Positions 1 to 64,000 of a DNA stretch of 64,000 bases are shown in pieces (the stretch's first letter is position 1; every line of letters begins with the position of its first letter). The stretch spans positions 1,674,001 to 1,738,000 of the forward strand of contig NZ_CP046980.1 of assembly GCF_030408395.1 (NCBI RefSeq), in the 5' to 3' direction. The translations under genes were made by a program, and so were the position numbers. This DNA comes from Corynebacterium aquatimens (lineage in GTDB: Bacteria > Actinomycetota > Actinomycetes > Mycobacteriales > Mycobacteriaceae). The notes beneath the pieces are model-generated. The model did not search any database. It saw nothing but the letters and a program-made list of their open reading frames with translations, and had not been told where the DNA came from.

Positions 1-1
1 G

Positions 2-721
2 ATTGGTCTCGCCATGGTGGGCGTGATGGCGTACCTGCCGACCTACCTGCAGATGGTTCACGCCATGAGCCCCACGAAGGCCGGCCTGATGATGGTGCCG
101 ATGGTGGCGGGCATCATGTTGACGTCGATAGGCGTGGGCCTGCTCATCGCGCGCACGGGCCACTACAAGATCTACCCGCCGATCGGAATGGCAGTCGTCG
201 CGCTGGCGACGTGGCTGCTCACGGGGCTCACGCCGGAGACGTCGTTGACGCGGATTGGCGTAGACATCTTCATCTTCGGTTTCGGGCTTGGGCTTGTGTT
301 CCAGGTTCTGATTCTTATCGTGCAGAACTCGTTCCCGGTGGCCATCGTGGGTACCGCGACGGCAACGAACAACTTCTTCCGCCAGATCGGAATGGCGCTT
401 GGTGCGTCGCTGGTGGGCACGATCTTCATCAACAACATGCGTTCCCTCATGGAGGAGCGGCTGCCGTCAGCGATCAAATCCATCGGCCCGGACGGCGCGA
501 AATATGCCGAAGCATTTTCGCCTGACGACGGAGGGTCCGCCGCGAACTCCCTCACCCCTGAACTGGTCGCCGGGCTGCCCGATCCGATTCGGGAGGCGAT
601 CGTTTCCTCCTACAACGACGGCCTGACGCCGGTGTTCACGGCGATGATCCCGCTGATGATCCTCGCGCTGGTGATCTGCCTGCCGATTCAGCAGGTGAAA
701 CTGAAGGAAACGGTAGCGTAA
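2..721 (+). CDS. MFS drug-efflux permease, C-terminal part (partial)
   Basis: The frame is open from the window edge, so only the last ~239 residues are seen. They hold several hydrophobic segments separated by short basic loops (for example around 'GLLIARTGHYKIYPP') and a final membrane segment before a short charged tail. The arrangement, with a long extracytoplasmic loop before the last segment, resembles the C-terminal half of 14-TM DHA2 (EmrB/QacA-type) proton-driven multidrug exporters. Substrate cannot be predicted. The gene converges on the acetyltransferase gene downstream, with 15 bases between the stops. Family assignment is fairly secure; the subfamily is an inference from the C-terminal half only. 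Confidence 0.8.
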   Translation: MGLAMVGVMAYLPTYLQMVHAMSPTKAGLMMVPMVAGIMLTSIGVGLLIARTGHYKIYPPIGMAVVALATWLLTGLTPETSLTRIGVDIFIFGFGLGLVFQVLILIVQNSFPVAIVGTATATNNFFRQIGMALGASLVGTIFINNMRSLMEERLPSAIKSIGPDGAKYAEAFSPDDGGSAANSLTPELVAGLPDPIREAIVSSYNDGLTPVFTAMIPLMILALVICLPIQQVKLKETVA

Positions 722-736
722 GGGCCTATCGGCAAG

Positions 737-1315
737 CTAGGCGTGGTTGTTGCCTTTCTTCGGCAAGAGGAGCTCGTAGATATCCACGTCGCGCCAGCTG
801 CCGGCCAGCTCACCGTAGGTCATCTTGGCCATGTGGTGGTAGGTGCCCACCTTGGTGAAGCCGCGGGAGACGTGCAACCCAGCTGAGCCAGTGTTCTCGG
901 GAAAAATCCAGGCGTGGATGGACCATTTATTCAGCTTGATGCACGTGGCGATAAGCGTATCGAGGAGAGCCTTGGAAATACCCCTCCCCCGCGCGTCCGG
1001 GTGGGTGTAGATGGAGTCTTCTACGACGCCGTAGAAAACAGAACGAGTTGACGCCTGTGCTGCTGCGACCCATCCGAGCACTTTGTCGTCGTCGTTAGCC
1101 TCGACCGCGACAAAGACTGTTTCCGTGATTTTGGAGGAGATGAACTTCTCCCACGTTGGGCCGTATTGTTCGTAGGAGGCATGGCCGGTAATAAGGCCAT
1201 CTTCGTAGATCGCCCGGACCTGCGGGTAATCCTCGGGGCGGATCGGGCGAATCACGAAGTCCGCGGTGTCTGCGCCGTCGGTGCGGCCATCACGTGTTTC
1301 AGGCATGCGTGTCAT
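737..1315 (-). CDS. GNAT family N-acetyltransferase (phosphinothricin acetyltransferase-like)
   Basis: Predicted cytoplasmic acetyl-CoA-dependent N-acetyltransferase of about 192 aa. The N-terminal 'IRPIRPEDYPQVRAIYEDG' followed by 'HASYE' is typical of the phosphinothricin/methionine-sulfoximine acetyltransferase group (pat/YncA-like), and 'RGRGISKALL' is the acetyl-CoA pyrophosphate-binding loop. A GTG-started frame extends upstream to 1459, but that extension only translates the tandem hairpin repeats lying between this gene and phoH, so the ATG at 1315 (or 1306) is chosen. Natural substrate unknown; small amines or amino-acid analogues are likely. Confidence 0.8.
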   Translation of the reverse strand: MTRMPETRDGRTDGADTADFVIRPIRPEDYPQVRAIYEDGLITGHASYEQYGPTWEKFISSKITETVFVAVEANDDDKVLGWVAAAQASTRSVFYGVVEDSIYTHPDARGRGISKALLDTLIATCIKLNKWSIHAWIFPENTGSAGLHVSRGFTKVGTYHHMAKMTYGELAGSWRDVDIYELLLPKKGNNHA

Positions 1316-1322
1316 CGTACGC

Positions 1323-1484
1323 CGTGGGGCACGAATGTGCCCCACGCGTGTTTCTCCGACAGGTCCGTAGGGCACGGCTGTGGTCGCGTGGGGCACGAAT
1401 GTGCCCCACGCGTGTTTCGCCGACAGGTCCGTAGGGCACAGCTTTGGTCCGTAGGGCACGAATGTGCCCTACGCGTGTTCCTCC
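1323..1484. repeat. Tandem 63-64 bp repeats carrying the hairpin GGGCACGAATGTGCCC
   Basis: Three consecutive copies begin at 1323, 1387 and 1450. Each starts with a strong inverted repeat (arms GTGGGGCAC/GTGCCCCAC in copies 1 and 2, GTAGGGCAC/GTGCCCTAC in copy 3) and continues into CACGCGTGTTTC and AGGTCCGT. Copy 3 runs into the 3' end of phoH, whose stop codon at 1469-1471 lies in the hairpin. The other two look like duplications of the phoH tail plus its terminator-like hairpin. Confidence 0.85.
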
Positions 1485-2821
1485 AGCAGGTCCGTCACCA
1501 GCTCGGCGATCTGCGAGCGCTCGGAGCGCTGCAGGGTGATGTGCGCGAAGAGGTCTTGGCCTTTGAGTTTCTCGATTACGGCTTGGACACCGTCGTGGCG
1601 GCCGACGCGCAGGTTGTCGCGCTGGGCGACGTCGTGGGTGAGCACAACGCGGGAGCCGCGGCCGAGGCGGGACAGGACGGTGAGCAAAACGTTGCGCTCC
1701 AGCGACTGGGCTTCGTCCACGATCACGAAGGCGTCGTGGAGGCTGCGGCCGCGGATGTGCGTGAGCGGTAGTACCTCGAGCAGGTCACGGGCTGCGACTT
1801 CCTCCATGACGTTGTCGGACACAACGCCTTCGAGGGTGTCGTAGACGGCCTGAGACCAGGGGTTCATCTTTTCCATTTCGTCGCCAGGCAGGTAGCCCAG
1901 GTTTTGGCCACCCACGGCATACAGCGGGCGGAAGACGATGATGCGCTTGTGCTGTCCGCGCTCAAGCACGCTTTCCAGCCCCGCGCACAACGCCAAGGCA
2001 GACTTTCCTGTACCTGCGCGGCCGCCGACGGAGACGATGCCCACCGAGTCGTCGAGAAGCACATCGAGCGCGACGCGTTGCTCCGCGCTGCGGCCCTGGA
2101 GGCCAAAGGCGTCAATGTCACCGCGCACGAGCTTGACGACGCCTGACGGCGTAACGCGGCCAAGAGCCGACTGGGAACCGTTAGTGAGCGCGACACCGCA
2201 ATGAACCGGAAGGTCCTCTGTGTCGACCGTGACAAAGCCGGTGGCGTAGAGCTCGTCGATCTCTTCCCCTGAGACCTCCAATTCTGCCATGCCGGTGTAA
2301 CCCGTCAGAACCACGTCTTGCGCGCGGTACTCCTGGGCTGGCAGGCCCACGGCACCCGCTTTGACGCGCAAGGGAACATCTTTGGTCACCAAGACAACGT
2401 CGGTACCTTCCTGGAGGAAATTGTGCGCGCAGGCGAGGATGCGGTTGTCGTTCTCGGGGCCGCGCAGGGCGACAGGAAGGTTCGCCTGGGACTGGTGATT
2501 CAGTTCCACACGGAGGGTGCCGCCGTCGATGTTGACGGGCATCGGGTGGTCGAGCCGCTCGTAGTCGGCGCGAAGATCCTCCAAAAAGCGAAGAGCTTGG
2601 CGGGCGAACCAGCCAAGCTCTGGGTGATGACGTTTCTGCTCGAGTTCCGTGATGACCACGAGAGGCAGAACAACGTGGTGTTCCGCAAACTTCCGTAGAG
2701 CCCACGGGTCTGAAAGAAGCACCGAAGTGTCAATCACGTAGGTCTTCACGGTCGTGTTTGTGTGGTAGTTCTCCAGCGGGTGGTCACGCCGGTCGAGCTG
2801 AGAAACAGAAGGGTCAAACAT
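1469..2821 (-). CDS. phoH2: PhoH family protein with N-terminal PIN domain (PhoH2 type)
   Basis: About 450 aa. The N-terminal part ('[16 protein letters not shown]', then '[10 protein letters not shown]') is a PIN-type ribonuclease domain with its acidic residues. The C-terminal half is the PhoH ATPase: Walker A '[11 protein letters not shown]' and Walker B-like '[13 protein letters not shown]'. PhoH2 proteins of mycobacteria are reported to couple ATP-driven RNA unwinding to RNase activity, so a role in RNA metabolism is likely. ATG 2821 is preceded by AAGGGGAGCAAG, a good ribosome-binding site; an upstream alternative start has none. The gene ends inside the tandem hairpin repeat that probably terminates it. 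Confidence 0.9.
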
Positions 2822-3206
2822 AAACTTGCTCCCCTTGTGGGTGGACAGTGTCGGGCGGCACACCGGGCAGCGCGCCGCGGGGGTGTCTAAAGACGGTGTC
2901 GAGCTTCTGCGCCAGGACGATACGAAGCGTTTCGTCTACGCCTCGATGCCCTGACACCGCCCACCATAAAGGACCAAGGTTAAAAATTACATCGCTGTAA
3001 CATGAACAAAACTTGACGTTGCGTCACACCTAACCCACCTGAATCATGGGCACCGTCGTGGGGCGAGTGCGTGGGCGTGGTGCTCTGGCGTGGTGCTCTG
3101 TTGCGGGAACGCGAAAGCCCCGCTGCGGCCCCCCTTTGAATCGGGGGCTGCGCGGGGCTGTAGGCGTTAAGAAGCGTGCGGCAGTTAAGCGTTCACTGCC
3201 ACGGGC
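2822..3206. other. Intergenic region upstream of phoH
   Basis: 385 bases without a credible gene. It carries the likely phoH promoter (AT-rich stretch around 2975-3015 read leftward) with a small inverted repeat TTACATCGCTGTAA at 2987-3000, and the terminator of the lipoprotein gene at 3114-3160. Nothing else is recognisable. Confidence 0.6.
3114..3160 (-). terminator. Intrinsic terminator of the LGFP lipoprotein gene
   Basis: GC-rich inverted repeat AGCCCCGC...GGGGG / CCCCC...GCGGGGCT that ends in a short T run (CTTTCGC) when read leftward, just beyond the stop at 3207. Confidence 0.75.
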
Positions 3207-3782
3207 TTACATGGTCTCAGCGGTCCACTTGCCGTCCTTGACCATCCAGGAGATGGTGCCGTTTTCGAACTTCTGGCTCCAGCCGTTGTCGTCAGCGTTC
3301 TTTGCCTCAGCCTCGACCGGGATGCCGATCGGGTTAGCAAGGGCGCCGCCTTCCTTCCAGACGCGGGCGATCTCGCCAACGAGCTTGATGCCGCCGGTCT
3401 CCTTGGAGTACACAACGTTCTTCTCAGCGTCGTACTCAACGAGGTACTTGTCGTCTTCGTTGACAACCTTGAACGGCGTGCCCCAGTTGTCGCGCTCGAT
3501 GTCGTCCATGGACTTCTTCAGCTCAGCCGGGACCAGCACCTTCTCGCCGTCCTGGGTCTCAACCTCGACGGTCTCGCCCTCAGCGTCGGCGCCGGCAGCG
3601 TCAGCGTCCTCGGACGGGGTGACCGTGTTGGTCTCTACGTTGGTTTCGGTAGCTTCGGTCTCCACAACGGAGGTCTCAGTGGTCGTGGTCTCGCCCTTGT
3701 CGTCGCCACAAGCAACGAGGCCAGCGGACAGAGCGAGTGCCGCAGCAGCGGCGCCGAACGTACGAACAGTGGTGTTACGCAT
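3207..3782 (-). CDS. Secreted lipoprotein with LGFP-like repeat
   Basis: About 191 aa. The signal peptide ends in the lipobox 'LSAGLVAC', so export and lipid anchoring at the outer face of the membrane are expected. A Thr/Glu-rich low-complexity linker follows (about residues 25-75). The C-terminal part ('GGIKLVGEIARVWKEGG', then 'NPIGIPVE' and 'WSQKFENGTISW') has the pattern of an LGFP repeat, a module found in corynebacterial and mycobacterial envelope proteins and thought to bind cell-wall polymers. ATG 3782 has AAAGG ten bases upstream. Monocistronic between two terminators. Function beyond envelope association is unknown. Confidence 0.85.
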   Translation of the reverse strand: MRNTTVRTFGAAAAALALSAGLVACGDDKGETTTTETSVVETEATETNVETNTVTPSEDADAAGADAEGETVEVETQDGEKVLVPAELKKSMDDIERDNWGTPFKVVNEDDKYLVEYDAEKNVVYSKETGGIKLVGEIARVWKEGGALANPIGIPVEAEAKNADDNGWSQKFENGTISWMVKDGKWTAETM

Positions 3783-3831
3783 TGGAAAATAACCTTTCAT
3801 AACTAATTGCTATTACGTTGACCATTGTACA

Positions 3832-3857
3832 AAGAAAAATCCCGCGTAACCGCGGGC
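3832..3857 (-). terminator. Intrinsic terminator of the 82-aa protein gene
   Basis: Read leftward: CCCGCG-GTTA-CGCGGG followed by ATTTTTCTTTG. It lies between the small gene ending at 3984 and the lipoprotein start. Confidence 0.8.
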
Positions 3858-3983
3858 TTGCTTTCGGTTGAATAACGATTGAAAACCGGTTTGCTTTCAG
3901 CAGTGACTTTTCGACAGTTAGCTATCAGCAGCCGGCGCCTAGACGCCATTGGGCGCGTCGAGCGCCCAATGTGCGTTCAGGGC

Positions 3984-4232
3984 TTATGCGGCGGCGAGTT
4001 CCATCGCAGCCGACTCGATGCGTCCCGCGGCCAAAAGCTCGCGTGCTTCCCTGTTAGCCAGAACAGGAATGAAGGTAGGAATCACGGCACCTGCCTCGTG
4101 GCGGGCAACGACAGCCTTGAAAGTAGCCTCAATGTCCGCCGCAGCGAAAGCGCCGCCGAATTCAGCAACCAGGTCCTCCTGGATGCGGCCGTAGACGTTA
4201 GTCATCAGTGCGGTACGTGCGAAGTTCGTCAT
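3984..4232 (-). CDS. Small three-helix-bundle protein (phosphatase-like N-terminal domain, stand-alone)
   Basis: 82 aa, no signal peptide or membrane segment. The pattern 'LVAEFGGAFAAADIEATFKAVVARHE...' then 'FIPVLANREARELL' matches the three-helix dimerization domain normally fused to the N-terminus of actinobacterial arsenate reductases and low-molecular-weight phosphatases; here it is the whole protein. AGGAAGGTG seven bases before ATG 4232 supports the start. It has its own terminator (3832-3857), so it is probably monocistronic. Role unknown; dimerization with, or regulation of, a separate partner would be a guess. Confidence 0.7.
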   Translation of the reverse strand: MTNFARTALMTNVYGRIQEDLVAEFGGAFAAADIEATFKAVVARHEAGAVIPTFIPVLANREARELLAAGRIESAAMELAAA

Positions 4233-4576
4233 TATTGTTCACCTTCCTCTTCGCGTCAGGGTTGCCGTAGGTCGCACCGCCGGACGGAATCTCCGCCCAA
4301 CGATTTAACCTTGGCAACCGTTTGTTAACTTGTTGTTTACTTTAGGGCGAACAAAAGGTTAACGCAAATTAAACACGGGCATTGATAGTTGATTGCCCCC
4401 ATTGGTGGGTGATTGCCAAATGATTCGCATGTTTCCGCAGTTCACGAGCTTGTTAGGTGGCCGTTTCTACCCCGTTACAGTGCGAAATAGAAGGAGGGTA
4501 TGCAAAAAGCGGCGCTTCCCGTCGTCGAGAAGCGCCGCTGAGCGCGTGAGCCTTAAGTGGGCTGACTCAAGTGAGG
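4233..4576. other. Intergenic region between glyA and the small three-helix gene
   Basis: 344 bases. It holds the glyA terminator (4504-4539) and an AT-rich stretch at 4310-4390 (two GTTAAC sites, TTGTTTACTTTAG) that is the probable promoter of the small gene. No ORF with a plausible start and composition was seen. Confidence 0.55.
4504..4539 (-). terminator. Intrinsic terminator of glyA
   Basis: Stem AGCGGCGCTTC/GAAGCGCCGCT; reading leftward the stem is followed directly by TTTTTGC. Lies 38 bases beyond the glyA stop. Confidence 0.9.
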
Positions 4577-5866
4577 TTAGAGGAGTTTCCACTCCTCCAG
4601 GCCCGGGTAGAGCGGGAAGTCCTGGGCGAGCTTGTCCACGCGTGCGCGCAGGGCTGCGGTGTCGGCGCTCTTGTCTTGCGCGAGGGCGGTGCCGATGATG
4701 TCGGCGGTCTCGGTGAAGGCGGCGGCGTCGAAGCCACGGGTGGCCAGTGCGGCGGCACCGATGCGCAGGCCGGAAGCGACTGCTGGCGGACGCGGGTCGA
4801 ACGGAACGGCGTTGCGGTTCACGGTGATACCTACCTCGTGCAGCAGGTCTTCGGCCTGCTGGCCGTCGAGCTCAGAGTTGCGCAGGTCTGCAAGGACAAG
4901 GTGAACGTCCGTGCCGCCGGTGAGCACGTCGACGCCTGCGGCGGTGCAGTCGTCGGCAACGAGGCGCTCAGCGATGATGCGTGCACCCTCAATGGTGCGC
5001 TGCTGGCGGTCCTTGAAGTCGTCGGTGGCAGCGACCTTGAGCGCGGTAGCCTTCGCCGCGACAACGTGCATCAGCGGGCCACCCTGCTGGCCAGGGAAGA
5101 CGGCGGAGTTGAGCTTCTTCGCGTACTCCTCCTTGGCCAAAATCATGCCGGAGCGCGGGCCGCCGAGGGTCTTGTGGATAGTGGTCGAGACCACGTCAGA
5201 GTGCGGCACCGGGGACGGGTGAAGGCCAGCGGCGACGAGACCGGCGAAGTGGGCCATGTCGGTCCACAAGAAAGCACCGACCTCATCAGCAATCGAGCGG
5301 AAGGCCTCAAAGTCGATGGTGCGCGGGTAGGCAGACCAGCCGGCGATGATCACCTGCGGCTTGTGTTCCAAGGCCAGTTCGCGGACCTTGTCCATGTCAA
5401 TGCGCATGGTGTCCGGGTCAACCTCATAGGCAACGACGTTGTACAAACGGCCGGAGAAGTTGATCTTCATGCCGTGGGTGAGGTGGCCACCGTGCGCCAG
5501 GGACAGACCCATGATGGTGTCACCAGGCTGGATCAGCGCGTGAAGCACGGCGGCGTTCGCCTGCGCGCCGGAGTGCGGCTGCACGTTGGCGTACTCCGCG
5601 CCGAAAAGTGCCTTTGCGCGGTCGCGCGCGATGTCCTCGATGATGTCCACGTGCTCGCAGCCGCCGTAGTAACGGCGGCCCGGGTAGCCCTCCGCGTACT
5701 TGTTGGTCAGGACCGAACCCTGTGCCTGCAGCACCGCACGCGGCACGAAGTTCTCCGACGCGATCATCTCCAAGGTGTCGCGCTGGCGCGCAACCTCTCC
5801 AAGGATGGCGTTGTAGACGTCCGGGTCTAGCTGCGACAACTCCTGGTAGCGCAGGTCTTCACTCAT
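4577..5866 (-). CDS. glyA: Serine hydroxymethyltransferase
   Basis: PLP-dependent enzyme that converts serine plus tetrahydrofolate to glycine plus 5,10-methylene-tetrahydrofolate, the main one-carbon source. The 429-aa length is normal. Visible signatures: 'EMIASENF' near residue 33, '[14 protein letters not shown]' near 57, and '[14 protein letters not shown]' with the Schiff-base lysine at about 232. ATG 5866 is chosen (preceded by GAGTGGA); an upstream in-frame start would add 11 unlikely residues. Divergent from coaA across 77 bases, a conserved arrangement in corynebacteria. A strong terminator follows. Confidence 0.97.
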
Positions 5867-5943
5867 TGATTCCACTCTTTTCGCTCGAATCGGCTTCAAA
5901 AATAAGCACGGCGGTGTTCGTCGCCGTTTGCACCGACATTACA
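5867..5943. promoter_or_regulatory. Divergent glyA/coaA promoter region
   Basis: The only non-coding DNA between the two divergent starts, 77 bases. It must carry both promoters. No clear operator palindrome was found. Confidence 0.5.
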
Positions 5944-6918
5944 ATGGCCCGCATGCCACGCGCATCTGAACCGAGCCCGTACCTGGACTTTGACCGGCGC
6001 CAGTGGCGTGAACGCCGCGCCACGATGCCCCAGGTGCTCACGGAGACTGACCTTGAGGATCTCCGGGGCATCGGTGAAATCATCGACCTTACCGAGGTGG
6101 CGGAGATTTACCTCCCGCTGTCGCGTCTCATTCACATGCGCGTGAAAGCCCGCCAGAAGCTCATCACGGCAACAGAGACGTTCCTGTGGGAAAGCCTCGG
6201 CGAGGGCCTTTCGCGGGAGCCGGTCAAGGGCAACCCCAAGCACGTTCCCTTCATCATTGGCATTGCGGGCTCGGTCGCCGTGGGGAAATCAACAACAGCT
6301 CGTGTGCTTCAGGTCCTGCTCCAGCGGTGGAAATCGCACCCCCGGGTCGACCTTGTAACCACCGACGGGTTCCTCAAACCCACTGCGGAGTTGAAGGAGA
6401 AAGGTCTGCTCGAGCGCAAAGGCTTTCCAGAGTCCTACAATCGCCGCGACCTGATGCGCTTCGTCTCCGATGTGAAAGCTGGTAGGGAGTCCGTCAAGGC
6501 CCCTGTTTATTCCCACGACGCGTATGACGTGATCCCCGGGGAGTTTCAGGAGATCAACCAGCCGGACATCCTCATCGTGGAGGGGCTCAACGTTTTACAA
6601 ACTGGCCCCACCTTGATGGTGTCCGACTTGTTCGATTTCTCCGTCTACGTCGATGCTCACCCGCGTGACATCGAGCAGTGGTACATCGATCGCTTCATCA
6701 AGTTGAAAAACACCAACTTCCGCAAGCCCGGCGCGCACTTCGCACGCTACGCCGAGCTTGACGACGAGCAGGCGGCCATCAAGGCCCGCGAAATCTGGCA
6801 GACGATCAACCTGCCCAACCTGGTGGAAAATATCCGCCCAACCCGCATCCGCGCGTCTTTAGTCCTGCACAAAGATTCGGACCACTCCATCCAGCGCGTG
6901 CGGATGCGCAAGATCTAA
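5944..6918 (+). CDS. coaA: Type I pantothenate kinase
   Basis: Phosphorylates pantothenate with ATP, the first committed step of coenzyme A synthesis. 324 aa, usual for CoaA. P-loop '[12 protein letters not shown]' at about residues 106-117, 'TTDGFL' and '[14 protein letters not shown]' downstream, and the C-terminal 'VRMRKI' are all typical. ATG 5944 is chosen (5953 is an alternative); longer frames overlap glyA. Convergent with uppS, the stops only 7 bases apart. Confidence 0.96.
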
Positions 6919-6925
6919 GCGTCGT

Positions 6926-7699
6926 TTACTTACCAAAGCGGCGCGAGCGCTGGGAAAAATCGCGCAGCGCGCGCAGGAAGTCAATCTTCCTAAACGCAGG
7001 CCAGTAGGTGTCGGTGAACCAGATTTCTGAATACGCCGACTGCCAGATCAAAAACCCAGACAGACGCTGTTCGCCGGAGGTGCGGATCACCAAATCCGGG
7101 TCGGGTTGCCCGGAGGTGTACAGGTGCTCGGACAGGGTCTCAGCGGTGACGGTGTCCGCGAGATCAGAGGCGCTGACGCCCGCGTCCACCTGCGCGTGAA
7201 TGAAGTTCTTCACCGCATCGACGATTTCTTGGCGGCCACCGTAGCCAACGGCGATGTTCACCACGATCCCGTCCGCGCGCGGCCCGTCCGTGGCCGCTGC
7301 GGCTGATTGCATGCGTTCAGAAACCGCGGCGGGCAACAGCTCAAGCTTGCCCATTAAACGCAGCCGGGCGACAAAGGGATTGTTGGACAGCTCATCAATA
7401 ACACCGGAAATGATGTCGAGCAGAAGCTGAACTTCTTCTTCCGATCGCGCGAGGTTTTCCGTGGACAACAGGTAGATCGTTACTACCTCGACGCCCATCT
7501 CCGCTGACCATTCCACCAGTTCGGAGATTTTCGCGGCCCCCACCCGGTGGCCGTGGGATACATCAGTAAAGCCCGCTTCACGCGCCCAGCGCCGGTTGCC
7601 GTCCGCCATTACAGCGATGTGTTTCGGCCGCGGTGCGTCCTGGAGCTCGCGCTTCAGCCTCGCTTCATAGAGCGGGTAGAGAAGAGAATCGAGCGCCAT
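6926..7699 (-). CDS. uppS: Cis-prenyltransferase (short-chain Z-isoprenyl diphosphate synthase / UppS family)
   Basis: About 257 aa. Condenses isopentenyl diphosphate onto an allylic diphosphate in cis, feeding decaprenyl-phosphate synthesis for the cell wall. The signature 'HIAVMADGNRRWA' holds the catalytic Asp, and 'IRTSGEQRLSGFLIWQSAYSE' is the C-terminal family motif. By its position next to coaA-glyA and mca it corresponds to the Rv1086-type (short-chain, Z,E-farnesyl) enzyme rather than the longer-chain paralogue; this is inference from synteny. Start ATG 7699 or GTG 7705; neither has a clear ribosome-binding site. Confidence 0.92.
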   Translation of the reverse strand: MALDSLLYPLYEARLKRELQDAPRPKHIAVMADGNRRWAREAGFTDVSHGHRVGAAKISELVEWSAEMGVEVVTIYLLSTENLARSEEEVQLLLDIISGVIDELSNNPFVARLRLMGKLELLPAAVSERMQSAAAATDGPRADGIVVNIAVGYGGRQEIVDAVKNFIHAQVDAGVSASDLADTVTAETLSEHLYTSGQPDPDLVIRTSGEQRLSGFLIWQSAYSEIWFTDTYWPAFRKIDFLRALRDFSQRSRRFGK

Positions 7700-7713
7700 A
7701 TACACAAACGTTA

Positions 7714-8076
7714 CTAAAAGATCCCGCTCTTGCGTTGATCCAGGAGGCCTTCTTCAGCCATCGCCTTATCGACGGCCGCGGAATCAAACACATCGATCCC
7801 ATGCTCGTCGGCAAACATGCGACGCCGGTTAAAGCGGGAGAACCTGCGGTGGAATGCCCACCCGATGGAAATGACAACGACGGCGAGCGCGACGACGATG
7901 AACAATCCCGTCGGCGCTGCCTTTCCAAACTCCGGCCCGACTAGGCCCTGCGGCCCCTCCCCCGGCACATGCGAATCGGCGGGCACGGACACCGTGGTTG
8001 TCGTCTCCGTCATCAGGTCGGTTTGAGTCGCCTCGGCTCCAGCGCTGTCCGCCGGAGTATTCACGGCATTAGTCAT
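7714..8076 (-). CDS. Small membrane protein downstream of mca
   Basis: 120 aa. A Thr/Glu-rich N-terminal half, one hydrophobic segment 'TGLFIVVALAVVVISIGWAF', then a basic stretch 'HRRFSRFNRRR' and a polar C-terminus. A single-pass membrane protein with the basic side probably cytoplasmic. Its ATG overlaps the mca stop by 8 bases (ATGACTAA), so the two are translationally coupled, an arrangement shared with mycobacteria. No function is known to me. Confidence 0.8.
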   Translation of the reverse strand: MTNAVNTPADSAGAEATQTDLMTETTTTVSVPADSHVPGEGPQGLVGPEFGKAAPTGLFIVVALAVVVISIGWAFHRRFSRFNRRRMFADEHGIDVFDSAAVDKAMAEEGLLDQRKSGIF

Positions 8077-8953
8077 CGCTTGACTCCTTCACTTCAATTC
8101 CTGCAAACAGATCAGTCTCTGGAAGCGGGGATTCCACGCGCGTGCGGGCTAGCTCAAATTCTTCGGTGGGCCACACTTCGGCTTGGACTTCCACGGGGCT
8201 TGCAAGGAAGGCCCCGGCCGGATCAATCTGGGTCGCGTGTGCGGTCAGCGCCTCCGCGCGCTGCCCGAAGTAGTCCGCGCACTGGATCTGCGTGGTCACG
8301 CGCTCCATGATGTCGGCGCGCCCCTCTTCCCAGCGCTTAATCATGGGTTCGTATGGGCTCGACTTCCCTTCGTCGATAAGCCGCTCATGCAAAAGCTTCA
8401 TGCGCTTGTAGACAAAGCCGTGCGTGTAGTACATCTTTAGCGGCGTCCAGGGCTCGCCGGCTTCTGGGGCGTAGGACGCGTCACCGGATTTCTCCCATGC
8501 GACCATCGAAATCTCATGGACTTTGAGGTGATCCGGGTGGGGGTACCCGCCGTTTTCGTCGTACGTAATGATGACGTGCGGCTTGAAATCACGAATCCGC
8601 GCGACAAGATCACGCGAAACCGCGTCCGTATCCGCCAACGCAAAGCATCCCTCGGGCAGCGGCGGCAGCGGATCCCCCTGCGGCAGACCGGAGTCCACAT
8701 ACCCCATCCACTCATGCTCGACTCCCAGCGCGGATGCTGCGCGCGCCATCTCCTCACGGCGAATCTCCGTCATCCGCTCAATCACCCCCGGGCGATCCAT
8801 CGCCGGGTTCAAAATGTCGCCCCGCTGGCCGCCCGTACACGTCAACACCTTGACGCGGTGGCCCTCCGCGGCGTATTTCGCCATCGTCGCCGCACCCTTC
8901 GACGATTCATCGTCCGGGTGCGCATGGATAGCCAATAAGCGAAGTCCCGTCAC
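8069..8953 (-). CDS. mca: Mycothiol S-conjugate amidase
   Basis: Zinc amidase that cleaves mycothiol S-conjugates to a mercapturic acid (exported) and GlcN-Ins (recycled), a detoxification route special to actinobacteria. About 294 aa. The metal-binding 'AIHAHPDDES' lies at the N-terminus and 'YPHPDH' further on. GTG 8953 gives the usual N-terminus and has GGAGAGG about 12 bases upstream; TTG 8965 sits directly against that site and is less likely. One copy of the 11-mer repeat described in the findings (8371-8381) lies in this gene. Confidence 0.94.
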   Translation of the reverse strand: MTGLRLLAIHAHPDDESSKGAATMAKYAAEGHRVKVLTCTGGQRGDILNPAMDRPGVIERMTEIRREEMARAASALGVEHEWMGYVDSGLPQGDPLPPLPEGCFALADTDAVSRDLVARIRDFKPHVIITYDENGGYPHPDHLKVHEISMVAWEKSGDASYAPEAGEPWTPLKMYYTHGFVYKRMKLLHERLIDEGKSSPYEPMIKRWEEGRADIMERVTTQIQCADYFGQRAEALTAHATQIDPAGAFLASPVEVQAEVWPTEEFELARTRVESPLPETDLFAGIEVKESSDD

Positions 8954-9038
8954 AAGACTTACCAACCTCTCCGTCCACTCACGGTTTAAAGGGGGTTACA
9001 GTTGAATGTGGTTCATGTTACTCAGGAAGGGTTTTCAT

Positions 9039-9530
9039 ATGAGTAATCAGCGTCCTAGCTCCCGCTCCGCGTCCCCGCGTACGAGCTCCCGCCCCGCTTC
9101 ACGGTACGGCACCGCCAAGCCGTCGGCCTTAGACGAATTCACGGGTAAAGCAATGGTGATCACCACCGCATTACTCCTGATTGCGCTGGTAGTTTTCGGG
9201 GTGCGCCTTTTCCTTCAGCGCGACGACAATCCCGTCACCGCATCGTTTATTTCGCACGAGCGTATCGACGAATCCACGTCGCGCGTATGGATCGACGTTG
9301 AGCGCAAAAACCCTAACGTTCCGTCGTACTGCATCGTGACCTCTCTCAACTACGAAAAAGCTGAAGTCGGACGCCGCGACGTCATGCTGCCGGCGGGCGG
9401 CGAAAAATCCCAGCGCATGGCCGTGGACATTCCCACCCGTGATCTACCTGTATCTGGCAAGGTCTACGGCTGCTCCACCACCATCCCGTTCTTCCTCGAC
9501 CCTGAGCAGAGCTACACCCAGGCGCGCTAA
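9039..9530 (+). CDS. DUF4307 family membrane protein
   Basis: 163 aa: a Ser/Arg-rich cytoplasmic N-terminus, one membrane segment at about residues 40-60 ('MVITTALLLIALVVFGVRLFL'), and an extracytoplasmic C-terminal domain with two cysteines ('SYCIV', 'YGCST'). It matches DUF4307, whose gene lies between mca and greA in related genomes. AGGAAGG ten bases before ATG 9039 fixes the start. Function unknown. Confidence 0.85.
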   Translation: MSNQRPSSRSASPRTSSRPASRYGTAKPSALDEFTGKAMVITTALLLIALVVFGVRLFLQRDDNPVTASFISHERIDESTSRVWIDVERKNPNVPSYCIVTSLNYEKAEVGRRDVMLPAGGEKSQRMAVDIPTRDLPVSGKVYGCSTTIPFFLDPEQSYTQAR

Positions 9531-9624
9531 CGGCAAACCTGCGCGACCTGCTCGGGCGCACAAGGCCCCGTGGTAGCATCCATAATCTGAAAAGAGCAAT
9601 TGAACGGTAGAAAGAGGACACCTC

Positions 9625-10143
9625 ATGGCTGAAAAGCAGCAGCAGTACATCACCCCGGAAATGAAGGCGAAGCTGGAGGCCGAACTTCAGCAGCTTATTG
9701 ACAACCGCCCGGTCATCGCTGCCGAGATTAACGAGCGCCGCGAGGAAGGCGACCTTAAAGAAAACGCTGGCTACGACGCCGCGCGTGAGCAGCAGGACCA
9801 GGAAGAAGCCCGCATTAAGCAGATTTCCGAAATCCTTGCGTCCTCCACGACCGAGCGCGATGGTGTTGTCGATGGCGTCGCGGTCGTCGGCTCCGTCGTC
9901 CACGTCTACTACAACGGCGACGAGGACGATAAGGAAACCTTCCTGATTGGTACCCGCGCTGCCTCCACCGACAACAAGGATCTGGAGACCTACTCGGAGC
10001 AGTCCCCGCTCGGCGCCGCCGTACTCGGTGCTTCTGAAGGTGAGACCCGCACCTACATCGCACCAAATGGCCGCGAGATTTCGGTCACGATCGTCTCCGC
10101 AAACCCGTATGATTCAGTAAAGGCCAAAACCCCGCGCGCGTAA
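9625..10143 (+). CDS. greA: Transcription elongation factor GreA
   Basis: 172 aa. Rescues backtracked RNA polymerase by stimulating transcript cleavage. The N-terminal coiled coil contains 'ERREEGDLKENAGYDAAREQQ', with the acidic tip residues, and the C-terminal FKBP-like domain ends in 'SPLGAAVLG...' and 'VTIVSANPYD'. AGAGGA precedes ATG 9625. The acidic 'NGDEDDKE' insert is typical of actinobacterial GreA. Confidence 0.96.
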   Translation: MAEKQQQYITPEMKAKLEAELQQLIDNRPVIAAEINERREEGDLKENAGYDAAREQQDQEEARIKQISEILASSTTERDGVVDGVAVVGSVVHVYYNGDEDDKETFLIGTRAASTDNKDLETYSEQSPLGAAVLGASEGETRTYIAPNGREISVTIVSANPYDSVKAKTPRA

Positions 10144-10216
10144 CTCACGCGCACACATAGATCATCAACCGATCACCAATAAAGATCACCACAAGATCAC
10201 CGTAAGGATCATCACT

Positions 10217-10753
10217 GTGAGCACCCAGATCACCCGTTCCGTAGCCGTCGCTGCAGTTGCCGCTGCTTCCCTTGCTATCGCCGCCTGCTCTCCCCCGAAC
10301 GAGCAGCCGTCTGACAAAAAGGTGGACACCGCCACTGAGCAGAACCCGGACTCCCTGCCGGGCAACGGCGTCTCTGCCACCGCGACGACCAACCCGAACA
10401 TCACGGAAGTCGCCTCCTCCGAGGCCGCGGAGAAGGACGCCGAGCTCTCCCAAGCAAACACCCCTGACGGTGCCCCACGCTTCAAGGACTGCAACGGCGA
10501 TCTGAAGTCCCGCCCGAACCGTATTCAGCTCGACTGCAAGAACCAAGATGACGTCCTGACAGACATCGTCTGGGACTCCTGGGGCCCGGACACCGCTGAA
10601 GGCACCGGCGTCCGCAAGACCAGCACCCCGGACCGTGAGCCGGAGGAGAACATCCGCGTCATCCTCTCACTTCCAGTGAACTCTGACGGCGAGCTCGTTT
10701 TCGACAGCATCAGCGTCGACGGCCAGACCATCAACCCGGATACCAACTACTAA
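10217..10753 (+). CDS. Putative lipoprotein of unknown function
   Basis: 178 aa from GTG 10217 (AAGGAT upstream). Type II signal peptide with lipobox 'LAIAAC', then a low-complexity Ser/Thr/Ala/Glu linker (residues 25-85) and a C-terminal domain with a cysteine pair ('FKDCNGD', 'QLDCKNQDD') that may form a disulfide. I do not recognise the domain. Followed by a strong terminator; no operon partner. Confidence 0.75.
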   Translation: MSTQITRSVAVAAVAAASLAIAACSPPNEQPSDKKVDTATEQNPDSLPGNGVSATATTNPNITEVASSEAAEKDAELSQANTPDGAPRFKDCNGDLKSRPNRIQLDCKNQDDVLTDIVWDSWGPDTAEGTGVRKTSTPDREPEENIRVILSLPVNSDGELVFDSISVDGQTINPDTNY

Positions 10754-10825
10754 ATCCCGAACCACTAAGTCCCGGATTCGCCGAGAATCCCCAATCCGGT
10801 CCACCACTGCCCAGAAAAGAAACGT

Positions 10826-10864
10826 AAAAGGTCCGCACCCCCTAAGAGCGGGGCACGGACCTTT
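10826..10864. terminator. Bidirectional intrinsic terminator
   Basis: Near-perfect stem AAAGGTCCG-CACCCC / GGGG-CACGGACCTTT with A and T tracts on the two sides. It serves the lipoprotein gene from the left and the surface-protein gene from the right. Confidence 0.85.
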
Positions 10865-10907
10865 CGCTTATCGACGAGGAGTCTTTAAGACTCACACGAG
10901 TTACAAA

Positions 10908-12155
10908 CTAAAAGCGGAGCTTTCCGATCACGCTGAGCACGCTGATTGCACCAAGCACACCGAACAGCAGGCCACCGACGAACAGCAGGATCTCCTTCAC
11001 CGGTGACTGCAGGCCACCTTCAAAGGGGTTCTTACCTGGCTCGTTGGAGGATAGTCCCGGCCTCGGCGTCGAGGTCTCTTCTTGCGTCGAGGTCTCTTCA
11101 GTGGTCGTGCTCGGCGCAGGCTCGTTGCTGGTGGTAATCGACGTCACTGGCGCAGGCTGTTCGCTGGTTGGCTTCGGTGCAGGCTGTTCGCTCGTCGGCT
11201 TCGGTGCAGGCTGCTCGCTCGTCGGCTTCGGTGCGGGCTGCTCGCTCGTCGGCTTCGGTGCAGGCTGCTCGCTCGTCGGCTTCGGTGCAGGCGCATCGGC
11301 AGCCTTAGCGATCTTCACTGAAGGGAATGGTGTGGAGGCCTTACGGTACTTAGCGTTTTCGGGCTTGCCATCCTTGTCCGAGTAGCCACAACGAATGAAC
11401 GCAGGAATGGTGAACCCCAATGCCTTTGCGTCTGCGTAGAACTGGGCGAAGGCATCAGTCGGGAATTTGTTCGGGTCGGATCCATTCAGTGACGGTGCGA
11501 TGCTCGCGCCAGGAGCTCCGACGGCCTTGGCAGTGACGATAATCTTGGGTGAGGCAACCGTGTAAACGGCACCCGTCTTCTTGGCCTCGAGCCCACCATG
11601 CTTCCAAGACTTACGGTTGCTTTCGGACCACTTGGTTAGATCCGCGGAACCGTTCTGAGGGTTGTAAAAGTGGAGGCGATTTCCTACGCGCTCAACTCTG
11701 ATGTTCGGGTCCCCGCCCTCGGTCCGGACGTTTGTAACTTCCGCGACCGATGGATCAGGAAGATCTACCCAGAGGTTCATTTGGCTGACCTTATTAACAA
11801 CCGCGTTGATATTACCGATAGCAGTGCTAACGCTCAGCGACCCAGGCACTGCCAACTTGGTTGGGGTAACAACGTACTCAAATGTCTCGCCTTGCTTCAC
11901 TTCTTCCGGAGCCGTAGCGGAAAGCTTGAAGTTGAAGGACTCGAACTGCTTTTCGCCCGAGTTGTAGGTGCCTTCAGCACCGCCCGCTTGTCCCAAGGCG
12001 GCCTTGGTGTCCTGCACGCGGAGACCACACGCAAGGTTGATGTCCATCGCCGTGGTCTTGTCTGCAGCGTCAGCGTGGGGTGCATTCATAAGGCCCGCGC
12101 CGAGGGCGAGCGCAGTGAGGACAGCCACTGGTGATTTCTTGAACGGAGATCGCAT
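10908..12155 (-). CDS. Membrane-anchored surface protein (415 aa), paralogue of the 1230-aa protein nearby
   Basis: Sec signal peptide (residues 1-30, ending 'APHADAAD'), then a ~250-residue domain, a Pro-rich stalk of five near-identical 'PAPKPTSEQ' units plus a Ser/Thr/Glu-rich stretch, and a C-terminal membrane segment 'ILLFVGGLLFGVLGAISVL' with a basic end. No LPxTG motif, so anchoring is by the C-terminal helix. The N-terminal domain is shared with the 1230-aa protein, including one cysteine at each end ('LACGLRV', 'FIRCGYS') and 'QMNLWVDLP', 'HGGLEAKK'. AGGAAGAG precedes ATG 12155. An adhesin or wall-interaction role is inferred from architecture only. Confidence 0.85.
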   Translation of the reverse strand: MRSPFKKSPVAVLTALALGAGLMNAPHADAADKTTAMDINLACGLRVQDTKAALGQAGGAEGTYNSGEKQFESFNFKLSATAPEEVKQGETFEYVVTPTKLAVPGSLSVSTAIGNINAVVNKVSQMNLWVDLPDPSVAEVTNVRTEGGDPNIRVERVGNRLHFYNPQNGSADLTKWSESNRKSWKHGGLEAKKTGAVYTVASPKIIVTAKAVGAPGASIAPSLNGSDPNKFPTDAFAQFYADAKALGFTIPAFIRCGYSDKDGKPENAKYRKASTPFPSVKIAKAADAPAPKPTSEQPAPKPTSEQPAPKPTSEQPAPKPTSEQPAPKPTSEQPAPVTSITTSNEPAPSTTTEETSTQEETSTPRPGLSSNEPGKNPFEGGLQSPVKEILLFVGGLLFGVLGAISVLSVIGKLRF

Positions 12156-12286
12156 AATCGAGCTCTTCCTTTCAGTTCTTGAGAAAATAGACGAAGCCAT
12201 ATAGTGGTCTACGCCACAGTTAGCTTGAGAGAATAATAAAGTTTCAATAAACACTTTTCCAGCAAAAACTGAAAGTTTTTTTAGGC

Positions 12287-12328
12287 AAAAAGAAAACCGC
12301 TGGTTGCGCAGAGTGCACAACCAGCGGT
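12287..12328 (-). terminator. Intrinsic terminator of the Bax-inhibitor-like gene
   Basis: Stem ACCGCTGGTTG/CAACCAGCGGT; reading leftward it is followed by TTTTCTTTTTG. Lies just beyond the stop at 12360. Confidence 0.9.
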
Positions 12329-12359
12329 AAAGAATTTTTATTCAGTTGAAGACTTCAGC

Positions 12360-13310
12360 CTAGTCTCTAGCGAAGTAGGACAGCAGGCGCAGAATCTCGG
12401 TGTAGAGCCACACCAGGGTCACTGCCAGGCCAAGAGCGCAGCCCCACGCCATCTTGGACGGGGCACCCATGCGCACCAGCTTGTCGGCAGTGTCAAAGTC
12501 GGTGAGAAAGCTCAGAGCAGCGATCAAGATGCAGACCAGCGAGAAAACGATCGCAATCGGACCGCCATCGCGCAGCGGCGACATACCGGTGAAGAGGAAC
12601 AGCAGGAGGTTACCAATTGCAAGCACGAGCACACCGATCAACGCACCGGTAAGAATGCGGGTGAACTTCGGCGTAACGCGGATCGCGCCGGTCTTGTACA
12701 CGAACAGCATGCCCATGAACACGCCGATGGTGCCAACCACCGCCTGGAACACCAGGCTGCCGATCTCCGGGCCAACGGACAGGCCGATTGCAAAGGTGAA
12801 ACCACCGACGAACAAGCCCTCAAACACTGCGTACGTCAAGGTAACTGCCGCAGAGTCGAACTTCTTACCAAACGACGACACCAGCACAGCGATCAAACCG
12901 CCGATGGCACCAACAACGCTGAGCACCAGGGCGACGCCCGGGTTCATAAGGCCTACGCCAAAAGTGATGAGAGCAAAAGCGACGATCACGGCGAGGGTGA
13001 TACCGGTCTTGGTAACAACATCGTCGATAGTGATCGGGCGGTCATCGGCCATCGGCTGGCCGTACGACTGCGCAGGCATGTTCTGTTCGAAGCCCTGCTG
13101 GGCGTAGAACTGCTGCGCACCTTGCTGTACGGAGCCCTGGTGGCCGAAGCCTGGCTGGCCGAAGCCTGGTTGCGCGTAGCCCTGCTGCGTGTAACCCTGT
13201 GCGTAGGGCTGTCCGTTCTGGTCATATGCTGCTTGCTGCTGGCTAAAGCCGTAGCCATTAGCTTCTTGTGATTTCGGCAGCTGCGTCATCACAGGGTTGC
13301 TTGATCTCAC
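12360..13310 (-). CDS. Bax inhibitor-1 / YccA family membrane protein
   Basis: 316 aa. A Gln/Gly/Tyr-rich N-terminal ~85 residues ('QQGYAQPGFGQPGFGHQG') precedes seven hydrophobic segments of the BI-1-like fold, ending in 'ALGLAVTLVWLYTEILRLLSYF', the typical family C-terminus. Members are pH-sensitive calcium-leak channels or protease modulators; the role in corynebacteria is not established. GTG 13310 gives the family's common N-terminus 'MRSSNPV' and has AAAGGA nine bases upstream. A terminator follows the stop. Confidence 0.92.
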   Translation of the reverse strand: MRSSNPVMTQLPKSQEANGYGFSQQQAAYDQNGQPYAQGYTQQGYAQPGFGQPGFGHQGSVQQGAQQFYAQQGFEQNMPAQSYGQPMADDRPITIDDVVTKTGITLAVIVAFALITFGVGLMNPGVALVLSVVGAIGGLIAVLVSSFGKKFDSAAVTLTYAVFEGLFVGGFTFAIGLSVGPEIGSLVFQAVVGTIGVFMGMLFVYKTGAIRVTPKFTRILTGALIGVLVLAIGNLLLFLFTGMSPLRDGGPIAIVFSLVCILIAALSFLTDFDTADKLVRMGAPSKMAWGCALGLAVTLVWLYTEILRLLSYFARD

Positions 13311-13449
13311 GGTTAAAGTCCTTTCGTTGGCTTTTATGTCGCGGCGCGGGCCGCGCGTTAGTCAGTCATACGTTTAACGCACTACGGACGCTTTTCGTTC
13401 CCGCCCACACGACATAATGCCAAAAAATGCACTCAAAGTGCGGTATCTG

Positions 13450-13523
13450 TGCCCCCAGTCGGACTCGAACCGACACTGAACGGATTTTAAGTCCGCTGCC
13501 TCTGCCAATTGGGCTATAGGGGC
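13450..13523 (-). tRNA. tRNA-Leu (anticodon UAA) with a short variable arm
   Basis: On the minus strand a full 74-nt cloverleaf can be folded: acceptor GCCCCTA/TGGGGGC, anticodon stem GCGGA/TCCGT with loop CTTAAAA (anticodon TAA), a 5-nt variable loop, T arm GTCGG-TTCGAGT-CCGAC, and discriminator A73 as expected for leucine. CCA is not encoded. The odd feature is the short variable arm; leucine tRNAs normally carry a long one. Confidence 0.88.
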
Positions 13524-13707
13524 TCCCCGGGTGCGACGCACCCAGCAAGCAGAGTGTACGCCACAGGCACTGGCACGCACCAAGTAAGGTTCATGCTCTC
13601 GTAGATAGAGACAGCCCGCCGCCGGTTCCGAAGAACCAACGCCGAGCTGATCTAGGAGATTTTCGCGTGCCGTCACCGATTACGGATCGGGCACTGAGCG
13701 GGCGATT

Positions 13708-16700
13708 TTAGAACGGCAGGCGCGGCAGCGGAATGTTCATCTGCTGTGCAGCAAACGCCACGATCGCGCCCAGACCCAGGCCGCCGAGGATGGCGCCCAG
13801 AACAATCATGAATACGCGAAGAGCGCTCTTCTGCTCGACCGAGCTACCCTCACCGTTCTTGCTGGACAAGTCGGCGTTAACGTTTGCCTCGCCGCCGTTG
13901 ATCTGAACGTTGTAGGTGTTGTTGTCGATCTTGACCGGCTGAGCCTGGTCCTTGATGTCTGCAACCGGCACACCGGTCACAACAACGTCACCGTTGGCAT
14001 CAGCGACACCCTCGTAGGTCTTGCCTGCAATCTCAACTGTGACCTTGTCACCTTCCTTGAACTTCGGCTTACCACCGTTGCCTTTGACCTTGATCTTGAC
14101 GTCCTGAGTCTTCGGGGTTTCCGGGGTCTCCGGGGTCTCCGGGGTCTCCGGGGTCTCCGGGGTTTCCGGGGTCTCCGGGTTCGAAGGCTCCGGCGTGGTC
14201 GGAGTCGGCTGCACCGGGTCGACCGGGGTCACCGGCTGCTCAACCTTCTTGGTTGCCTGCAGATCAGCGGTCGGAGCGTCCTTGCCGTACTCAACCTTGA
14301 CGGTCTTGGACACGGTCGCGTCACCAGCAAGTGCAACGGTGTAGTCCTTGGCTGCGGAGCCCTGGGTGATCTTCAGGTTGAAGTTCGCAACACCGTCAGC
14401 GTTGACAGCGGCGGACTGCTCGTTGCCATCAGCATCCTTCAGAGTCACGGTAGTACCAGCCGGAGCCTTGGTACCGTCAGCATCCTTGACGTTGACCTTG
14501 ATAACCTGGGTCTCGGTCTTCGGGGCAAGCTTGAACTCGATCGTGGGGTTGGCATTGTCCTTGTCCACGACGACGAGCTTGTCCTGCTCCTCTGCCTCCT
14601 GATCCAGCAGCGTCGCGGTGACCACGAACTTGTCGGTCTCCTTGATCGTCGGGTGGTCCTGGCTGGTCCATGTGCCGTCCTCGCCCGTGGTGATCTCGCC
14701 AGCCTCACCGGTAGTGGAGAGCTTGACCTTTGCATCCTTGACCGGCTTGCCCTCGAAGTCGACGACCTTCACGGTGACGCTGGAGTCGATGTCCTTCGCA
14801 GGCTGACGCAGGGTAATAGTCTGAGTCGCTGCGGGCTTAACACCAACAACGATCACTTCCTGAGCAGTAGACGCCGGGGAGGTGTCCAGTGCGATCTTGA
14901 TGACGCGACGCGCGCCTTCGTTGATCGTGACGGTGGACGTAATCGTGCCGTCTTCGCCGACCGTCTTGATTACCTTCTTGTCATCGACCAAAAGCGCAAC
15001 CTCGGTGCCCTTGGCAACCGGCTGACCCGCTGCGTCGAGTACGCGGATGTTTACCTTCTGCGTGGTTTCCTCGGCCTTCTTCGTCAGCGTCAGAACAGTC
15101 TGCTGCGCGCCCTCAGCGGCGGAAACAGCACCCTCGACCTCCGTGCCATCAGCAAGCGTTGCGACGATCTTGCGCAGCTCGCCTTCCTTCAGCGTGATGG
15201 TCTCCTCCACCTCACCGTTTGCACCGGTGGTTGCAGAACCGGTCTTGCCAGCGATGGTGTACGTGACCTTCTCATTGGCCGCGTCGTTGCCCAGGGCATC
15301 CTTGACGACGAACTTGACCTTCACGTCCTTGTCGGCTGCAGTCTCAGCGACTGTCTTCTCCTCAACCGGGTAGTTCAGCGTCGCAGCAGCGGCAACACCG
15401 GCGATAACGTTCACGGTCTGCTTGATGGTTGCGTTGTCGGCGAGAGCGACCTCTGCCTTCCACTCGGAGCCCTTCTCAAGGCCTTCGCGGGTGATGGTTG
15501 CAACACCGTTCGCATCAGTGGTGACGTTGTCTGCGGCCTCGCCGTCGATGTTCACCGTGACGGTCTTGTTAGCGGCGGGCTTGCCCTCACCGTCGAGGAC
15601 GGTGACCGTGAGGGTGGAGTTGACCTTTTCAGCCGGGATGTTCAGCGTGGCGGTGTTCTCACCCGGGTTGAGGGTGATCTCACCGGTCTTGACTGCATCG
15701 TTGTCGGCGAGGGCCACGTTGGCCTTTGCGGTGGCGTTCGGAGCCAGCTTGATGGTCGGGAAGGTGGCAACACCGTTTGCGTCGGTCGTCGCTTCCTTCT
15801 GCTCACCGTTGTAGGTGCCCTTGACAACCTTGCCTGCGGCGAGCTTGCCGTCAGCGTCGCGGACGGTGACCTTGAGGCTGGTGTCCACCTTTGCGGCGGC
15901 CTGAGTAAGGGTGATCGTGGTGGTCGGGGCGATCTTCGGGCGTGCAACACCGGTGATTTCCACAGTCTTGCGTGCGCCTGCGTCGTTAGCCTCAGCACCG
16001 ACGATCTCAGCGGTGACGGTGACCTTCTCGTCCTCCTTGGCCGGAGCGGAGAACGTGAGAACACCGTTTGCGTCAGTCTTGCGGGTCTCTTCCTTGCCCG
16101 CAATGGTGACCTTGACGTCCTTGTTGGCAGCCGGAGCGCCGTTGGCGTCGAGCACCTTGACGATGCCCGGCATGTTGGCGTCGAGGCGCTGACGCTGAAG
16201 GTTGAAGGTGACCGTCTCAGCGTTCTTGGTGCCGGTGACCGTCTTCTTGTCTGCAACACCGAAGATCGCGTGGCGCACGGTCACGTCCTTGGAGGAGCCT
16301 TCCTCGAGCACGATCGGCGCGAGGGTGATGTAGCTACCGGTGCCGTCCACAACGTCAACCGTGTAGTCCTTCTTCTCACCGGCAACCTCGAGGGTGGCCA
16401 CGTCGCCCTTAGCAAACGGCCTGCCTGCGTAGTCAGTAACCTTCACGCGAGCCGGAACGCTAACGTTCTCCTTCACCTCAGGCTGCGGAGCTGGAGCCGG
16501 AGCTGGAGCCGGAGCCGGAGCTGGAGCCGGGGCCGGAGCAGCCGCTTTCTCGATGGTGACGGCAGAGAACTTCGGAGAGATCTTGTTCGTGCCTTTCTTC
16601 TCGTCCGGCCAGTATTTGTCGTCCTCAGACAAACCGCAACGGATGAAGCCGTTCGCGGCGATGTTGCCTACGAAGGGCGCTCTGGCCGCGGCATCAGCGT

Positions 16701-17400
16701 AGAACTGAATCGGAGCCTCAGCAGAGAACGTTTCGTGGGTGTCCACGTTCGGGATTTTCGCCTGGATGGTCGAACCCGGCGCACCGGTCGCTTTCAACTT
16801 AAGCGTGATCTTTGGCAGCTCAATGTTGAACAAGCCATTGGAGCCCTTTGTGGTGGTCGCACCACCGTGGCCGTACAGGTTCTTGGAAGCAATGGTCCAC
16901 TGGGTAACGTCAGCACCGGTCGGGTTCCAAATGCGCAGACGGTTGCCTTCCCTCTTAACCTCGAGTCCTGGCTGGCCGCCTTCGGTCTTGATCTCAACAA
17001 CCTCAGCATTGGCGGGGAGTTCGTACCAAAGGTTGACCTGGGAAGCCTTGGAGACGTTTGCTGTCACAGCGGCCTTGATAACGGCGGGGATGCCGATGCT
17101 ACCCGAGTCAATGACGTAGTCGAATTCCTCGCCCTGCTTGACCGTGTCCGGCGCTGAGGTACCGGCCAGCGTAACGGTGAAGTTCGAGTACGTCGGGTTG
17201 GCAGAGTTGTACACGCCTTCGACCGACGAGGCCAAACCCAGAGGAATTCCGCCAGGGTTCTTCAGCTGCAGGTTACAAGCCAGCTCCTGCTTGAGGTTGG
17301 TCAGGTCTTCGGCGTTGGCAACCGGGACGGCGACTGCGTACGCACCGAGGGCCAGGGCTGTAGCGCCCGCGACGGTGAAGCGCTTCGAGTTATTAAACAT
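13708..17400 (-). CDS. Large repeat-containing membrane-anchored surface protein (1230 aa)
   Basis: Signal peptide (residues 1-30, ending 'PVANAED'); a ~265-residue N-terminal domain homologous to that of the 415-aa protein with the same two terminal cysteines ('LACNLQL', 'FIRCGLS'); an Ala-Pro linker of about nine 'AP' units; eight tandem Ig/CnaB-like modules of ~80-95 aa, each starting like 'VTVLDGEGKPAANKTVTV' and holding 'TTDANGVATF'; a 'PET' repeat linker; a ninth module ('VKIKVKGNGGKPKFKEGD'); and a C-terminal membrane helix 'VFMIVLGAILGGLGLGAIVAF'. No sortase motif. Architecture is that of a long stalk adhesin presenting an N-terminal head; the ligand is unknown. ATG 17400 follows GGAGATAATCCCAC. 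Confidence 0.88.
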   Translation of the reverse strand: MFNNSKRFTVAGATALALGAYAVAVPVANAEDLTNLKQELACNLQLKNPGGIPLGLASSVEGVYNSANPTYSNFTVTLAGTSAPDTVKQGEEFDYVIDSGSIGIPAVIKAAVTANVSKASQVNLWYELPANAEVVEIKTEGGQPGLEVKREGNRLRIWNPTGADVTQWTIASKNLYGHGGATTTKGSNGLFNIELPKITLKLKATGAPGSTIQAKIPNVDTHETFSAEAPIQFYADAAARAPFVGNIAANGFIRCGLSEDDKYWPDEKKGTNKISPKFSAVTIEKAAAPAPAPAPAPAPAPAPAPQPEVKENVSVPARVKVTDYAGRPFAKGDVATLEVAGEKKDYTVDVVDGTGSYITLAPIVLEEGSSKDVTVRHAIFGVADKKTVTGTKNAETVTFNLQRQRLDANMPGIVKVLDANGAPAANKDVKVTIAGKEETRKTDANGVLTFSAPAKEDEKVTVTAEIVGAEANDAGARKTVEITGVARPKIAPTTTITLTQAAAKVDTSLKVTVRDADGKLAAGKVVKGTYNGEQKEATTDANGVATFPTIKLAPNATAKANVALADNDAVKTGEITLNPGENTATLNIPAEKVNSTLTVTVLDGEGKPAANKTVTVNIDGEAADNVTTDANGVATITREGLEKGSEWKAEVALADNATIKQTVNVIAGVAAAATLNYPVEEKTVAETAADKDVKVKFVVKDALGNDAANEKVTYTIAGKTGSATTGANGEVEETITLKEGELRKIVATLADGTEVEGAVSAAEGAQQTVLTLTKKAEETTQKVNIRVLDAAGQPVAKGTEVALLVDDKKVIKTVGEDGTITSTVTINEGARRVIKIALDTSPASTAQEVIVVGVKPAATQTITLRQPAKDIDSSVTVKVVDFEGKPVKDAKVKLSTTGEAGEITTGEDGTWTSQDHPTIKETDKFVVTATLLDQEAEEQDKLVVVDKDNANPTIEFKLAPKTETQVIKVNVKDADGTKAPAGTTVTLKDADGNEQSAAVNADGVANFNLKITQGSAAKDYTVALAGDATVSKTVKVEYGKDAPTADLQATKKVEQPVTPVDPVQPTPTTPEPSNPETPETPETPETPETPETPETPKTQDVKIKVKGNGGKPKFKEGDKVTVEIAGKTYEGVADANGDVVVTGVPVADIKDQAQPVKIDNNTYNVQINGGEANVNADLSSKNGEGSSVEQKSALRVFMIVLGAILGGLGLGAIVAFAAQQMNIPLPRLPF

Positions 17401-17570
17401 GTGGGATTATCTCCATCTACGTTGAACCGTGTCGTCTCCCGAAGAACGCACACAGAGGCGCCCCAGGGAGGGTCAAGGTAGATAGTAAACGGCTAAGAAT
17501 AAGGTTGGGAGGCCTAAAGAACTATTACAGATAACGTTCAACCTGAGTTCATGTTGCGGTCATTGGTACG

Positions 17571-20500
17571 TCATTCAACCGGGGCGAGATCGAACATGGC
17601 GGCCAGGAATTGGCTGATCCAATCCAGCAAAGCTTCGTCGCGAAGCGAAGGCTTGCCCGCGCCTTGGCCCTCCTTGGGAATGGGCACGGTGATGGCTTGG
17701 GCAGTAGCGCGGTAGGTCGCAGACGGGTAGAGGCGTTTGAGGCGCACCTGCTTGGAATCGGGCAGGTCCACGGGGTGGAAGCGCAGTCGGGTGCCTTGGA
17801 CAGTAATGTCGGAGACTTTCGCCAGTTTCGCAGCGTGGCGGACCTTGGCCACGTGGAGGAGACGCTGGACTTCCTCCGGCATGGGGCCGTAGCGGTCGGT
17901 CATTTCCTCAACAACCTTGGCTAGCTCGTCATCGTTCTTCGCGGCGGCGAGCTTGCGGTAGGTCTCCAAACGGAGGCGCTCAGAGTTGATGTACGTCTCC
18001 GGAATGTGGGCATCGACGGGGACATCAATGCGGATTTCCTTCGGGCCCTGATCGGTGGCATCGATCACCTCACCGCTGCTAAGCGCCTTGTATGTGTCCA
18101 CGGCCTCCCCGACTAGGCGCATGTACAGGTCAAAGCCCACACCGGCGATGTGACCGGATTGTTCCGCGCCTAACACGTTGCCGGCACCCCGCATTTCTAG
18201 GTCCTTCTGCGCCACGGCCATGCCGGCACCCAGCTCATTGTTCTGCGCGATGGTGGCCAGCCGGTCGTACGAAGTTTCGGTGAGCGTGATGTCTTTCGGG
18301 TACAGGAAGTAGGCGTAACCGCGCTCACGCGAGCGGCCCACGCGGCCGCGCAGCTGGTGAAGCTGGGATAGACCCATGTTTTGAGCATTCTCCACGATCA
18401 GCGTGTTGGCGTTGGCAATGTCCAGGCCTGTTTCCACGATCGTGGTACACACCAAAACATCGAACTCACGGTTCCAGAAACCTTGGACGGTGGTTTCCAG
18501 CACCTGCTCACTCATTTGCCCGTGGGCCACCACAATGCGCGCCTCCGGAACGAGGTCACGTAGGTGGCGGGCGGTTTTTTCAATGTCGGCGACCTTGTTG
18601 TGGATGTAGAACACCTGGCCGTCGCGGAGCAGCTCGCGGCGAATCGCGGCGGCAATTTGCTTGTCTTCCTGCGGGCCCACGTACGTCAGAACCGGGTGGC
18701 GGTCCTCCGGCGGGGTGAGGATCGAGGTCATCTCACGAATGCCGGTGAGGCTCATTTCCAGGGTTCGCGGGATCGGCGTCGCGGTCATCGTGAGCACGTC
18801 CACGTGGGCCTTCAGCGCCTTGATGTGCTCTTTGTGTTCCACGCCGAAGCGCTGCTCCTCATCAACAACAATGAGGCCCAGGTTCTTCCACGCCACGCCA
18901 GTCTGAAGGAGGCGGTGGGTGCCGATCACGATGTCCACGGAGCCGTCGGAAAGCCCCTTGACGATCTCTTTGGCTTCTTTTGCCGTCGTGAAGCGCGAAA
19001 GCTCGCGGATCTCCACGCCGAAACCGTCCATGCGCTGGGTGAAGGTAGCGAAGTGCTGCTGGCACAGAAGCGTCGTGGGCACGAGCACGGCGACCTGTTT
19101 GCCGTCTTGGACGGCCTTGAACGCCGCACGCACGGCAACTTCAGTTTTGCCAAAGCCCACGTCACCAACGATGACGCGGTCCATCGGCACAGGTTTTTCC
19201 ATGTCCGTCTTCACCGCGTCGATCGCTGCGAGCTGATCCTCGGTTTCCGTAAACGGGAAGTTATCTTCCATCTCCATTTGCCAGGGGGAATCCGCGGCAA
19301 ACGCGTGGCCCGGTGCGGCTTGTCGCTTGGCGTAGAGCTGCACGAGCTCGCCGGCGATCTCACGCACGGCGGCGCGCGCCTTACGCTTGGTCGCCTTCCA
19401 GTCGCTGCCGCCCATTTTGCTTAGCGACGGCTGCTCGCCCCCGGAGTATTTACTCAACAGGTCCAGGGATTCCATTGGCACCCACAAGGTATCGTTCGCG
19501 CCACCGCGTTTCGACGGCTGGTATTCCAGCACGATGAATTCTTTGCGCGATTTCTCCCCGCCCATTGCCACGGTGCGTTCCGCCATTTTGACAAAGCGCC
19601 CGATGCCGTGGGTGTCATGCACAACGTAGTCGCCGGGCTTCAGGGCCAGCGGGTCCACGCGGTTGCGGCGCTTTGCGTGTCGACGCTTCCCGCCGGCGAT
19701 GTCCCCCACCCTGTTGCCGGTGACATCGGTTTCAGTAACGACGACGAGCCCCGGTCCCGGGAATGACAACCCGGCGTGGGACACGGCCTGGTACAAAGTG
19801 ACCGCGCCGTCCACGGGAGTTTCACCCGCAGAAGCAATGTGCGCAGAGACCCCGTTTTCACGTAAACGCTCAGCGGTTCGGTCAATCGTGCCCCGAGCTG
19901 GGGCGATGAACGCAGCGGTGCCGCCACCGGAGATGTGCAGTTTCAGCTGGCCATACAGGGACTCAATGAGGTTCGGATCGCCCTTTGGCGCTGGCCCGGG
20001 CTCATAATCGAGCGGCAACGTTTCTTCATCAGAGGCCACGAACATGCCGGGTGGGGCAAAGGTCCACCACGATGACCCAGCCTCGGTCGTGGAGACCTCC
20101 AGGGATTCAAAGGAACGAAACGAGCTTGCAGAGACGTCCAACCCTTCCACGGCGACCGGGCCTTCCGCGCCCATGGCGGCAGCTTCCCACCCGGCCTCCA
20201 AGAACTCCTGGTCTGTAGCTTGCAAATCCGCGATGCGCGTACGGACTTTTTCCGGGTTGGTCACTAACACCACCGACCCCGCCGGCATGAGGTCCGGCAA
20301 CACTGCGTATGCCTGATCATCACGCCCAGATACAAGCGCCGGGGCCAGCGCTTCCATCCCGTCCGCATGGGTGCCCGTGGCAATCCGGCTGAGCATCTCC
20401 ACCAACGTCCGGTTTCCTGGGTATGCCCGGGATAGTTCATCGGCGTGCGCTGAAATGGCATCGTCGATAAGCAATTGCCTCGCTGGGTGGATCTCCACCG

Positions 20501-21152
20501 ACTGATATTCGTTGGCATCTTCATCGAAGGCACGCTGATCCGCGACGGCGAACGGGCGAATATCCGTGACCTCATCGCCCCAAAATTCAATGCGAACCGG
20601 GTGCTCCGCGGTGGTGGGAAAAACGTCGATCAAGCCGCCGCGCGTAGCAAACTGCCCGCGCGCCGCGACCATATCAACGTGGCTGTAGGCGTAGTGGGAC
20701 AGTTCCTCCGTCAGCGCCGAGAAATCGCGCTCTTCATCGCGCGTAACGACGATCGGTGACCGCGGCGGCAAAAATGGCTGGCACACCGCGCGCGCGGACG
20801 CGACCACCACCGCGAGCTGCGGCAGATCCACGAGCACCTTGTTGCGCACACCCACCACGTCAGGGGCTGGCGAGAGCCTCTCATGCGGCAGGGTCTCCAA
20901 CGCCGGGAACAAACCGACGCGCGTCTGCCCGATCATTGCCGCGACCTCCGCCGCCATGTCCTCGGCCTCATGCCCCGTGGCGGTGACGACTAAGACCGGT
21001 GCCGCGGTAGACAACGTTGCCGCGGCCCACGGCCGCACCTGGTCAATGCCCGTGATGTGAAGCGTGGGCTCCCCCACCCGCGTGAGCAGGCCGGTGAGTT
21101 TCGTGTCACTGATGGCGCGCTCAAGCACGCCGGAAAGCATGGGGGAAGTCAC
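17571..21152 (-). CDS. mfd: Transcription-repair coupling factor
   Basis: 1193 aa, normal for Mfd. Removes RNA polymerase stalled at DNA lesions and recruits UvrA. In order: UvrB-like N-terminal region ('LFPALETLPHERLSP'), RNA-polymerase-interacting domain ('LKPGDYVVHDTHGIGRF', residues ~500-520), SF2 translocase with Walker A 'GDVGFGKTEVAVRAAF', 'DEEQRFGVEHKE', 'TATPIPRT' and the 'LHQLRGRVGRS' motif VI, then the C-terminal TRCF domain. Start GTG 21152 lies 10 bases after the TetR gene stop; ATG 21140 is an alternative with AGGTGA before it. The two genes probably form an operon, as in mycobacteria. Confidence 0.97.
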   Translation of the reverse strand: MTSPMLSGVLERAISDTKLTGLLTRVGEPTLHITGIDQVRPWAAATLSTAAPVLVVTATGHEAEDMAAEVAAMIGQTRVGLFPALETLPHERLSPAPDVVGVRNKVLVDLPQLAVVVASARAVCQPFLPPRSPIVVTRDEERDFSALTEELSHYAYSHVDMVAARGQFATRGGLIDVFPTTAEHPVRIEFWGDEVTDIRPFAVADQRAFDEDANEYQSVEIHPARQLLIDDAISAHADELSRAYPGNRTLVEMLSRIATGTHADGMEALAPALVSGRDDQAYAVLPDLMPAGSVVLVTNPEKVRTRIADLQATDQEFLEAGWEAAAMGAEGPVAVEGLDVSASSFRSFESLEVSTTEAGSSWWTFAPPGMFVASDEETLPLDYEPGPAPKGDPNLIESLYGQLKLHISGGGTAAFIAPARGTIDRTAERLRENGVSAHIASAGETPVDGAVTLYQAVSHAGLSFPGPGLVVVTETDVTGNRVGDIAGGKRRHAKRRNRVDPLALKPGDYVVHDTHGIGRFVKMAERTVAMGGEKSRKEFIVLEYQPSKRGGANDTLWVPMESLDLLSKYSGGEQPSLSKMGGSDWKATKRKARAAVREIAGELVQLYAKRQAAPGHAFAADSPWQMEMEDNFPFTETEDQLAAIDAVKTDMEKPVPMDRVIVGDVGFGKTEVAVRAAFKAVQDGKQVAVLVPTTLLCQQHFATFTQRMDGFGVEIRELSRFTTAKEAKEIVKGLSDGSVDIVIGTHRLLQTGVAWKNLGLIVVDEEQRFGVEHKEHIKALKAHVDVLTMTATPIPRTLEMSLTGIREMTSILTPPEDRHPVLTYVGPQEDKQIAAAIRRELLRDGQVFYIHNKVADIEKTARHLRDLVPEARIVVAHGQMSEQVLETTVQGFWNREFDVLVCTTIVETGLDIANANTLIVENAQNMGLSQLHQLRGRVGRSRERGYAYFLYPKDITLTETSYDRLATIAQNNELGAGMAVAQKDLEMRGAGNVLGAEQSGHIAGVGFDLYMRLVGEAVDTYKALSSGEVIDATDQGPKEIRIDVPVDAHIPETYINSERLRLETYRKLAAAKNDDELAKVVEEMTDRYGPMPEEVQRLLHVAKVRHAAKLAKVSDITVQGTRLRFHPVDLPDSKQVRLKRLYPSATYRATAQAITVPIPKEGQGAGKPSLRDEALLDWISQFLAAMFDLAPVE

Positions 21153-21162
21153 CTGTTACTTT

Positions 21163-21888
21163 CTACTCCCCGTCCCCAGCTTCGTACACATCATCAACAC
21201 TGGACAGCTCAAAGTAGGCATCATCATCGCCGTCAAAACCGGGGGCTGGGTCTTTACCCCCAGCATCCTCTTCCTCCTCCGGCAACGCGGGCATATCACT
21301 CATGTGGCCCAGACCGTTCCACACCAAGTTGTAGAGGTGCGCCGCCACCTGGTTGCGCGTCAAACTCTTATCGTTGAGCCACCAAATCGACACGCTCGCG
21401 AACGTGCCCACCACGCCCTGGGCGTAGAGCGGCGCAAGCTTCGCATCAATGCCTTGCTGCGGGAACGCTTCTACTAACAAATGCGTAACTCGATCTGTGA
21501 CCTGGTGCATCAGGGAGGTGTACACCTCTTTGCTCCCCGCCCCGTCGTCGTAAGCCTGGCCGCGCGCCAAAATAATGAACCCGTCAGTGTTCTGCTCCGC
21601 GTACGTCAGCAACGCCACAACGGCGTGGTAAACGCGCTCCCGCCAGCCACCTTCCTGGATTGACTGGGAAATGATCTCCACCAACGTTGCGATCTCTTGA
21701 TCCGCGACGGCGCGGTACAACCCTTCCTTGCCCCCGAAGTGCTCATAGATCACCGGCTTCGACACACCAGCGCGCGTGCCGATTTCTTCCACGGAAATCC
21801 CCTCAAACCCACGTTCTGCAAACGCTGAGCGTCCCACCTTCATGAGTTGATCCCGGCGCTGTTCCCCGGTCATGCGTCGACGAACCAT
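21163..21888 (-). CDS. TetR family transcriptional regulator
   Basis: 241 aa. N-terminal helix-turn-helix: 'RRDQLMKVGRSAFAERGFEGISVEEIGTRAG' (two segments) then 'VSKPVIYEHFGGKEGLY', the classic TetR pattern, followed by a helical ligand-binding domain and an acidic C-terminal tail ('EEEEDAGGKD', 'DGDDDAYFEL'). ATG 21888 is chosen because AAGGTGGG precedes it closely; a GTG nine bases upstream is possible. Upstream of mfd as in Mycobacterium (Rv1019-mfd order). The ligand and regulon are unknown. Confidence 0.9.
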   Translation of the reverse strand: MVRRRMTGEQRRDQLMKVGRSAFAERGFEGISVEEIGTRAGVSKPVIYEHFGGKEGLYRAVADQEIATLVEIISQSIQEGGWRERVYHAVVALLTYAEQNTDGFIILARGQAYDDGAGSKEVYTSLMHQVTDRVTHLLVEAFPQQGIDAKLAPLYAQGVVGTFASVSIWWLNDKSLTRNQVAAHLYNLVWNGLGHMSDMPALPEEEEDAGGKDPAPGFDGDDDAYFELSSVDDVYEAGDGE

Positions 21889-21941
21889 AAGTCCCACCTT
21901 AGCCGTTCCAAACTTATAAGAGAGACATTATAAATAGAAAG

Positions 21942-22013
21942 CTTCCCCACCAGGACTCGAACCTAGAATGACGGTACCAAAAACCGTAGTGTTGCCAATT
22001 ACACCATGGGGAA
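21942..22013 (-). tRNA. tRNA-Gln (anticodon UUG)
   Basis: 72-nt cloverleaf on the minus strand: acceptor TTCCCCA/TGGGGAA, U8, D stem GTGT/ACAC, anticodon stem ACGGT/ACCGT with loop TTTTGGT (anticodon TTG), T arm CTAGG-TTCGAGT-CCTGG, discriminator G73. CCA not encoded. Confidence 0.93.
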
Positions 22014-22313
22014 AGACGGTCTGATCATACCGCATCAGCACCCCAACCCCAACTACGCATCCCTAGGCACCCTGAAATTGCTGACACTCGTGGTCCGTGC
22101 TCAGAACACGACCTGGGGTTTTGGTGCAGACCCTTCAAAAACGTGTCAACAAATTCAGGACTTGTCAGAATTTTTCTCCAATGCCACGAGTTAAGGCGTC
22201 CAAACGGGCTACGTTTGGACCATCCCCAACGAAAAAGGACAAACCCTGGGAACAGGCAGATACATGTAACCAACGGCGACGACTACTAACAAGAAATGGC
22301 AAACTACTAAAAG
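22014..22313. other. Gene-free stretch with a perfect inverted repeat
   Basis: 300 bases between tRNA-Gln and the next gene. Short ORFs here overlap the tRNA or lack start signals. It contains the perfect inverted repeat GTCCAAACG-GGCTA-CGTTTGGAC at 22198-22220 with no T tract, either an operator or a hairpin in the leader of the downstream gene. Confidence 0.5.
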
Positions 22314-23333
22314 ATGAGTACTCCATACAACCAGAACCAATGGAACCCGGGGCCTGGCTATCCAATCCCCGGGCAAGCACCGGCTGAACAAGCCCCAGAA
22401 GAGAAAAGGAAGCGCCGCACCGCGATCATCGTGCTCTTCCTCGTGTTAGCGCTCGTACTTACATCCCTTGCCGTTCTGTTCCTAGGCAAAGGAACTTTAT
22501 GGGGCAAAGGCGACATCCTCCAGGAGCCTGTCCTATTCAGCGACACCCGCTACGTCGGCGACGTGGATTCCCCAGAACTAATCGCAGATGCCGATGCCGA
22601 CACCGATAGCAACAACGTCCGCGTCATCATCCGCTTCTTCGGCGACGGCCGCCGCGCAACACTGACCTCCCCCACCCTCAACCGCCACTCCGAACTTCTC
22701 TGGGTCAAAGGCTACGAATACCGCGAAAACATCATCACCGGCGACGGCACCAACGGCGCCAAATGGACCTTCACCCCTGGCGACGAGATTAGCGACAACG
22801 AGGACAACATTATCGAGGGCAAGTTCAAAGTTGAAGCGCCTCGAGGTTCCGAGGGCTTCCGTGGCAAAATCACGCTTCGCCAAACTCCATGGGATGAACA
22901 CGACGGCGAAAAAGAACCCGGGAAGAGCGAACCTCCAACCAAAACCACAGAACGACCTACGGCAAATTCTTCAAGTACGACTTCGTCGCAGCCTTCTGCA
23001 CGTGAAGAACCGGAAAGTGAAGAAGCCGAACCGACTCCACCTGTCGGAAGCTGCGAACCAGAAGCGTTCTCCGAGTTCTTCAATGGGCAGCCGGTTGGAC
23101 CCAACCCCCCGTGTGATGGACAGTGGGCCAACCCCGGCCGGGAAAGTTCTGACTGGACGAAGGTTCTCCATTTTGAAGGCGGGCAATGGCTCGAAGTTGA
23201 ACCTGCTGGAACTACCAAAATGGGAATGATGGGTCCGTGCTACGACGGTGATGCATTGACCGCCCAAGGCGCACCAGAAGAGTTCTTGTCGCACCTAACT
23301 TTGTGCAGGCCCGACGAAATCGGCAACTTCTAG
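22314..23333 (+). CDS. Single-pass membrane protein with extracytoplasmic domain, unknown function
   Basis: 339 aa. A Pro/Gln-rich cytoplasmic N-terminus, the basic 'EEKRKRR' and a membrane helix ('TAIIVLFLVLALVLTSLAVLF') at about residues 36-56, then an acidic domain (residues 65-190), a Ser/Thr/Pro/Glu-rich linker (195-245) and a C-terminal segment with four cysteines ('GSCEPEAF', 'NPPCDGQW', 'GPCYDGD', 'LTLCRPDE'), probably disulfide-bonded. The layout resembles small secreted-domain proteins of actinobacteria, but I do not recognise the family. GC content and style are slightly lower than neighbours. No strong ribosome-binding site. Confidence 0.72.
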   Translation: MSTPYNQNQWNPGPGYPIPGQAPAEQAPEEKRKRRTAIIVLFLVLALVLTSLAVLFLGKGTLWGKGDILQEPVLFSDTRYVGDVDSPELIADADADTDSNNVRVIIRFFGDGRRATLTSPTLNRHSELLWVKGYEYRENIITGDGTNGAKWTFTPGDEISDNEDNIIEGKFKVEAPRGSEGFRGKITLRQTPWDEHDGEKEPGKSEPPTKTTERPTANSSSTTSSQPSAREEPESEEAEPTPPVGSCEPEAFSEFFNGQPVGPNPPCDGQWANPGRESSDWTKVLHFEGGQWLEVEPAGTTKMGMMGPCYDGDALTAQGAPEEFLSHLTLCRPDEIGNF

Positions 23334-23414
23334 AACGGGATCGCGCTTTCGGGCCCCGCAGCGGAGTAACAAAGGTAAGCCAATGCTTGCTAGATAATCG
23401 CCGTGAGCTGCGCT

Positions 23415-23422
23415 TATATAGT
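23415..23422 (+). promoter_or_regulatory. Probable -10 element of a leaderless transcript
   Basis: TATATAGT ends five bases before the MFS start codon, placing the transcription start at or next to the A of ATG 23428. Confidence 0.45.
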
Positions 23423-23427
23423 CGTTC

Positions 23428-24675
23428 ATGGCCCCAGAAATTTCGCAGGTTAACGGCACGGAGCAGCGCAACGCGAGACGCTTCATCTGGTCGAACGGCC
23501 TGCAAAACATCGGCGACCAGATCGTGGCGCCGAAGACCGTGCTGACGTGGCTGTTCCAGTCGACGGGAGTGCCCGCGTGGATGACGTCGCTGCTGGTGCC
23601 CATCCGTGAATCCGGGTCGATGCTGCCGCAGTTCGCGCTGGGGCCATGGGTGACGTCGAAACGCTCGCGCAAGAAGGTGTGGCTGATCGGCTCGTACGGC
23701 CAGGCGGCGTCGGCGGCTGGTATCGCGGTGGCGGCGGGGTTCCTCACGGGCCCGGCGCTGGGCCTGGTGGTACTTGTGCTCATGGCGTGTTTGGCGACGT
23801 TCCGCGCGATTTGCTCGATCGCGGGCAAAGACGTTCAAGGCCGCACGGTTGAGAAGGGCCACCGCGGCATGATCACGGGCCGCGCGACGGCGCTGGGCGG
23901 TGCGTTCACTCTCGTCGTGGGTCTGGTGTTGTTCTTCGCGCGCGACGAGCTGCCCAACTGGCAGATCATCGCGCTGCTGTCGCTCGGCGCGGCGACGTGG
24001 GTTCTCGCGAGCTTTGTCTTCGCGCGTATCGACGAACCGGTGCCCGACGACGTCGATGATGACGCGACGCACCACGGCTGGGGCAACATGTGGGAGCTGG
24101 TCAAAGGTGATCGGCAGCTGCAGAAATTCCTGCTGGTGCGCTCGCTCATGCTGGTCACGGCGTTATCGACGCCGTTCATCGTCATGCTCGCCCACGACAA
24201 GGGCGCGAACCTAGCGGGCTTGGGTGGCTTCGTGGTGGCCTCCGGCGGTGCGGCGCTCATCGGCGGAAGGGTGTCGGGGTGGTTCTCTGACCGATCGTCG
24301 GAAAGCACGATGGCATGGGCGGCGGGCGTTGCCTCCGTTGTGATCTTCGCGTTGGTGGCCAGCGCGTCGTACCTGCCCTCGTCCGTGAACGTCTGGATCA
24401 TGCCGCTGGGCTTCTTCGTGGTCAACCTCGCGCACACGACGGTACGAGTGGCGCGGAAGACATACTTGGTGGATATGGCGGATGGGGACCGCCGGACACT
24501 GATTACGGGCGCATCAAACACGGTGATGGGCATCGTGTTGCTTGTCGTCGGTGCGATGTCGTCGGCGATGGCGGCGCTGGGCACGCAAGCGGCTCTGATT
24601 TTCCTGGCGGTACTGGGATTGTTCGGCGTTGTGGGGGCATCGCGGTTGAAAGATGTCTCGGCGCAGGAAATCTAA
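23428..24675 (+). CDS. Major facilitator superfamily transporter
   Basis: 415 aa with about 12 hydrophobic segments; 'NGLQNIGDQIVAPKTVLTWLFQ' begins the first. The loop 'GRVSGWFSDRSSES' is the MFS motif between TM8 and TM9. No family-level substrate can be assigned. TATATAGT lies 5-7 bases before ATG 23428 with no ribosome-binding site between, so the mRNA is probably leaderless. It ends 45 bases before glmU and could be cotranscribed with it. Confidence 0.85.
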   Translation: MAPEISQVNGTEQRNARRFIWSNGLQNIGDQIVAPKTVLTWLFQSTGVPAWMTSLLVPIRESGSMLPQFALGPWVTSKRSRKKVWLIGSYGQAASAAGIAVAAGFLTGPALGLVVLVLMACLATFRAICSIAGKDVQGRTVEKGHRGMITGRATALGGAFTLVVGLVLFFARDELPNWQIIALLSLGAATWVLASFVFARIDEPVPDDVDDDATHHGWGNMWELVKGDRQLQKFLLVRSLMLVTALSTPFIVMLAHDKGANLAGLGGFVVASGGAALIGGRVSGWFSDRSSESTMAWAAGVASVVIFALVASASYLPSSVNVWIMPLGFFVVNLAHTTVRVARKTYLVDMADGDRRTLITGASNTVMGIVLLVVGAMSSAMAALGTQAALIFLAVLGLFGVVGASRLKDVSAQEI

Positions 24676-24720
24676 CGGTTAAGCTGGTGGAGTAAACGCG
24701 AGTTGAAGGAGACGAAACGA

Positions 24721-26217
24721 GTGCCGCAACAGTTTGAACGCGCCGTGGTCGTGTTGGCCGCGGGCGCCGGAACCCGCATGAAATCCGCACGGCAGAAGAC
24801 GCTGCACGAAATCGGGGGCCGCAGCATGCTGTCACACTCCCTACACGCAGCAGCGGGCATCTCGCCGCAGCACGTGGTCGCTGTGGTGGGCCACCAGCGT
24901 GACCAGGTGGGACCCGCCGTTGACGCAGTGGCTAGCGAGCTAGGACGCGACATCGTGCAGGCTGTCCAAGAACAGCAGCGCGGGACGGGCGACGCCGTTG
25001 ACGCTGGCATGCGCGCGATTAGTTCGTTCCATGGCACGGTTGTGGTGACCAACGCGGACGTTCCTTTGCTGCGGGCGGAAACTATTGAATCGCTGGTGGA
25101 ATCGCACGAGTCGGCCCAAGCTGCTGTGACTGTTCTGTCGTTGAAGCTGAATAACCCAACCGGGTACGGGCGCATCATCCGTTCCGACAGCGGCGCGGTA
25201 CAGCAGATCGTTGAGGAAAAAGACGCCGATGACGCGCAGCGTACCGTCACGGAGGTCAATTCCGGTGTGTTCGCCTTCGACGCCGACACGCTTCGCGACG
25301 CATTGAGCAGGCTGGACACCAACAACGCGCAGGGTGAGCTCTACATCACCGACGTTCTTGCGATCGCACGTGAAGACGGTAAGAAGGTCGATGCGTTTGT
25401 GGCACCGGACGCCCGCGAGTTGGCCGGGGTCAATGACCGAGTGCAGCTCGCCGCGGCGGGCAAGGAGCTGAACCGAAGGATCGTCGAGAAGGCGATGCGC
25501 GGTGGCGCGACCGTGATCGACCCGGACACGACGTTCATTGGAGTCCACGTAGAAATCGGCGCCGACGTGGTGATCCACCCCAACACGCAGCTGTGGGGCT
25601 CCACCACGATCGGTGACGGCGCCGTGATCGGGCCTGATACCACACTGACTGATATGGAAGTCGGCGCGGGCGCGTCGGTCGTGCGGACCCAGGGCGAGCT
25701 GGGCGTGATCGGCGCGGACGCGACCGTAGGACCGTTCACCTACATCCGCCCGGGAACCACCCTGGGCGCGCGCGGCAAACTTGGAGGCTTCGTGGAAGCG
25801 AAGAACGCGCAGATCGGTGAAGGATCCAAGGTGCCGCACCTTACCTACATCGGCGATGCCACCGTGGGCGTGGAATCTAACATCGGCGCATCCAGCGTCT
25901 TTGTGAACTACGACGGTGTGAACAAGCACCACACCACGGTGGGCGACTACTGCCGTTTGGGATCCGACACGATGTTCGTCGCTCCCGTGACAATCGGCGA
26001 TGGAGCCTATACCGGGGCGGGTACAGTAGTCACGGAAGATGTTCCCGCTGGTGCACTGGCGATTCGTGAGGGTCGGCAGCGCAACATCGAAGGCTGGGTT
26101 GAAGACGCTCGGCCGGGAACCCCAGCCGCGGAAGCCGCAGCACGGGCGCGCGTAGTGGACGCAACCGACACTGACCCACAGAGCACAGACACACAGAGCA
26201 CAAAGGAAGAGGCATAA
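24721..26217 (+). CDS. glmU: Bifunctional UDP-GlcNAc pyrophosphorylase / glucosamine-1-P acetyltransferase
   Basis: 498 aa. Makes UDP-GlcNAc for peptidoglycan. The N-terminal uridylyltransferase domain has 'VLAAGAGTRMKS' and 'EEKDADDAQR'; the C-terminal left-handed beta-helix is visible as hexapeptide repeats from about residue 260 and contains 'GFVEAKNAQIGEG' and 'NYDGVNKHHT', the acetyltransferase active-site region. GTG 24721 has GGAG nine bases upstream; a TTG at 24703 does not. A Thr/Asp/Gln-rich tail is typical of the actinobacterial enzyme. Three bases separate its stop from prsA. Confidence 0.97.
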   Translation: MPQQFERAVVVLAAGAGTRMKSARQKTLHEIGGRSMLSHSLHAAAGISPQHVVAVVGHQRDQVGPAVDAVASELGRDIVQAVQEQQRGTGDAVDAGMRAISSFHGTVVVTNADVPLLRAETIESLVESHESAQAAVTVLSLKLNNPTGYGRIIRSDSGAVQQIVEEKDADDAQRTVTEVNSGVFAFDADTLRDALSRLDTNNAQGELYITDVLAIAREDGKKVDAFVAPDARELAGVNDRVQLAAAGKELNRRIVEKAMRGGATVIDPDTTFIGVHVEIGADVVIHPNTQLWGSTTIGDGAVIGPDTTLTDMEVGAGASVVRTQGELGVIGADATVGPFTYIRPGTTLGARGKLGGFVEAKNAQIGEGSKVPHLTYIGDATVGVESNIGASSVFVNYDGVNKHHTTVGDYCRLGSDTMFVAPVTIGDGAYTGAGTVVTEDVPAGALAIREGRQRNIEGWVEDARPGTPAAEAAARARVVDATDTDPQSTDTQSTKEEA

Positions 26218-26220
26218 ACG

Positions 26221-27198
26221 ATGACTGGGTACAAAACCGAAAGCCACAAGGACCTCAAAGTCTTCTCAGGCCGAGCCCACCCCGAGTTGGCAGAGGCAGT
26301 GGCGAAAGAACTTGGCATCGAGCTCGTGCCGACGACCGCCCGGGACTTCGCCAACGGCGAAATCTTCATCCGCTTCGAAGAATCCGTCCGTGGTGCCGAT
26401 TGCTTTGTGATGCAAGGCCACTCCGCGCCGCTGAACCAGTGGCTGATGGAACAACTCATCATGATCGACGCGCTTAAGCGTGGATCCGCAAAGCGCATCA
26501 CCGCGATCCTGCCGTTCTACCCCTACGCGCGCCAAGACAAGAAGCACCGCGGCCGCGAGCCGATCTCCGCACGTCTGGTCGCGGACCTGCTCACCACCGC
26601 CGGCGCTGACCGCATCGTGTCCGTGGACCTGCACACCGACCAAATCCAGGGCTTCTTCGATGGCCCGGTGGACCACATGCACGCCCAGCCGATCCTGGTG
26701 GACTACATCAAATCCAAGTACTCGCTGGACAACCTGGTGGTGGTCTCCCCTGACGCCGGCCGCGTCAAGACCGCAGAGAAATGGGCCAACGCGCTTGGCG
26801 ACGCACCGATGGCGTTCGTCCACAAGACCCGCGACGTGGATGCCGCCAACAAGGTCGTCTCCAACCGCGTGGTCGGTGACGTTGATGGCAAGGACTGCGT
26901 CCTCATGGACGACATGATCGACACCGGCGGCACGATCGCCGGCGCCGTCGGCGTTCTCAAGGACGCGGGCGCGAAATCCGTGGTCATCGCCTGCACCCAC
27001 GGCGTGTTCTCCGACCCAGCACGGGAGCGCCTCAACGAATGCGGCGCCGAGGAAATCATCACCACCGACACCCTGCCGCAGAACACCGAGGGCTGGAACA
27101 ACCTCACCGTGTTGTCCATCGCCCCACTGCTGGCCCGAACCATCAACGAGATCTTCGAAAACGGCTCCGTGACCACGCTGTTCGAGGGCCAGGCGTGA
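26221..27198 (+). CDS. prsA: Ribose-phosphate pyrophosphokinase
   Basis: 325 aa. Makes PRPP from ribose-5-phosphate and ATP for nucleotides, His, Trp and, in this group, decaprenylphosphoryl-arabinose. 'FANGEIFIRFEESVRG' and 'PYARQDKKHRGREPISA' form the ATP site; 'VSPDAGRVKTAEKWA' and the PRPP-binding 'CVLMDDMIDTGGTI' are clear. In an operon with glmU as in mycobacteria. The stop codon lies in the 5' arm of a strong hairpin (27195-27220). Confidence 0.98.
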   Translation: MTGYKTESHKDLKVFSGRAHPELAEAVAKELGIELVPTTARDFANGEIFIRFEESVRGADCFVMQGHSAPLNQWLMEQLIMIDALKRGSAKRITAILPFYPYARQDKKHRGREPISARLVADLLTTAGADRIVSVDLHTDQIQGFFDGPVDHMHAQPILVDYIKSKYSLDNLVVVSPDAGRVKTAEKWANALGDAPMAFVHKTRDVDAANKVVSNRVVGDVDGKDCVLMDDMIDTGGTIAGAVGVLKDAGAKSVVIACTHGVFSDPARERLNECGAEEIITTDTLPQNTEGWNNLTVLSIAPLLARTINEIFENGSVTTLFEGQA

Positions 27199-27294
27199 TG
27201 GTGGGGAATCCCACCATCACGAGTGGGGGTCTATAGGCCAGCCATCACGGGGGTTCCTATATGACAGCCATCACGAGTGGGGGTTTATAGGCCC
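27195..27294. repeat. Perfect hairpin followed by three 26-28 bp tandem repeats
   Basis: The hairpin GTGATGGTGGG-GAAT-CCCACCATCAC (27195-27220) overlaps the prsA stop. Three units starting with CCATCACG follow at 27214, 27242 and 27268; units 1 and 3 share CCATCACGAGTGGGGGT and TATAGGCC, unit 2 is degenerate. Confidence 0.8.
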
Positions 27295-27305
27295 ACCGTT
27301 TTAAC

Positions 27306-27357
27306 CCGTCGCCGCGGGATGTCGATAGACCCTGCGGCGGCGGGTCTTCGGCTTTTT
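27306..27357 (+). terminator. Intrinsic terminator of glmU-prsA
   Basis: CCGTCGCCGCGGG / CCCTGCGGCGGCGGG with an 11-base loop, followed by TCTTCGGCTTTTTG. Confidence 0.85.
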
Positions 27358-27487
27358 GCGCCCGATGTAGCGAAACGAAACACACGGGTGCCGCGATGTC
27401 TTAATATCTACAAAGCGCAACACGCGCACCAAGAAGCGCACGCTTGCTTATCGACGGCCGAATTCTTGCTGATTCCAAAGGAGCCAC

Positions 27488-28843
27488 ATGACCGTCTACA
27501 AAGTGACCCCCACAGAACGACGCCGAGTTGTCGCCGCCACAACAGTGGGTACCGCCATCGAGTGGTACGACTTCTTCCTTTACGCCGCCACTGCTGGTCT
27601 GGTGTTTAAGAAGGAAATGTTTGGCCCGCTCGGGCCATCGGCTGCAACACTGGTCGCCTTCCTCACGGTTGGTTTGCCGTTTTTCTTCCGTCCGTTCGGC
27701 GCATTTCTAGCCGGCCACTTCGCTGACCGGATCGGGCGCCGTAAAGTTCTGATGATCACGCTCATAGCCATGGGTTCAGCGACAACTCTGATGGGGCTTT
27801 TGCCCACGTATGCCACGATCGGCATTGCCGCCCCGATCATCCTGGTCCTGCTGCGCGTCGTGCAGGGCATTTCGGCCGGTGGCGAGTGGGGCTCGGCGGT
27901 GCTGCTGACGGTCGAGCACGCGCCCGTCGATAAGCGTGGGCTCTTTGGAGCAGGACCGCAAGTTGGCGCACCTGCTGGTTTGCTACTGTCCTCCGGCGCG
28001 ATGGCGCTCATGAGCTACATTGCGCCCGGCGACGCCTTCGTGGAATGGGGTTGGCGCATCCCGTTCCTGTTCTCCCTCGTGCTGCTGGGGTTGGGTATCT
28101 GGATCCGCCACGGCGTGGAAGAATCACCCGTCTTTGAAGAGATGGCAGAGTTGAAACAAGCGCAAGCGACCAACCCCGTTGGCACACTGTTCAAAGAATT
28201 CACGCCTGTAGTTATCGTGTGTGCGGCGCTTTTCGCCGCGAATAACGCGCTCGGCTACATGACCACCGGCGGGTACATCCAGAACTACACAACCTCTGAA
28301 GACGGCCTGGGCATGGAACGCGGGCCGATCCTCACCGCGGTCACGATCGCCGGCGCCGTATGGATGGTGTCGACGTTCTTAACTGGCTGGGCGTCCGACA
28401 AACTTGGCCGGAAAAACACGTTGGTCGTTGGCTTCATCATCCAGGGCGCTGCCGCGTTCGCCCTGTTCCCGCTGGTCAACAAAGCAACATTGGGCGGCGT
28501 CTACGCTGGGTTGATCTTCCTGGCACTCGCGCTCGGATTCACCTACGGGCAGATCTCCACGCTGTACGCCGAGTTCTTCCCGGCGTCTGTCCGCGGGGCC
28601 GGTACCTCCATCACCTACGCCATCGGGTCGATTTTCGGTGGGGCGTTCGCGCCGTTCATCGCCTCTTGGATCTTCGCAACCACAGGTTCCACGTGGGGCA
28701 TCACGGCATACCTGGTGACGGCCTCGGTGATCGGACTGATCGCGTCGCTCGTCATCCGCGAGCGCAAGGGCATCCCGCTTGGCCACGACAACGAACAGGC
28801 GCAGCGCAGCGGCCACTTTGTGTGGCAGCCCGCGACCTGCTAA
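27488..28843 (+). CDS. MFS transporter, metabolite:H+ symporter (MHS) family
   Basis: 451 aa, 12 TM segments. 'GTAIEWYDFFLYAATAGLVF' in TM1, 'FFFRPFGAFLAGHFADRIGRR' in loop 2-3 and 'RVVQGISAGGEWGSAVLL' in TM4 define the MHS group (ProP, ShiA, KgtP and relatives), which imports organic acids, osmolytes or aromatic acids with protons. The substrate cannot be set from sequence alone. AAAGGAG precedes ATG 27488. Two copies of the 11-mer repeat lie here, one upstream of the gene (27446-27456) and one inside (27925-27935). Confidence 0.9.
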   Translation: MTVYKVTPTERRRVVAATTVGTAIEWYDFFLYAATAGLVFKKEMFGPLGPSAATLVAFLTVGLPFFFRPFGAFLAGHFADRIGRRKVLMITLIAMGSATTLMGLLPTYATIGIAAPIILVLLRVVQGISAGGEWGSAVLLTVEHAPVDKRGLFGAGPQVGAPAGLLLSSGAMALMSYIAPGDAFVEWGWRIPFLFSLVLLGLGIWIRHGVEESPVFEEMAELKQAQATNPVGTLFKEFTPVVIVCAALFAANNALGYMTTGGYIQNYTTSEDGLGMERGPILTAVTIAGAVWMVSTFLTGWASDKLGRKNTLVVGFIIQGAAAFALFPLVNKATLGGVYAGLIFLALALGFTYGQISTLYAEFFPASVRGAGTSITYAIGSIFGGAFAPFIASWIFATTGSTWGITAYLVTASVIGLIASLVIRERKGIPLGHDNEQAQRSGHFVWQPATC

Positions 28844-28941
28844 TATCTGCTCTCGTCTCGGCGAGGGCGGGAGCAATCCTGCCGTTATCGACGCGATACA
28901 ATCACAGACTTTTCTGAGCGCACACTTTACAACGCTCATTG

Positions 28942-28987
28942 CCTGCGATCACTCGACGAGCAATCAATCGAATGGTCGCAGGTTTTT
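28942..28987 (+). terminator. Intrinsic terminator (or rplY leader attenuator)
   Basis: CCTGCGATCA / TGGTCGCAGG stem followed by TTTTTGCTTT. It lies about 100 bases after the MHS gene and 48 bases before rplY, so it could end the former or sit in the leader of the latter. Confidence 0.7.
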
Positions 28988-29034
28988 GCTTTCCTGTGGC
29001 CGGCTACAACACCTAGATCCACAGGAGATTCAAC

Positions 29035-29697
29035 ATGGCACAGACCCCAGTTATCAAGGCCAACCTACGCGAGGAGTTTGGCAAGGGCGCTTCCCGCCGC
29101 CTGCGTCGCGACGGCCGCGTCCCCGGCGTTCTCTACTCCGCTGGTGAGGACAACATCCACTTCGACGTTGACCGCTTGGAGATCACCGCTCTGGTGCGCC
29201 ACGACGGTGTCAACGCGGTTCTGGAGCTGGACATCGACGGCGAGCAGCACCTGGCAATGGTCAAGGTCATCGACCAGAACGTGCTCACCCTGAACATCGA
29301 CCACATCGACCTGCTGGGCATCAAGCGCGGCGAGAAGGTCGTCGTGGAGGTCCCGGTCACGATCGAGGGCGAGGCAGCAGCCGACGCTGTGGTTCTGCAG
29401 GAAGCAGACGTCATCGAGATCGAGGTCGAGGCCCTGCACATTCCGGAAGAGATCGTCGTTTCCGTCGAGGGCAAGGAGATCGGCGACCAGATCACCGCCG
29501 CAGACGTCACCCTGCCGGAGGGCGCAACGCTCACCACCGACGCGGAGACCCTGGTTGTCAACATCACCTTCGAGCAGGTTGATGAGGAGCTCGAGGCTGC
29601 TGCTGAGGCTGCCGAGGAGGGCGGCGCAGAGGCTGGCGCCGAGTCCGACGAGGAGCCTGCTGAGGGCGAAGGCGATTCCGAGGGCGGCGAGGAGTAA
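29035..29697 (+). CDS. rplY: 50S ribosomal protein L25/general stress protein Ctc
   Basis: 220 aa, the long (CTC) form. The N-terminal 5S-rRNA-binding domain has 'REEFGKGASRRLRRDGRVPGVLY', the central beta domain follows, and an Ala/Glu-rich acidic tail (from about residue 185) ends the protein, as is common in actinobacteria. AGGAG precedes ATG 29035. Adjacent to pth as in mycobacteria (rplY-pth order). Confidence 0.96.
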   Translation: MAQTPVIKANLREEFGKGASRRLRRDGRVPGVLYSAGEDNIHFDVDRLEITALVRHDGVNAVLELDIDGEQHLAMVKVIDQNVLTLNIDHIDLLGIKRGEKVVVEVPVTIEGEAAADAVVLQEADVIEIEVEALHIPEEIVVSVEGKEIGDQITAADVTLPEGATLTTDAETLVVNITFEQVDEELEAAAEAAEEGGAEAGAESDEEPAEGEGDSEGGEE

Positions 29698-29756
29698 TCC
29701 GCGCCACCCCGCTCTAATCAGCGGTAATCCGCGCTAATTCACGGCCGGATTCCACG

Positions 29757-29803
29757 ACACGGCTGGAGACCTATCCCCTAGGATCTTCCAGCCGTGTCTT
29801 TTT
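29757..29803 (+). terminator. Intrinsic terminator of rplY
   Basis: ACACGGCTGGA / TCCAGCCGTGT stem followed by CTTTTTG. The next gene starts 20 bases further on. Confidence 0.92.
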
Positions 29804-29822
29804 GTCTCTAGGATGGGTGAAC

Positions 29823-30386
29823 GTGGCTAGCTCTGATTCCCCGGTCCTGATCGTGGGTCTTTCCAATCCCGGCACGATTTACGCGCAAACGCGCCACAAC
29901 GCGGGAGCCATGCTTATCGACGAGCTCTGTGAGCGCGTTACCCCCATGCCTGCGCAAGTCAGCGTGCACAAAAAGACCAATACTGAGGTCGCCGAACTTG
30001 CCCCGGGCAGGCTTTCATCACGCCGCACGATCCTGGCGCGTACCCGCGGATTCATGAACGTCTCCGGCGGTCCGGTGAAAGCTCTGGCTACCTATTACGG
30101 GGTGAAACCAAGCGACATTTTCATTGCCTACGACGAGCTTGACCTTGACTTCGGCGCTATTCGGTTGCGTCTCGGCGGCGGCGACCACGGCCACAACGGG
30201 CTGAAGTCTGTAACCAAATCACTAGGTACTCCCGACTACAACCGCCTCGCCATCGGCATCGGCCGCCCGCCAGGCCGCCAGGCACCGGCGGATTTTGTGC
30301 TCAAACCGTTCAGCAAGACTGAGTTCACCGAGCTCCCGATCGTGCTTGCTGACGCCGCCGACGAACTCCTCGCCGCGCTGAGCTAA
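29823..30386 (+). CDS. pth: Peptidyl-tRNA hydrolase, first copy
   Basis: 187 aa from GTG 29823 (AGGATGGGTGA just upstream). Recycles peptidyl-tRNAs released from ribosomes. Family motifs: 'IVGLSNPGTIYAQTRHNAG' with the catalytic His, 'TRGFMNVSGGPV', 'AYDELDLDFG' with the catalytic Asp, and 'GGGDHGHNGLKSV'. 'GLSNPG' replaces the usual 'GLGNPG', and a short insert follows the first helix, so it is the more divergent of the two copies here. The upstream terminator separates it from rplY. Confidence 0.93.
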   Translation: MASSDSPVLIVGLSNPGTIYAQTRHNAGAMLIDELCERVTPMPAQVSVHKKTNTEVAELAPGRLSSRRTILARTRGFMNVSGGPVKALATYYGVKPSDIFIAYDELDLDFGAIRLRLGGGDHGHNGLKSVTKSLGTPDYNRLAIGIGRPPGRQAPADFVLKPFSKTEFTELPIVLADAADELLAALS

Positions 30387-30406
30387 ACGCCTTGTACATT
30401 AAACAC

Positions 30407-31039
30407 ATGCTGCTCTCTCACCGGAAAGCGATCTGCGTGTCCTCGGTCGGCGTCGCGCTGTGCGGCGCGCTCCTGCTCGCATCGTGTACCAGTGGTCACC
30501 AGCCCACCGAAGCTGAAATCAGTGCTTCGTTTCAATCGCGGCTTTCGGAATTAGACGCTTCGGCAGCCTCGGAAATCAACAAAATCGGCGCAGAAGATTA
30601 CGGATCGAAGGAACCTTCTGAACCCACCACAACCACAACGAAGCCTGAAGTCGTGGAGGTCCAGTACGAAGGGTACGTGCGCGAAATGCTCTTGAGGGAA
30701 TTCCCGGACGGAGACAACCCTGCAATGGCGGAGTACGTCGAATCATCGGAACAATCCGGCTTCACCTACACCACGTTGCAGCTCGACGCACCTACTCGGA
30801 TCCACGCCTACAAGGCATACTCGGAAGGCGACGTCGACGTCCAGTACTTGCTACTCTCTGTCAACTCCGAGAGCGATGCGTTCCGGGAACAGTCGGAGCG
30901 CATGCGTCCCTACATCGGTAAACGCGTCCGGATTACGTTCAACAGCATGCAGTTCTACCTCGGTAGCAGCCCGGGTGCACCACCGCCAGGTTCTGTTGGA
31001 GCCGATGGTGCAGTTCTTAACGTTGAGGTGCTGGGGTAA
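30407..31039 (+). CDS. Putative lipoprotein of unknown function
   Basis: 210 aa. Basic N-terminus, hydrophobic stretch and lipobox 'ALLLASC', then a Thr/Pro linker ('SEPTTTTTKPE') and a C-terminal domain without cysteines. I do not recognise the family. TACATT lies six bases before ATG 30407 with no ribosome-binding site, suggesting a leaderless mRNA. It separates the two pth genes and is in the same orientation. Confidence 0.75.
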   Translation: MLLSHRKAICVSSVGVALCGALLLASCTSGHQPTEAEISASFQSRLSELDASAASEINKIGAEDYGSKEPSEPTTTTTKPEVVEVQYEGYVREMLLREFPDGDNPAMAEYVESSEQSGFTYTTLQLDAPTRIHAYKAYSEGDVDVQYLLLSVNSESDAFREQSERMRPYIGKRVRITFNSMQFYLGSSPGAPPPGSVGADGAVLNVEVLG

Positions 31040-31077
31040 CACTCCCCTGTTCTTCCGCGGGGCCTACACTATCTCCC

Positions 31078-31785
31078 GTGTCTGCGTCCATGTTTGCATC
31101 CGTGTTTGACCGTCTTCGCGCTCTCTTCGCCCGGCCCGAGTCCGAGGACTCTTCCGTCCGATCCGCAGCAACACCGAACCAGAAAGCTCAACCGCGTGAC
31201 CTCTCCGGCGTCGAGTGGCTGGTCATTGGTCTGGGTAATCCCGGGGCAAAGTATGAGGCGACCCGGCACAACATCGGTTACCTCGCCATTGATGAGCTCC
31301 TTGAGCGCCACTCGCTGACGCTCGGCGCTGTCCCGGGGCACAAAGCTCAGGTCGCGGTCAAGGACAACGTGGCGTACGTGCGCTCGACGACATACATGAA
31401 CGAATCTGGCGAGGCCGTCGGACCACTCGCCCGCGAGCTTGGGATCACCCCGGAGCGCATCATCGCGCTTCACGACGAACTGGATCTAGCTCCGTATAAA
31501 ATCCGCTGCAAACTGGGCGGAAACGAAAACGGACACAACGGACTGAAATCCATCACGCAGCACCTGGGCACCCGTGATTACGTACGCATCAAAATTGCTA
31601 TCGGCCGTCCACCCAAGGGCACCCCGATCATCGACTGGGTGCTTGGCACGTTCAGTGAGGACGAAGCCGGGCCCGCACTCGACGGGCAGGTCAGCTCCGC
31701 AGCAGATACCGTCGAGCTCATCACGTCAGAAGCTAACCCAGCCGCGGGCCTGACTAGAGCTCAAAACGACATCCACGCCCGCTAG
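31078..31785 (+). CDS. pth: Peptidyl-tRNA hydrolase, second copy
   Basis: 235 aa, with an N-terminal extension of ~45 residues before 'LVIGLGNPGAKYEATRHNIGY'. 'TTYMNESGEAV', 'LHDELDLAPYKIRCKLGGNENGHNGLKSI' (two segments) and 'IAIGRPPKG' are canonical, so this is the more conserved copy. GTG 31078 with TACACT eight bases upstream and no ribosome-binding site suggests a leaderless mRNA. Tandem pth copies are found in other corynebacteria, as far as I recall. The stop is 7 bases from that of the convergent reductase gene. Confidence 0.94.
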   Translation: MSASMFASVFDRLRALFARPESEDSSVRSAATPNQKAQPRDLSGVEWLVIGLGNPGAKYEATRHNIGYLAIDELLERHSLTLGAVPGHKAQVAVKDNVAYVRSTTYMNESGEAVGPLARELGITPERIIALHDELDLAPYKIRCKLGGNENGHNGLKSITQHLGTRDYVRIKIAIGRPPKGTPIIDWVLGTFSEDEAGPALDGQVSSAADTVELITSEANPAAGLTRAQNDIHAR

Positions 31786-31792
31786 AAGAGGA

Positions 31793-32398
31793 TTACTCCG
31801 CCGCGGAAGCAGCGTGCGCGGCGCCGTCGGCGGCGGCGGCCGCCACCACCAGTTCTTTAAGGTCGCCCACCATCGTTTTCAGTTCGCCTTCGCGCATGGG
31901 CATCGGCTGGAAGCCGCCGTCGCGGAATTCCATGGCGAGAACAAATCCGACTTGGTTGCGCACGTTGGGCATCTGGAAGTTGCTGATGATCTGGCGCCAG
32001 TGCTCAATCGCGCGTACAGCACCGACGGAGCCATAGCCAACGAAGCCCACAGGCTTGCCGGACCACTCCGGACCAAGCGTGTCAAAGGCGTTCTTGAACA
32101 CCGCGGGGACGGAATGGTTGTATTCCGGGGTGACAAAGATGAACCCATCACAGGCATCGACGGCCTTCGACCAACGCGTTACGTCCGGGTTGTCGTACTC
32201 ACGGTTCGCGGCCATCGGGGGTTTCGCCGCGGTATCCATGGGAAGGTTGTAGTCGCGCAGGTCCAGCTGCACGAACTCACATTCTTCGTCACTGAGACCA
32301 GCAGCGGCAATGGTGTTCATGACCCACTCCACCACGGCGCCGCCGCTGCGGCTTTCGCGGATCGAACCCAAGATTACGCCAATTTTCATGTTTCCCAT
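31793..32398 (-). CDS. NAD(P)H-dependent FMN reductase
   Basis: 201 aa flavodoxin-like fold. 'GVILGSIRESRSGG' is the FMN phosphate-binding loop; 'FVTPEYNHSVPAVFKNAFD' is the signature of the NADPH-dependent FMN reductase/quinone reductase group (azoreductase/ChrR-like). Likely reduces flavin or quinones, possibly in oxidative-stress defence. ATG 32398 lies 2 bases after the stop of the upstream gene, so the two are probably cotranscribed. The Ala-rich C-terminus is unusual but has no known meaning. Confidence 0.9.
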   Translation of the reverse strand: MGNMKIGVILGSIRESRSGGAVVEWVMNTIAAAGLSDEECEFVQLDLRDYNLPMDTAAKPPMAANREYDNPDVTRWSKAVDACDGFIFVTPEYNHSVPAVFKNAFDTLGPEWSGKPVGFVGYGSVGAVRAIEHWRQIISNFQMPNVRNQVGFVLAMEFRDGGFQPMPMREGELKTMVGDLKELVVAAAAADGAAHAASAAE

Positions 32399-32400
32399 GT

Positions 32401-33819
32401 TTACTTCAACTTGATCATGCGGCTCAATGTTCCCTGCCAGTACGCACCGTCAGGGGTGATCATTCCGGTGAGCTGCATCGGCCTGTCAAAAGGCAAGGTT
32501 CCTAGTGGCCGACGGGCGACTTCCCTACCAGAGTCCGCGTCGACCCCAATCAGGTCAACGGACAGGCTTCCTGGCCTGGTGCTCAGAGCCCAGATGCGGC
32601 GGTCTTTCAGGGTTAGGGTCGGCAGGGTTTCAATCCGCGTGTGGTTTTCCCAGCGTCGCTCGCACGACACCGAACCGCCGCGCTCAACAACATCAACCTT
32701 GGAGAGACCACCGTTAAACTGCGCAAACATCGGTTTCTGCGGCCCATCAACGGCGAATGGCGGGTAGCTGAACCCGTACGTTGATGGGATCCACAGGGTG
32801 TTTCCGTGGGCAAGAAGTGAGTTTTCGGTGCCCTTGCCAACGCGCTCAAAAGCCGGCATGCGGCAGACATCTTTACCTGTCTTCGCATCCATCACCATAA
32901 GGTTCGGTGAGTTGTCTGCGTTGTCCACGATGGCGACCCACTTAGAGTTCGGCCCGAAGAACGTCGGCGTCGTGCCTGAGCCCCACGACAACTGCCCAGG
33001 CTTGCGGCCGGACCCACGGTCATAGGGTTTGCGCCACTCAACGACAATTTTCCCACCGCGGTACACAACTTCGTACAGCGCGTGCGTGGTCAGCACGCTC
33101 ACACCGTGCGGGCGACCAGTGAGCCCGTTGGCAATGTGTTCGCGTCCCGGAACACCAGCGAGCGGCTGCTTAATCACCTTCCGGCCGTCGACAAGCCCCA
33201 CCTGCGAATCCTGCGTGACAAACCACGTACGCCCCTGCCCGTCGGGGCTCAAGCCTCCCAGGCTCGTTCCAGCTGGCAGATTCAGAGCAGTGCGCTTATC
33301 GACGCTCAAAACCCAGCGTTTTCCATCAAACCTGTGCCCGATGTGGACTATGTCGCGGCCTTCCGGCATTACTACGCGATCGTGCTCATCCATGAAACCG
33401 TAGACGCCACCTAACAGCGAAGTCTTCTTCAGTTCAAGCGTGGCCAGCGGCTGCGCGGTTTTCGGGTCAAACAGCATGACCGAAGGAACCACCAGGTTCA
33501 GGCCGAAGCTCCCGTTAGGTCCTTGATTCGTGCCCACGTAGCGCGTGCACAGGCCCAGCACCATGCCGTCTGAAGCCTGGAACACTGTGGAGCACGTTCC
33601 GCCCGGAATGGAGGACGCCACGCGGCCAGCGGCATTAGGCCCCGCCCACGGCACCGCGTCGGTGGAGCTGAGGTCACGGTGCATGTAACGGGTGCCCTCC
33701 GGCGCGGCGGCAGACGTGCCAATGGGTGGGCCACCAGCAGATGCAACCGAGCCATGGGGAGAAGCAACAACTATGGCGAGGCAGGCCAGCACGGCGGCCG
33801 CACGACGAAAGATATTCAC
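32401..33819 (-). CDS. Secreted protein of unknown function, possible beta-propeller
   Basis: 472 aa from GTG 33819. A Sec signal peptide ('AAAVLACLAIVVASPHGSVASAG') precedes a mature domain with repeated beta-strand patterns such as 'VMLFDPKTAQPLATLEL', 'LVGVDADSGREVARRPLG'-like and 'LMVMDAKTGKDVCRM', reminiscent of PQQ/WD-type propeller blades. Two to four cysteines may pair. I cannot name the family. It precedes the flavin reductase by 2 bases. A copy of the 11-mer repeat (33294-33304) lies in the gene. Confidence 0.75.
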   Translation of the reverse strand: MNIFRRAAAVLACLAIVVASPHGSVASAGGPPIGTSAAAPEGTRYMHRDLSSTDAVPWAGPNAAGRVASSIPGGTCSTVFQASDGMVLGLCTRYVGTNQGPNGSFGLNLVVPSVMLFDPKTAQPLATLELKKTSLLGGVYGFMDEHDRVVMPEGRDIVHIGHRFDGKRWVLSVDKRTALNLPAGTSLGGLSPDGQGRTWFVTQDSQVGLVDGRKVIKQPLAGVPGREHIANGLTGRPHGVSVLTTHALYEVVYRGGKIVVEWRKPYDRGSGRKPGQLSWGSGTTPTFFGPNSKWVAIVDNADNSPNLMVMDAKTGKDVCRMPAFERVGKGTENSLLAHGNTLWIPSTYGFSYPPFAVDGPQKPMFAQFNGGLSKVDVVERGGSVSCERRWENHTRIETLPTLTLKDRRIWALSTRPGSLSVDLIGVDADSGREVARRPLGTLPFDRPMQLTGMITPDGAYWQGTLSRMIKLK

Positions 33820-34393
33820 GGTTGGAACAATAACCGGTTCTTCTGCTTCACGCTGGCTATTACGGCGTGATACGTCCGCCGGTCACGGCGAGAGTTTCGC
33901 CGGAAACATACGACGCGTCCTCCGAGGCAAGGAACACGTAAGCACCAGCGAGTTCAGCTGGCTGGCCGGGCCTGCCCATCTCCGAGTCTTGACCGAAGAC
34001 ATCCACCTTCTCTTGCGGTTGCCCTTCGGCGGGCTGAATGACGGTCCAGATCGGCCCCGGCGCCACAGCGTTTACGCGGATCCCGCGCGAGCTCAGCAAC
34101 TCGCCATTGAGCCCTTTGGCGAAGTTGTTCATCGCCGCCTTGGTGATCGCGTAGTCAAGCAGCGGCTCGGACGGGTCGTAGGCCTGGATCGATGAGCTGA
34201 AGATGATCGAGGACCCCGGCGGCATGTGCGGTACAGCCGCCTTGGTCACGCGGAAGGAGGCGTAGATGTTGGACTTCATCGTGGAGTCGAAGTCCTCGTC
34301 GGAGAGATCAAGAAGACCGTCGTTGCACACCTGGCGCGAGGCGTTGTTCACCAAAATGTCCAGGCCGCCGAGCTCAGCGACCGCTCTTTCGAC

Positions 34394-34404
34394 CGTCGAT
34401 AAGC
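34394..34404 (+). repeat. 11-mer CGTCGATAAGC, one of 13 copies; its last 8 bases are the IS target duplication
   Basis: CGATAAGC (34397-34404) is repeated at 35852-35859 on the other side of the insertion element. Other exact copies: + strand at 8371, 20462, 27925, 37198, 43551, 54960, 58663; minus strand at 10866, 27446, 29912, 33294, 54408 (left ends). Confidence 0.97.
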
Positions 34405-35851
34405 GGCTCTTCGTGATTGGGAGTGCGTTGGTCGTTTCTTGGGGTGCTGGGGTGTTGCACAAGATGTGGGGGTCCTTGCTGGGTTAAGGATTTAGGTGTT
34501 CAAGCCAATCCACAACCCAACAAGGACCCTGGTATGCAGCCTAGTTCCAACATCGTCGCCGACACCATTTGCCGCACCGCGGAGCTTGGGTTGGCGATCA
34601 CCAATGCCGCGCACAACGACGAGTGCACCGTTATCGACTGTGAAACGCTCGACCCGATCAATGCCTGCCCGTCGTGTCAGCAACCGGGCTTGTTGCGCGA
34701 TCACACCTACCGGCAACTGGTGGATCTGCCGGTGGTCGGGTTTCCCACCCGGCTGCGGGTGCGGGTGCCGCGGTATCTATGCAGCAACGATTCCTGCGCC
34801 CAGCAGATTTTCCGGGCTTCGCTTTCCTGCGCTGATGACCGCTCGAAGGTCACCCACCGGGTGGTGCGCTGGATCCTGCAGCGCTTAGCGATCGACCGGA
34901 TGAGCGTTGCCGCCACCGCCAAAGCACTCGGGATTAGCTGGCAGCTGACATGCGATCTCGCATTGTCCATGGCCAGAGCCCTCGTCGCCGACCCCGACCA
35001 CTTGGCCGGGGTGCGCGTCATCGGGGTTGACGAGCACAAGTGGGCCCACAACCGCAAGGCTGCCGGCGGCGGGTTCGTCACCGTGATCGTGGACATGACT
35101 TACCAGCACACCGGCCAACCGGCCAGGTTGCTTGATGTCATCCCGGGCAGAAGCGCCGAAGTGCTCACCCGCTGGATCAACCAACGTCCGAAAATCTTCC
35201 GCGACCAGGTGGAGGTGATCACCATGGACGGGTTTCAGGGTTACGCCACCGCAGCCGATGAAGCCCTGCCTCAGGCCAGGCGGGTGATGGACCCGTTTCA
35301 CGTGGTGCGTCTTGCCGGCGACAAAGTCACCGCGTGTCGGCAGCGGCTGCAGCGTGAAACCTACGGCAGGCGCGGCAGAACCAACGACCCGTTATATAAA
35401 AACCGCCGCACCATGCTCACCCGCATCGATTTTTTAACCGGTGAGCAGCAGCACCGCCTGGATGTGTTGTTCAACTACGACGACGACTACGCCGTGCTGC
35501 AAGAAACGTGGCTGGTGTACCAGGAGATCATCGACTGCTACGAAGACCCGAACAAGACCCGCGCGAAAACGAAGATGCGCCGGTTGATCAACCGGCTGCG
35601 CGGGCTACGACAAGCCGGGCTTGATGAACTCGCCCAACTCGGTCGTACCCTGCACAAACGCCGCGCCGACATCCTCGCGTTCTTCGACATCGGCGCCTCC
35701 AACGGCCCGGTCGAAGCCATCAACGGCCGCCTCGAGCACCTCCGCGGCATCGCCCTCGGATTCCGCAACATCAACCACTACATCTTGCGGTGCCTAATCC
35801 ACTCCGGAGGCCTCCAACCCAAGATCAACGCACTCTAAAACACGAAGAGCC
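34405..35851 (+). mobile_element. ISL3 family insertion sequence (1447 bp)
   Basis: Terminal inverted repeats of 26 bp (34405-34430 and 35826-35851) begin with GGCTCTTCGTG and share GAGTGCGTTG, 21 of 26 positions matching. A perfect 8-bp target-site duplication CGATAAGC flanks it (34397-34404, 35852-35859), as is usual for ISL3. One transposase gene fills it. It interrupts an SDR gene. Confidence 0.97.
34534..35838 (+). CDS. ISL3 family transposase
   Basis: 434 aa. Zinc-finger-like N-terminus ('[13 protein letters not shown]' ... '[11 protein letters not shown]'), helix-turn-helix region, and DDE catalytic core: '[15 protein letters not shown]' (first Asp), '[15 protein letters not shown]' and '[14 protein letters not shown]' (second Asp region), and '[19 protein letters not shown]' (Glu). 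ATG 34534 is the likely start. The stop lies in the right inverted repeat. The frame is intact, so the element may be active. Confidence 0.96.
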
Positions 35852-36262
35852 CGATAAGCATGTGTCAAGCTCCCGCAGATCGCCCGGAATCGCGACTGCC
35901 TTGCGTCCCGCCTCCTCGATGGCAGCGATGATGCGGTCCGCGTCCTCTTGTTCCTCGGGCAGATACGCAATCGCGACATCTGCGCCTTCACGGGCGTACG
36001 CCACCGCGGTGGCCGCGCCGATGCCCGAGTCCCCACCGGTGATCAACGCCTTGCGGCCTTCGAGCTTGCCAGACCCTACATAGGAATCCAGCCCAATGTC
36101 TGGTTCACTACGCATCTGCGTGTCCAGGCCGGGGTTGTTCTGCCGGCCTTCCTTGGGGAATTCTTTTGGGTACTTCGTGCGTGGATCAATAAGTGTCATG
36201 CCAGCCCAGCCTACGCGCAATTGTTTACCTGCCCGGTGCAGCGACTAGCCTTGGTAAACACT

Positions 36263-37930
36263 ATGAGCACCGCTACCTCCACCCTCGCGCAAGCCGCCCG
36301 GCGTCGCACGTTCGCTGTCATCGCCCACCCCGACGCCGGTAAGTCGACGTTGACGGAAGCGTTGGCGCTGCACGCGCACGCGATCTCTGAGGCCGGTGCC
36401 GTCCACGGCAAGGGCAACCGCAAAGACACGGTGTCCGACTGGATGGAGATGGAAAAAGACCGCGGTATCTCGATCGCGTCCTCGGCGCTCCAATTTGAAT
36501 ATTTGCCGGACGAAGCCCGGCAAAGAGGACAAACGGAGCCATACGTGATCAACCTTGTGGACACGCCTGGCCACGCGGACTTCTCCGAGGACACGTACCG
36601 CGTGCTCTCCGCCGTCGATGCCGCGGTCATGCTGATCGACGCCGCGAAGGGCCTCGAGCCCCAAACCCTCAAACTCTTCCGCGTGTGCAAGGCACGCGGA
36701 CTGCCTATTGTCACCGTAATCAATAAGTGGGACCGCGTGGGCCGCGAGCCGCTCGAGCTTGTCGACGAGATCGTGACCGAGATCGACCTCCAGCCCACCC
36801 CGCTGTATTGGCCCGTTGGCGAAGCGGGTGACTTCCGCGGGCTCGCCCATGTCAACGATGACGGCGAGATTGACCAGTACATTCACTTCATCCGCACCGC
36901 GGGTGGCTCCACCATTGCCCCGGAAGAACATTTTTCCCCGTCTGAAGCGCGCGAGCGCGAAGACGACGCGTGGGAGACCGCGGTCGAGGAAGCAGAGCTT
37001 CTTGCTGCCGACGGCGCGACGCACAACCAGGAACTCTTCGAGCAGTGCGTGACGTCGCCTCTAATCTTCGCCTCCGCAATGCTCAACTTCGGTGTTCACC
37101 AGATCTTGGACACCTTGTGCGCCATCGCGCCCGCCCCGGAAAGCCGCTCTTCTGACCCGGCAGCGATCGCTGCGGCGTCGAGTGGTGGCGGCCAGGCCGT
37201 CGATAAGCATAGGGCTCTTGACGATGACTTCTCCGGCGTGGTCTTCAAAGTTCAAGCGGGCATGGACAAAAACCACCGCGATACTTTGGCCTTCATGCGC
37301 GTGATTTCCGGCGAGTTCGACCGAGGCATGCAAGTCACCCACGCCCAGTCAGGCCGCAGCTTCTCCACGAAGTATGCGCTCACTGTCTTCGGCCGTTCCC
37401 GCGACACCGTTGAAACCGCCTTCCCCGGCGACATCATCGGCCTGGTCAACGCCGGCGCCCTCGCCCCCGGCGACACCATCTACGCGGGTAAAAAGGTCCA
37501 ATTTCCTCCAATGCCGCAGTTCGCTCCCGAGCACTTCCGCACGCTGCGGGCGAAATCACTGGGCAAGTACAAGCAATTCCGCAAGGCCCTCGAGCAACTC
37601 GATGCCGAAGGAGTCGTGCAGATTCTCCGCAACGATCTCCGCGGCGACGCGGCCCCCGTCATGGCTGCCGTGGGGCCCATGCAGTTCGAAGTCATGCAAG
37701 CCCGCATGGAGATCGAGTACAACGTCGAAACCGTCACCGAACCCATCCCCTATTCCGTTGCGCGGCGCACCGACGCCGAATCCGCACCAGAACTGGGCCG
37801 CCAGCGCGGAGTGGAAATTTTCACCCGTACTGACGGTGAACTCATCGCGCTCTTCGGCGACAAGTGGAAGCTCGCCTTCGTGGAAAAAGAGCACCCCGAG
37901 CTCACCATCGAACCGTTGATCGCCGACTAA
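36263..37930 (+). CDS. prfC: Peptide chain release factor 3
   Basis: 555 aa GTPase that removes RF1/RF2 from the ribosome after termination. G1 'IAHPDAGKSTLTEAL', switch/G2 'DRGISIASS', G3 'LVDTPGHADFSEDTYR', G4 'VINKWDR'; C-terminal domains include 'FKVQAGMDKNHRD' and 'YNVETVTEPIPYSVARR'. Insertions of ~20-30 residues before 'HRALDDDFSG' contain a copy of the 11-mer repeat (37198-37208). ATG 36263 is chosen; the upstream extension overlaps the divergent SDR gene. No Shine-Dalgarno sequence is obvious. Confidence 0.95.
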   Translation: MSTATSTLAQAARRRTFAVIAHPDAGKSTLTEALALHAHAISEAGAVHGKGNRKDTVSDWMEMEKDRGISIASSALQFEYLPDEARQRGQTEPYVINLVDTPGHADFSEDTYRVLSAVDAAVMLIDAAKGLEPQTLKLFRVCKARGLPIVTVINKWDRVGREPLELVDEIVTEIDLQPTPLYWPVGEAGDFRGLAHVNDDGEIDQYIHFIRTAGGSTIAPEEHFSPSEAREREDDAWETAVEEAELLAADGATHNQELFEQCVTSPLIFASAMLNFGVHQILDTLCAIAPAPESRSSDPAAIAAASSGGGQAVDKHRALDDDFSGVVFKVQAGMDKNHRDTLAFMRVISGEFDRGMQVTHAQSGRSFSTKYALTVFGRSRDTVETAFPGDIIGLVNAGALAPGDTIYAGKKVQFPPMPQFAPEHFRTLRAKSLGKYKQFRKALEQLDAEGVVQILRNDLRGDAAPVMAAVGPMQFEVMQARMEIEYNVETVTEPIPYSVARRTDAESAPELGRQRGVEIFTRTDGELIALFGDKWKLAFVEKEHPELTIEPLIAD

Positions 37931-37937
37931 ACCGACA

Positions 37938-38804
37938 TCAACGGGACAAAAACTCGACCCAGCTGGGCCACTCTTCGCGGATCTGATCCTCACCGGCAAG
38001 GTAGTTGGCACGCAGCTTATTCAAGTTGCGTTCCGCCGCATCGACGCTCATCGCATCTGGGAACAGCACCATCGCCTTGCCCTGCTTCTCCAGATCAAGG
38101 ATGCGTTGCTTCGCGTCGTTGTAAATCTTCGGACGCGCAATCAATGCCTCTGCGATCGCGGGGTGCTTCTGAAACAGGCGCCGCGTAGCAATCGGCCTCG
38201 TGACCTCCGGCCGAACGTAGCTGCGGTCCTTCGTGGCCAGAACCATGAATTTTTCGTAGCCAGCTTTCTCCGCGGCCTCAATCACCAGCCCACCGGAATC
38301 ACCCAACGCACCGTCCACGTACGGCACATCGTCGATGTATGCGAGCGGCATGACCTTAGGCAAGGTCGATGAGGCCCGAACCATCTTCATCAACCGCGCG
38401 GGCTCAGTGAAATCCTCCCGCCCGAATTTTGCGGTGTGCCCGGTGTCCGCGCGCAGGGCTTCGATATGGACATCGATATCGCTCGATGCAAACGTCTCCC
38501 AATCAAAAGGCATATCGTCCGCGGAGCCCTCATAAATGAACTCCGCGTTGAAATATCCCTTGCCGCGGGCGAGGGAGGAAAAACCACCGAAGTTGCGGTG
38601 AGTCACAAAATCCGTGAACGCTTCACGCGCCCGCCACGGATCATGCGATGCGTAGTTCACCGCGTGCGCCGACCCCGCTGAAACGCCCCCTACCCAACCA
38701 AACTTCACGTCCTCCATGATGAAACGGACGATGGCCGGGGCGGTGTAGGAATTGCGCATCCCCCCGCCCTCAATCACTAGGGCTGTGTCGGTCGCGTCGA
38801 TCAT
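37938..38804 (-). CDS. Patatin-like phospholipase, copy A
   Basis: 288 aa. Patatin Ser-Asp dyad hydrolase: oxyanion loop 'IEGGGMRNSYTA', nucleophile elbow 'GVSAGSAHAV' and 'VDGALGDSGG' with the catalytic Asp. Predicted cytoplasmic lipid acyl hydrolase (YjjU-type). ATG 38804. About half identical to the next gene upstream, a tandem duplication. No signal peptide. Confidence 0.9.
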   Translation of the reverse strand: MIDATDTALVIEGGGMRNSYTAPAIVRFIMEDVKFGWVGGVSAGSAHAVNYASHDPWRAREAFTDFVTHRNFGGFSSLARGKGYFNAEFIYEGSADDMPFDWETFASSDIDVHIEALRADTGHTAKFGREDFTEPARLMKMVRASSTLPKVMPLAYIDDVPYVDGALGDSGGLVIEAAEKAGYEKFMVLATKDRSYVRPEVTRPIATRRLFQKHPAIAEALIARPKIYNDAKQRILDLEKQGKAMVLFPDAMSVDAAERNLNKLRANYLAGEDQIREEWPSWVEFLSR

Positions 38805-38860
38805 TCTTCTACTTTAGGCGGTGATCAACGCTTCCGGTTTCAATCCACCAAACTATGCTC

Positions 38861-39727
38861 TCAACCTTCGAGGAACGCGCGGATATCCTCCCACTCGCGT
38901 TCCAGTTGGTCCTTGCCTTCGTTGAAGCACCGCTGCAGCTTGGCAACCTTGAGTTCCGTGGACTCCACGGTCATCTTCTCTGGCCAGAAAGTGTAGGCCT
39001 TACCCTGTTCTTCCAAGTCGAAGATCTCCGCCTTGACCGAGTTGTACAACTCCGGGCGATCAATCTGACGCTGTGCAACGCCGGGGTACTTGGGGAACAT
39101 GCGCCGGATCATGGCGGGGCGGTTCACCGGCTCACGTACGTAATCGCGCGGACGGGTGGCCAAGATGAGGAACTTGTCAAAGCCCGCTTCCTGCGCAGCC
39201 TTCAACACGATGCCACCTGAATCACCCAACGCACCGTCGACATACGGATTGCCGTCGATGTACTTCATCGGCATGATCATCGGAATCGTTGATGAGGCAC
39301 GCAGGATGGAACGAACTTCTGCTTCAGACGTCAGGTGCTCGCGGGTGAACACGCGGGTCTCGCCCGTGTTCGCATCCACCGCTTCGATGTGAACAGGTAC
39401 CGGGTTGGATTCAAACGCTTCCCAGTCAAACGGCAACACATCTCCGGACTGCTCAAACAGGAACTCCGCGTTAAGCAAACCAGACCCAAACGCGAGCGAG
39501 CGCAGCCCACCGATCTTCGGGTGCCCCATGAAAGTCGTGAAATTTTCTTCAATGCGCTGCGTGTCACCAGCGACGAAGTTAGCAGCGTGAACCGCGCCGG
39601 CGGAGACCCCGCCGACCCAGCCGAACTTCACGCCTTCGTCGACAAGCTTCATGAGCGCAGGCGCCGTGTACGCGTTGCGGGTCCCGCCACCTTCCAAGAT
39701 GAGCGCGGTGTTAGTCGCATCAATCAT
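38861..39727 (-). CDS. Patatin-like phospholipase, copy B
   Basis: 288 aa, the same length and layout as copy A: 'LEGGGTRNAYTA', 'GVSAGAVHAA' and 'VDGALGDSGG'. The N-termini 'MIDATNTALI' and 'MIDATDTALV' match closely. ATG 39727 overlaps the stop of the BrkB-like gene by four bases (ATGA), so the three genes form one operon, and envelope lipid work is a reasonable inference. Confidence 0.9.
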   Translation of the reverse strand: MIDATNTALILEGGGTRNAYTAPALMKLVDEGVKFGWVGGVSAGAVHAANFVAGDTQRIEENFTTFMGHPKIGGLRSLAFGSGLLNAEFLFEQSGDVLPFDWEAFESNPVPVHIEAVDANTGETRVFTREHLTSEAEVRSILRASSTIPMIMPMKYIDGNPYVDGALGDSGGIVLKAAQEAGFDKFLILATRPRDYVREPVNRPAMIRRMFPKYPGVAQRQIDRPELYNSVKAEIFDLEEQGKAYTFWPEKMTVESTELKVAKLQRCFNEGKDQLEREWEDIRAFLEG

Positions 39728-40902
39728 GCCGACGAGTCTATAGGTTCCCCCGACGTTTTCTCACCCGAAACCACGCGATCCGTCAGCTTATAGATGTAGC
39801 GGCGCACCTTACGCTGGAACAACACTGCATCGTGTGCTTTGGGTTCAGCCTGAATCATTTCACGCGATGGGTACCCAAGCTGGAGCTCTTTGACGCGGAG
39901 AATTTCCGCATCGATCTTGACCCCCAGAAGCAACACGATGTTCATCACCCACAGGACAACCACAACAGCGAGGAACGTACCAAAGGCACCATACGCACTG
40001 CGAATGCCGAAAGTGGAAATGTAGAAACCGAAAATCCACCACATCGCGATGATCACGACGAGCGCGAAAGCAGCACCGATGGTAAGCACCCGGTAACGTC
40101 CCGGGCGCACATTGGGCGCGAAGTAGTACAGGCACGACACCAACGACACCACGGCTATCGCGCCGACGGGGAAACGAACCCACTCCCACACCGGAAGGAA
40201 CGCGTTGGTGAGATATTCCAGAAGGTCTTCGAGATTCAGAGGCTTAGCGACGGGCCGCAGCACCATCTCAATGACGTTTTCACGCAGCACTGCCGACGCT
40301 AAGATCACCACCCCGCCGACCACCATGAGGAGGGTGATTCCCCACATGGTGAGCCACGTGCGTACGAGGCCACGGCCCTCCATTCGCCCATAAATCGCAT
40401 TCGCACTGCGCGCGAAACTGCGGACGTACGCAGACGCCGACCACAATGAAATAGCAATGGAAATGATCAGGGCAATCGTCGACTGTGACGGTGTACCAGC
40501 AACAGTCATGAACAGACTGAACGCCTGGTCTTGGAGCGGTTCCGGGACCCACCGGGCAATGGCATCGAGGACGCTGACCTGGACCCGCGCGCTATCGCGC
40601 GGAAGAAGCAACGTGACCAACGAGTAGAACGCCAGCAGCACCGGGGCGAAAGCCGTGAAGGTGAAATACGTCAGTGTTGCACCACGGTCCGTGATCGCCG
40701 TTGGCCCGAAATCCGCAATCGTGCGCGCGATCACGAGCTTCCACCCGTTCCAGCTAACGCGGTTCGAGCGCTCAAACGGATTACCGCCGATGTCCTTCGG
40801 CGTTGCTACCCCGATCTCACCGGGGCCGTACGGCTGCACCATTGCTGCTGCATGAGAGACCCTTTGGAGTTCTTCATCCTCCCGCTCCACGTGATCAGCC
40901 AT
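39724..40902 (-). CDS. YihY/BrkB family inner-membrane protein
   Basis: 392 aa with six hydrophobic segments. 'GATLTYFTFTAFAPVLLAFYSLV' and 'LYYFAPNVRPGRYRVLTIGAAFALV' (two segments) are family signatures; 'FGIRSAYGAFGTFLAVVVVLWVMN' forms the last pair. Members are of uncertain function (once mis-named RNase BN). ATG 40902 has AAGG eight bases upstream; GTG 40923 is an alternative. It overlaps the patatin B gene by 4 bases. Confidence 0.9.
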   Translation of the reverse strand: MADHVEREDEELQRVSHAAAMVQPYGPGEIGVATPKDIGGNPFERSNRVSWNGWKLVIARTIADFGPTAITDRGATLTYFTFTAFAPVLLAFYSLVTLLLPRDSARVQVSVLDAIARWVPEPLQDQAFSLFMTVAGTPSQSTIALIISIAISLWSASAYVRSFARSANAIYGRMEGRGLVRTWLTMWGITLLMVVGGVVILASAVLRENVIEMVLRPVAKPLNLEDLLEYLTNAFLPVWEWVRFPVGAIAVVSLVSCLYYFAPNVRPGRYRVLTIGAAFALVVIIAMWWIFGFYISTFGIRSAYGAFGTFLAVVVVLWVMNIVLLLGVKIDAEILRVKELQLGYPSREMIQAEPKAHDAVLFQRKVRRYIYKLTDRVVSGEKTSGEPIDSSA

Positions 40903-41086
40903 AGGGACAACCTTAAAGGACACTTTCTTTTACGATGGGAACCAACTCAGTCTAGAACGTTCAGACATCCCGAGCCCCCAATCTAGATTCCGTCCACCAG
41001 CTCCAATCCAGAATTTCATTCTAGGAACCCCTTAGCCAGATTCCCCCGATCCCTCAAACTTTTTGCGAAAGGATAAGGCGACAACC

Positions 41087-41608
41087 ATGATCAATGCACT
41101 GCCTGCCTCCACCCAGATCCTGGCCTCTAACCAGATCATGGCCCTGAGTGATTCCGATGCCGCATTCCTCGGATTGGGCTTCAGTTTCTTCATCCTGGTC
41201 ATGGTGTTGCTCATCGCGAGCTTTGTGTTTTTGATCTGGGGAATGATCGACGTAGCCACGAAATCCAACATGGACTCGAACTCAAAAATGCTGTGGATCA
41301 TTTTGATCTGGTTCACATCCGGGATCGCGGGTGCCATCTGGATTTTCTGGGGCAGAAAGCACCCAGAAAAATGGGCACCCCAGCATCCGCCCTACCAGCA
41401 GGGTTACTACGCACCGGGTGCCTACCCTCCTGCCCCGAACGGGCAGTACCCGCAGGCACCCTACCCGCAAGGCCAGAATCCGCAGAATCCCTACCAGCAG
41501 GGCTCAAACCCGCAGGCACCCTGCCCGCAAGACCAGAACCTGCAGAATCCCTACCAGCAAGCCCCTTACCAACAGGGCGGGTACGGCCAACAGCCGCCAC
41601 AGGCGTAG
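41087..41608 (+). CDS. Membrane protein with PLDc_N-like domain and Pro/Gln/Tyr-rich tail
   Basis: 173 aa. Two membrane segments ('FSFFILVMVLLIASFVFLIWG' and 'WIILIWFTSGIAGAIWIFW') in the pattern of the PLDc_N (phospholipase D-nuclease N-terminal, cardiolipin-synthase-like) domain without any catalytic domain, then a ~75-residue tail of repeats such as 'PYQQGYYAPG', 'NPQAPYPQGQNPQNP'-like. The tail is low-complexity and probably cytoplasmic or extended. ATG 41087; GATAAGG ten bases upstream. Function unknown. Confidence 0.8.
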   Translation: MINALPASTQILASNQIMALSDSDAAFLGLGFSFFILVMVLLIASFVFLIWGMIDVATKSNMDSNSKMLWIILIWFTSGIAGAIWIFWGRKHPEKWAPQHPPYQQGYYAPGAYPPAPNGQYPQAPYPQGQNPQNPYQQGSNPQAPCPQDQNLQNPYQQAPYQQGGYGQQPPQA

Positions 41609-41640
41609 TAACGCCGGTTCAAAAGCACTAATTTGAACGC

Positions 41641-42039
41641 ATGGGTCTTTTCGATTTTTTCACAGGCCAACGCCGCTCACCCGAAGAAAAACCAGCGGAG
41701 CTGCCCAAACGGGACGTCCACAGCGTTGAGGTAGACGCTCTTTCCGTCCACACCGCACACTTGAGCCCGGAGACTGAGGAAGTCTTGGTCATTGTGACAA
41801 CGACACCGGACGCGCTTGAGCTCATCCGTGCTGTACATCACCCACTACGCTTGACCAGCGGAGACGCCCGTCCCGTTATCTTCGCTCCGTCCAAGAAGTC
41901 AGCGGCACCCGTTGTGGATCCCCGACATGGATGGATCATCCCGGTCACGGCCGCCACCGCTGAAGAGTTGCGGTCTTTACCACCCGGCCCCGGTGAGCAT
42001 GAACTAACGACGCTTCACCTTGCACTCGTCATCGAATAG
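41641..42039 (+). CDS. Small protein of unknown function
   Basis: 132 aa, no signal peptide or membrane helix. N-terminus 'MGLFDFFTGQRRSPEEKP' is followed by an alternating strand pattern ('VHTAHLSPETEEVLVIVTTTP', 'RPVIFAPSKKS'). TAATTT lies six bases before ATG 41641 without a ribosome-binding site, so it is likely leaderless. No family recognised. Confidence 0.6.
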   Translation: MGLFDFFTGQRRSPEEKPAELPKRDVHSVEVDALSVHTAHLSPETEEVLVIVTTTPDALELIRAVHHPLRLTSGDARPVIFAPSKKSAAPVVDPRHGWIIPVTAATAEELRSLPPGPGEHELTTLHLALVIE

Positions 42040-42428
42040 ACGAGGGCCCGAAACCCGTCCCCCGCACCACCTTGCTCTCCAGCCGCCGCAACGCCAATCC
42101 GCACTCGAGCCGCCGCAACGCCGACCCCCGGTCCCGACCACCCGCAAAGTTGGCCGGGAAGGAAAGTTGGCCGGGAAGCCGAAAAACCGCCCGAAAACGG
42201 CCAAAAAATCCGCTCAGGGCCAACTTCGCTCGTGGGGAGGGAGCCGCAAAGTTGGCCGCGAGCGAAATTGGCCGGGAAGGAAAGTTGGCCGGGAAGGAAA
42301 GTTGGCCGGGAAGCCGAAAAACCGCCCGAAAACGGCCAAAAAATCCGCTCAGGGCCAACTTCGCTCGTGGGGAGGGGGCGCCGGTCGGGGTTTCGATGGG
42401 TTAAGGGGGCAAGTTAACGGGTGGGGGC
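42040..42428. repeat. Intergenic repeat cluster built on AAGTTGGCC / GGCCAACTT
   Basis: 389 bases with no gene. A 96-bp unit at 42146-42241 is repeated exactly at 42281-42376 (period 135). Each unit carries AAGTTGGCCGGGAAG and the opposite-strand GGCCAACTTCGCTCG; the block between contains degenerate half-units. Arms GGCCAACTTCGCTCG (42218-42232) and CGAGCGAAATTGGCC (42259-42273) can pair. It is a REP/BIME-like element or a structured RNA; its ends are unclear. Short ORFs across it are repeat artefacts. Confidence 0.85.
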
Positions 42429-43679
42429 CTACTTACGGTTGAGGTAGCCGCTGCGGATTTGCGTGGTGCGGATGATGGCGGAGGTCAACGCCAAGGCCGC
42501 AAGCACCCAGAAAGGCAGGCTTGGGCCGACGTACTGGTCGAGCCATTCGATAAGCGGCGGGTAGCCGAAGCCGATGTAGGTGGCCACGTAGTAGATGCCG
42601 ATAACGCCGCCGCGCTTGTGCGGCGGTGTGAAGGTATCCACGTCCATGAGGCCATCGCGGAGGCACAGGCCGTAGGCCAGCCCAAGGAATACCGCAGCGA
42701 TCGGGAATAGCCACACCGGCGGTAAAGCGCCGCCAAGGGCCACGAGGGTCATACCGACAACGGAGCACAGGGCCCCGATCACACCGGAGCGGGGACCCCA
42801 CTCGAATTTGCGGCCGAGGGCTTGGATGATTAAGCCCGAGCCGAAAGCCATGAACGCACCCACACCGGGCATGAAGGCGCTGGATTCAAAGTGCTGGCCG
42901 ACGCGACCCGCCAGGACAATGATGGCGCTGGTCATCGAGGCAAAGACCCACATGGCAACCGGCACGGACGTTGCAAGGGCCTTGACGGAGGAGCGCTCAA
43001 TCGGTGCAGGTTCTGCCTGCTTGTCCGGTGTACCACCGAGGGCTTCCGCTGCTGCTTCTTCCCCATCGATGCTCGTTGTGTCCGAACTAGTTATCTCCCT
43101 AAACGTGACCGTGTGCTGGGTGGCGTCCCCAACAACCAAGGAGAACGCAATGGCGGCAACGGACAACACGATGGACACGATGTACGGGACGACCAGCGAT
43201 TGGGCGTCGTTAAGCACGAAAGCGAGAATGCCGGAAGCGACAGGGCCCAACATGAACCCCGACGTTAAGAAGATGCCAGCCGCCGTCGTGCCGTGCGTGC
43301 CGCGCAACCGACCAGCCCAAGCGGTGCCGGCGCTCACCACGAGCCCCACGCCAAGGCCGATCACGAAGCGGGCGGTAAGCAACACGCCGGGGCTGCTCCA
43401 GATCATCAAGGCAAGGTTCCCCAGCGCCGCAATCGCAGAGCCGACGAGCACCACCGGGCGGGAACCAAATCGATCAGCGATCAACCCGCCGGCGATAAGG
43501 CATGGGAAAAGCCCTATTGCGTAAATGCCGTAGGCTGCATTGACCAGCAGCGTCGATAAGCCTTGGCTCTCACGGAGCACAACGAGCACCGACGCGAAGT
43601 GGTTTGCGGACCACCCCGCGGTGATCAAGCACGCGACGACACTAGCAAAGACCAACTGTGAAGATGAGCGCGTTGCCAT
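42429..43679 (-). CDS. Major facilitator superfamily transporter
   Basis: 416 aa, about 12 TM segments. TM1-TM2 loop 'GLIADRFGSRPVVLVG' is the canonical MFS motif; a polar central loop of ~55 residues ('TSSDTTSIDGEEAAAEALGG') separates the halves. Resembles the NNP/oxalate-type and sugar-type MFS in outline, but the substrate is unknown. ATG 43679. The 3' end faces the repeat cluster. A copy of the 11-mer repeat (43551-43561) lies in the 5' part of the gene. Confidence 0.85.
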   Translation of the reverse strand: MATRSSSQLVFASVVACLITAGWSANHFASVLVVLRESQGLSTLLVNAAYGIYAIGLFPCLIAGGLIADRFGSRPVVLVGSAIAALGNLALMIWSSPGVLLTARFVIGLGVGLVVSAGTAWAGRLRGTHGTTAAGIFLTSGFMLGPVASGILAFVLNDAQSLVVPYIVSIVLSVAAIAFSLVVGDATQHTVTFREITSSDTTSIDGEEAAAEALGGTPDKQAEPAPIERSSVKALATSVPVAMWVFASMTSAIIVLAGRVGQHFESSAFMPGVGAFMAFGSGLIIQALGRKFEWGPRSGVIGALCSVVGMTLVALGGALPPVWLFPIAAVFLGLAYGLCLRDGLMDVDTFTPPHKRGGVIGIYYVATYIGFGYPPLIEWLDQYVGPSLPFWVLAALALTSAIIRTTQIRSGYLNRK

Positions 43680-43727
43680 GCGACAAGACTACGCCCGGCC
43701 CGCCGGTTAAAGCACGTCGAGCAGAGA

Positions 43728-45425
43728 TTACTCTGTGGCGACGTGCTCGCCCACGCGCTTGCCGGAGTGAATGCACCCGCCAAGGAACGTGCCTTCAAGG
43801 GCGTTCTTGCCGTGCATGCCGCCACCGCCGAAGCCAGAGACTTCACCGCAGGCGTAAAGGCCAGGGAAAACCGAACCATCGGAATGCAGGGCGCGACCCG
43901 CCAGGTCGGTCTCAATGCCACCGAGGGTCTTACGTGTAAGAACGTGCAGCTTGACCGCAATCAGCGGCCCCTTCTTCTCATCCAGCAGACGGTGCGGCGC
44001 AGCGCAACGCACGATCTTGTCGCCCAAGAAATTTCGGGCCATGCGGATGTAGTTGATCTGAGCGTCCTTGGAGAAATCATTGGTCAACTGTGCATCGCGC
44101 TCAATGAGCTGCTTGCGAACCAGGTCCCCGTCGACCGGGATGTCGCCTTTCTCATTCATGCCGGCAATGAGCTCGTCGAGGGTGTCCGCAACGATCCAGT
44201 CCACGCCGTTGTCCATGAACGCCTTGATTGCTGGGTGCGTGCCCGGACCGACCTTGCCGGCGAGCTTCTTCAGGGACTTGTCCGTCAGGTCTGGGTTCTG
44301 CTCCGAACCGGAGAAAATGAATTCCTTGTCTGCAATGTGCTGGTTAAGGATGAACCAGGAGTATCCGTGGCCGGTGCGGCCGATGTGGGCGAGGGCCGCG
44401 ATGTTGTCCGAACCCGGGAAGAGGTTCGTGGGCAGGCGCTTACCGGTGGCGTCCAGCCACATGGAACTCGGGCCGGGGATGATGCGGATGCCGTGGCCTG
44501 GCCAAATGGGATCCCAGTTGATCATGCCTTCTGGGTAGTGCCACATGCGGTCGGTGTTGACCAGGTTCGCGCCAGCGTTGGCGGCGATCTGGATCCCGCG
44601 GCCGTCGACGTGTTCCGGCACACCGGTTACCAAGTCATCCGGGCATTCGCCCCAGCGATCCGAGGGCCACATCTCACGGACTTTATCCAGGTTGCCGCCA
44701 ATACCGCCGGTCGCGATGACAACAGCGGCACCGCGAACCTCAAACGGCTCTACCTCATCGTTGTTGGAGGCAACACCGCGTGGCGACGGATCCTCGGCGA
44801 GCACCATTCCGGTCACGCCTACGGCGCGGCCATCTTCGACGATGATGTCGTCCACGCGGTGGCGGAACTTGAAATCCACCTTCCCAGCTTTTTCGGCGCG
44901 TTCGATCGGCTCGCGGAACACGCGAACGACCTCCGGGCCGGTGCCCCAGGTGAGGTGGAAACGCGGGACGGTGTTGCCGTGACCGGATGCGTCACCGGAG
45001 CCACGCTCAGCCCACCCGACGGTGGGAACGCTGCGCAGACCCAACTCGCGCAGATACTCCCGCATTTCGTTGGCCGCAAAGCGCACGTACTCACGGCCCC
45101 ACTTGCGCGGCCAGTAGTCGTGCTTGCCTACTTCTTCCGGGTCGTAGTCAGCGGAGTTTTCCCAGTCCGCCCACGCCAGCTCTTCGTTGTCGCTCGCACC
45201 CATGAGCTTCTGCTCCGGGGTTCCCACCATGAACAATCCACCAAGCGACCAGAAAGCCTGTCCACCCAGGTTGTTGCGGCTTTCCTGATCGACGAAGATA
45301 ACGTTACGGCCCGCTTTTACGGCCTCGTGCCCCGCCACGAGTCCGGCTAGGCCGCTACCAACAATGATGATCGGTTCGGATGATTTCCTAGATGCTGTGC
45401 CAGTAGATATGCCAGTAGATGTCAT
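43728..45425 (-). CDS. FAD-binding dehydrogenase (fumarate reductase / ketosteroid dehydrogenase-like flavoprotein)
   Basis: 565 aa. N-terminal dinucleotide-binding 'IIIVGSGLAGLVAGHEAVKAG' (two segments) ending in the acidic 'VDQE'; 'VIATGGIGGN' in the middle; 'YACGEVSGFGGGGMHG' and 'EGTFLGGCIHSGKRVG' near the end form the FAD-pyrophosphate and C-terminal motifs. The homologue in mycobacteria is annotated as an FAD-binding dehydrogenase of unknown substrate (Rv0785 type). TATGAT lies eight bases before ATG 45425, so the mRNA may be leaderless. Stands alone. Confidence 0.88.
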   Translation of the reverse strand: MTSTGISTGTASRKSSEPIIIVGSGLAGLVAGHEAVKAGRNVIFVDQESRNNLGGQAFWSLGGLFMVGTPEQKLMGASDNEELAWADWENSADYDPEEVGKHDYWPRKWGREYVRFAANEMREYLRELGLRSVPTVGWAERGSGDASGHGNTVPRFHLTWGTGPEVVRVFREPIERAEKAGKVDFKFRHRVDDIIVEDGRAVGVTGMVLAEDPSPRGVASNNDEVEPFEVRGAAVVIATGGIGGNLDKVREMWPSDRWGECPDDLVTGVPEHVDGRGIQIAANAGANLVNTDRMWHYPEGMINWDPIWPGHGIRIIPGPSSMWLDATGKRLPTNLFPGSDNIAALAHIGRTGHGYSWFILNQHIADKEFIFSGSEQNPDLTDKSLKKLAGKVGPGTHPAIKAFMDNGVDWIVADTLDELIAGMNEKGDIPVDGDLVRKQLIERDAQLTNDFSKDAQINYIRMARNFLGDKIVRCAAPHRLLDEKKGPLIAVKLHVLTRKTLGGIETDLAGRALHSDGSVFPGLYACGEVSGFGGGGMHGKNALEGTFLGGCIHSGKRVGEHVATE

Positions 45426-45581
45426 AGCCAAAAATCATACAGAGATTTTCTTTCCCAAAAGCAGTTTTCGGGTGCGCTACTTCAATGGCTTAGCGTTGCT
45501 CAACGTCGCGGATGATTTAGGAGAAATCGAGCCTTCCGATCGTCGGTAAATCGAGGATCGCGGGGACGGATACGCGCAAAA

Positions 45582-46790
45582 TTAAACGAAAGCGGAGTGC
45601 CCAGTCACAGCGCGACCCACGATGAGTGAGTTGATGTCGTAGGTTCCCTCGTAGGTGTACAGCGCTTCCGCGTCCGCCATCATCTTAGACAAATCGTATT
45701 CGGTGAGAATGCCGTTTCCGCCCGCGAGCGCACGGCCAACCGCAGCGGACTCACGCGCCAGGCGGGTGGTCGTCGCTTTGGCCATCGCCGCCTTCGGCAT
45801 ATCCAACAGACCACGTTCCTGCAGCTGCGCAATGTGAGCCATCATGCCCAGGGATGCCGATGCGTTTCCTAGAATCCGGGCGAGCGATTCCTGCACCAGC
45901 TGGAACTTAGCCAAGGGTCGGCCGAATTGTTCGCGCTTCAACGCGTATTCGCGAGCCTTATCAAAGATCCCTAGCTGCAAGCCCGCGCCCTGCCATGCCA
46001 CCCACGCACGGGATGTGCAGAGGTAGGTGTTCAGATCCGCAAAGGATTTCACACCCTCAATGATGTTTTCTGCGGGGATCTCCACATTGTCAAAGGTCAT
46101 GTCCGCGTTTTGCATGATGCGCAGCGCCAGCTTGCCGCTGATCTTCGACGTGCGCACGCCCTCACGGTCGTTTTCAACCAGGAACGCTTTCACCGTGTGG
46201 TCTTCGGTGTCTCGGGCGAACACGATTGTGAAATCAGCAAACGTACCGCCACCGATCCACCGCTTCTTACCGTTGATCACCCACCCGTCGTCGGTGCGCT
46301 GCGCCGACGTGGCCAACCCACCCGCAACATCGGATCCATGATCAGGTTCGGTGAGCGCGAAGCACCCCACCTTTTCAAACCTGCGCAGCCCCGGCAGCCA
46401 CTTCTCGCGTTGGGCGTCCGAGCCCATCCCATTGATGACGCCAATGACAAGCTCATTGTGAATGCCAACGAGCGTCGAGAACGACACGTCTGCTCGCGTG
46501 ACTTCCGCGTACACAAGACCACGAAACAGGCGCGAGGTATCGGACAGCTCGATTTCCCCGAGCCCGTGCTCGGCCAGCAGCGGCAACAGATCGAAGGGGA
46601 ATTCCTCACGGTCCCAGTACTCACCGACCACTGGGCGAATTTCGGTCTGAAGAAACTCGTGGATTTCCTGCAGCTTCGCCCTCTCATCGTCGCAAAGCAT
46701 GTCCGCGACAAGCAGGATATCCGCGTGGGGGACCGGAATTCCCTCTAAGTGTGCGCCGAGGGGTGAATCAGTGGGAAGAATGGGTGGCAT
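45582..46790 (-). CDS. Acyl-CoA dehydrogenase
   Basis: 402 aa. FAD enzyme that introduces the alpha,beta double bond. 'CFALTEPDHGSDVAGGL' and 'KKRWIGGGTFADFTIVFAR' are the FAD/substrate motifs; the C-terminal 'YTYEGTYDINSLIVGRAVTG' contains the catalytic Glu in the glutaryl-/crotonyl-CoA-type position (YEGT). The chain-length preference is unknown. AGAAGGA precedes ATG 46790. Last gene of the same-strand cluster with the hydratase and thiolase upstream. Confidence 0.92.
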   Translation of the reverse strand: MPPILPTDSPLGAHLEGIPVPHADILLVADMLCDDERAKLQEIHEFLQTEIRPVVGEYWDREEFPFDLLPLLAEHGLGEIELSDTSRLFRGLVYAEVTRADVSFSTLVGIHNELVIGVINGMGSDAQREKWLPGLRRFEKVGCFALTEPDHGSDVAGGLATSAQRTDDGWVINGKKRWIGGGTFADFTIVFARDTEDHTVKAFLVENDREGVRTSKISGKLALRIMQNADMTFDNVEIPAENIIEGVKSFADLNTYLCTSRAWVAWQGAGLQLGIFDKAREYALKREQFGRPLAKFQLVQESLARILGNASASLGMMAHIAQLQERGLLDMPKAAMAKATTTRLARESAAVGRALAGGNGILTEYDLSKMMADAEALYTYEGTYDINSLIVGRAVTGHSAFV

Positions 46791-46837
46791 GGTCGGCGTT
46801 CCTTCTGGAGTTTAAAAAGACGATGTCTGGTCAGTTA

Positions 46838-47614
46838 TTAGGAATGCGTGAATTTTGCTTCACGCTTTTCGACGAACGCTTCCATGCCCTCTTTCTGATC
46901 ATTGGAGGAGAACAAGGCGTGGAAGGTGCGGCGCTCAAACAGAAGGCCCTGGGACAAGCTCATCTCATCCACCGCGTTGATTTGTTCCTTGATTAGTGAG
47001 GTGGCCAGGAAGGACTTCGACGCGATGGTCGTGGCCATTTCCAGGACCTCATCCATGAGGGAATCCCCTGGGACAACGCGGGCGACGAGGCCGCTGCGCT
47101 CCGCTTCCTCGGCATCCATTTGGCGGCCGGTAAGGCACATTTCCATGGCCTTGGCCTTGCCGATAGCCCGGGTGAGGCGCTGCGATCCACCCATGCCCGG
47201 CGTGACACCCAGGTTCACCTCGGGCTGGCCGAACTTTGCTTTGTCAGAGGCAACGATGATATCGCACATCATCGCGAGCTCGCAGCCGCCGCCCAGAGCG
47301 TAACCGTTTACCGCCGCGATAATCGGCGTGCGCGCTGCGGTCAGCGCCTCCCATCCTGCGAACCAATCGAGGGTGTACATTTCCGTCGCTGACTTCGAGG
47401 CCATTTCTTTAATGTCCGCGCCCGCGGCAAACGCGCGGCCTTCGCCAGTAATGACGATTGTGCCGATGCCGGAGTCCTCATCGAATTCCTTCACTGAGGC
47501 CGTGACTTCACGCATCGTGTCATTGTTCAGCGCGTTCAGCGCCTTCGGGCGGTTCAGCGTAATGATGCCCACGCGATCGCGGGTTTCCGTGAGGATGTTG
47601 TTGTACTCCGTCAT
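46838..47614 (-). CDS. Enoyl-CoA hydratase
   Basis: 258 aa crotonase. '[13 protein letters not shown]' (oxyanion hole), '[21 protein letters not shown]' with the first catalytic Glu region and '[20 protein letters not shown]' with the second. Hydrates trans-2-enoyl-CoA, the step after the dehydrogenase. AAAGGACAACACTC precedes ATG 47614. Spacing of ~47 bases to the dehydrogenase supports an operon. Confidence 0.94.
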
Positions 47615-47674
47615 GAGTGTTGTCCTTTCGTTTTCCTTCTCCGGAATTTCGTTCGGTTCTTTTGTGTGGTCTTT

Positions 47675-48895
47675 TTAGGCCTCAAGCAGCAGTGCTTCGC
47701 CCTGGCCGCCGCCACCGCATAGCGCCAGCCCGGCGCGAGAGGCGTTGCCTGCTGCGATCTGGTGCGCGGCATGGACGATGAGGCGTGCACCTGAAGCACC
47801 AATGGGGTGCCCCATTGCGATTGCGCCGCCGTGTGGGTTGATGCTGTCTTGTTCCACCCCGAGTTCTTTGGCGGAGGCCACGATGACGGCTGCAAACGCT
47901 TCATTGATCTCAATGTGATCGAGTTGGTCGACGGTCCAGCCCTCCCGGTCGAGGGCCTGGCGCAGTGCTAGTGCCGGTTTGATCTGCAACGACGAATCGT
48001 CCCCAGCGATTTGCCCGGGTGAGCGCAGCGTCGCTAGAACTTTCCAGCCTTTCGCCTCAGCGTTTTCACGTGTGGTGAGGACAACCGCCGCCGCACCGTC
48101 GGTAAGCGGCGAAGAATTGCCAGCGGTGATGGTGCCGTCTTTTTCAAACGCTGGGCGTAGTTTCCCAAGACTTTCCGGGGTGACGTCGCCGCGCACGCCC
48201 TCGTCAGTGTCAACCACAGTGTCGCCCTTACGGGTCACTACCGTGACCGGCGTGATTTCAGCGGCGAACGTTCCGTTGGCCGCAGCCTCGTGGGCGCGCT
48301 GGTGGCTCAATGCCGCGCAGCGGTCTTCGTCCTCGCGGGATGCGGGGTAGGCCTCGCGCGCGAAGTCTTCCGCCAAGGCGCCCATGGAATTGCCCAGTTC
48401 AGCGTCCGTCAATCCGTCGTACGCCATGTGGTCAAGCATCTCTGAAGAGCCATACTTGATCCCTTTGCGCACGTGAAGCAGGTGCGGCGCATTCGACATG
48501 GATTCCATGCCACCAGCAACCACTACGTCTGCCTCGCCGCAACGGATGATGCGGGCCGCGTTAATCACGGCTTCCATCCCGGATAGGCAAACTTTGTTCA
48601 CGGTGGAGGTGTGCGCTGTTCGCCGCACGCCACCAGCGATGGCTGCCTGCTTGGCGGGATTCTGCCCCACTCCGGCTTGGAGGACCTCACCAAGAATCAC
48701 AGCATCGACCTCATCGCCGTGTATCCCGCCTTGGGCAAGCGCGGCCTCAATAGCCAATCCGCCGAGCTGCGGCCCCGTAAAGGGAGTAAGCCCGCCCAGC
48801 AATTTCCCAAACGGTGTGCGCGCGGCACCGACGATGACAACATCAGCTGCGCCCTTATTTGCACTGTTAACTGCACCGTCTACTTTTCCCTGCAT
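47675..48895 (-). CDS. Acetyl-CoA C-acetyltransferase (thiolase)
   Basis: 406 aa. 'STVNKVCLSGMEAVINAA' holds the acyl-enzyme Cys, 'HIEINEAFAAV' the active-site His region, 'GGAIAMGHPIGASG' and 'LALCGGGGQGEA' the second Cys. Cleaves or forms acetoacetyl-CoA-type substrates. Residues 1-24 are a short polar extension. ATG 48895 with GAAAGGTGAG upstream. Together with its neighbours it makes a beta-oxidation-like set, but a 3-hydroxyacyl-CoA dehydrogenase is absent. Confidence 0.94.
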   Translation of the reverse strand: MQGKVDGAVNSANKGAADVVIVGAARTPFGKLLGGLTPFTGPQLGGLAIEAALAQGGIHGDEVDAVILGEVLQAGVGQNPAKQAAIAGGVRRTAHTSTVNKVCLSGMEAVINAARIIRCGEADVVVAGGMESMSNAPHLLHVRKGIKYGSSEMLDHMAYDGLTDAELGNSMGALAEDFAREAYPASREDEDRCAALSHQRAHEAAANGTFAAEITPVTVVTRKGDTVVDTDEGVRGDVTPESLGKLRPAFEKDGTITAGNSSPLTDGAAAVVLTTRENAEAKGWKVLATLRSPGQIAGDDSSLQIKPALALRQALDREGWTVDQLDHIEINEAFAAVIVASAKELGVEQDSINPHGGAIAMGHPIGASGARLIVHAAHQIAAGNASRAGLALCGGGGQGEALLLEA

Positions 48896-48934
48896 GGACT
48901 CACCTTTCTGCTGCATAACTATGGTTTTTCGGAC

Positions 48935-49999
48935 TTAGGTGTCGGCTTGAGGGGTGAAGGCGGGTGGTTCAAACCGACCGTCGTCAAGCGGGGTGAGAAT
49001 CCCACTGACCACGTCGGCGGGGACCTCCTCGAGTGAGCCGTACGTCCACTTCGGATTACGGTCTTTATCGATGATCTGGGCGCGGATGCCTTCCTTGAAC
49101 TCTGGGTGAGCCTGCATGTTCATGCTCATCCAGAACTCTTGCGTCAGTGCCTCTTCCAAGGTCATGTCCGCCGCGCGCTTCAGCGTGTGCTCCGTCACTT
49201 TGATGCCCAGCGGCGAGTTACGCTTCATGGCTTTCAGCGGCGCCTTCGACCAATGGTCCTCCCCGTGCGTGGCCTGCAATTCTTCGAGCGCCGCGAGAAC
49301 CTCCTCGGCGGTGTCTAAACTGTAGACCTCAACCATCTCTGCCCGCGCGTCACCGAAGCCTCCCTGTGGCGTCACCGCAGCCTTGTCGATCAGCGACACG
49401 TCGCCCGTTTGCGCGAGCTCCGCCACGAGGCCCTCGAGCGCGTCCGCGGGAACATAGGTATCCGCCAAGCCTGCTTCAAGCGCCTCAGCTGCACCAACGT
49501 GCAGGCCCGTAAAGCCCAAGTGTTTACCTAAATTGTCCGGCGCGTGCGCCAACAAGTAGGAGCCACCCACGTCTGGGGAGTACCCAATGCTGACCTCCGG
49601 CATACCAATGCGCGAATCATCAGTCACGATGCGGTGCGAACCATGGGCCGAAACACCAATGCCGCCGCCAAGCACGATCCCGTTCATGATGGCCACGTAC
49701 GGCTTTGGGTAGTGCTTGATCAGCGAGTTGAGCTCATACTCCGCCTTCCAGAACCGCGCCGCATTGCGCCCGTCCCCCACGTCGTTGTACAGGTACGCAA
49801 TATCGCCGCCCGCGCACAGCCCGCGCTCCCCCGCGCCGCGAAGGATCACCAGCTCCACGCTGTCATCCTCCGCCCACGCGCCAAGCACGCGGGTCATTTC
49901 ATCGATCATCCCCTGGGTAAGCGCGTTCAGCGCCTTCGGCCGGTTAAGCGTAATCACCCCGGCACGTCCCTCCACTGTGGACAGCAGCTCTTCAGTCAC
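48935..49999 (-). CDS. 3-hydroxyisobutyryl-CoA hydrolase-like (ECH/HIBYL family)
   Basis: 354 aa. Crotonase fold, with the longer C-terminal ECH_2 domain of HIBYL-CoA hydrolases: 'LCAGGDIAYLYND', 'GIVLGGGIGVSAHGSHRIVTDD', 'MPEVSIGYSPDVGGSY' and a C-terminal 'LTQEFWMSMNMQAHPEFKEGIRA'. In valine breakdown it releases 3-hydroxyisobutyrate from its CoA ester. GTG 49999 has AGGAGG upstream. Paralogue of the gene at 54172-55182. Confidence 0.9.
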   Translation of the reverse strand: MTEELLSTVEGRAGVITLNRPKALNALTQGMIDEMTRVLGAWAEDDSVELVILRGAGERGLCAGGDIAYLYNDVGDGRNAARFWKAEYELNSLIKHYPKPYVAIMNGIVLGGGIGVSAHGSHRIVTDDSRIGMPEVSIGYSPDVGGSYLLAHAPDNLGKHLGFTGLHVGAAEALEAGLADTYVPADALEGLVAELAQTGDVSLIDKAAVTPQGGFGDARAEMVEVYSLDTAEEVLAALEELQATHGEDHWSKAPLKAMKRNSPLGIKVTEHTLKRAADMTLEEALTQEFWMSMNMQAHPEFKEGIRAQIIDKDRNPKWTYGSLEEVPADVVSGILTPLDDGRFEPPAFTPQADT

Positions 50000-50323
50000 G
50001 CTGGTCGCCTCCTACTCATCGTTTTCTTGGGTGGTTTCCGGATTTGGCGGTTTCCTTTTTGCCCAAAATACATTCCAAAGTGCGGGCGGTTCGCGAAATT
50101 TTGACTTGTTGATGAAGCATGAAAAACACCCATCGCCATGACCTGCGGTTTTATGTTTGCTATCAAAAGTTTGATACAAATCTCGCGCACCTAACAAAAC
50201 ACGTAACCATGAATTAACCCAATTTTCGGCCATGGTCATTGTTTCGCCCGGTACGGTCGAGGGGAAGTGCGTACAAGCCGCGCAAAGGCTGACTTGCAAA
50301 ACGTGAATGAAAGGACTGCGCGC
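50000..50323. other. Divergent regulatory region between the acyl-CoA cluster and sqdB
   Basis: 324 bases, AT-richer than surroundings and without a gene. It holds the promoters of both flanking transcription units and the palindrome TATCAAAAGTTTGATA at 50161-50176. Confidence 0.6.
50161..50176. promoter_or_regulatory. Palindrome TATCAAAAGTTTGATA, possible operator
   Basis: Seven-base arms TATCAAA/TTTGATA around AG. It lies 162 bases upstream of the hydrolase start and 148 upstream of sqdB. No known regulator site is matched. Confidence 0.45.
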
Positions 50324-51517
50324 GTGAAGATTGCGGTTTTGGGTGGAGACGGATTCTGCGGGTGGCCCGCCTCACTGCACCTGTCTGATGCTGGGCACGA
50401 TGTGACCATCGTGGACAATCTGTCGCGCCGCCGCATCGATGAGGAGCTGGGTGCGCAGTCGCTTACGCCCATCGCAAGTATCGACGATCGCATTGCGGCG
50501 TGGAAGGAAGTCTCCGGACGCGAGCTGGGGTTTGTAAACCTGGACGTGGCGCAGGACTATGAAGGCCTGAAGGCGTTCTTAGAGGAAGAGCGGCCAGACA
50601 CCGTTATCCACTTCGCGGAACAACGCGCGGCGCCGTATTCGATGAAGAACCCACGCACGAAGCGCTACACCGTGGATAACAACGTTAATGCCACCCACAA
50701 CTTGCTCGTGGCCATCGTGGGGTCCGGGCTGGATATCCACGTTGTGCACCTGGGAACGATGGGCGTGTACGGCTACGGCACGGCGGGCATGGCGATCCCG
50801 GAGGGCTACCTAGACATCAAGGTTGATACTGGTGAGGAGCTGGTTGACCAGCAAATCCTGTACCCCACCAACCCTGGGTCGGTCTACCACATGACCAAGG
50901 TGCTGGACCAGAACATGTTCGCTTACTACGCGAAGAACGATGGGCTGCGCATCACGGATCTCCACCAGGGCATCATCTGGGGCACCCACACCCCGCAGAC
51001 GGAACGCGATGAGCGGCTAATCAACCGCTTCGATTACGACGGTGACTATGGCACGGTTCTCAACCGCTTCCTCATGCAGGCGGCCGTGGGCTACCCAATG
51101 ACCGTCCACGGCACCGGTGAACAGACCCGCGCGTTCATCCACATCCGCGACATGGCTACGTGTATCCAGCTCGCCGTGGAGAACCCGCCGGCGAAGGGCG
51201 ACCGCGTGAAGATTTTCAACCAGATGACGGAAACCCACCGGGTGCGTGACCTGGCCGAGTTGATCGCGAAAATCTCTGGCGCGGAGGTCGCCTACGTCCC
51301 CAACCCGCGCAATGAGGCAGCAGAAAATGAGCTGATCGTGTCCAACGACACGTTCTTAGACCTCGGCCTTAAGCCCACGAAACTCGAGGAAGGCCTGCTG
51401 GTCGAGGTCGAGGACGTGGCCAAGAAATACGCCGACCGCTTCGACCGTTCCAAGATCCCGGCACGCAGTCTGTGGACGAAGAACCAGGCCGAGGGTGTTC
51501 CTTCATCGGAGCGCTAA
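50324..51517 (+). CDS. sqdB: UDP-sulfoquinovose synthase
   Basis: 397 aa SDR enzyme that converts UDP-glucose and sulfite to UDP-sulfoquinovose, the head-group donor of the sulfolipid SQDG. It follows plant SQD1/cyanobacterial SqdB closely: 'GGDGFCGWPASLHLS', 'VDNLSRRRIDEELGAQSLTPIASI' (two segments), 'HFAEQRAAPYSM', 'YHMTK' (catalytic Tyr-Lys), 'DLHQGIIWGTHTPQTERD' and 'LNRFLMQAAVGYPMTVHG'. GTG 50324 has AAAGGA nine bases upstream. The next gene is a matching glycosyltransferase. Family identity is strong; activity in this host is untested. Confidence 0.93.
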   Translation: MKIAVLGGDGFCGWPASLHLSDAGHDVTIVDNLSRRRIDEELGAQSLTPIASIDDRIAAWKEVSGRELGFVNLDVAQDYEGLKAFLEEERPDTVIHFAEQRAAPYSMKNPRTKRYTVDNNVNATHNLLVAIVGSGLDIHVVHLGTMGVYGYGTAGMAIPEGYLDIKVDTGEELVDQQILYPTNPGSVYHMTKVLDQNMFAYYAKNDGLRITDLHQGIIWGTHTPQTERDERLINRFDYDGDYGTVLNRFLMQAAVGYPMTVHGTGEQTRAFIHIRDMATCIQLAVENPPAKGDRVKIFNQMTETHRVRDLAELIAKISGAEVAYVPNPRNEAAENELIVSNDTFLDLGLKPTKLEEGLLVEVEDVAKKYADRFDRSKIPARSLWTKNQAEGVPSSER

Positions 51518-51537
51518 CGCTCCCGATGAAGGAACAC
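51495..51537 (+). other. Strong hairpin at the sqdB/sqdX junction
   Basis: GTGTTCCTTCATCGGAGCG (51495-51513) pairs with CGCTCCCGATGAAGGAACAC (51518-51537): 19 pairs with one bulged base, loop CTAA. The sqdB stop codon is in the loop and an in-frame ATG (51526) in the 3' arm. No T tract follows, so it is not an ordinary terminator. Confidence 0.85.
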
Positions 51538-51552
51538 GAAAGCAAAAGCGCC

Positions 51553-52710
51553 ATGCGCATTTCCCTTTTCACCGAGATCTTCCTGCCGAAGATCGACGGC
51601 GTGGTCACCCGCGTGACCCGCACGGTCGAGCAGCTCGCGGAGCTCGGCCACGATGTGCAGATCTTTGCCACGGATTCGGCCGCGCCAAAGGAGTTCGCGG
51701 GCTTCCCCGTGGAGACCGTGCCCTCGATTCCGCTGTACAAAATCTACCCGGAGATCAAAGTCGGCGTGCCGATGCCGAGCGTCTCGCGCCGACTCAAAGA
51801 GTTCCAGCCAGACATCGTGCACGCGGTCAACCCTGTCTGGTACGCGGGGTACGGCGCGCTGCTTACGCGCCGCCACGGGATCCCGCTGATCGCGTCGTTC
51901 CACACTGACGTGCCCAGTTACGTTGTTGACCTTGGCATTGGTTTCGTGCGCCGCCCGTCGATCGCCCTGATCCGCGGCCTCCACAACCTCGCGGAGATGA
52001 ACCTGGTCACCTCCGGGCCGATGATGGACACGGCGGCGGAATACGGTTTTAAAAATGTTGAGTTGTGGCCGAAGGCCGTCGATACGCGTGGCTATCACCC
52101 CAGCAAGCGCACGGCGGCAATGAGGCACATGCTTAGCGACGGCCACCCCGAAGCGCCCCTAGTTCTTTTCGTGGGTCGGATTAGCGCCGAAAAGAATATC
52201 GCCCGGCTGAAAACGATCATGCCGAAACTGCGCGAACGCCTCCCCGGCGCGCGACTGGCGTTTGTGGGCGAAGGCCCCCAGTACGAAAAGATGCGGCAGG
52301 AATTCGACCCCGCATACACGCATTTCACCGGGTACATGACGGGCGAACCGCTGGCTGAAGCGTTCGCGGCCGCGGACGTCTTCGCGTTCCCCTCGCTCAC
52401 GGAAACCTTGGGGCTGGTTGCACTGGAGTCATTCGCATCCGGTGTCCCGGTGGTCGGATCGAACGCGGGCGGCATCCCCTTCGTCATCGACGACGGAAAA
52501 ACCGGGCTCCTCGTCGACGCCGACGCCAGCGACGACGAGTGGGCCAACGCCCTGGCCAGCGTACTGTCCGACCCGGGCAAGCGCGAAGAAATGTCCCGGG
52601 CCGCGCGCGCAGAAGCCGAGAACTGGTCGTGGCGCGCAGCAACGGAAAAACTCGTCGACTACTACTCGCGTGTCTGCGACGCGCGCCCGAGCAGACGGGC
52701 GCGCGGGTAG
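51553..52710 (+). CDS. sqdX: Glycosyltransferase family 4, sulfoquinovosyltransferase SqdX-like
   Basis: 385 aa. GT-B fold: N-terminal 'RISLFTEIFLPKIDGVVTRV', acceptor-binding 'LIASFHTDVPSYVV', and the C-terminal donor site 'VLFVGRISAEKNIARL', 'FPSLTETLGLVALESFASGVPVV' with the E-x7-E motif. The layout and 'FHTDVPSY' match cyanobacterial SqdX, which transfers sulfoquinovose to diacylglycerol; a PimB'/MgtA-type mannosyltransferase is the main alternative, made less likely by the sqdB neighbour. ATG 51553 is preferred; ATG 51526 lies in the hairpin. The 3' end carries a GC hairpin (52681-52704). Confidence 0.82.
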   Translation: MRISLFTEIFLPKIDGVVTRVTRTVEQLAELGHDVQIFATDSAAPKEFAGFPVETVPSIPLYKIYPEIKVGVPMPSVSRRLKEFQPDIVHAVNPVWYAGYGALLTRRHGIPLIASFHTDVPSYVVDLGIGFVRRPSIALIRGLHNLAEMNLVTSGPMMDTAAEYGFKNVELWPKAVDTRGYHPSKRTAAMRHMLSDGHPEAPLVLFVGRISAEKNIARLKTIMPKLRERLPGARLAFVGEGPQYEKMRQEFDPAYTHFTGYMTGEPLAEAFAAADVFAFPSLTETLGLVALESFASGVPVVGSNAGGIPFVIDDGKTGLLVDADASDDEWANALASVLSDPGKREEMSRAARAEAENWSWRAATEKLVDYYSRVCDARPSRRARG

Positions 52711-52721
52711 GCGCGCGGACG

Positions 52722-54161
52722 CTAGCGGATTTCCGCGGGGTTCTTGCGCACCGGCAAGATCTTCGGGCGCACGCCCGCGATCTCCTCGACGATGCGGACC
52801 ACCTGGTTGGAGTACCCGAACTCGTTGTCGTACCAGACGTAGAGGACAAGGTGGTTGCCCGAAACGATCGTCGCTAAGCCATCAACGATGCCCGCGTGCG
52901 TGGTGCCAACGAAGTCGGTGGAGACAACGTCCGGGGACTGGATGTAGTCGATCTGCTGGCGCAGGGAAGAGTCCGTGGAGACGCGGCGCAGGTAGTTGTT
53001 CACGTCGTCGCGGTCGACTTCTTGGTTCAGCTCCAAGTTGAGCACCGCCATGGAGACGTCCGGGGTGGGCACGCGGATGGCGTTGCCGGTGAGCTTGCCG
53101 GCGAACTCCGGAAGGGCCTTGGCCACGGCCTTTGCGGCACCGGTCTTGGTGATCACCATGTTCAGCGCGGCAGCGCGACCACGGCGCGGGCCAGAGTGGT
53201 AGTTGTCCGCCAGGTTCTGGTCATTGGTGTAGGAGTGAACTGTTTCCACGTGGCCGAACTTCACGCCCCAGCGGTCGGAGACCACCTTGAGCACCGGCGT
53301 GATCGCGTTGGTGGTGCACGACGCAGCGGACAGGACGCGGTCCTGCTCCGAGTCGTCGATAGTCGCGTGGTTGATGCCGTAGACGATGTTCTTCACATCG
53401 CCCTTGCCCGGCGCGGTGAGCAGCACGCGCGCCACGCCCTTGGACTGCAGGTGCTGGGACAGACCCGGGCGGTCGGTCCAGCGACCGGTGTTGTCCACCA
53501 CGATCGCGTCATTGATGCCGTAGGCCGTGTAGTCGATCGAGGCCGGGTCGTTGGAGTAAATCATCTGGATCGGGGTGCCGTTGGCCCAGATGATCTCATT
53601 TTCATGATCAACGCTGATCGTTCCGTTGAACGCGCCGTGCACGGAGTCGCGGCGAAGCAGCGAGGCGCGCTTCACAATGTCGTCGTCGCCCTTCTTACGC
53701 ACAACGACGGCACGCAAGCGCACGCCGCCGTACTGCGCCTCACGGGAGATCAAGATGCGGGCGAGCAGACGGCCGATGCGGCCGAAACCGTACAGCACCA
53801 CGTCGTGCGGCGCGCGGTGGCTGTCCCCGCTGATCACTTCAGCGAGCTCTTGCTCAAGGAATTCTCGCAGCTCCACGCCCTCGGTGCGCGAGTAGTTTTT
53901 GGCCAGACGCCCCACGTCGATGGAGCTCGTGCCCAAGTTCATCGTCGCCAGCTCACGCAGGATCGGCAGGGTCGCCTCCAGCGGCAGCTCACGCTCGACC
54001 ACGCGGCGCGCGTAGCGGTGCGCCTTGATCACATCGATGTCGGTCATGCCCACCAGAATTCGCCCGTAGATCGACGTCACCGTGTTGTGCTCACGGTGGA
54101 GGTAGCTGATCAGCGGCAGCATCTCCTGGGCCTGGGAAAGCTTCTTATTCCAATCGTCCAT
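52722..54161 (-). CDS. gapX: Glyceraldehyde-3-phosphate dehydrogenase, long GapX/GapB type
   Basis: 479 aa, longer than the 335-aa glycolytic enzyme by a ~130-residue N-terminal extension ('MDDWNKKLSQAQEMLP', 'SIYGRILVGMTDIDVIKAHR'). The Rossmann motif 'YGFGRIGRLLARIL', catalytic 'SAASCTTNAITPVL' and 'WYDNEFGYSNQVVRI' are intact. The length and extension match the second, gluconeogenic-type GAPDH of C. glutamicum (GapX/GapB). ATG 54161. Convergent with sqdX, with 11 bases between the stops. Confidence 0.93.
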   Translation of the reverse strand: MDDWNKKLSQAQEMLPLISYLHREHNTVTSIYGRILVGMTDIDVIKAHRYARRVVERELPLEATLPILRELATMNLGTSSIDVGRLAKNYSRTEGVELREFLEQELAEVISGDSHRAPHDVVLYGFGRIGRLLARILISREAQYGGVRLRAVVVRKKGDDDIVKRASLLRRDSVHGAFNGTISVDHENEIIWANGTPIQMIYSNDPASIDYTAYGINDAIVVDNTGRWTDRPGLSQHLQSKGVARVLLTAPGKGDVKNIVYGINHATIDDSEQDRVLSAASCTTNAITPVLKVVSDRWGVKFGHVETVHSYTNDQNLADNYHSGPRRGRAAALNMVITKTGAAKAVAKALPEFAGKLTGNAIRVPTPDVSMAVLNLELNQEVDRDDVNNYLRRVSTDSSLRQQIDYIQSPDVVSTDFVGTTHAGIVDGLATIVSGNHLVLYVWYDNEFGYSNQVVRIVEEIAGVRPKILPVRKNPAEIR

Positions 54162-54171
54162 GCCCTCAAGG

Positions 54172-55182
54172 CTAGCCAAGGACCGCGCGGTAGTGCCCAG
54201 GGTCCGGCTGGGGCGCGAATTTCGGCGCGTTATCCTTGTCCACGAGCACCGCACGCACGCCTTCGACGAAGTCCGGCTCGCGCAAGATCACCCGTTGGAG
54301 CTTCTCTTCATTGTCCAGAGCCCCGCGCAGGTCGACCTTCTTCGGGTCGTTCGCGAGGATCAGCTCGGCGGTCGCCACCAGCGATGACGGAGAGGCTCCC
54401 TCGCAATGCTTATCGACGAGTTCTTTCAAACTCCCTCCCACCTCTTCCACGTTGCCGCGGATCTGTGGCCACGACCCGGTGAAGGTCTGCTCGATCACGC
54501 CGTAGTGCTGGGCGAGTTCAGACTCCCCGGGCTCGGCGAACGGGAAATCCGTGTCGTTGCCGGAGGGGTCCGCACCTTTGATGAGCGCCTGGCGTAGCTC
54601 CCCCAACTCTTCCGCGGATCCAACGAGGTGGGTGGCCAGGCCGGTGTCCATCATGTCGTCGGCGCTGAGCCGGTAGCCGGTGAGCGAGATAAACGCCGCC
54701 AGGGCCTGGCTGGGATGGCCTGGTAGACGCTGAAGCAGGTGGGTCATGCCCACATCGACGAAGTAGCCGATCTTCATCTCCGGCATGGCGGCGAACGCGT
54801 CGCGCGTGACCACTCGGTGGCTGCCGTGCGCGGTGAGCCCGAGCCCGCCGCCCATGATGACGCCGCTCATGAGGCTGATGACGGGTTTGGGGTAAGTGGC
54901 GATGAGGTAGTCCATCTCGTACTCGGCGTCGAAGTAGTTTTCGACGGCCTCGATGTTGCCGTCGATAAGCTGCTTGCGCGCAGCACGAACGTCGCCGCCG
55001 GCGCAGAATTTCTCGCTGGAGGACTCGATGATGACCTGGGTGATGGAGTCGTCCTCGCGCCAACTCCGAAGCGCCGCAGTGATGTCGGCAATCATCTGCG
55101 CACTGAGCGCGTTGAGCACTTTCGGACGGTTGAGTGTGATCACGCCGGTGGCGTTGCGGGTTTCGATAATCGTCTCGTCCAT
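54172..55182 (-). CDS. Enoyl-CoA hydratase/isomerase family (HIBYL-CoA hydrolase-like)
   Basis: 336 aa. 'FCAGGDVRAARKQ', 'GVIMGGGLGLTAHGSHRVVTRD', 'MPEMKIGYFVDVGMTHLL' and a long ECH_2 C-terminal domain resemble the gene at 48935-49999. ATG 55182 is chosen over the alternative start 27 bases upstream. It ends 10 bases before the gapX start and could be cotranscribed with it. Two copies of the 11-mer repeat (54408-54418 and 54960-54970) lie in this gene. Confidence 0.88.
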   Translation of the reverse strand: MDETIIETRNATGVITLNRPKVLNALSAQMIADITAALRSWREDDSITQVIIESSSEKFCAGGDVRAARKQLIDGNIEAVENYFDAEYEMDYLIATYPKPVISLMSGVIMGGGLGLTAHGSHRVVTRDAFAAMPEMKIGYFVDVGMTHLLQRLPGHPSQALAAFISLTGYRLSADDMMDTGLATHLVGSAEELGELRQALIKGADPSGNDTDFPFAEPGESELAQHYGVIEQTFTGSWPQIRGNVEEVGGSLKELVDKHCEGASPSSLVATAELILANDPKKVDLRGALDNEEKLQRVILREPDFVEGVRAVLVDKDNAPKFAPQPDPGHYRAVLG

Positions 55183-55281
55183 GCAACCAGTGTTCCATGA
55201 GAAACCCACTCCCGTTCGGGGGTAACGGGGGAGGTCGACCTTCGATTGATCCTCACCCTCCAGCCTTGCATCCGCGCCAAG

Positions 55282-55315
55282 TTAGGTGATACTCAGTTAG
55301 GCAACACTTACTTAA
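55282..55315 (+). promoter_or_regulatory. Two overlapping DtxR-like boxes upstream of hmuO
   Basis: TTAGGTGATACTCAGTTAG (55282-55300) and TTAGGCAACACTTACTTAA (55297-55315) agree with the DtxR consensus at 12 and 13 of 19 positions by hand count. They lie 23-56 bases before the hmuO start. Confidence 0.65.
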
Positions 55316-55337
55316 CTCATTTCCGAGGAGATTAGAG

Positions 55338-56015
55338 ATGACAACCACCCTGACCGCCGAAACGCTGTCGCGCCCGATGCCGCTCCCGCTGTCGGTGGAG
55401 CTCAAGGAAGCCACCGCCGCAACCCACGACACCGCCGAGAAATCCACCTTCATGACGGACCTCATGCGCGGCGAGTTGGCGTACGCGGACGTGGTCAACC
55501 TGACGTCGCAGTATTGGTTCATCTACTCCGCGCTCGAAGAGGCCGTGCGCCGCACCTCGGCCACCCCGGCTGTGGCGTCTGTCGCCGATCCGCGGATCGA
55601 GCGTCTGTCGGCCCTCGAGCACGACCTGGCAGAGATGATCGGCGCGGACTGGCGCGAAGTCATCTCCCCCACCCCGGCCACCCAGCGCTACGTGGCGACA
55701 CTGAATTCTCTCGGCGCCGCGCAGGCCGCCTCGGTGGTCGCCCACCACTACGTGCGCTACTTGGGTGATATCACCGGCGGCCAGGCGATTGCCCGCATGC
55801 TGGCCGACGCTTACGAGATCCCGGCGGAGCAGCTCACCTTTTACGACTTCGCGGCCATCGGCAAGACCCCTCCCTACCGCAAGGCCTACAAGGCCGCGCT
55901 TGACTCCCTACCCATCGATGCCGACGAACGCGAGGAGCTTCTCGACGCCGCCCGCGAGGCCTTCGCCTGCAACACCGCCGTCTTCAACGACCTAGCGACG
56001 CTTAACGACGCCTAA
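55338..56015 (+). CDS. hmuO: Heme oxygenase
   Basis: 225 aa. Opens heme to biliverdin, releasing Fe(II) and CO. The proximal ligand is His30 in 'ATAATHDTAEKSTFM', and the distal helix is 'YLGDITGGQAIAR' (residues ~141-153). The spacing and length match HmuO of C. diphtheriae. GAGGAG precedes ATG 55338. The DtxR-like boxes upstream indicate iron control. Its neighbour on the right is the heme uptake locus, so acquisition and degradation are linked here. Confidence 0.96.
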   Translation: MTTTLTAETLSRPMPLPLSVELKEATAATHDTAEKSTFMTDLMRGELAYADVVNLTSQYWFIYSALEEAVRRTSATPAVASVADPRIERLSALEHDLAEMIGADWREVISPTPATQRYVATLNSLGAAQAASVVAHHYVRYLGDITGGQAIARMLADAYEIPAEQLTFYDFAAIGKTPPYRKAYKAALDSLPIDADEREELLDAAREAFACNTAVFNDLATLNDA

Positions 56016-56465
56016 CTACTGGTTCGCGATTGTCAGCGCGCCCCACATGATGAGCGCGCTGATCCCCGCCGCGATCGCCCCTCCAGTCATCACATAATCG
56101 GCTGGAAAGAAGAACAGAAAACCGAATGCAACGCCCATTACCAGGAGCCAGCCCACACCCAGCGCCAGCCCGGCACGGGTACCGCCACCGGCGAACTCGA
56201 CGTCGGGGAAGCGCTCTTTTTCCTCCTTCCGCGCACGGCGCTCAGGCATACGCGACATGACCACCACAACGATCAGCAGGGCCAAGACGCCAGCCAACGC
56301 GACCAGCGTGCCGCCCGTCGCACCCCCGTAGGCGAGCACAGCCGTAGCGATCACGATGGCCCCCTGTTCCCAGGCCTCAAACTTGATCCGGCACGCCGGA
56401 TCCCGCGCGGGGTCCTGCGAAATTCGCTGAAAAACGTGGGTGGAGTCGGGGTAGGTCACACTCAT
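56016..56465 (-). CDS. Small four-TM membrane protein of unknown function
   Basis: 149 aa. Hydrophobic segments 'AIVIATAVLAYGGATGG', 'VALAGVLALLIVVVVMS', 'AGLALGVGWLLVMGVAFGFLFF' and 'MTGGAIAAGISALIMWGALT' in two pairs around a charged loop ('RMPERRARKEEKERFP'). Predicted integral membrane protein. Transcribed divergently from htaA, sharing the region with the DtxR-like box at 56493-56511, so it may also be iron-regulated. GGGAAGTGA precedes ATG 56465. No family recognised. Confidence 0.75.
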   Translation of the reverse strand: MSVTYPDSTHVFQRISQDPARDPACRIKFEAWEQGAIVIATAVLAYGGATGGTLVALAGVLALLIVVVVMSRMPERRARKEEKERFPDVEFAGGGTRAGLALGVGWLLVMGVAFGFLFFFPADYVMTGGAIAAGISALIMWGALTIANQ

Positions 56466-56492
56466 TCACTTCCCTAGGATTTTCGTTTTAGA

Positions 56493-56511
56493 TAAAGTTA
56501 GCCTAACCTGA
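56493..56511. promoter_or_regulatory. DtxR-like box upstream of htaA
   Basis: TAAAGTTAGCCTAACCTGA matches TTAGGTTAGCCTAACCTAA at 16 of 19 positions, the best such site in the window. It lies between divergent htaA and the small membrane protein gene. Confidence 0.85.
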
Positions 56512-56596
56512 ATACTAATCCAAAAGGTTGACATCTCAAATGTTGATCTCGAACCCCACGATAGTACACACCCTCACGTCCGAAAGGATCCGCCTC

Positions 56597-58648
56597 ATGA
56601 AATGGACCAAGCTCGCCGCCGTCTCCGCCGCAGCCTCGCTGACCGTGATGGGCGGCGCGCTTCCCGCTGTCATTGACGTGGCCGCACCGCTGGCCGGGGC
56701 GCAAGAGGCTGGCGCCGCTAACACCCACCGCCAGGTACAAAACGGCACCATGACCTGGGGAGTCAAGGAATCCTTCCGCGGCTATGTCGTGGGCAACATC
56801 GCCAAGGGCGCGATCTACGTCAACGGCCAAGAAGTGGCCAGCAAGCAATCCGGCCGCAGAGCCGCACCATTCAACTTCACGGCCACAAAGTCCAGCTTGT
56901 CCTCCCCCACCTCCGGCGTGATTGCGTTCAATGAGAGCGTCCGCTTCATCGGCCACAATTACGGTAACGGTCCGTTGCTCGACTTGGAACTGAGCAACAT
57001 CAGGCTGCAGTTCAACGGCAGCTCCGCCGAATTAGTTGTGGATTACAAGACAGTGGAGTTCAAGGGCATGGACACGAAAGCCATCCCCGACCCGCCGCGC
57101 ACCGGCAGCGACAAGGTTCTGGCCACACTGTCCCTAAGCGGCGCCGACTTTTCCAAGGACCGCGTCACGGTCAACGGCACCAACGTCACGCTCACGCCTT
57201 TCGGGCGCGAGATCTTCGCGAACTTCTACGACGAGAGCCGATCTGACCTCGACGACCTGACCGCCACGTTCTCTGTGAGCGATACTGCAGGTGCTCCGCC
57301 AGCAGGCCCGTCCATCTCCGGTGGTGGCGGCGCCGGCGGCGGTGCAACCCGCTCCAACGCCAAGGATGGACCGGCCGCCCTTTTGGGCACGGTCAACGAC
57401 ACGCTTACCGAGATCAACGGCCTGATCGTCAACTCCAACAACGTCCTGGACAACTCGGAGAAGCTGTTCCGCCCGCGCGGAGCGGCGGCAGCCCGAGGCA
57501 GCGGTGGCAGCGGCACTACAGCCAGCGGTGCAGGCGCAACCGGAGGGACTGCCGGGGGCGGAGCACCTTTCTCGGCCGCTGATGTCGGACCAGTGTCCAC
57601 GAAATCCGGCTCGCCCGTCGGTGGTGGCGCCGGCGCTGGCGGCGCTACCGGCAACACCGGTGGTGGTGCCAGCGCACCAAGCGGCAACGCGGGTGCAGGC
57701 GGCGGAAACGCCGGCACCGCCAAGACTGCCACCACAGCAGCTGGCGGCGGCAGCGGATCCGGGGATGTCTGCAAAGACGACGGCTCCCGCGGCGTGCAAA
57801 GCGCCAAGGCCGCTTGGGGTGTGCGCCAGTCCTTCCGCAACTACATCCGCGGCACCATCGCCAAAGGCAAATGGCAGCTCAGCGGAGTGGGCGACACCAA
57901 CAACGCCTTTCAGTGGACCGGTAACTCCGGTGCGGTCAACGTGAACAAGAAATCCGGCACGATTCTGTTCCCCGGCACCATCCGTTTTACCGGCCACAAC
58001 GGCATCCTGGACACCCAGTTTTCCAACATGGAGATCCAGTTCGCCGGTAACTCCGGCCAACTCATCTTGAACGTCAAGTCCAACGATGTCGAGGGCAACC
58101 CGCACGACTACGGCCGCGTTGTCCTGGCGAACCTCGCTTTCAGCCAGCTCGATGTGTCCGAAGGTTCAGTGTCCGGCACCGCATCCACCTCGCTGACAGC
58201 CGCTGGCGCGGAAGCGTTCGCCCAGTTCTACCCGACAGGCGATGCGCTCGACCCGATCTCATTTACCGCACAGCTGGGCGGCAAGCCCAACTGCGCCCAA
58301 GGTCAGGGCGGCAGCGTCTCCGGCGCGGCCACCGGCCAGGGTGGTTCGGCTGCTCAAGCTGCCGCCCTGCGCAGCGGTGGGTCCGCAGGCGGCGAATCCG
58401 CGTCCGCCGTTACCGCAGCTGACAGTGGCGACTCAGCCGACGGCAGCGTGTTCGACGAGCAAGACGGAATCGACGCCACGAGCGAAAGCAAGGGCACCGG
58501 CACCAGCAAGTTCAACATCAAAAACGGTAACGCCGACGACGGCGTGACCGGCGGGTGGGACGACTCCGCAATCGCACAAACGATCACCTTGCTGGCCTCC
58601 TTCCTCGCTTCCGGCGGCGTGCTCGCGCGGTTCGCGGTGCGCAACTAG
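56597..58648 (+). CDS. htaA: Heme-binding surface protein HtaA, two HtaA (CR) domains
   Basis: 683 aa. Signal peptide (residues 1-36); first CR domain ~45-215 ('SFRGYVVG' with Tyr63, 'VRFIGHNYG' with His120); Gly/Ala/Ser-rich linker ~235-390; second CR domain ~395-560 ('SFRNYIRG' with Tyr416, 'IRFTGHNG' with His467) flanked by Cys392 and Cys566; Ser/Gly tail and C-terminal membrane segment. The Tyr and His positions correspond to the heme ligands known in C. diphtheriae CR domains. AAAGGA precedes ATG 56597. First gene of the hta-hmu operon; a DtxR-like box lies 86 bases upstream. Confidence 0.95.
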   Translation: MKWTKLAAVSAAASLTVMGGALPAVIDVAAPLAGAQEAGAANTHRQVQNGTMTWGVKESFRGYVVGNIAKGAIYVNGQEVASKQSGRRAAPFNFTATKSSLSSPTSGVIAFNESVRFIGHNYGNGPLLDLELSNIRLQFNGSSAELVVDYKTVEFKGMDTKAIPDPPRTGSDKVLATLSLSGADFSKDRVTVNGTNVTLTPFGREIFANFYDESRSDLDDLTATFSVSDTAGAPPAGPSISGGGGAGGGATRSNAKDGPAALLGTVNDTLTEINGLIVNSNNVLDNSEKLFRPRGAAAARGSGGSGTTASGAGATGGTAGGGAPFSAADVGPVSTKSGSPVGGGAGAGGATGNTGGGASAPSGNAGAGGGNAGTAKTATTAAGGGSGSGDVCKDDGSRGVQSAKAAWGVRQSFRNYIRGTIAKGKWQLSGVGDTNNAFQWTGNSGAVNVNKKSGTILFPGTIRFTGHNGILDTQFSNMEIQFAGNSGQLILNVKSNDVEGNPHDYGRVVLANLAFSQLDVSEGSVSGTASTSLTAAGAEAFAQFYPTGDALDPISFTAQLGGKPNCAQGQGGSVSGAATGQGGSAAQAAALRSGGSAGGESASAVTAADSGDSADGSVFDEQDGIDATSESKGTGTSKFNIKNGNADDGVTGGWDDSAIAQTITLLASFLASGGVLARFAVRN

Positions 58649-58691
58649 TGGAAGCAAAAAGGCGTCGATAAGCGAAAGGCTCGTGTTGAAG

Positions 58692-59759
58692 ATGAAGAAA
58701 TCCTTGCTGGGGGCTCTGCTGGCCTCGCTGACGTGGGCACTCATGCTCACTGGCTGCGCCTCATGGGACAACCCCACCGACGTGCAAACCCAAAACAGTG
58801 AGCTCGCCGACTCTCTCCAGGCCTCCGGTGACCCCCACGCCGCCACTGGGGTCGCTCGCGTTGACAACCTCACGGAGGTCGAGCCGCTTACCGACGACCC
58901 CAAGCCAGCACTGCCCGTCGAACTCACCGACGCCGACGGTTACGACGTCACAGTCACCGACACCTCGCGCATTCTCGCGCTAGACCTCTACGGCACCTAC
59001 ACCAAGACCCTTCGCGGTCTGGGCTTTTCCGAAAATATCGTCGGCCGTACCGTGAGCTCGGATGAGGACTCACTGAAAGACCTCCCCGTCGTGACCGAAG
59101 GCGGCCACACGCTCAACCCCGAGGCCGTGCTCAACCTCAAACCAACGCTGGTCATCGTCGACCACTCCATCGGCCCGCAGGAAGCCATCGACCAGATCCG
59201 CGACGCGGGCGTGACCACCGTGGTCATGCAGCCGGAGCGCAAGATGGATTCCATCGGCCAAGACATTCGCGACCTCTCCGCCGTCGTCGGCGTGCCCACG
59301 CTTGGCAACCAGCTGGCCGAACGCACCGAGAAAGAGCTCGAGCAGGCGCGTGAAGCGATCGCAAAGGTCGTGCCGGACGAGCCGCTGCGCATGTCCTTCC
59401 TCTATGCCCGCGGCACCGGCGGCGTGTTCTACCTTCTCGGCGACGAAAACCACACCAAAGACCTCATCGAAGCGCTCGGCGGTGTGGATGTGAACACCCA
59501 GCAGGGCATCGGCGCCCCGTCACCAGCAAGCCCAGAGGCCCTAGCGAAAGTCAATCCCGAAATGTTCATCATGATGAACGGCGGACTGACTTCCACAGGC
59601 GAGATCGACGGCCTGCTGCAACGCCCAGGTGTTGCCCAAACGCAGGCCGGCAAGAACAAACGCGTGCTCACGCTTCCAGACGGCGACTCACTCGCCTACG
59701 GCCCCCAAACCCCGGAGCTTTTACTGCGCGCCGCGCACGCGCTGTACGGTGAAGGGTAA
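58692..59759 (+). CDS. hmuT: Heme ABC transporter substrate-binding lipoprotein HmuT
   Basis: About 355 aa. Lipobox 'WALMLTGC' follows a hydrophobic signal; the mature part is a class III binding protein with 'ILALDLYGTYTKTLRGLGF', 'LKPTLVIVDHSIGP' and 'LYARGTGGVFYLLGDENHTKDLIEALGG' (two segments). Receives heme from the Hta proteins and hands it to HmuUV. ATG 58692 is preferred, GTG 58683 possible. Its stop overlaps the hmuU start (TAATG). An 11-mer repeat copy lies 18 bases upstream. Confidence 0.93.
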   Translation: MKKSLLGALLASLTWALMLTGCASWDNPTDVQTQNSELADSLQASGDPHAATGVARVDNLTEVEPLTDDPKPALPVELTDADGYDVTVTDTSRILALDLYGTYTKTLRGLGFSENIVGRTVSSDEDSLKDLPVVTEGGHTLNPEAVLNLKPTLVIVDHSIGPQEAIDQIRDAGVTTVVMQPERKMDSIGQDIRDLSAVVGVPTLGNQLAERTEKELEQAREAIAKVVPDEPLRMSFLYARGTGGVFYLLGDENHTKDLIEALGGVDVNTQQGIGAPSPASPEALAKVNPEMFIMMNGGLTSTGEIDGLLQRPGVAQTQAGKNKRVLTLPDGDSLAYGPQTPELLLRAAHALYGEG

Positions 59760-60835
59760 TGACCACACAGCACCAACCCTCCCCCGCGGAGGGTCTTACA
59801 GCCGCGCGCACCTTTAGAAAACGGCGCGTGCGGCGCGTCGCCTTATTTGTCGTCATCATCGCGCTTTTGTTCGTGACCGCCGTTTTCTCCGTCATGGTCG
59901 GCCAATACGAATTACCGATCAGCGAGTTGTGGCCAATCCTGATCGCCGGCCCCATGAATGCCACCGATCTAGACTCCTCCGTGCTCTGGCAGATCCGCCT
60001 TCCTAGGCTCGTGCTTGGCCTGTTTGTCGGCGCCGGATTGGGCTTGGGTGGTGCGCTCATGCAAGCGGTGTTTTCCAACCCGCTAGCCGAACCATCCATC
60101 ATCGGCGTCACTAGCGGCTCCGGAGTCGGCGCCGCAGCCGCCATCGTTTTCGGTACCGGCACCTTGGGCGTGTGGTCCGTGCCCGTGTGCGCCTTCGTGG
60201 CCGGGGTGCTCACCACACTCATTGTTTATCAACTCTCGCGCACCGCCGGGAAAGTGCAAGTGATCAACCTAGTCTTAGTGGGTATCGCCGCCAACGCCAT
60301 CGCCGGTGCGGCGATCTCTATGCTGGTCTTCTTAGCCCCAACCAGCGCCCGCGAACAGATCATCTTCTGGCAGATGGGGACGCTTTCCGGCGCGAAGTGG
60401 GAGCACACAGGGATCGTCGCGCTGATTGTGACCACCGTGACCCTGATCGCTTTCCTGCTCGGGCGCAAGTTGGACCTGCTGGCACTTGGCGACACCGCCG
60501 CAACCCACGTCGGTATTAATGTCTCCCGCCTGCGCATCGCCGCAATCGTTCTCTCGACCTTGCTCACCGCAGCAGCCGTATCGTTCGCCGGGCTCATTGC
60601 CTTCGTCGGGCTCGTCATCCCGCACATTATCCGTACAGTCGCAGGCCCCTCCAACCGCATCCTCCTGCCCGCCTCCGCCCTCGGCGGCGCCCTCCTGATC
60701 GGATCAGCCGACATCTTCGCGCGCAGTCTGATCCCGTTTGCCGACCTGCCCATCGGCATCTTCACCGCACTCATCGGCGGCCCCACCTTCTTCTTCCTCC
60801 TGCGCCAAATGATCCGGAAGAGGCAGCGCGCATGA
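59759..60835 (+). CDS. hmuU: Heme ABC transporter permease HmuU
   Basis: 358 aa FecCD-type permease with ten predicted membrane helices. 'WQIRLPRLVLGLFVGAGLGLGGALMQAVFSNPLAEPSIIG' (two parts) and 'SFAGLIAFVGLVIPHIIRTVAGP' are family signatures; 'GGPTFFFLL' precedes the basic C-terminus. Starts at ATG 59759, one base overlapping hmuT's stop, and overlaps hmuV by 4 bases. Confidence 0.96.
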   Translation: MTTQHQPSPAEGLTAARTFRKRRVRRVALFVVIIALLFVTAVFSVMVGQYELPISELWPILIAGPMNATDLDSSVLWQIRLPRLVLGLFVGAGLGLGGALMQAVFSNPLAEPSIIGVTSGSGVGAAAAIVFGTGTLGVWSVPVCAFVAGVLTTLIVYQLSRTAGKVQVINLVLVGIAANAIAGAAISMLVFLAPTSAREQIIFWQMGTLSGAKWEHTGIVALIVTTVTLIAFLLGRKLDLLALGDTAATHVGINVSRLRIAAIVLSTLLTAAAVSFAGLIAFVGLVIPHIIRTVAGPSNRILLPASALGGALLIGSADIFARSLIPFADLPIGIFTALIGGPTFFFLLRQMIRKRQRA

Positions 60836-61641
60836 CCGTCACAGCCTCCAACATTACAGTGGTCAAAAGTGGCACAACGCTTCTCGACGACGTGTCATTC
60901 ACCGCACCGGCCGGCCACGTCACCGCCCTAATCGGCCCCAACGGCGCGGGAAAATCCACCCTGTTGTCAGCCATCGCCGGCGACGAGCCGCCACTTCGAG
61001 GGTCAGTCTCCCTCGACGGAGTCGACGCCTTCACCGCCGATCAGAGGACACTCGCGCAAACACGTTCCGTCATGCTCCAAGACATTAACGTGGCGTTCTC
61101 ATTCCTCGTCCGCGACGTCGTGGAAATGGGCCGCACACCGTGGAGCAAGACCAGTGACCCCGCAACCGACCAAGCCGTGGTCGACGCTGCACTGGACATC
61201 GGCGGTGTCACCCACCTCCAAGACCGCGATGTCACCACGCTGTCCGGCGGTGAGCGCGCCCGCGTCGCCTTCGCCCGCATCCTGGCGCAGCAAACACCAG
61301 TTGTGTTCTTCGACGAGCCCACCGCCGCCATGGACGTCCGCTTCCAGCAGCGCACCCTGGGAACCATCCGACTTCTGGCCGAGCACGGCAAAACCGTCAT
61401 CGTCGTACTCCACGACCTCCAGGCCGCCGCCCAGTACTGCGACCATTTCATTTGTCTGCGCGAAGGCAGACTCGTCGCCTCCGGCGGCCGCGACGACGTC
61501 TACACCGACGACGTCTTAAGCGAGGTCTACAACTGGCCGATCACGGTGGAGCGCACCGCCAACGGCATCTTCGTCACCCCCGGGCGGGAAGAAATTACGG
61601 CAGGTTCCTCCGTTCTCTTCGGCCGTACGAGAAACTCCTAA
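60832..61641 (+). CDS. hmuV: Heme ABC transporter ATP-binding protein HmuV
   Basis: 269 aa. Walker A 'GPNGAGKSTLL', Q-loop 'RSVMLQDINVAFSF', ABC signature 'LSGGERARVAFARIL', Walker B 'VVFFDEPTAAMD' and the H-loop 'VVLHDLQAA' are intact. Powers heme import through HmuU. ATG 60832 overlaps the hmuU stop (ATGA), so translation is coupled. Confidence 0.97.
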   Translation: MTVTASNITVVKSGTTLLDDVSFTAPAGHVTALIGPNGAGKSTLLSAIAGDEPPLRGSVSLDGVDAFTADQRTLAQTRSVMLQDINVAFSFLVRDVVEMGRTPWSKTSDPATDQAVVDAALDIGGVTHLQDRDVTTLSGGERARVAFARILAQQTPVVFFDEPTAAMDVRFQQRTLGTIRLLAEHGKTVIVVLHDLQAAAQYCDHFICLREGRLVASGGRDDVYTDDVLSEVYNWPITVERTANGIFVTPGREEITAGSSVLFGRTRNS

Positions 61642-61692
61642 AAAATCCTGAAGAGTATCAATAAAAGGATTGCAAACTAACGATCGAGTAGT

Positions 61693-61711
61693 TAAGGTTA
61701 GTATGTCCTTA
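61693..61711. promoter_or_regulatory. DtxR-like box upstream of htaB
   Basis: TAAGGTTAGTATGTCCTTA matches the DtxR consensus at 13 of 19 positions; it lies 33 bases before htaB, so htaB may have its own iron-regulated promoter. Confidence 0.6.
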
Positions 61712-61743
61712 CTTCTCGCTCCGAAACCGAAAGAAATAGGTAC

Positions 61744-63201
61744 ATGAAACGATCCCTTATCGCAGGCATGAGCGCCGCAGCCATCGCAGCAACCGCACTC
61801 GTTGCGCCGCAAGCAGTCCACGCCGCAGACCCCGCCCCCGTCGTCCAGTCCGGCTCTGTGGAAACGCCGATCAAAGACAGCTTCCTGGGCTACATCCAGG
61901 GATTCGCCAAGGGCGAAATCCACGTTTCTGAAGGTGCGGAAAAGGTCCTGAACGGCGAAAAGACCAAAGCCTTCAAACTCCCCGTGAATGCAGACGACAC
62001 GAAGCTCGACGCAAACGGCAACGGCACCATCGAGTTAGATGGAAAGATCCAGTTCTATGGCCACAAGGGCTTGGGCGCGAATGGCGGCTGGGGTCTTGAC
62101 CTCAACTTCTCCGACATCAAGCTCAAGGTCGACGGCAAAAAGATGCAGATGCTCGCCGACTACGTCTCTGTCGGCGAGCTCCCCGGCGGTGAAGGCTCCA
62201 AGAACTCCCCCGCCGACGACGCCCTTATCGCCGAGTACGAGCTCGTTGCTCCGATCAAGCCCGAAGCCGGCAAGGAGTTCGACTTCAAGGTGAACAAAGG
62301 CCGCCTCAAGGATGGCGGCTTCGACGCCTTCATCGCCTACTCTGAGCAATACAAGCCCGAGGCCGACGCCTTCGGCGGCACGCTGAAGTTCGCTGAAAAG
62401 AAGAAGGAAGAGCCGACCAACACCAGCAAGCCGGAAGAGCCGACCAACACCAGCAAGCCGGAAGAGCCGACCAACACCAGCAAGCCGGAAGAGCCGACCA
62501 ACACCAGCAAGCCGGAAGAGCCGACCAACACCAGCAAGCCGGAAGAGCCGACCAACACCAGCAAGCCGGAAGAGCCGACCAACACCAGCAAGCCGGCCGA
62601 GCCGACCAACACCAGCAAGCCGGAAGAGCCGACCAACACCAGCAAGCCGGCCGAGCCGACCAACACCAGCAAGCCGGCCGAGCCGACCAACACCAGCAAG
62701 CCGGCCGAGCCGACCAACACCAGCAAGCCGGCCGAGCCGACCAACACCAGCAAGCCGGCCGAGCCGACCAGCACCAGCAAGCCGGCCGAGCCGACCAACA
62801 CCAGCAAGCCGGCCAAGCCGACCAACACCAGCAAGCCGGCCAAGCCGACCAACACCAGCAAGCCGGCCAAGCCGACCAACACCAGCAAGCCGGCCGAGCC
62901 GACCAACACCAGCAAGCCGGCCGAGCCGACCAACACCAGCAAGCCGGCCGAGCCGACCAACACCAGCAAGCCGGCCGAGCCGACCAACACCAGCAAGCCG
63001 GCCGAGCCGACCAACACCAGCAAGCCGGCACCGAACGCCGGCTCCTCGGAGAAAGCTAAGACCGCCGGTATCGTGATCGGCGTCCTCGCCGCTCTCGCAG
63101 CCATCATCGGCATCATCGGGTTCATAAACAGTGGCGCACTGGACAGCATCATGCGCCAGTTCCGTGGCGCACTGGACAGCATCATGCGCCAGTTCCGTTA
63201 A
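61744..63201 (+). CDS. htaB: HtaA-domain heme-binding surface protein HtaB with a 23-unit repeat stalk
   Basis: 485 aa. Signal peptide (1-28); one CR domain ~35-215 ('SFLGYIQG' with Tyr50, 'IQFYGHKG' with His107); a stalk of 23 tandem nonapeptides, mostly (E/A)EPTNTSKP, encoded by exactly 621 bases (62407-63027); membrane segment 'TAGIVIGVLAALAAIIGIIG'; and a C-terminus in which 'GALDSIMRQFR' occurs twice. HtaB of C. diphtheriae has a similar head and anchor; the stalk is presumably a spacer through the wall. GAAAGAAATAGGTAC precedes ATG 61744. Confidence 0.93.
   Translation: MKRSLIAGMSAAAIAATALVAPQAVHAADPAPVVQSGSVETPIKDSFLGYIQGFAKGEIHVSEGAEKVLNGEKTKAFKLPVNADDTKLDANGNGTIELDGKIQFYGHKGLGANGGWGLDLNFSDIKLKVDGKKMQMLADYVSVGELPGGEGSKNSPADDALIAEYELVAPIKPEAGKEFDFKVNKGRLKDGGFDAFIAYSEQYKPEADAFGGTLKFAEKKKEEPTNTSKPEEPTNTSKPEEPTNTSKPEEPTNTSKPEEPTNTSKPEEPTNTSKPEEPTNTSKPAEPTNTSKPEEPTNTSKPAEPTNTSKPAEPTNTSKPAEPTNTSKPAEPTNTSKPAEPTSTSKPAEPTNTSKPAKPTNTSKPAKPTNTSKPAKPTNTSKPAEPTNTSKPAEPTNTSKPAEPTNTSKPAEPTNTSKPAEPTNTSKPAPNAGSSEKAKTAGIVIGVLAALAAIIGIIGFINSGALDSIMRQFRGALDSIMRQFR
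62407..63027 (+). repeat. 23 tandem 27-bp repeats in htaB
   Basis: Units read GAAGAGCCGACCAACACCAG plus CAAGCCG with GAA/GCC and GAG/AAG variation at the first two codons and one AAC-to-AGC change (unit 14). Variant units occur in runs (seven EE first, three AK in units 16-18), a sign of expansion by unequal exchange. Confidence 0.97.
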
Positions 63202-63216
63202 GAAACCACTCCAACT

Positions 63217-63258
63217 AAAGTGGGGTCCATCGATTGCGGTGGCCCCCACTTTCTTTTT
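63217..63258 (+). terminator. Intrinsic terminator of htaB
   Basis: AAAGTGGGG / CCCCCACTTT stem followed by CTTTTTAG. The next gene starts 14 bases further on, so htaC is transcribed by read-through or has a promoter of its own inside htaB. Confidence 0.85.
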
Positions 63259-63271
63259 AGGAAGGATCCCA

Positions 63272-64000
63272 ATGTTCCTCGCCCACACCACCGGCACCCG
63301 TGCAGCGGCTGCTGTCGCCACGGCGGCAACCTTGACTGTCGCAAGCTTTGTCGCCCCCGCCAGCGCCGCAGCCCAAGATTCCGAAACACAGCCACGTATC
63401 ACCTCGGGCACTGTCCAGTGGCCGATCAAGGCGTCCTACCTCGACTACATCCAAGGCTTTGCGGAGGGCCGGATCCTCACCAGCCAGGGCGTTGTCCCGC
63501 TCAAGAACGGTAAGCAGAAGGTCACCAACCTCCGCTTCCCCGTCAACGCCGAAAAATCCCACGTTGACGGTAACGGCAACGGGGTGATTCAGCTCGACGG
63601 GGAGCTGCAGTTCTACGGGCACATGTCGATTCCGGTCGAGGGCAAATGGGGGCTGGATCTGAATTACAAAGACTTCAAGATCGTCGTCACGAACGGCACT
63701 GACGCCAAGATCACTGCGGACTATCACGTCCAAGGCGGCCTTCCCAACGAAGAGCCCAAGAACGAAAAAGTCGATGATGCGGAGCTCACCCGGTTTACGC
63801 TGCCCAAGAAAATCTCCGGAGGCACCTACCGCGCGCGCGTTGAGAGCATGACGCTTAGCGACGGCGGCTACAACTCACTTCTCGCCTACAACCAAAACCT
63901 TGAGTTCAAGGATGCGCCGCTTAACATCACGCTGAACAGCGGCGGGCAAACGGCTGGTTCCAGCGGCAGTTCCAATGAGAGTTCCGCCGACGCGGGTGAT
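63272..64000 (+). CDS. htaC: HtaA-domain heme-binding protein HtaC (partial, runs off the window)
   Basis: 243 codons are visible and the frame is open at the window end. Signal peptide with 'SFVAPASAAAQ' cleavage region; one CR domain ('SYLDYIQG' with Tyr59, 'LQFYGHMS' with His117, 'WGLDLNYKDFKI', 'SDGGYNSLLAYNQ'), closely related to that of htaB, so the two are probably duplicates. A Ser/Gly-rich linker begins at ~225. AGGAAGGATCCCA precedes ATG 63272. Follows the htaA-hmuTUV-htaB order known from C. diphtheriae. Confidence 0.9.
   Translation, partial: MFLAHTTGTRAAAAVATAATLTVASFVAPASAAAQDSETQPRITSGTVQWPIKASYLDYIQGFAEGRILTSQGVVPLKNGKQKVTNLRFPVNAEKSHVDGNGNGVIQLDGELQFYGHMSIPVEGKWGLDLNYKDFKIVVTNGTDAKITADYHVQGGLPNEEPKNEKVDDAELTRFTLPKKISGGTYRARVESMTLSDGGYNSLLAYNQNLEFKDAPLNITLNSGGQTAGSSGSSNESSADAGD

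What the first reader, a model, noticed from the sequence alone, without database searches (positions are those of the whole stretch)
8371..58673. Thirteen exact copies of the 11-mer CGTCGATAAGC, far above chance, in several frames and between genes
The sequence shows CGTCGATAAGC at 8371, 20462, 27925, 34394, 37198, 43551, 54960 and 58663 on the + strand, and its complement at 10866, 27446, 29912, 33294 and 54408 (left ends). With ~60% GC and both strands of 64 kb, about 0.03 copies are expected (my hand estimate). Three copies are intergenic (10866, 27446, 58663); the coding ones give VDK, LID or LST depending on frame and strand, so protein selection does not explain them. Flanking bases differ, so it is not a longer mobile repeat. 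Such density (one per ~5 kb) and exactness resemble DNA uptake sequences or sites for a chromosome-organising or recombination protein. I know of no described motif of this kind in Corynebacterium.
Basis: partly seen in the sequence, partly recalled or inferred. Interest (0 to 1): 0.87.

Follow-up and report, generated by a model that had tools for sequence, protein, structure and literature searches.

The report
Corynebacterium genome-wide DNA self-tag motif
Most Corynebacterium genomes examined carry hundreds to almost two thousand copies of a short two-part DNA word, which in related species has changed the same letter at the same places, much like the tags by which meningitis bacteria recognise DNA of their own kind; whether it works as such a tag has yet to be tested at the bench.

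Summary
The 13 exact copies are real (0.02 expected). The 11-mer is the commonest form of a two-part motif, CGTCG-N2-AAGC: 41 in the window (1.2 expected), 1,447 in the genome, 719 forward and 728 reverse (reversed-letter control 48). One-mismatch forms sit near chance (300 against 276), codon use does not explain it (236 against 19 after synonymous shuffling), and no replication-strand bias was seen. Of 151 Corynebacterium genomes 104 hold 280-1,891 copies, 47 hold 134 or fewer; 8 of those 47 carry a dialect, CATCG-N2-AAGC. Sampled genera of the same family lack it. Between two species of different dialect, 27 of 31 otherwise intact sites show the one-base switch in place (18% background, p = 1e-16). 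One insertion-element island has none and four plasmids have few. Best reading: a DNA uptake sequence used in natural transformation, probably through a Tad pilus with ComEA and ComEC. Pattern and concerted switching are shown; uptake and receptor are inferred. The competence genes searched for occur in motif-free species too, so the reader protein is unknown.

The parts
2050..2060 (+). core site, spacer AG
   Evidence: inside predicted gene 1469..2863-
2131..2141 (-). core site, spacer TC
   Evidence: inside 1469..2863-
4523..4533 (+). core site, spacer AG
   Evidence: outside predicted genes
6756..6766 (-). core site, spacer TC
   Evidence: inside 5944..6918+
8371..8381 (+). core site, spacer AT (exact 11-mer)
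   Evidence: inside 8069..8935-
10866..10876 (-). core site, spacer AT (exact 11-mer)
   Evidence: intergenic
17636..17646 (+). core site, spacer CG
   Evidence: inside 17571..21140-
18944..18954 (+). core site, spacer GA
   Evidence: inside 17571..21140-
18984..18994 (+). core site, spacer TG
   Evidence: inside 17571..21140-
19419..19429 (-). core site, spacer CT
   Evidence: inside 17571..21140-
20462..20472 (+). core site, spacer AT (exact 11-mer)
   Evidence: inside 17571..21140-
24296..24306 (+). core site, spacer GA
   Evidence: inside 23428..24675+
25290..25300 (-). core site, spacer CG
   Evidence: inside 24721..26217+
26793..26803 (-). core site, spacer CC
   Evidence: inside 26221..27198+
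27446..27456 (-). core site, spacer AT (exact 11-mer)
   Evidence: intergenic
27925..27935 (+). core site, spacer AT (exact 11-mer)
   Evidence: inside 27545..28843+
29912..29922 (-). core site, spacer AT (exact 11-mer)
   Evidence: inside 29817..30386+
31467..31477 (-). core site, spacer TG
   Evidence: inside 31078..31785+
33186..33196 (+). core site, spacer AC
   Evidence: inside 32401..33684-
33294..33304 (-). core site, spacer AT (exact 11-mer)
   Evidence: inside 32401..33684-
34394..34404 (+). core site, spacer AT (exact 11-mer)
   Evidence: outside predicted genes
36757..36767 (-). core site, spacer AC
   Evidence: inside 36236..37930+
37198..37208 (+). core site, spacer AT (exact 11-mer)
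   Evidence: inside 36236..37930+
39637..39647 (+). core site, spacer AC
   Evidence: inside 38861..39727-
40242..40252 (-). core site, spacer CT
   Evidence: inside 39724..40842-
43205..43215 (+). core site, spacer TT
   Evidence: inside 42429..43628-
43551..43561 (+). core site, spacer AT (exact 11-mer)
   Evidence: inside 42429..43628-
46688..46698 (+). core site, spacer CA
   Evidence: inside 45582..46790-
46864..46874 (-). core site, spacer AA
   Evidence: inside 46838..47614-
48097..48107 (+). core site, spacer GT
   Evidence: inside 47675..48916-
48979..48989 (+). core site, spacer TC
   Evidence: inside 48935..49999-
52131..52141 (-). core site, spacer CT
   Evidence: inside 51526..52710+
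52869..52879 (+). core site, spacer CT
   Evidence: inside 52722..54179-
54408..54418 (-). core site, spacer AT (exact 11-mer)
   Evidence: inside 54172..55182-
54960..54970 (+). core site, spacer AT (exact 11-mer)
   Evidence: inside 54172..55182-
55937..55947 (-). core site, spacer AG
   Evidence: inside 55338..56015+
56000..56010 (-). core site, spacer TT
   Evidence: inside 55338..56015+
58663..58673 (+). core site, spacer AT (exact 11-mer)
   Evidence: intergenic
58886..58896 (-). core site, spacer GT
   Evidence: inside 58683..59759+
60879..60889 (-). core site, spacer AG
   Evidence: inside 60832..61641+
63853..63863 (-). core site, spacer CT
   Evidence: outside predicted genes

Best explanation
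CGTCG-N2-AAGC (and CATCG-N2-AAGC in some species) is a DNA uptake sequence of Corynebacterium. A surface DNA receptor, not yet identified, binds the two fixed blocks across a free two-base spacer; DNA that carries the motif is preferentially pulled in, probably by a Tad-type pilus, handed to ComEA and ComEC, and recombined into the chromosome with DprA and RecA. Because motif-bearing fragments are taken up and recombined more often, intact sites spread and near-misses are replaced, so the motif piles up in shared chromosomal DNA and not in newly arrived mobile DNA. When the receptor's specificity changes, the same drive rewrites existing sites, which gives dialects. Shown here: abundance, both-strand balance, two-part specificity, loss in some lineages, dialects, in-place concerted switching, depletion in sampled mobile DNA, presence of Tad, ComEA, ComEC and DprA genes. 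Inferred: uptake, the receptor, the pilus role, the drive.
For: 1,447 cores, 719:728 by strand, control 48; 41 in the window against 1.22. All 27 one-mismatch core forms together 300 against 276 expected while the core is 294 against 13.4 in 504 kb. Synonymous shuffles: 236 against a mean of 19.1, maximum 27; 57 of 294 sites intergenic against 66 if uniform. 104 of 151 Corynebacterium genomes at 280-1,891 and 47 at 8-134 with nothing between; 9 of 151 carry 625-1,337 CATCG copies, 8 of them among the 47. 40 of 43 named Corynebacterium records hold 440-1,637 copies of CRTCG-N2-AAGC. In-place dialect switch 27 of 31 (background 53 of 293, p = 1.3e-16), reverse direction 25 of 31 (background 45 of 117, p = 2e-6), and 13 of 15 in a second pair that shares one genome (p = 3.5e-8). 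Sites kept 61-70% between G004 and G006 against 18-22% for nearby windows. 0 sites in a 20 kb insertion-element island (11.5 expected, P = 1e-5); 3 CRTCG sites in 50 kb of a C. striatum plasmid against 22.5 at chromosomal density (P = 4e-7). ComEC in 151 of 151, DprA in 151 of 151, TadA-like ATPase in 148 of 151; complete tad cluster and comEA-comEC in the window's genome. Flp/Tad-dependent transformation is known in the actinobacterium Micrococcus luteus (PMC4322843, title and passages), and DUS dialects are known in Neisseriaceae (PMC3630211, passages).
Against: No uptake or transformation was measured, and none of my ten library searches surfaced a description of natural competence in Corynebacterium. 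ComEC and DprA occur in all 39 motif-free genomes, ComEA and ComEC in 16 of 16 motif-free com loci read, and the tad pilins in 9 of 9 motif-free tad loci read, so machinery presence does not track the motif. Seven of 112 motif-bearing genomes lack an intact TadA match (G021, G075, G092, G101, G112, G113, G119; mostly draft assemblies, but G112 has two contigs). No column set in TadE- or Rv3654c-like minor pilins stood out as the dialect reader: other tad proteins separate the dialects as well. No ComP-like receptor was identified. Sites sharing between G111 and four relatives was not significantly above background (0.11-0.25 against 0.06-0.08, p 0.07-0.38).
Confidence: 0.7

Rival explanations
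1. A Chi-like signal that tells an end-processing nuclease-helicase to stop degrading and start recombination inside the cell.
For: Dense, short, non-palindromic, chromosomal and scarce on four sampled plasmids; a change of enzyme specificity could in principle give dialects.
Against: Chi sites as I recall them are biased towards one replication direction; here 135 to 159 with either assumed terminus not significant (p = 0.18 and 0.27) and 719:728 overall. It vanishes entirely in 39 of 151 genomes, which would need loss of a housekeeping signal. Nuclease genes were not searched for.
Confidence: 0.1
2. A binding site for a chromosome-organising or nucleoid protein.
For: Spread along the sampled chromosome with near-random spacing (mean 1,563 bases, coefficient of variation 0.94); both strands; a trans-acting reader is implied by the switch of the same base at many sites.
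Against: Rewriting more than a thousand essential sites one base at a time is hard without a drive; lineages with none remain viable; sites lie in genes in several frames at about the density found between genes.
Confidence: 0.1
3. A self mark read by a defence or methylation system that spares DNA bearing it.
For: Absent from an insertion-element island and scarce on four plasmids; dialects between species.
Against: Restriction sites are usually avoided, not piled up (recalled); two blocks two bases apart do not resemble the longer gaps of type I sites (recalled). No defence-gene search and no methylation data were available.
Confidence: 0.06
4. An artefact of codon use, protein repeats or base composition.
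For: One reading frame is favoured: 141 of 236 coding sites read xxG CTT NNC GAC G on the gene strand.
Against: Synonymous shuffles give 19.1 (maximum 27 of 60) against 236; 57 sites are intergenic; reversed-letter control 48 against 1,447.
Confidence: 0.01

Closest known systems
DNA uptake sequence (DUS) of Neisseriaceae
   Same: Short non-palindromic word in about a thousand or more copies on both strands, single-base dialects that follow relatedness, loss in some relatives (PMC3630211 passages: eight variants, about 1,900 copies of the 10-mer in N. meningitidis and N. gonorrhoeae).
   Different: Gram-positive genus; two blocks with a free spacer; no ComP-like receptor found; uptake not shown. 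The DUS paper reports a required CTG core, which this motif lacks.
Uptake signal sequence (USS) of Pasteurellaceae
   Same: Abundant 9-base core, species variants; its receptor was long unknown, now predicted to be the minor pilin ComN (PMC12616744 passages).
   Different: Different sequence and phylum; Tad-type pilus genes here.
Flp/Tad pilus-dependent natural transformation of Micrococcus luteus
   Same: Actinobacterial tad cluster with TadE and TadF-like small proteins, and com genes (PMC4322843 passages).
   Different: The terms 'uptake sequence' and 'uptake signal' do not occur in that paper.
Chi, KOPS and HIP1 motifs
   Same: Dense genomic words.
   Different: Chi and KOPS are strand-biased and HIP1 is palindromic (recalled); this motif is neither.

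Membership tests
DNA uptake sequence (DUS/USS) | Hundreds to thousands of copies of a short non-palindromic word on both strands | tested here: met
   1,447 copies, 719:728, control 48
DNA uptake sequence (DUS/USS) | Dialects among related species, consistent with relatedness | tested here: met
   CATCG form in 9 of 151; clustered on a TadA tree of 67 rows, though four CATCG carriers were labelled as CGTCG there
DNA uptake sequence (DUS/USS) | Accumulates in shared chromosomal DNA, scarce in recently acquired DNA | tested here: met
   0 in 20 kb of insertion elements; 1-4 CGTCG cores per 50 kb in four plasmids. Only one island and four plasmids; the host chromosome density is known for C. striatum only
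DNA uptake sequence (DUS/USS) | Type IV-type pilus and com genes present | tested here: met
   but also present in motif-free genomes
DNA uptake sequence (DUS/USS) | Specific surface receptor (ComP, ComN or other) | tested here: inconclusive
   dialect-separating columns not special to the two tad minor pilins; no search outside tad and com loci
DNA uptake sequence (DUS/USS) | Motif raises DNA uptake or transformation | not testable with these tools
   needs the bench
Chi site | Orientation bias relative to replication (recalled) | tested here: not met
   135:159, p = 0.18; 137:157, p = 0.27 with another terminus, on 504 kb of 2.52 Mb
KOPS | Strong skew towards the terminus (recalled) | tested here: not met
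HIP1-type motif | Palindrome (recalled) | tested here: not met
   sequence shows CGTCG-N2-AAGC, not palindromic

The most novel reading that the evidence does not exclude
Corynebacterium holds a third, independently evolved uptake-sequence system, outside the two Gram-negative families where such systems are described, with a gapped motif read during Tad-pilus transformation across a mycolate outer membrane, and with a receptor whose single-base change of preference has rewritten about a thousand sites in place.
Probability: 0.6. Interest if true: 0.96.

Novelty: new variant of a known kind. Interest (0 to 1): 0.92.

Why it matters
It would predict natural transformation, with species-level self recognition, in a genus that includes common human skin, eye and nose commensals and industrial relatives, and explain which strains exchange DNA. 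Because 151 species fall cleanly into carriers, dialects and non-carriers, it makes an open question testable: how uptake specificity arises, switches and drives a genome-wide rewrite. The in-place switch between close species is a direct record of that drive. For practice, adding the right dialect to DNA might make hard-to-transform harmless species workable.

Tried and rejected
Rejected: exact 11-mer as the unit. Codon or composition artefact. Strand-skewed motif. Terminator hairpins: 8 neighbouring pairs under 80 bases against 13.6 expected, so no excess, although 4 of the 8 are inverted. Rfam on the window: two tRNAs only.

Led nowhere: PF07811 TadE model matched 0 of 151 genomes and rang only in Caulobacter among 14 controls, so it is blind to the actinobacterial form. 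ComEC length (open frame) looked longer in motif-free genomes but motif-rich ones overlap; dropped as a marker. DprA did not separate groups. Dialect-linked columns in tad proteins: TadB 9 of 252, TadC 5 of 221, TadA 4 of 369, TadE 2 of 98, Rv3654c-like 3 of 101, pilin 0 of 53, helicase 3 of 533, so no special signal. A third dialect: none seen in 20-100 kb samples of ten motif-free genomes, but with one mismatch allowed G132, G133 and G041 exceed their controls 1.5-1.7 fold; codon use may explain it, and a weak further dialect is not excluded. Structure prediction was not run. Low-count G073 (213) and G084 (159 CATCG copies) were left as intermediate.

Limits: one genome per species, so recombination could not be measured. 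The window's genome was sampled (504 kb of 2.52 Mb) for flanks, codon and strand tests; genome-wide counts are complete. Gene calls are my own hexamer scoring. The first gene of the record was taken as dnaA by reading its translation, not by a search. The table of 151 counts was copied by hand into. Named genomes came from a search with this genome's TadA and are biased to its relatives.
Full report
Observation. The window lies at 1,674,001-1,738,000 of a single 2,524,396-base contig, which holds 257 + 258 copies; the reversed-letter control gives 0.

The unit. In 464 kb of sampled DNA (twenty 20 kb stretches plus the window) the 11-mer and its sub-words top the over-represented words (101 copies, 1.05 expected). 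Substitutions at bases 6 and 7 are also enriched; the rest mostly are not. With the spacer free, CGTCG-N2-AAGC occurs 41 times in the window against 1.22 in shuffles and 719 + 728 times in the genome against a control of 18 + 30. In 504 kb, 294 cores stand against 13.4 expected, while all one-mismatch forms together are 300 against 276. Forms altered at base 1 or 2 are below expectation (6 against 16.4, 12 against 25.8); A to C at base 9 is the one clear excess (50 against 18.8). So recognition looks nearly all-or-none over nine bases.

Context. By my own gene calls (390 genes, 77% coding), 236 of 294 sites are coding, 57 intergenic and one at an edge; 66 intergenic would be expected if uniform. 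One frame holds 141 of the 236. Shuffling synonymous codons leaves 19.1 on average, maximum 27 in 60 shuffles, against 236. Spacing is close to random (coefficient of variation 0.94) without an excess of close pairs. Forks: 135 sites run with and 159 against the fork, p = 0.18; another assumed terminus gives 137 and 157, p = 0.27.

Mobile DNA. One sampled stretch, L024, has no copy in 20 kb where 11.5 are expected (P = 1e-5); its open frames read as transposases of several families (by reading). Plasmid stretches of 50 kb from C. kefirresidentii, C. striatum, C. faecale and C. comes hold 1, 2, 3 and 4 CGTCG cores and 1, 1, 0 and 1 CATCG cores. At the density of the C. striatum ATCC 6940 genome (1,262 CRTCG cores in 2.8 Mb) the C. 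striatum stretch should hold 22.5; it holds 3 (P = 4e-7). The other three host chromosomes were not counted.

Spread in the genus. Of 151 genomes, 104 hold 280-1,891 CGTCG cores (median 1,081.5) and 47 hold 8-134, with nothing between. CATCG-N2-AAGC was found by k-mer count in samples of two of the low genomes, then counted in all 151: nine hold 625-1,337, eight of them among the 47; G143 holds both forms (1,337 and 352). G073 (213) and G084 (159) are intermediate. So 112 of 151 carry one of the two dialects and 39 neither. Of 43 Corynebacterium records in the named set, 40 hold 440-1,637 CRTCG cores, among them C. striatum, C. tuberculostearicum, C. macginleyi, C. aurimucosum, C. minutissimum, C. 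mucifaciens and C. riegelii; C. mastitidis (242), C. uropygiale (172) and strain zg-331 (153) are low; six genomes of other genera stand at or below about 1.2 times their controls. In the same family, 185 genomes of 30 other genera hold at most 7 copies of the 11-mer, and 140 genomes of other genera show CRTCG cores at up to about 2.7 times the control (highest by eye G250, 449 against 168), against 20 times in the window's genome.

Concerted switching. About 100 kb around the tad locus was compared between G006 (CATCG; in the TadA tree beside C. macginleyi) and G004 (CGTCG; beside C. tuberculostearicum), 81% identical. Of 49 aligned CATCG sites in G006, 27 are CGTCG sites at the same place in G004, 3 are CATCG, and 14 differ in one to three bases and 5 in four or more. 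Where the other eight bases are intact, 27 of 31 carry G, 3 A and 1 T; among CATCG words outside sites 53 of 293 carry G (p = 1.3e-16). The reverse reading gives 25 of 31 against 45 of 117 (p = 2e-6); G143 to G004 gives 13 of 15 against 30 of 156 (p = 3.5e-8). These tests share genomes and are not independent. Of 22 switches with a readable frame in the first pair, 19 are synonymous and 3 are I to V. Sites stay sites between G004 and G006 in 61-70% against 18-22% of nearby windows; with G036 and G143 the excess also holds (p from 1e-2 to 9e-10), with G111 it does not reach significance; in motif-free G014 0 of 21, 22, 26 and 32 sites of four carriers are sites, and in G132 and G133 0 to 2 of 14 to 30. 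A trans-acting reader with a changed base preference is the simplest cause.

Machinery. The window's genome has a tad cluster (Ssd, TadA, TadB, TadC, DUF4244 pilin, TadE-like, Rv3654c-like) beside a helicase, and comEA followed by comEC. TadE-like scored below its NCBIfam cut-off (26.4 against 40), Rv3654c-like above (65.3 against 50.95). The ComEC shows only the Competence domain in Pfam. ComEC and DprA are in 151 of 151 genomes. TadA-like ATPase is in 148 of 151: the 22 full-length matches under 420 bits all lie in motif-free genomes, which I read as one deep clade; 16 other motif-free genomes have ordinary TadA and one has none, and 7 motif-bearing genomes lack an intact one. On the TadA tree of 67 rows the motif-free label needs 5 changes. 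So the motif is probably lost repeatedly while the genes stay, and the reader protein is not among those tested by presence.

Interpretation. An uptake sequence explains both strands, exactness, coding plus intergenic placement, scarcity in mobile DNA, dialects, loss and in-place switching together. Flp/Tad-dependent transformation exists in Micrococcus luteus (PMC4322843, passages). In Neisseriaceae eight dialects are described and act as barriers (PMC3630211, passages); a simulation study argues that uptake bias with mutation suffices for accumulation (PMC1939737, abstract). The uptake step itself is inferred.

Literature. Ten searches of the held open library listed nothing that describes such a motif or uptake sequences in Corynebacterium; listings and abstracts were seen, not full texts. 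The 11-mer string occurs in three papers and its complement in two, on unrelated subjects by title and abstract. Subscription journals and preprints are not held, so prior description is possible.

Noticed in passing
window 62410-63029 in ORF 61744-63201 (+): 23 copies of a 27-base tandem repeat (98% match) inside a gene whose product has an HtaA domain.
   Followed up: partly
L024 (window's genome 1,925,001-1,945,000): Insertion-element graveyard, GC 0.562, without a single motif copy.
   Followed up: partly
L011, L026, L027: AATTTCGCGAAT occurs 11 times in 464 kb, in pairs often exactly 90 bases apart; unexplained.
   Followed up: no
G112, contig 1: A motif-bearing genome (495 cores) in which both TadA and ComEC match in two pieces; perhaps losing competence, or sequencing error.
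   Followed up: no
L057 (G043) and L153 (G148): ComEA reading frames look cut or shifted near the C-terminus, one in a motif-rich and one in a motif-free genome (by reading).
   Followed up: no
L029-L038, L160, L161: The CATCG dialect has further preferences: G two bases before the core (85% of 39 and 68% of 38 sites) and C as second spacer base (69%, 66%).
   Followed up: partly
31 com loci (L049-L058, L072, L144-L163): No H.H.DH metal-site pattern was found in any of the 31 ComEC frames by a simple regular expression, so the nuclease-like domain may be missing.
   Followed up: no
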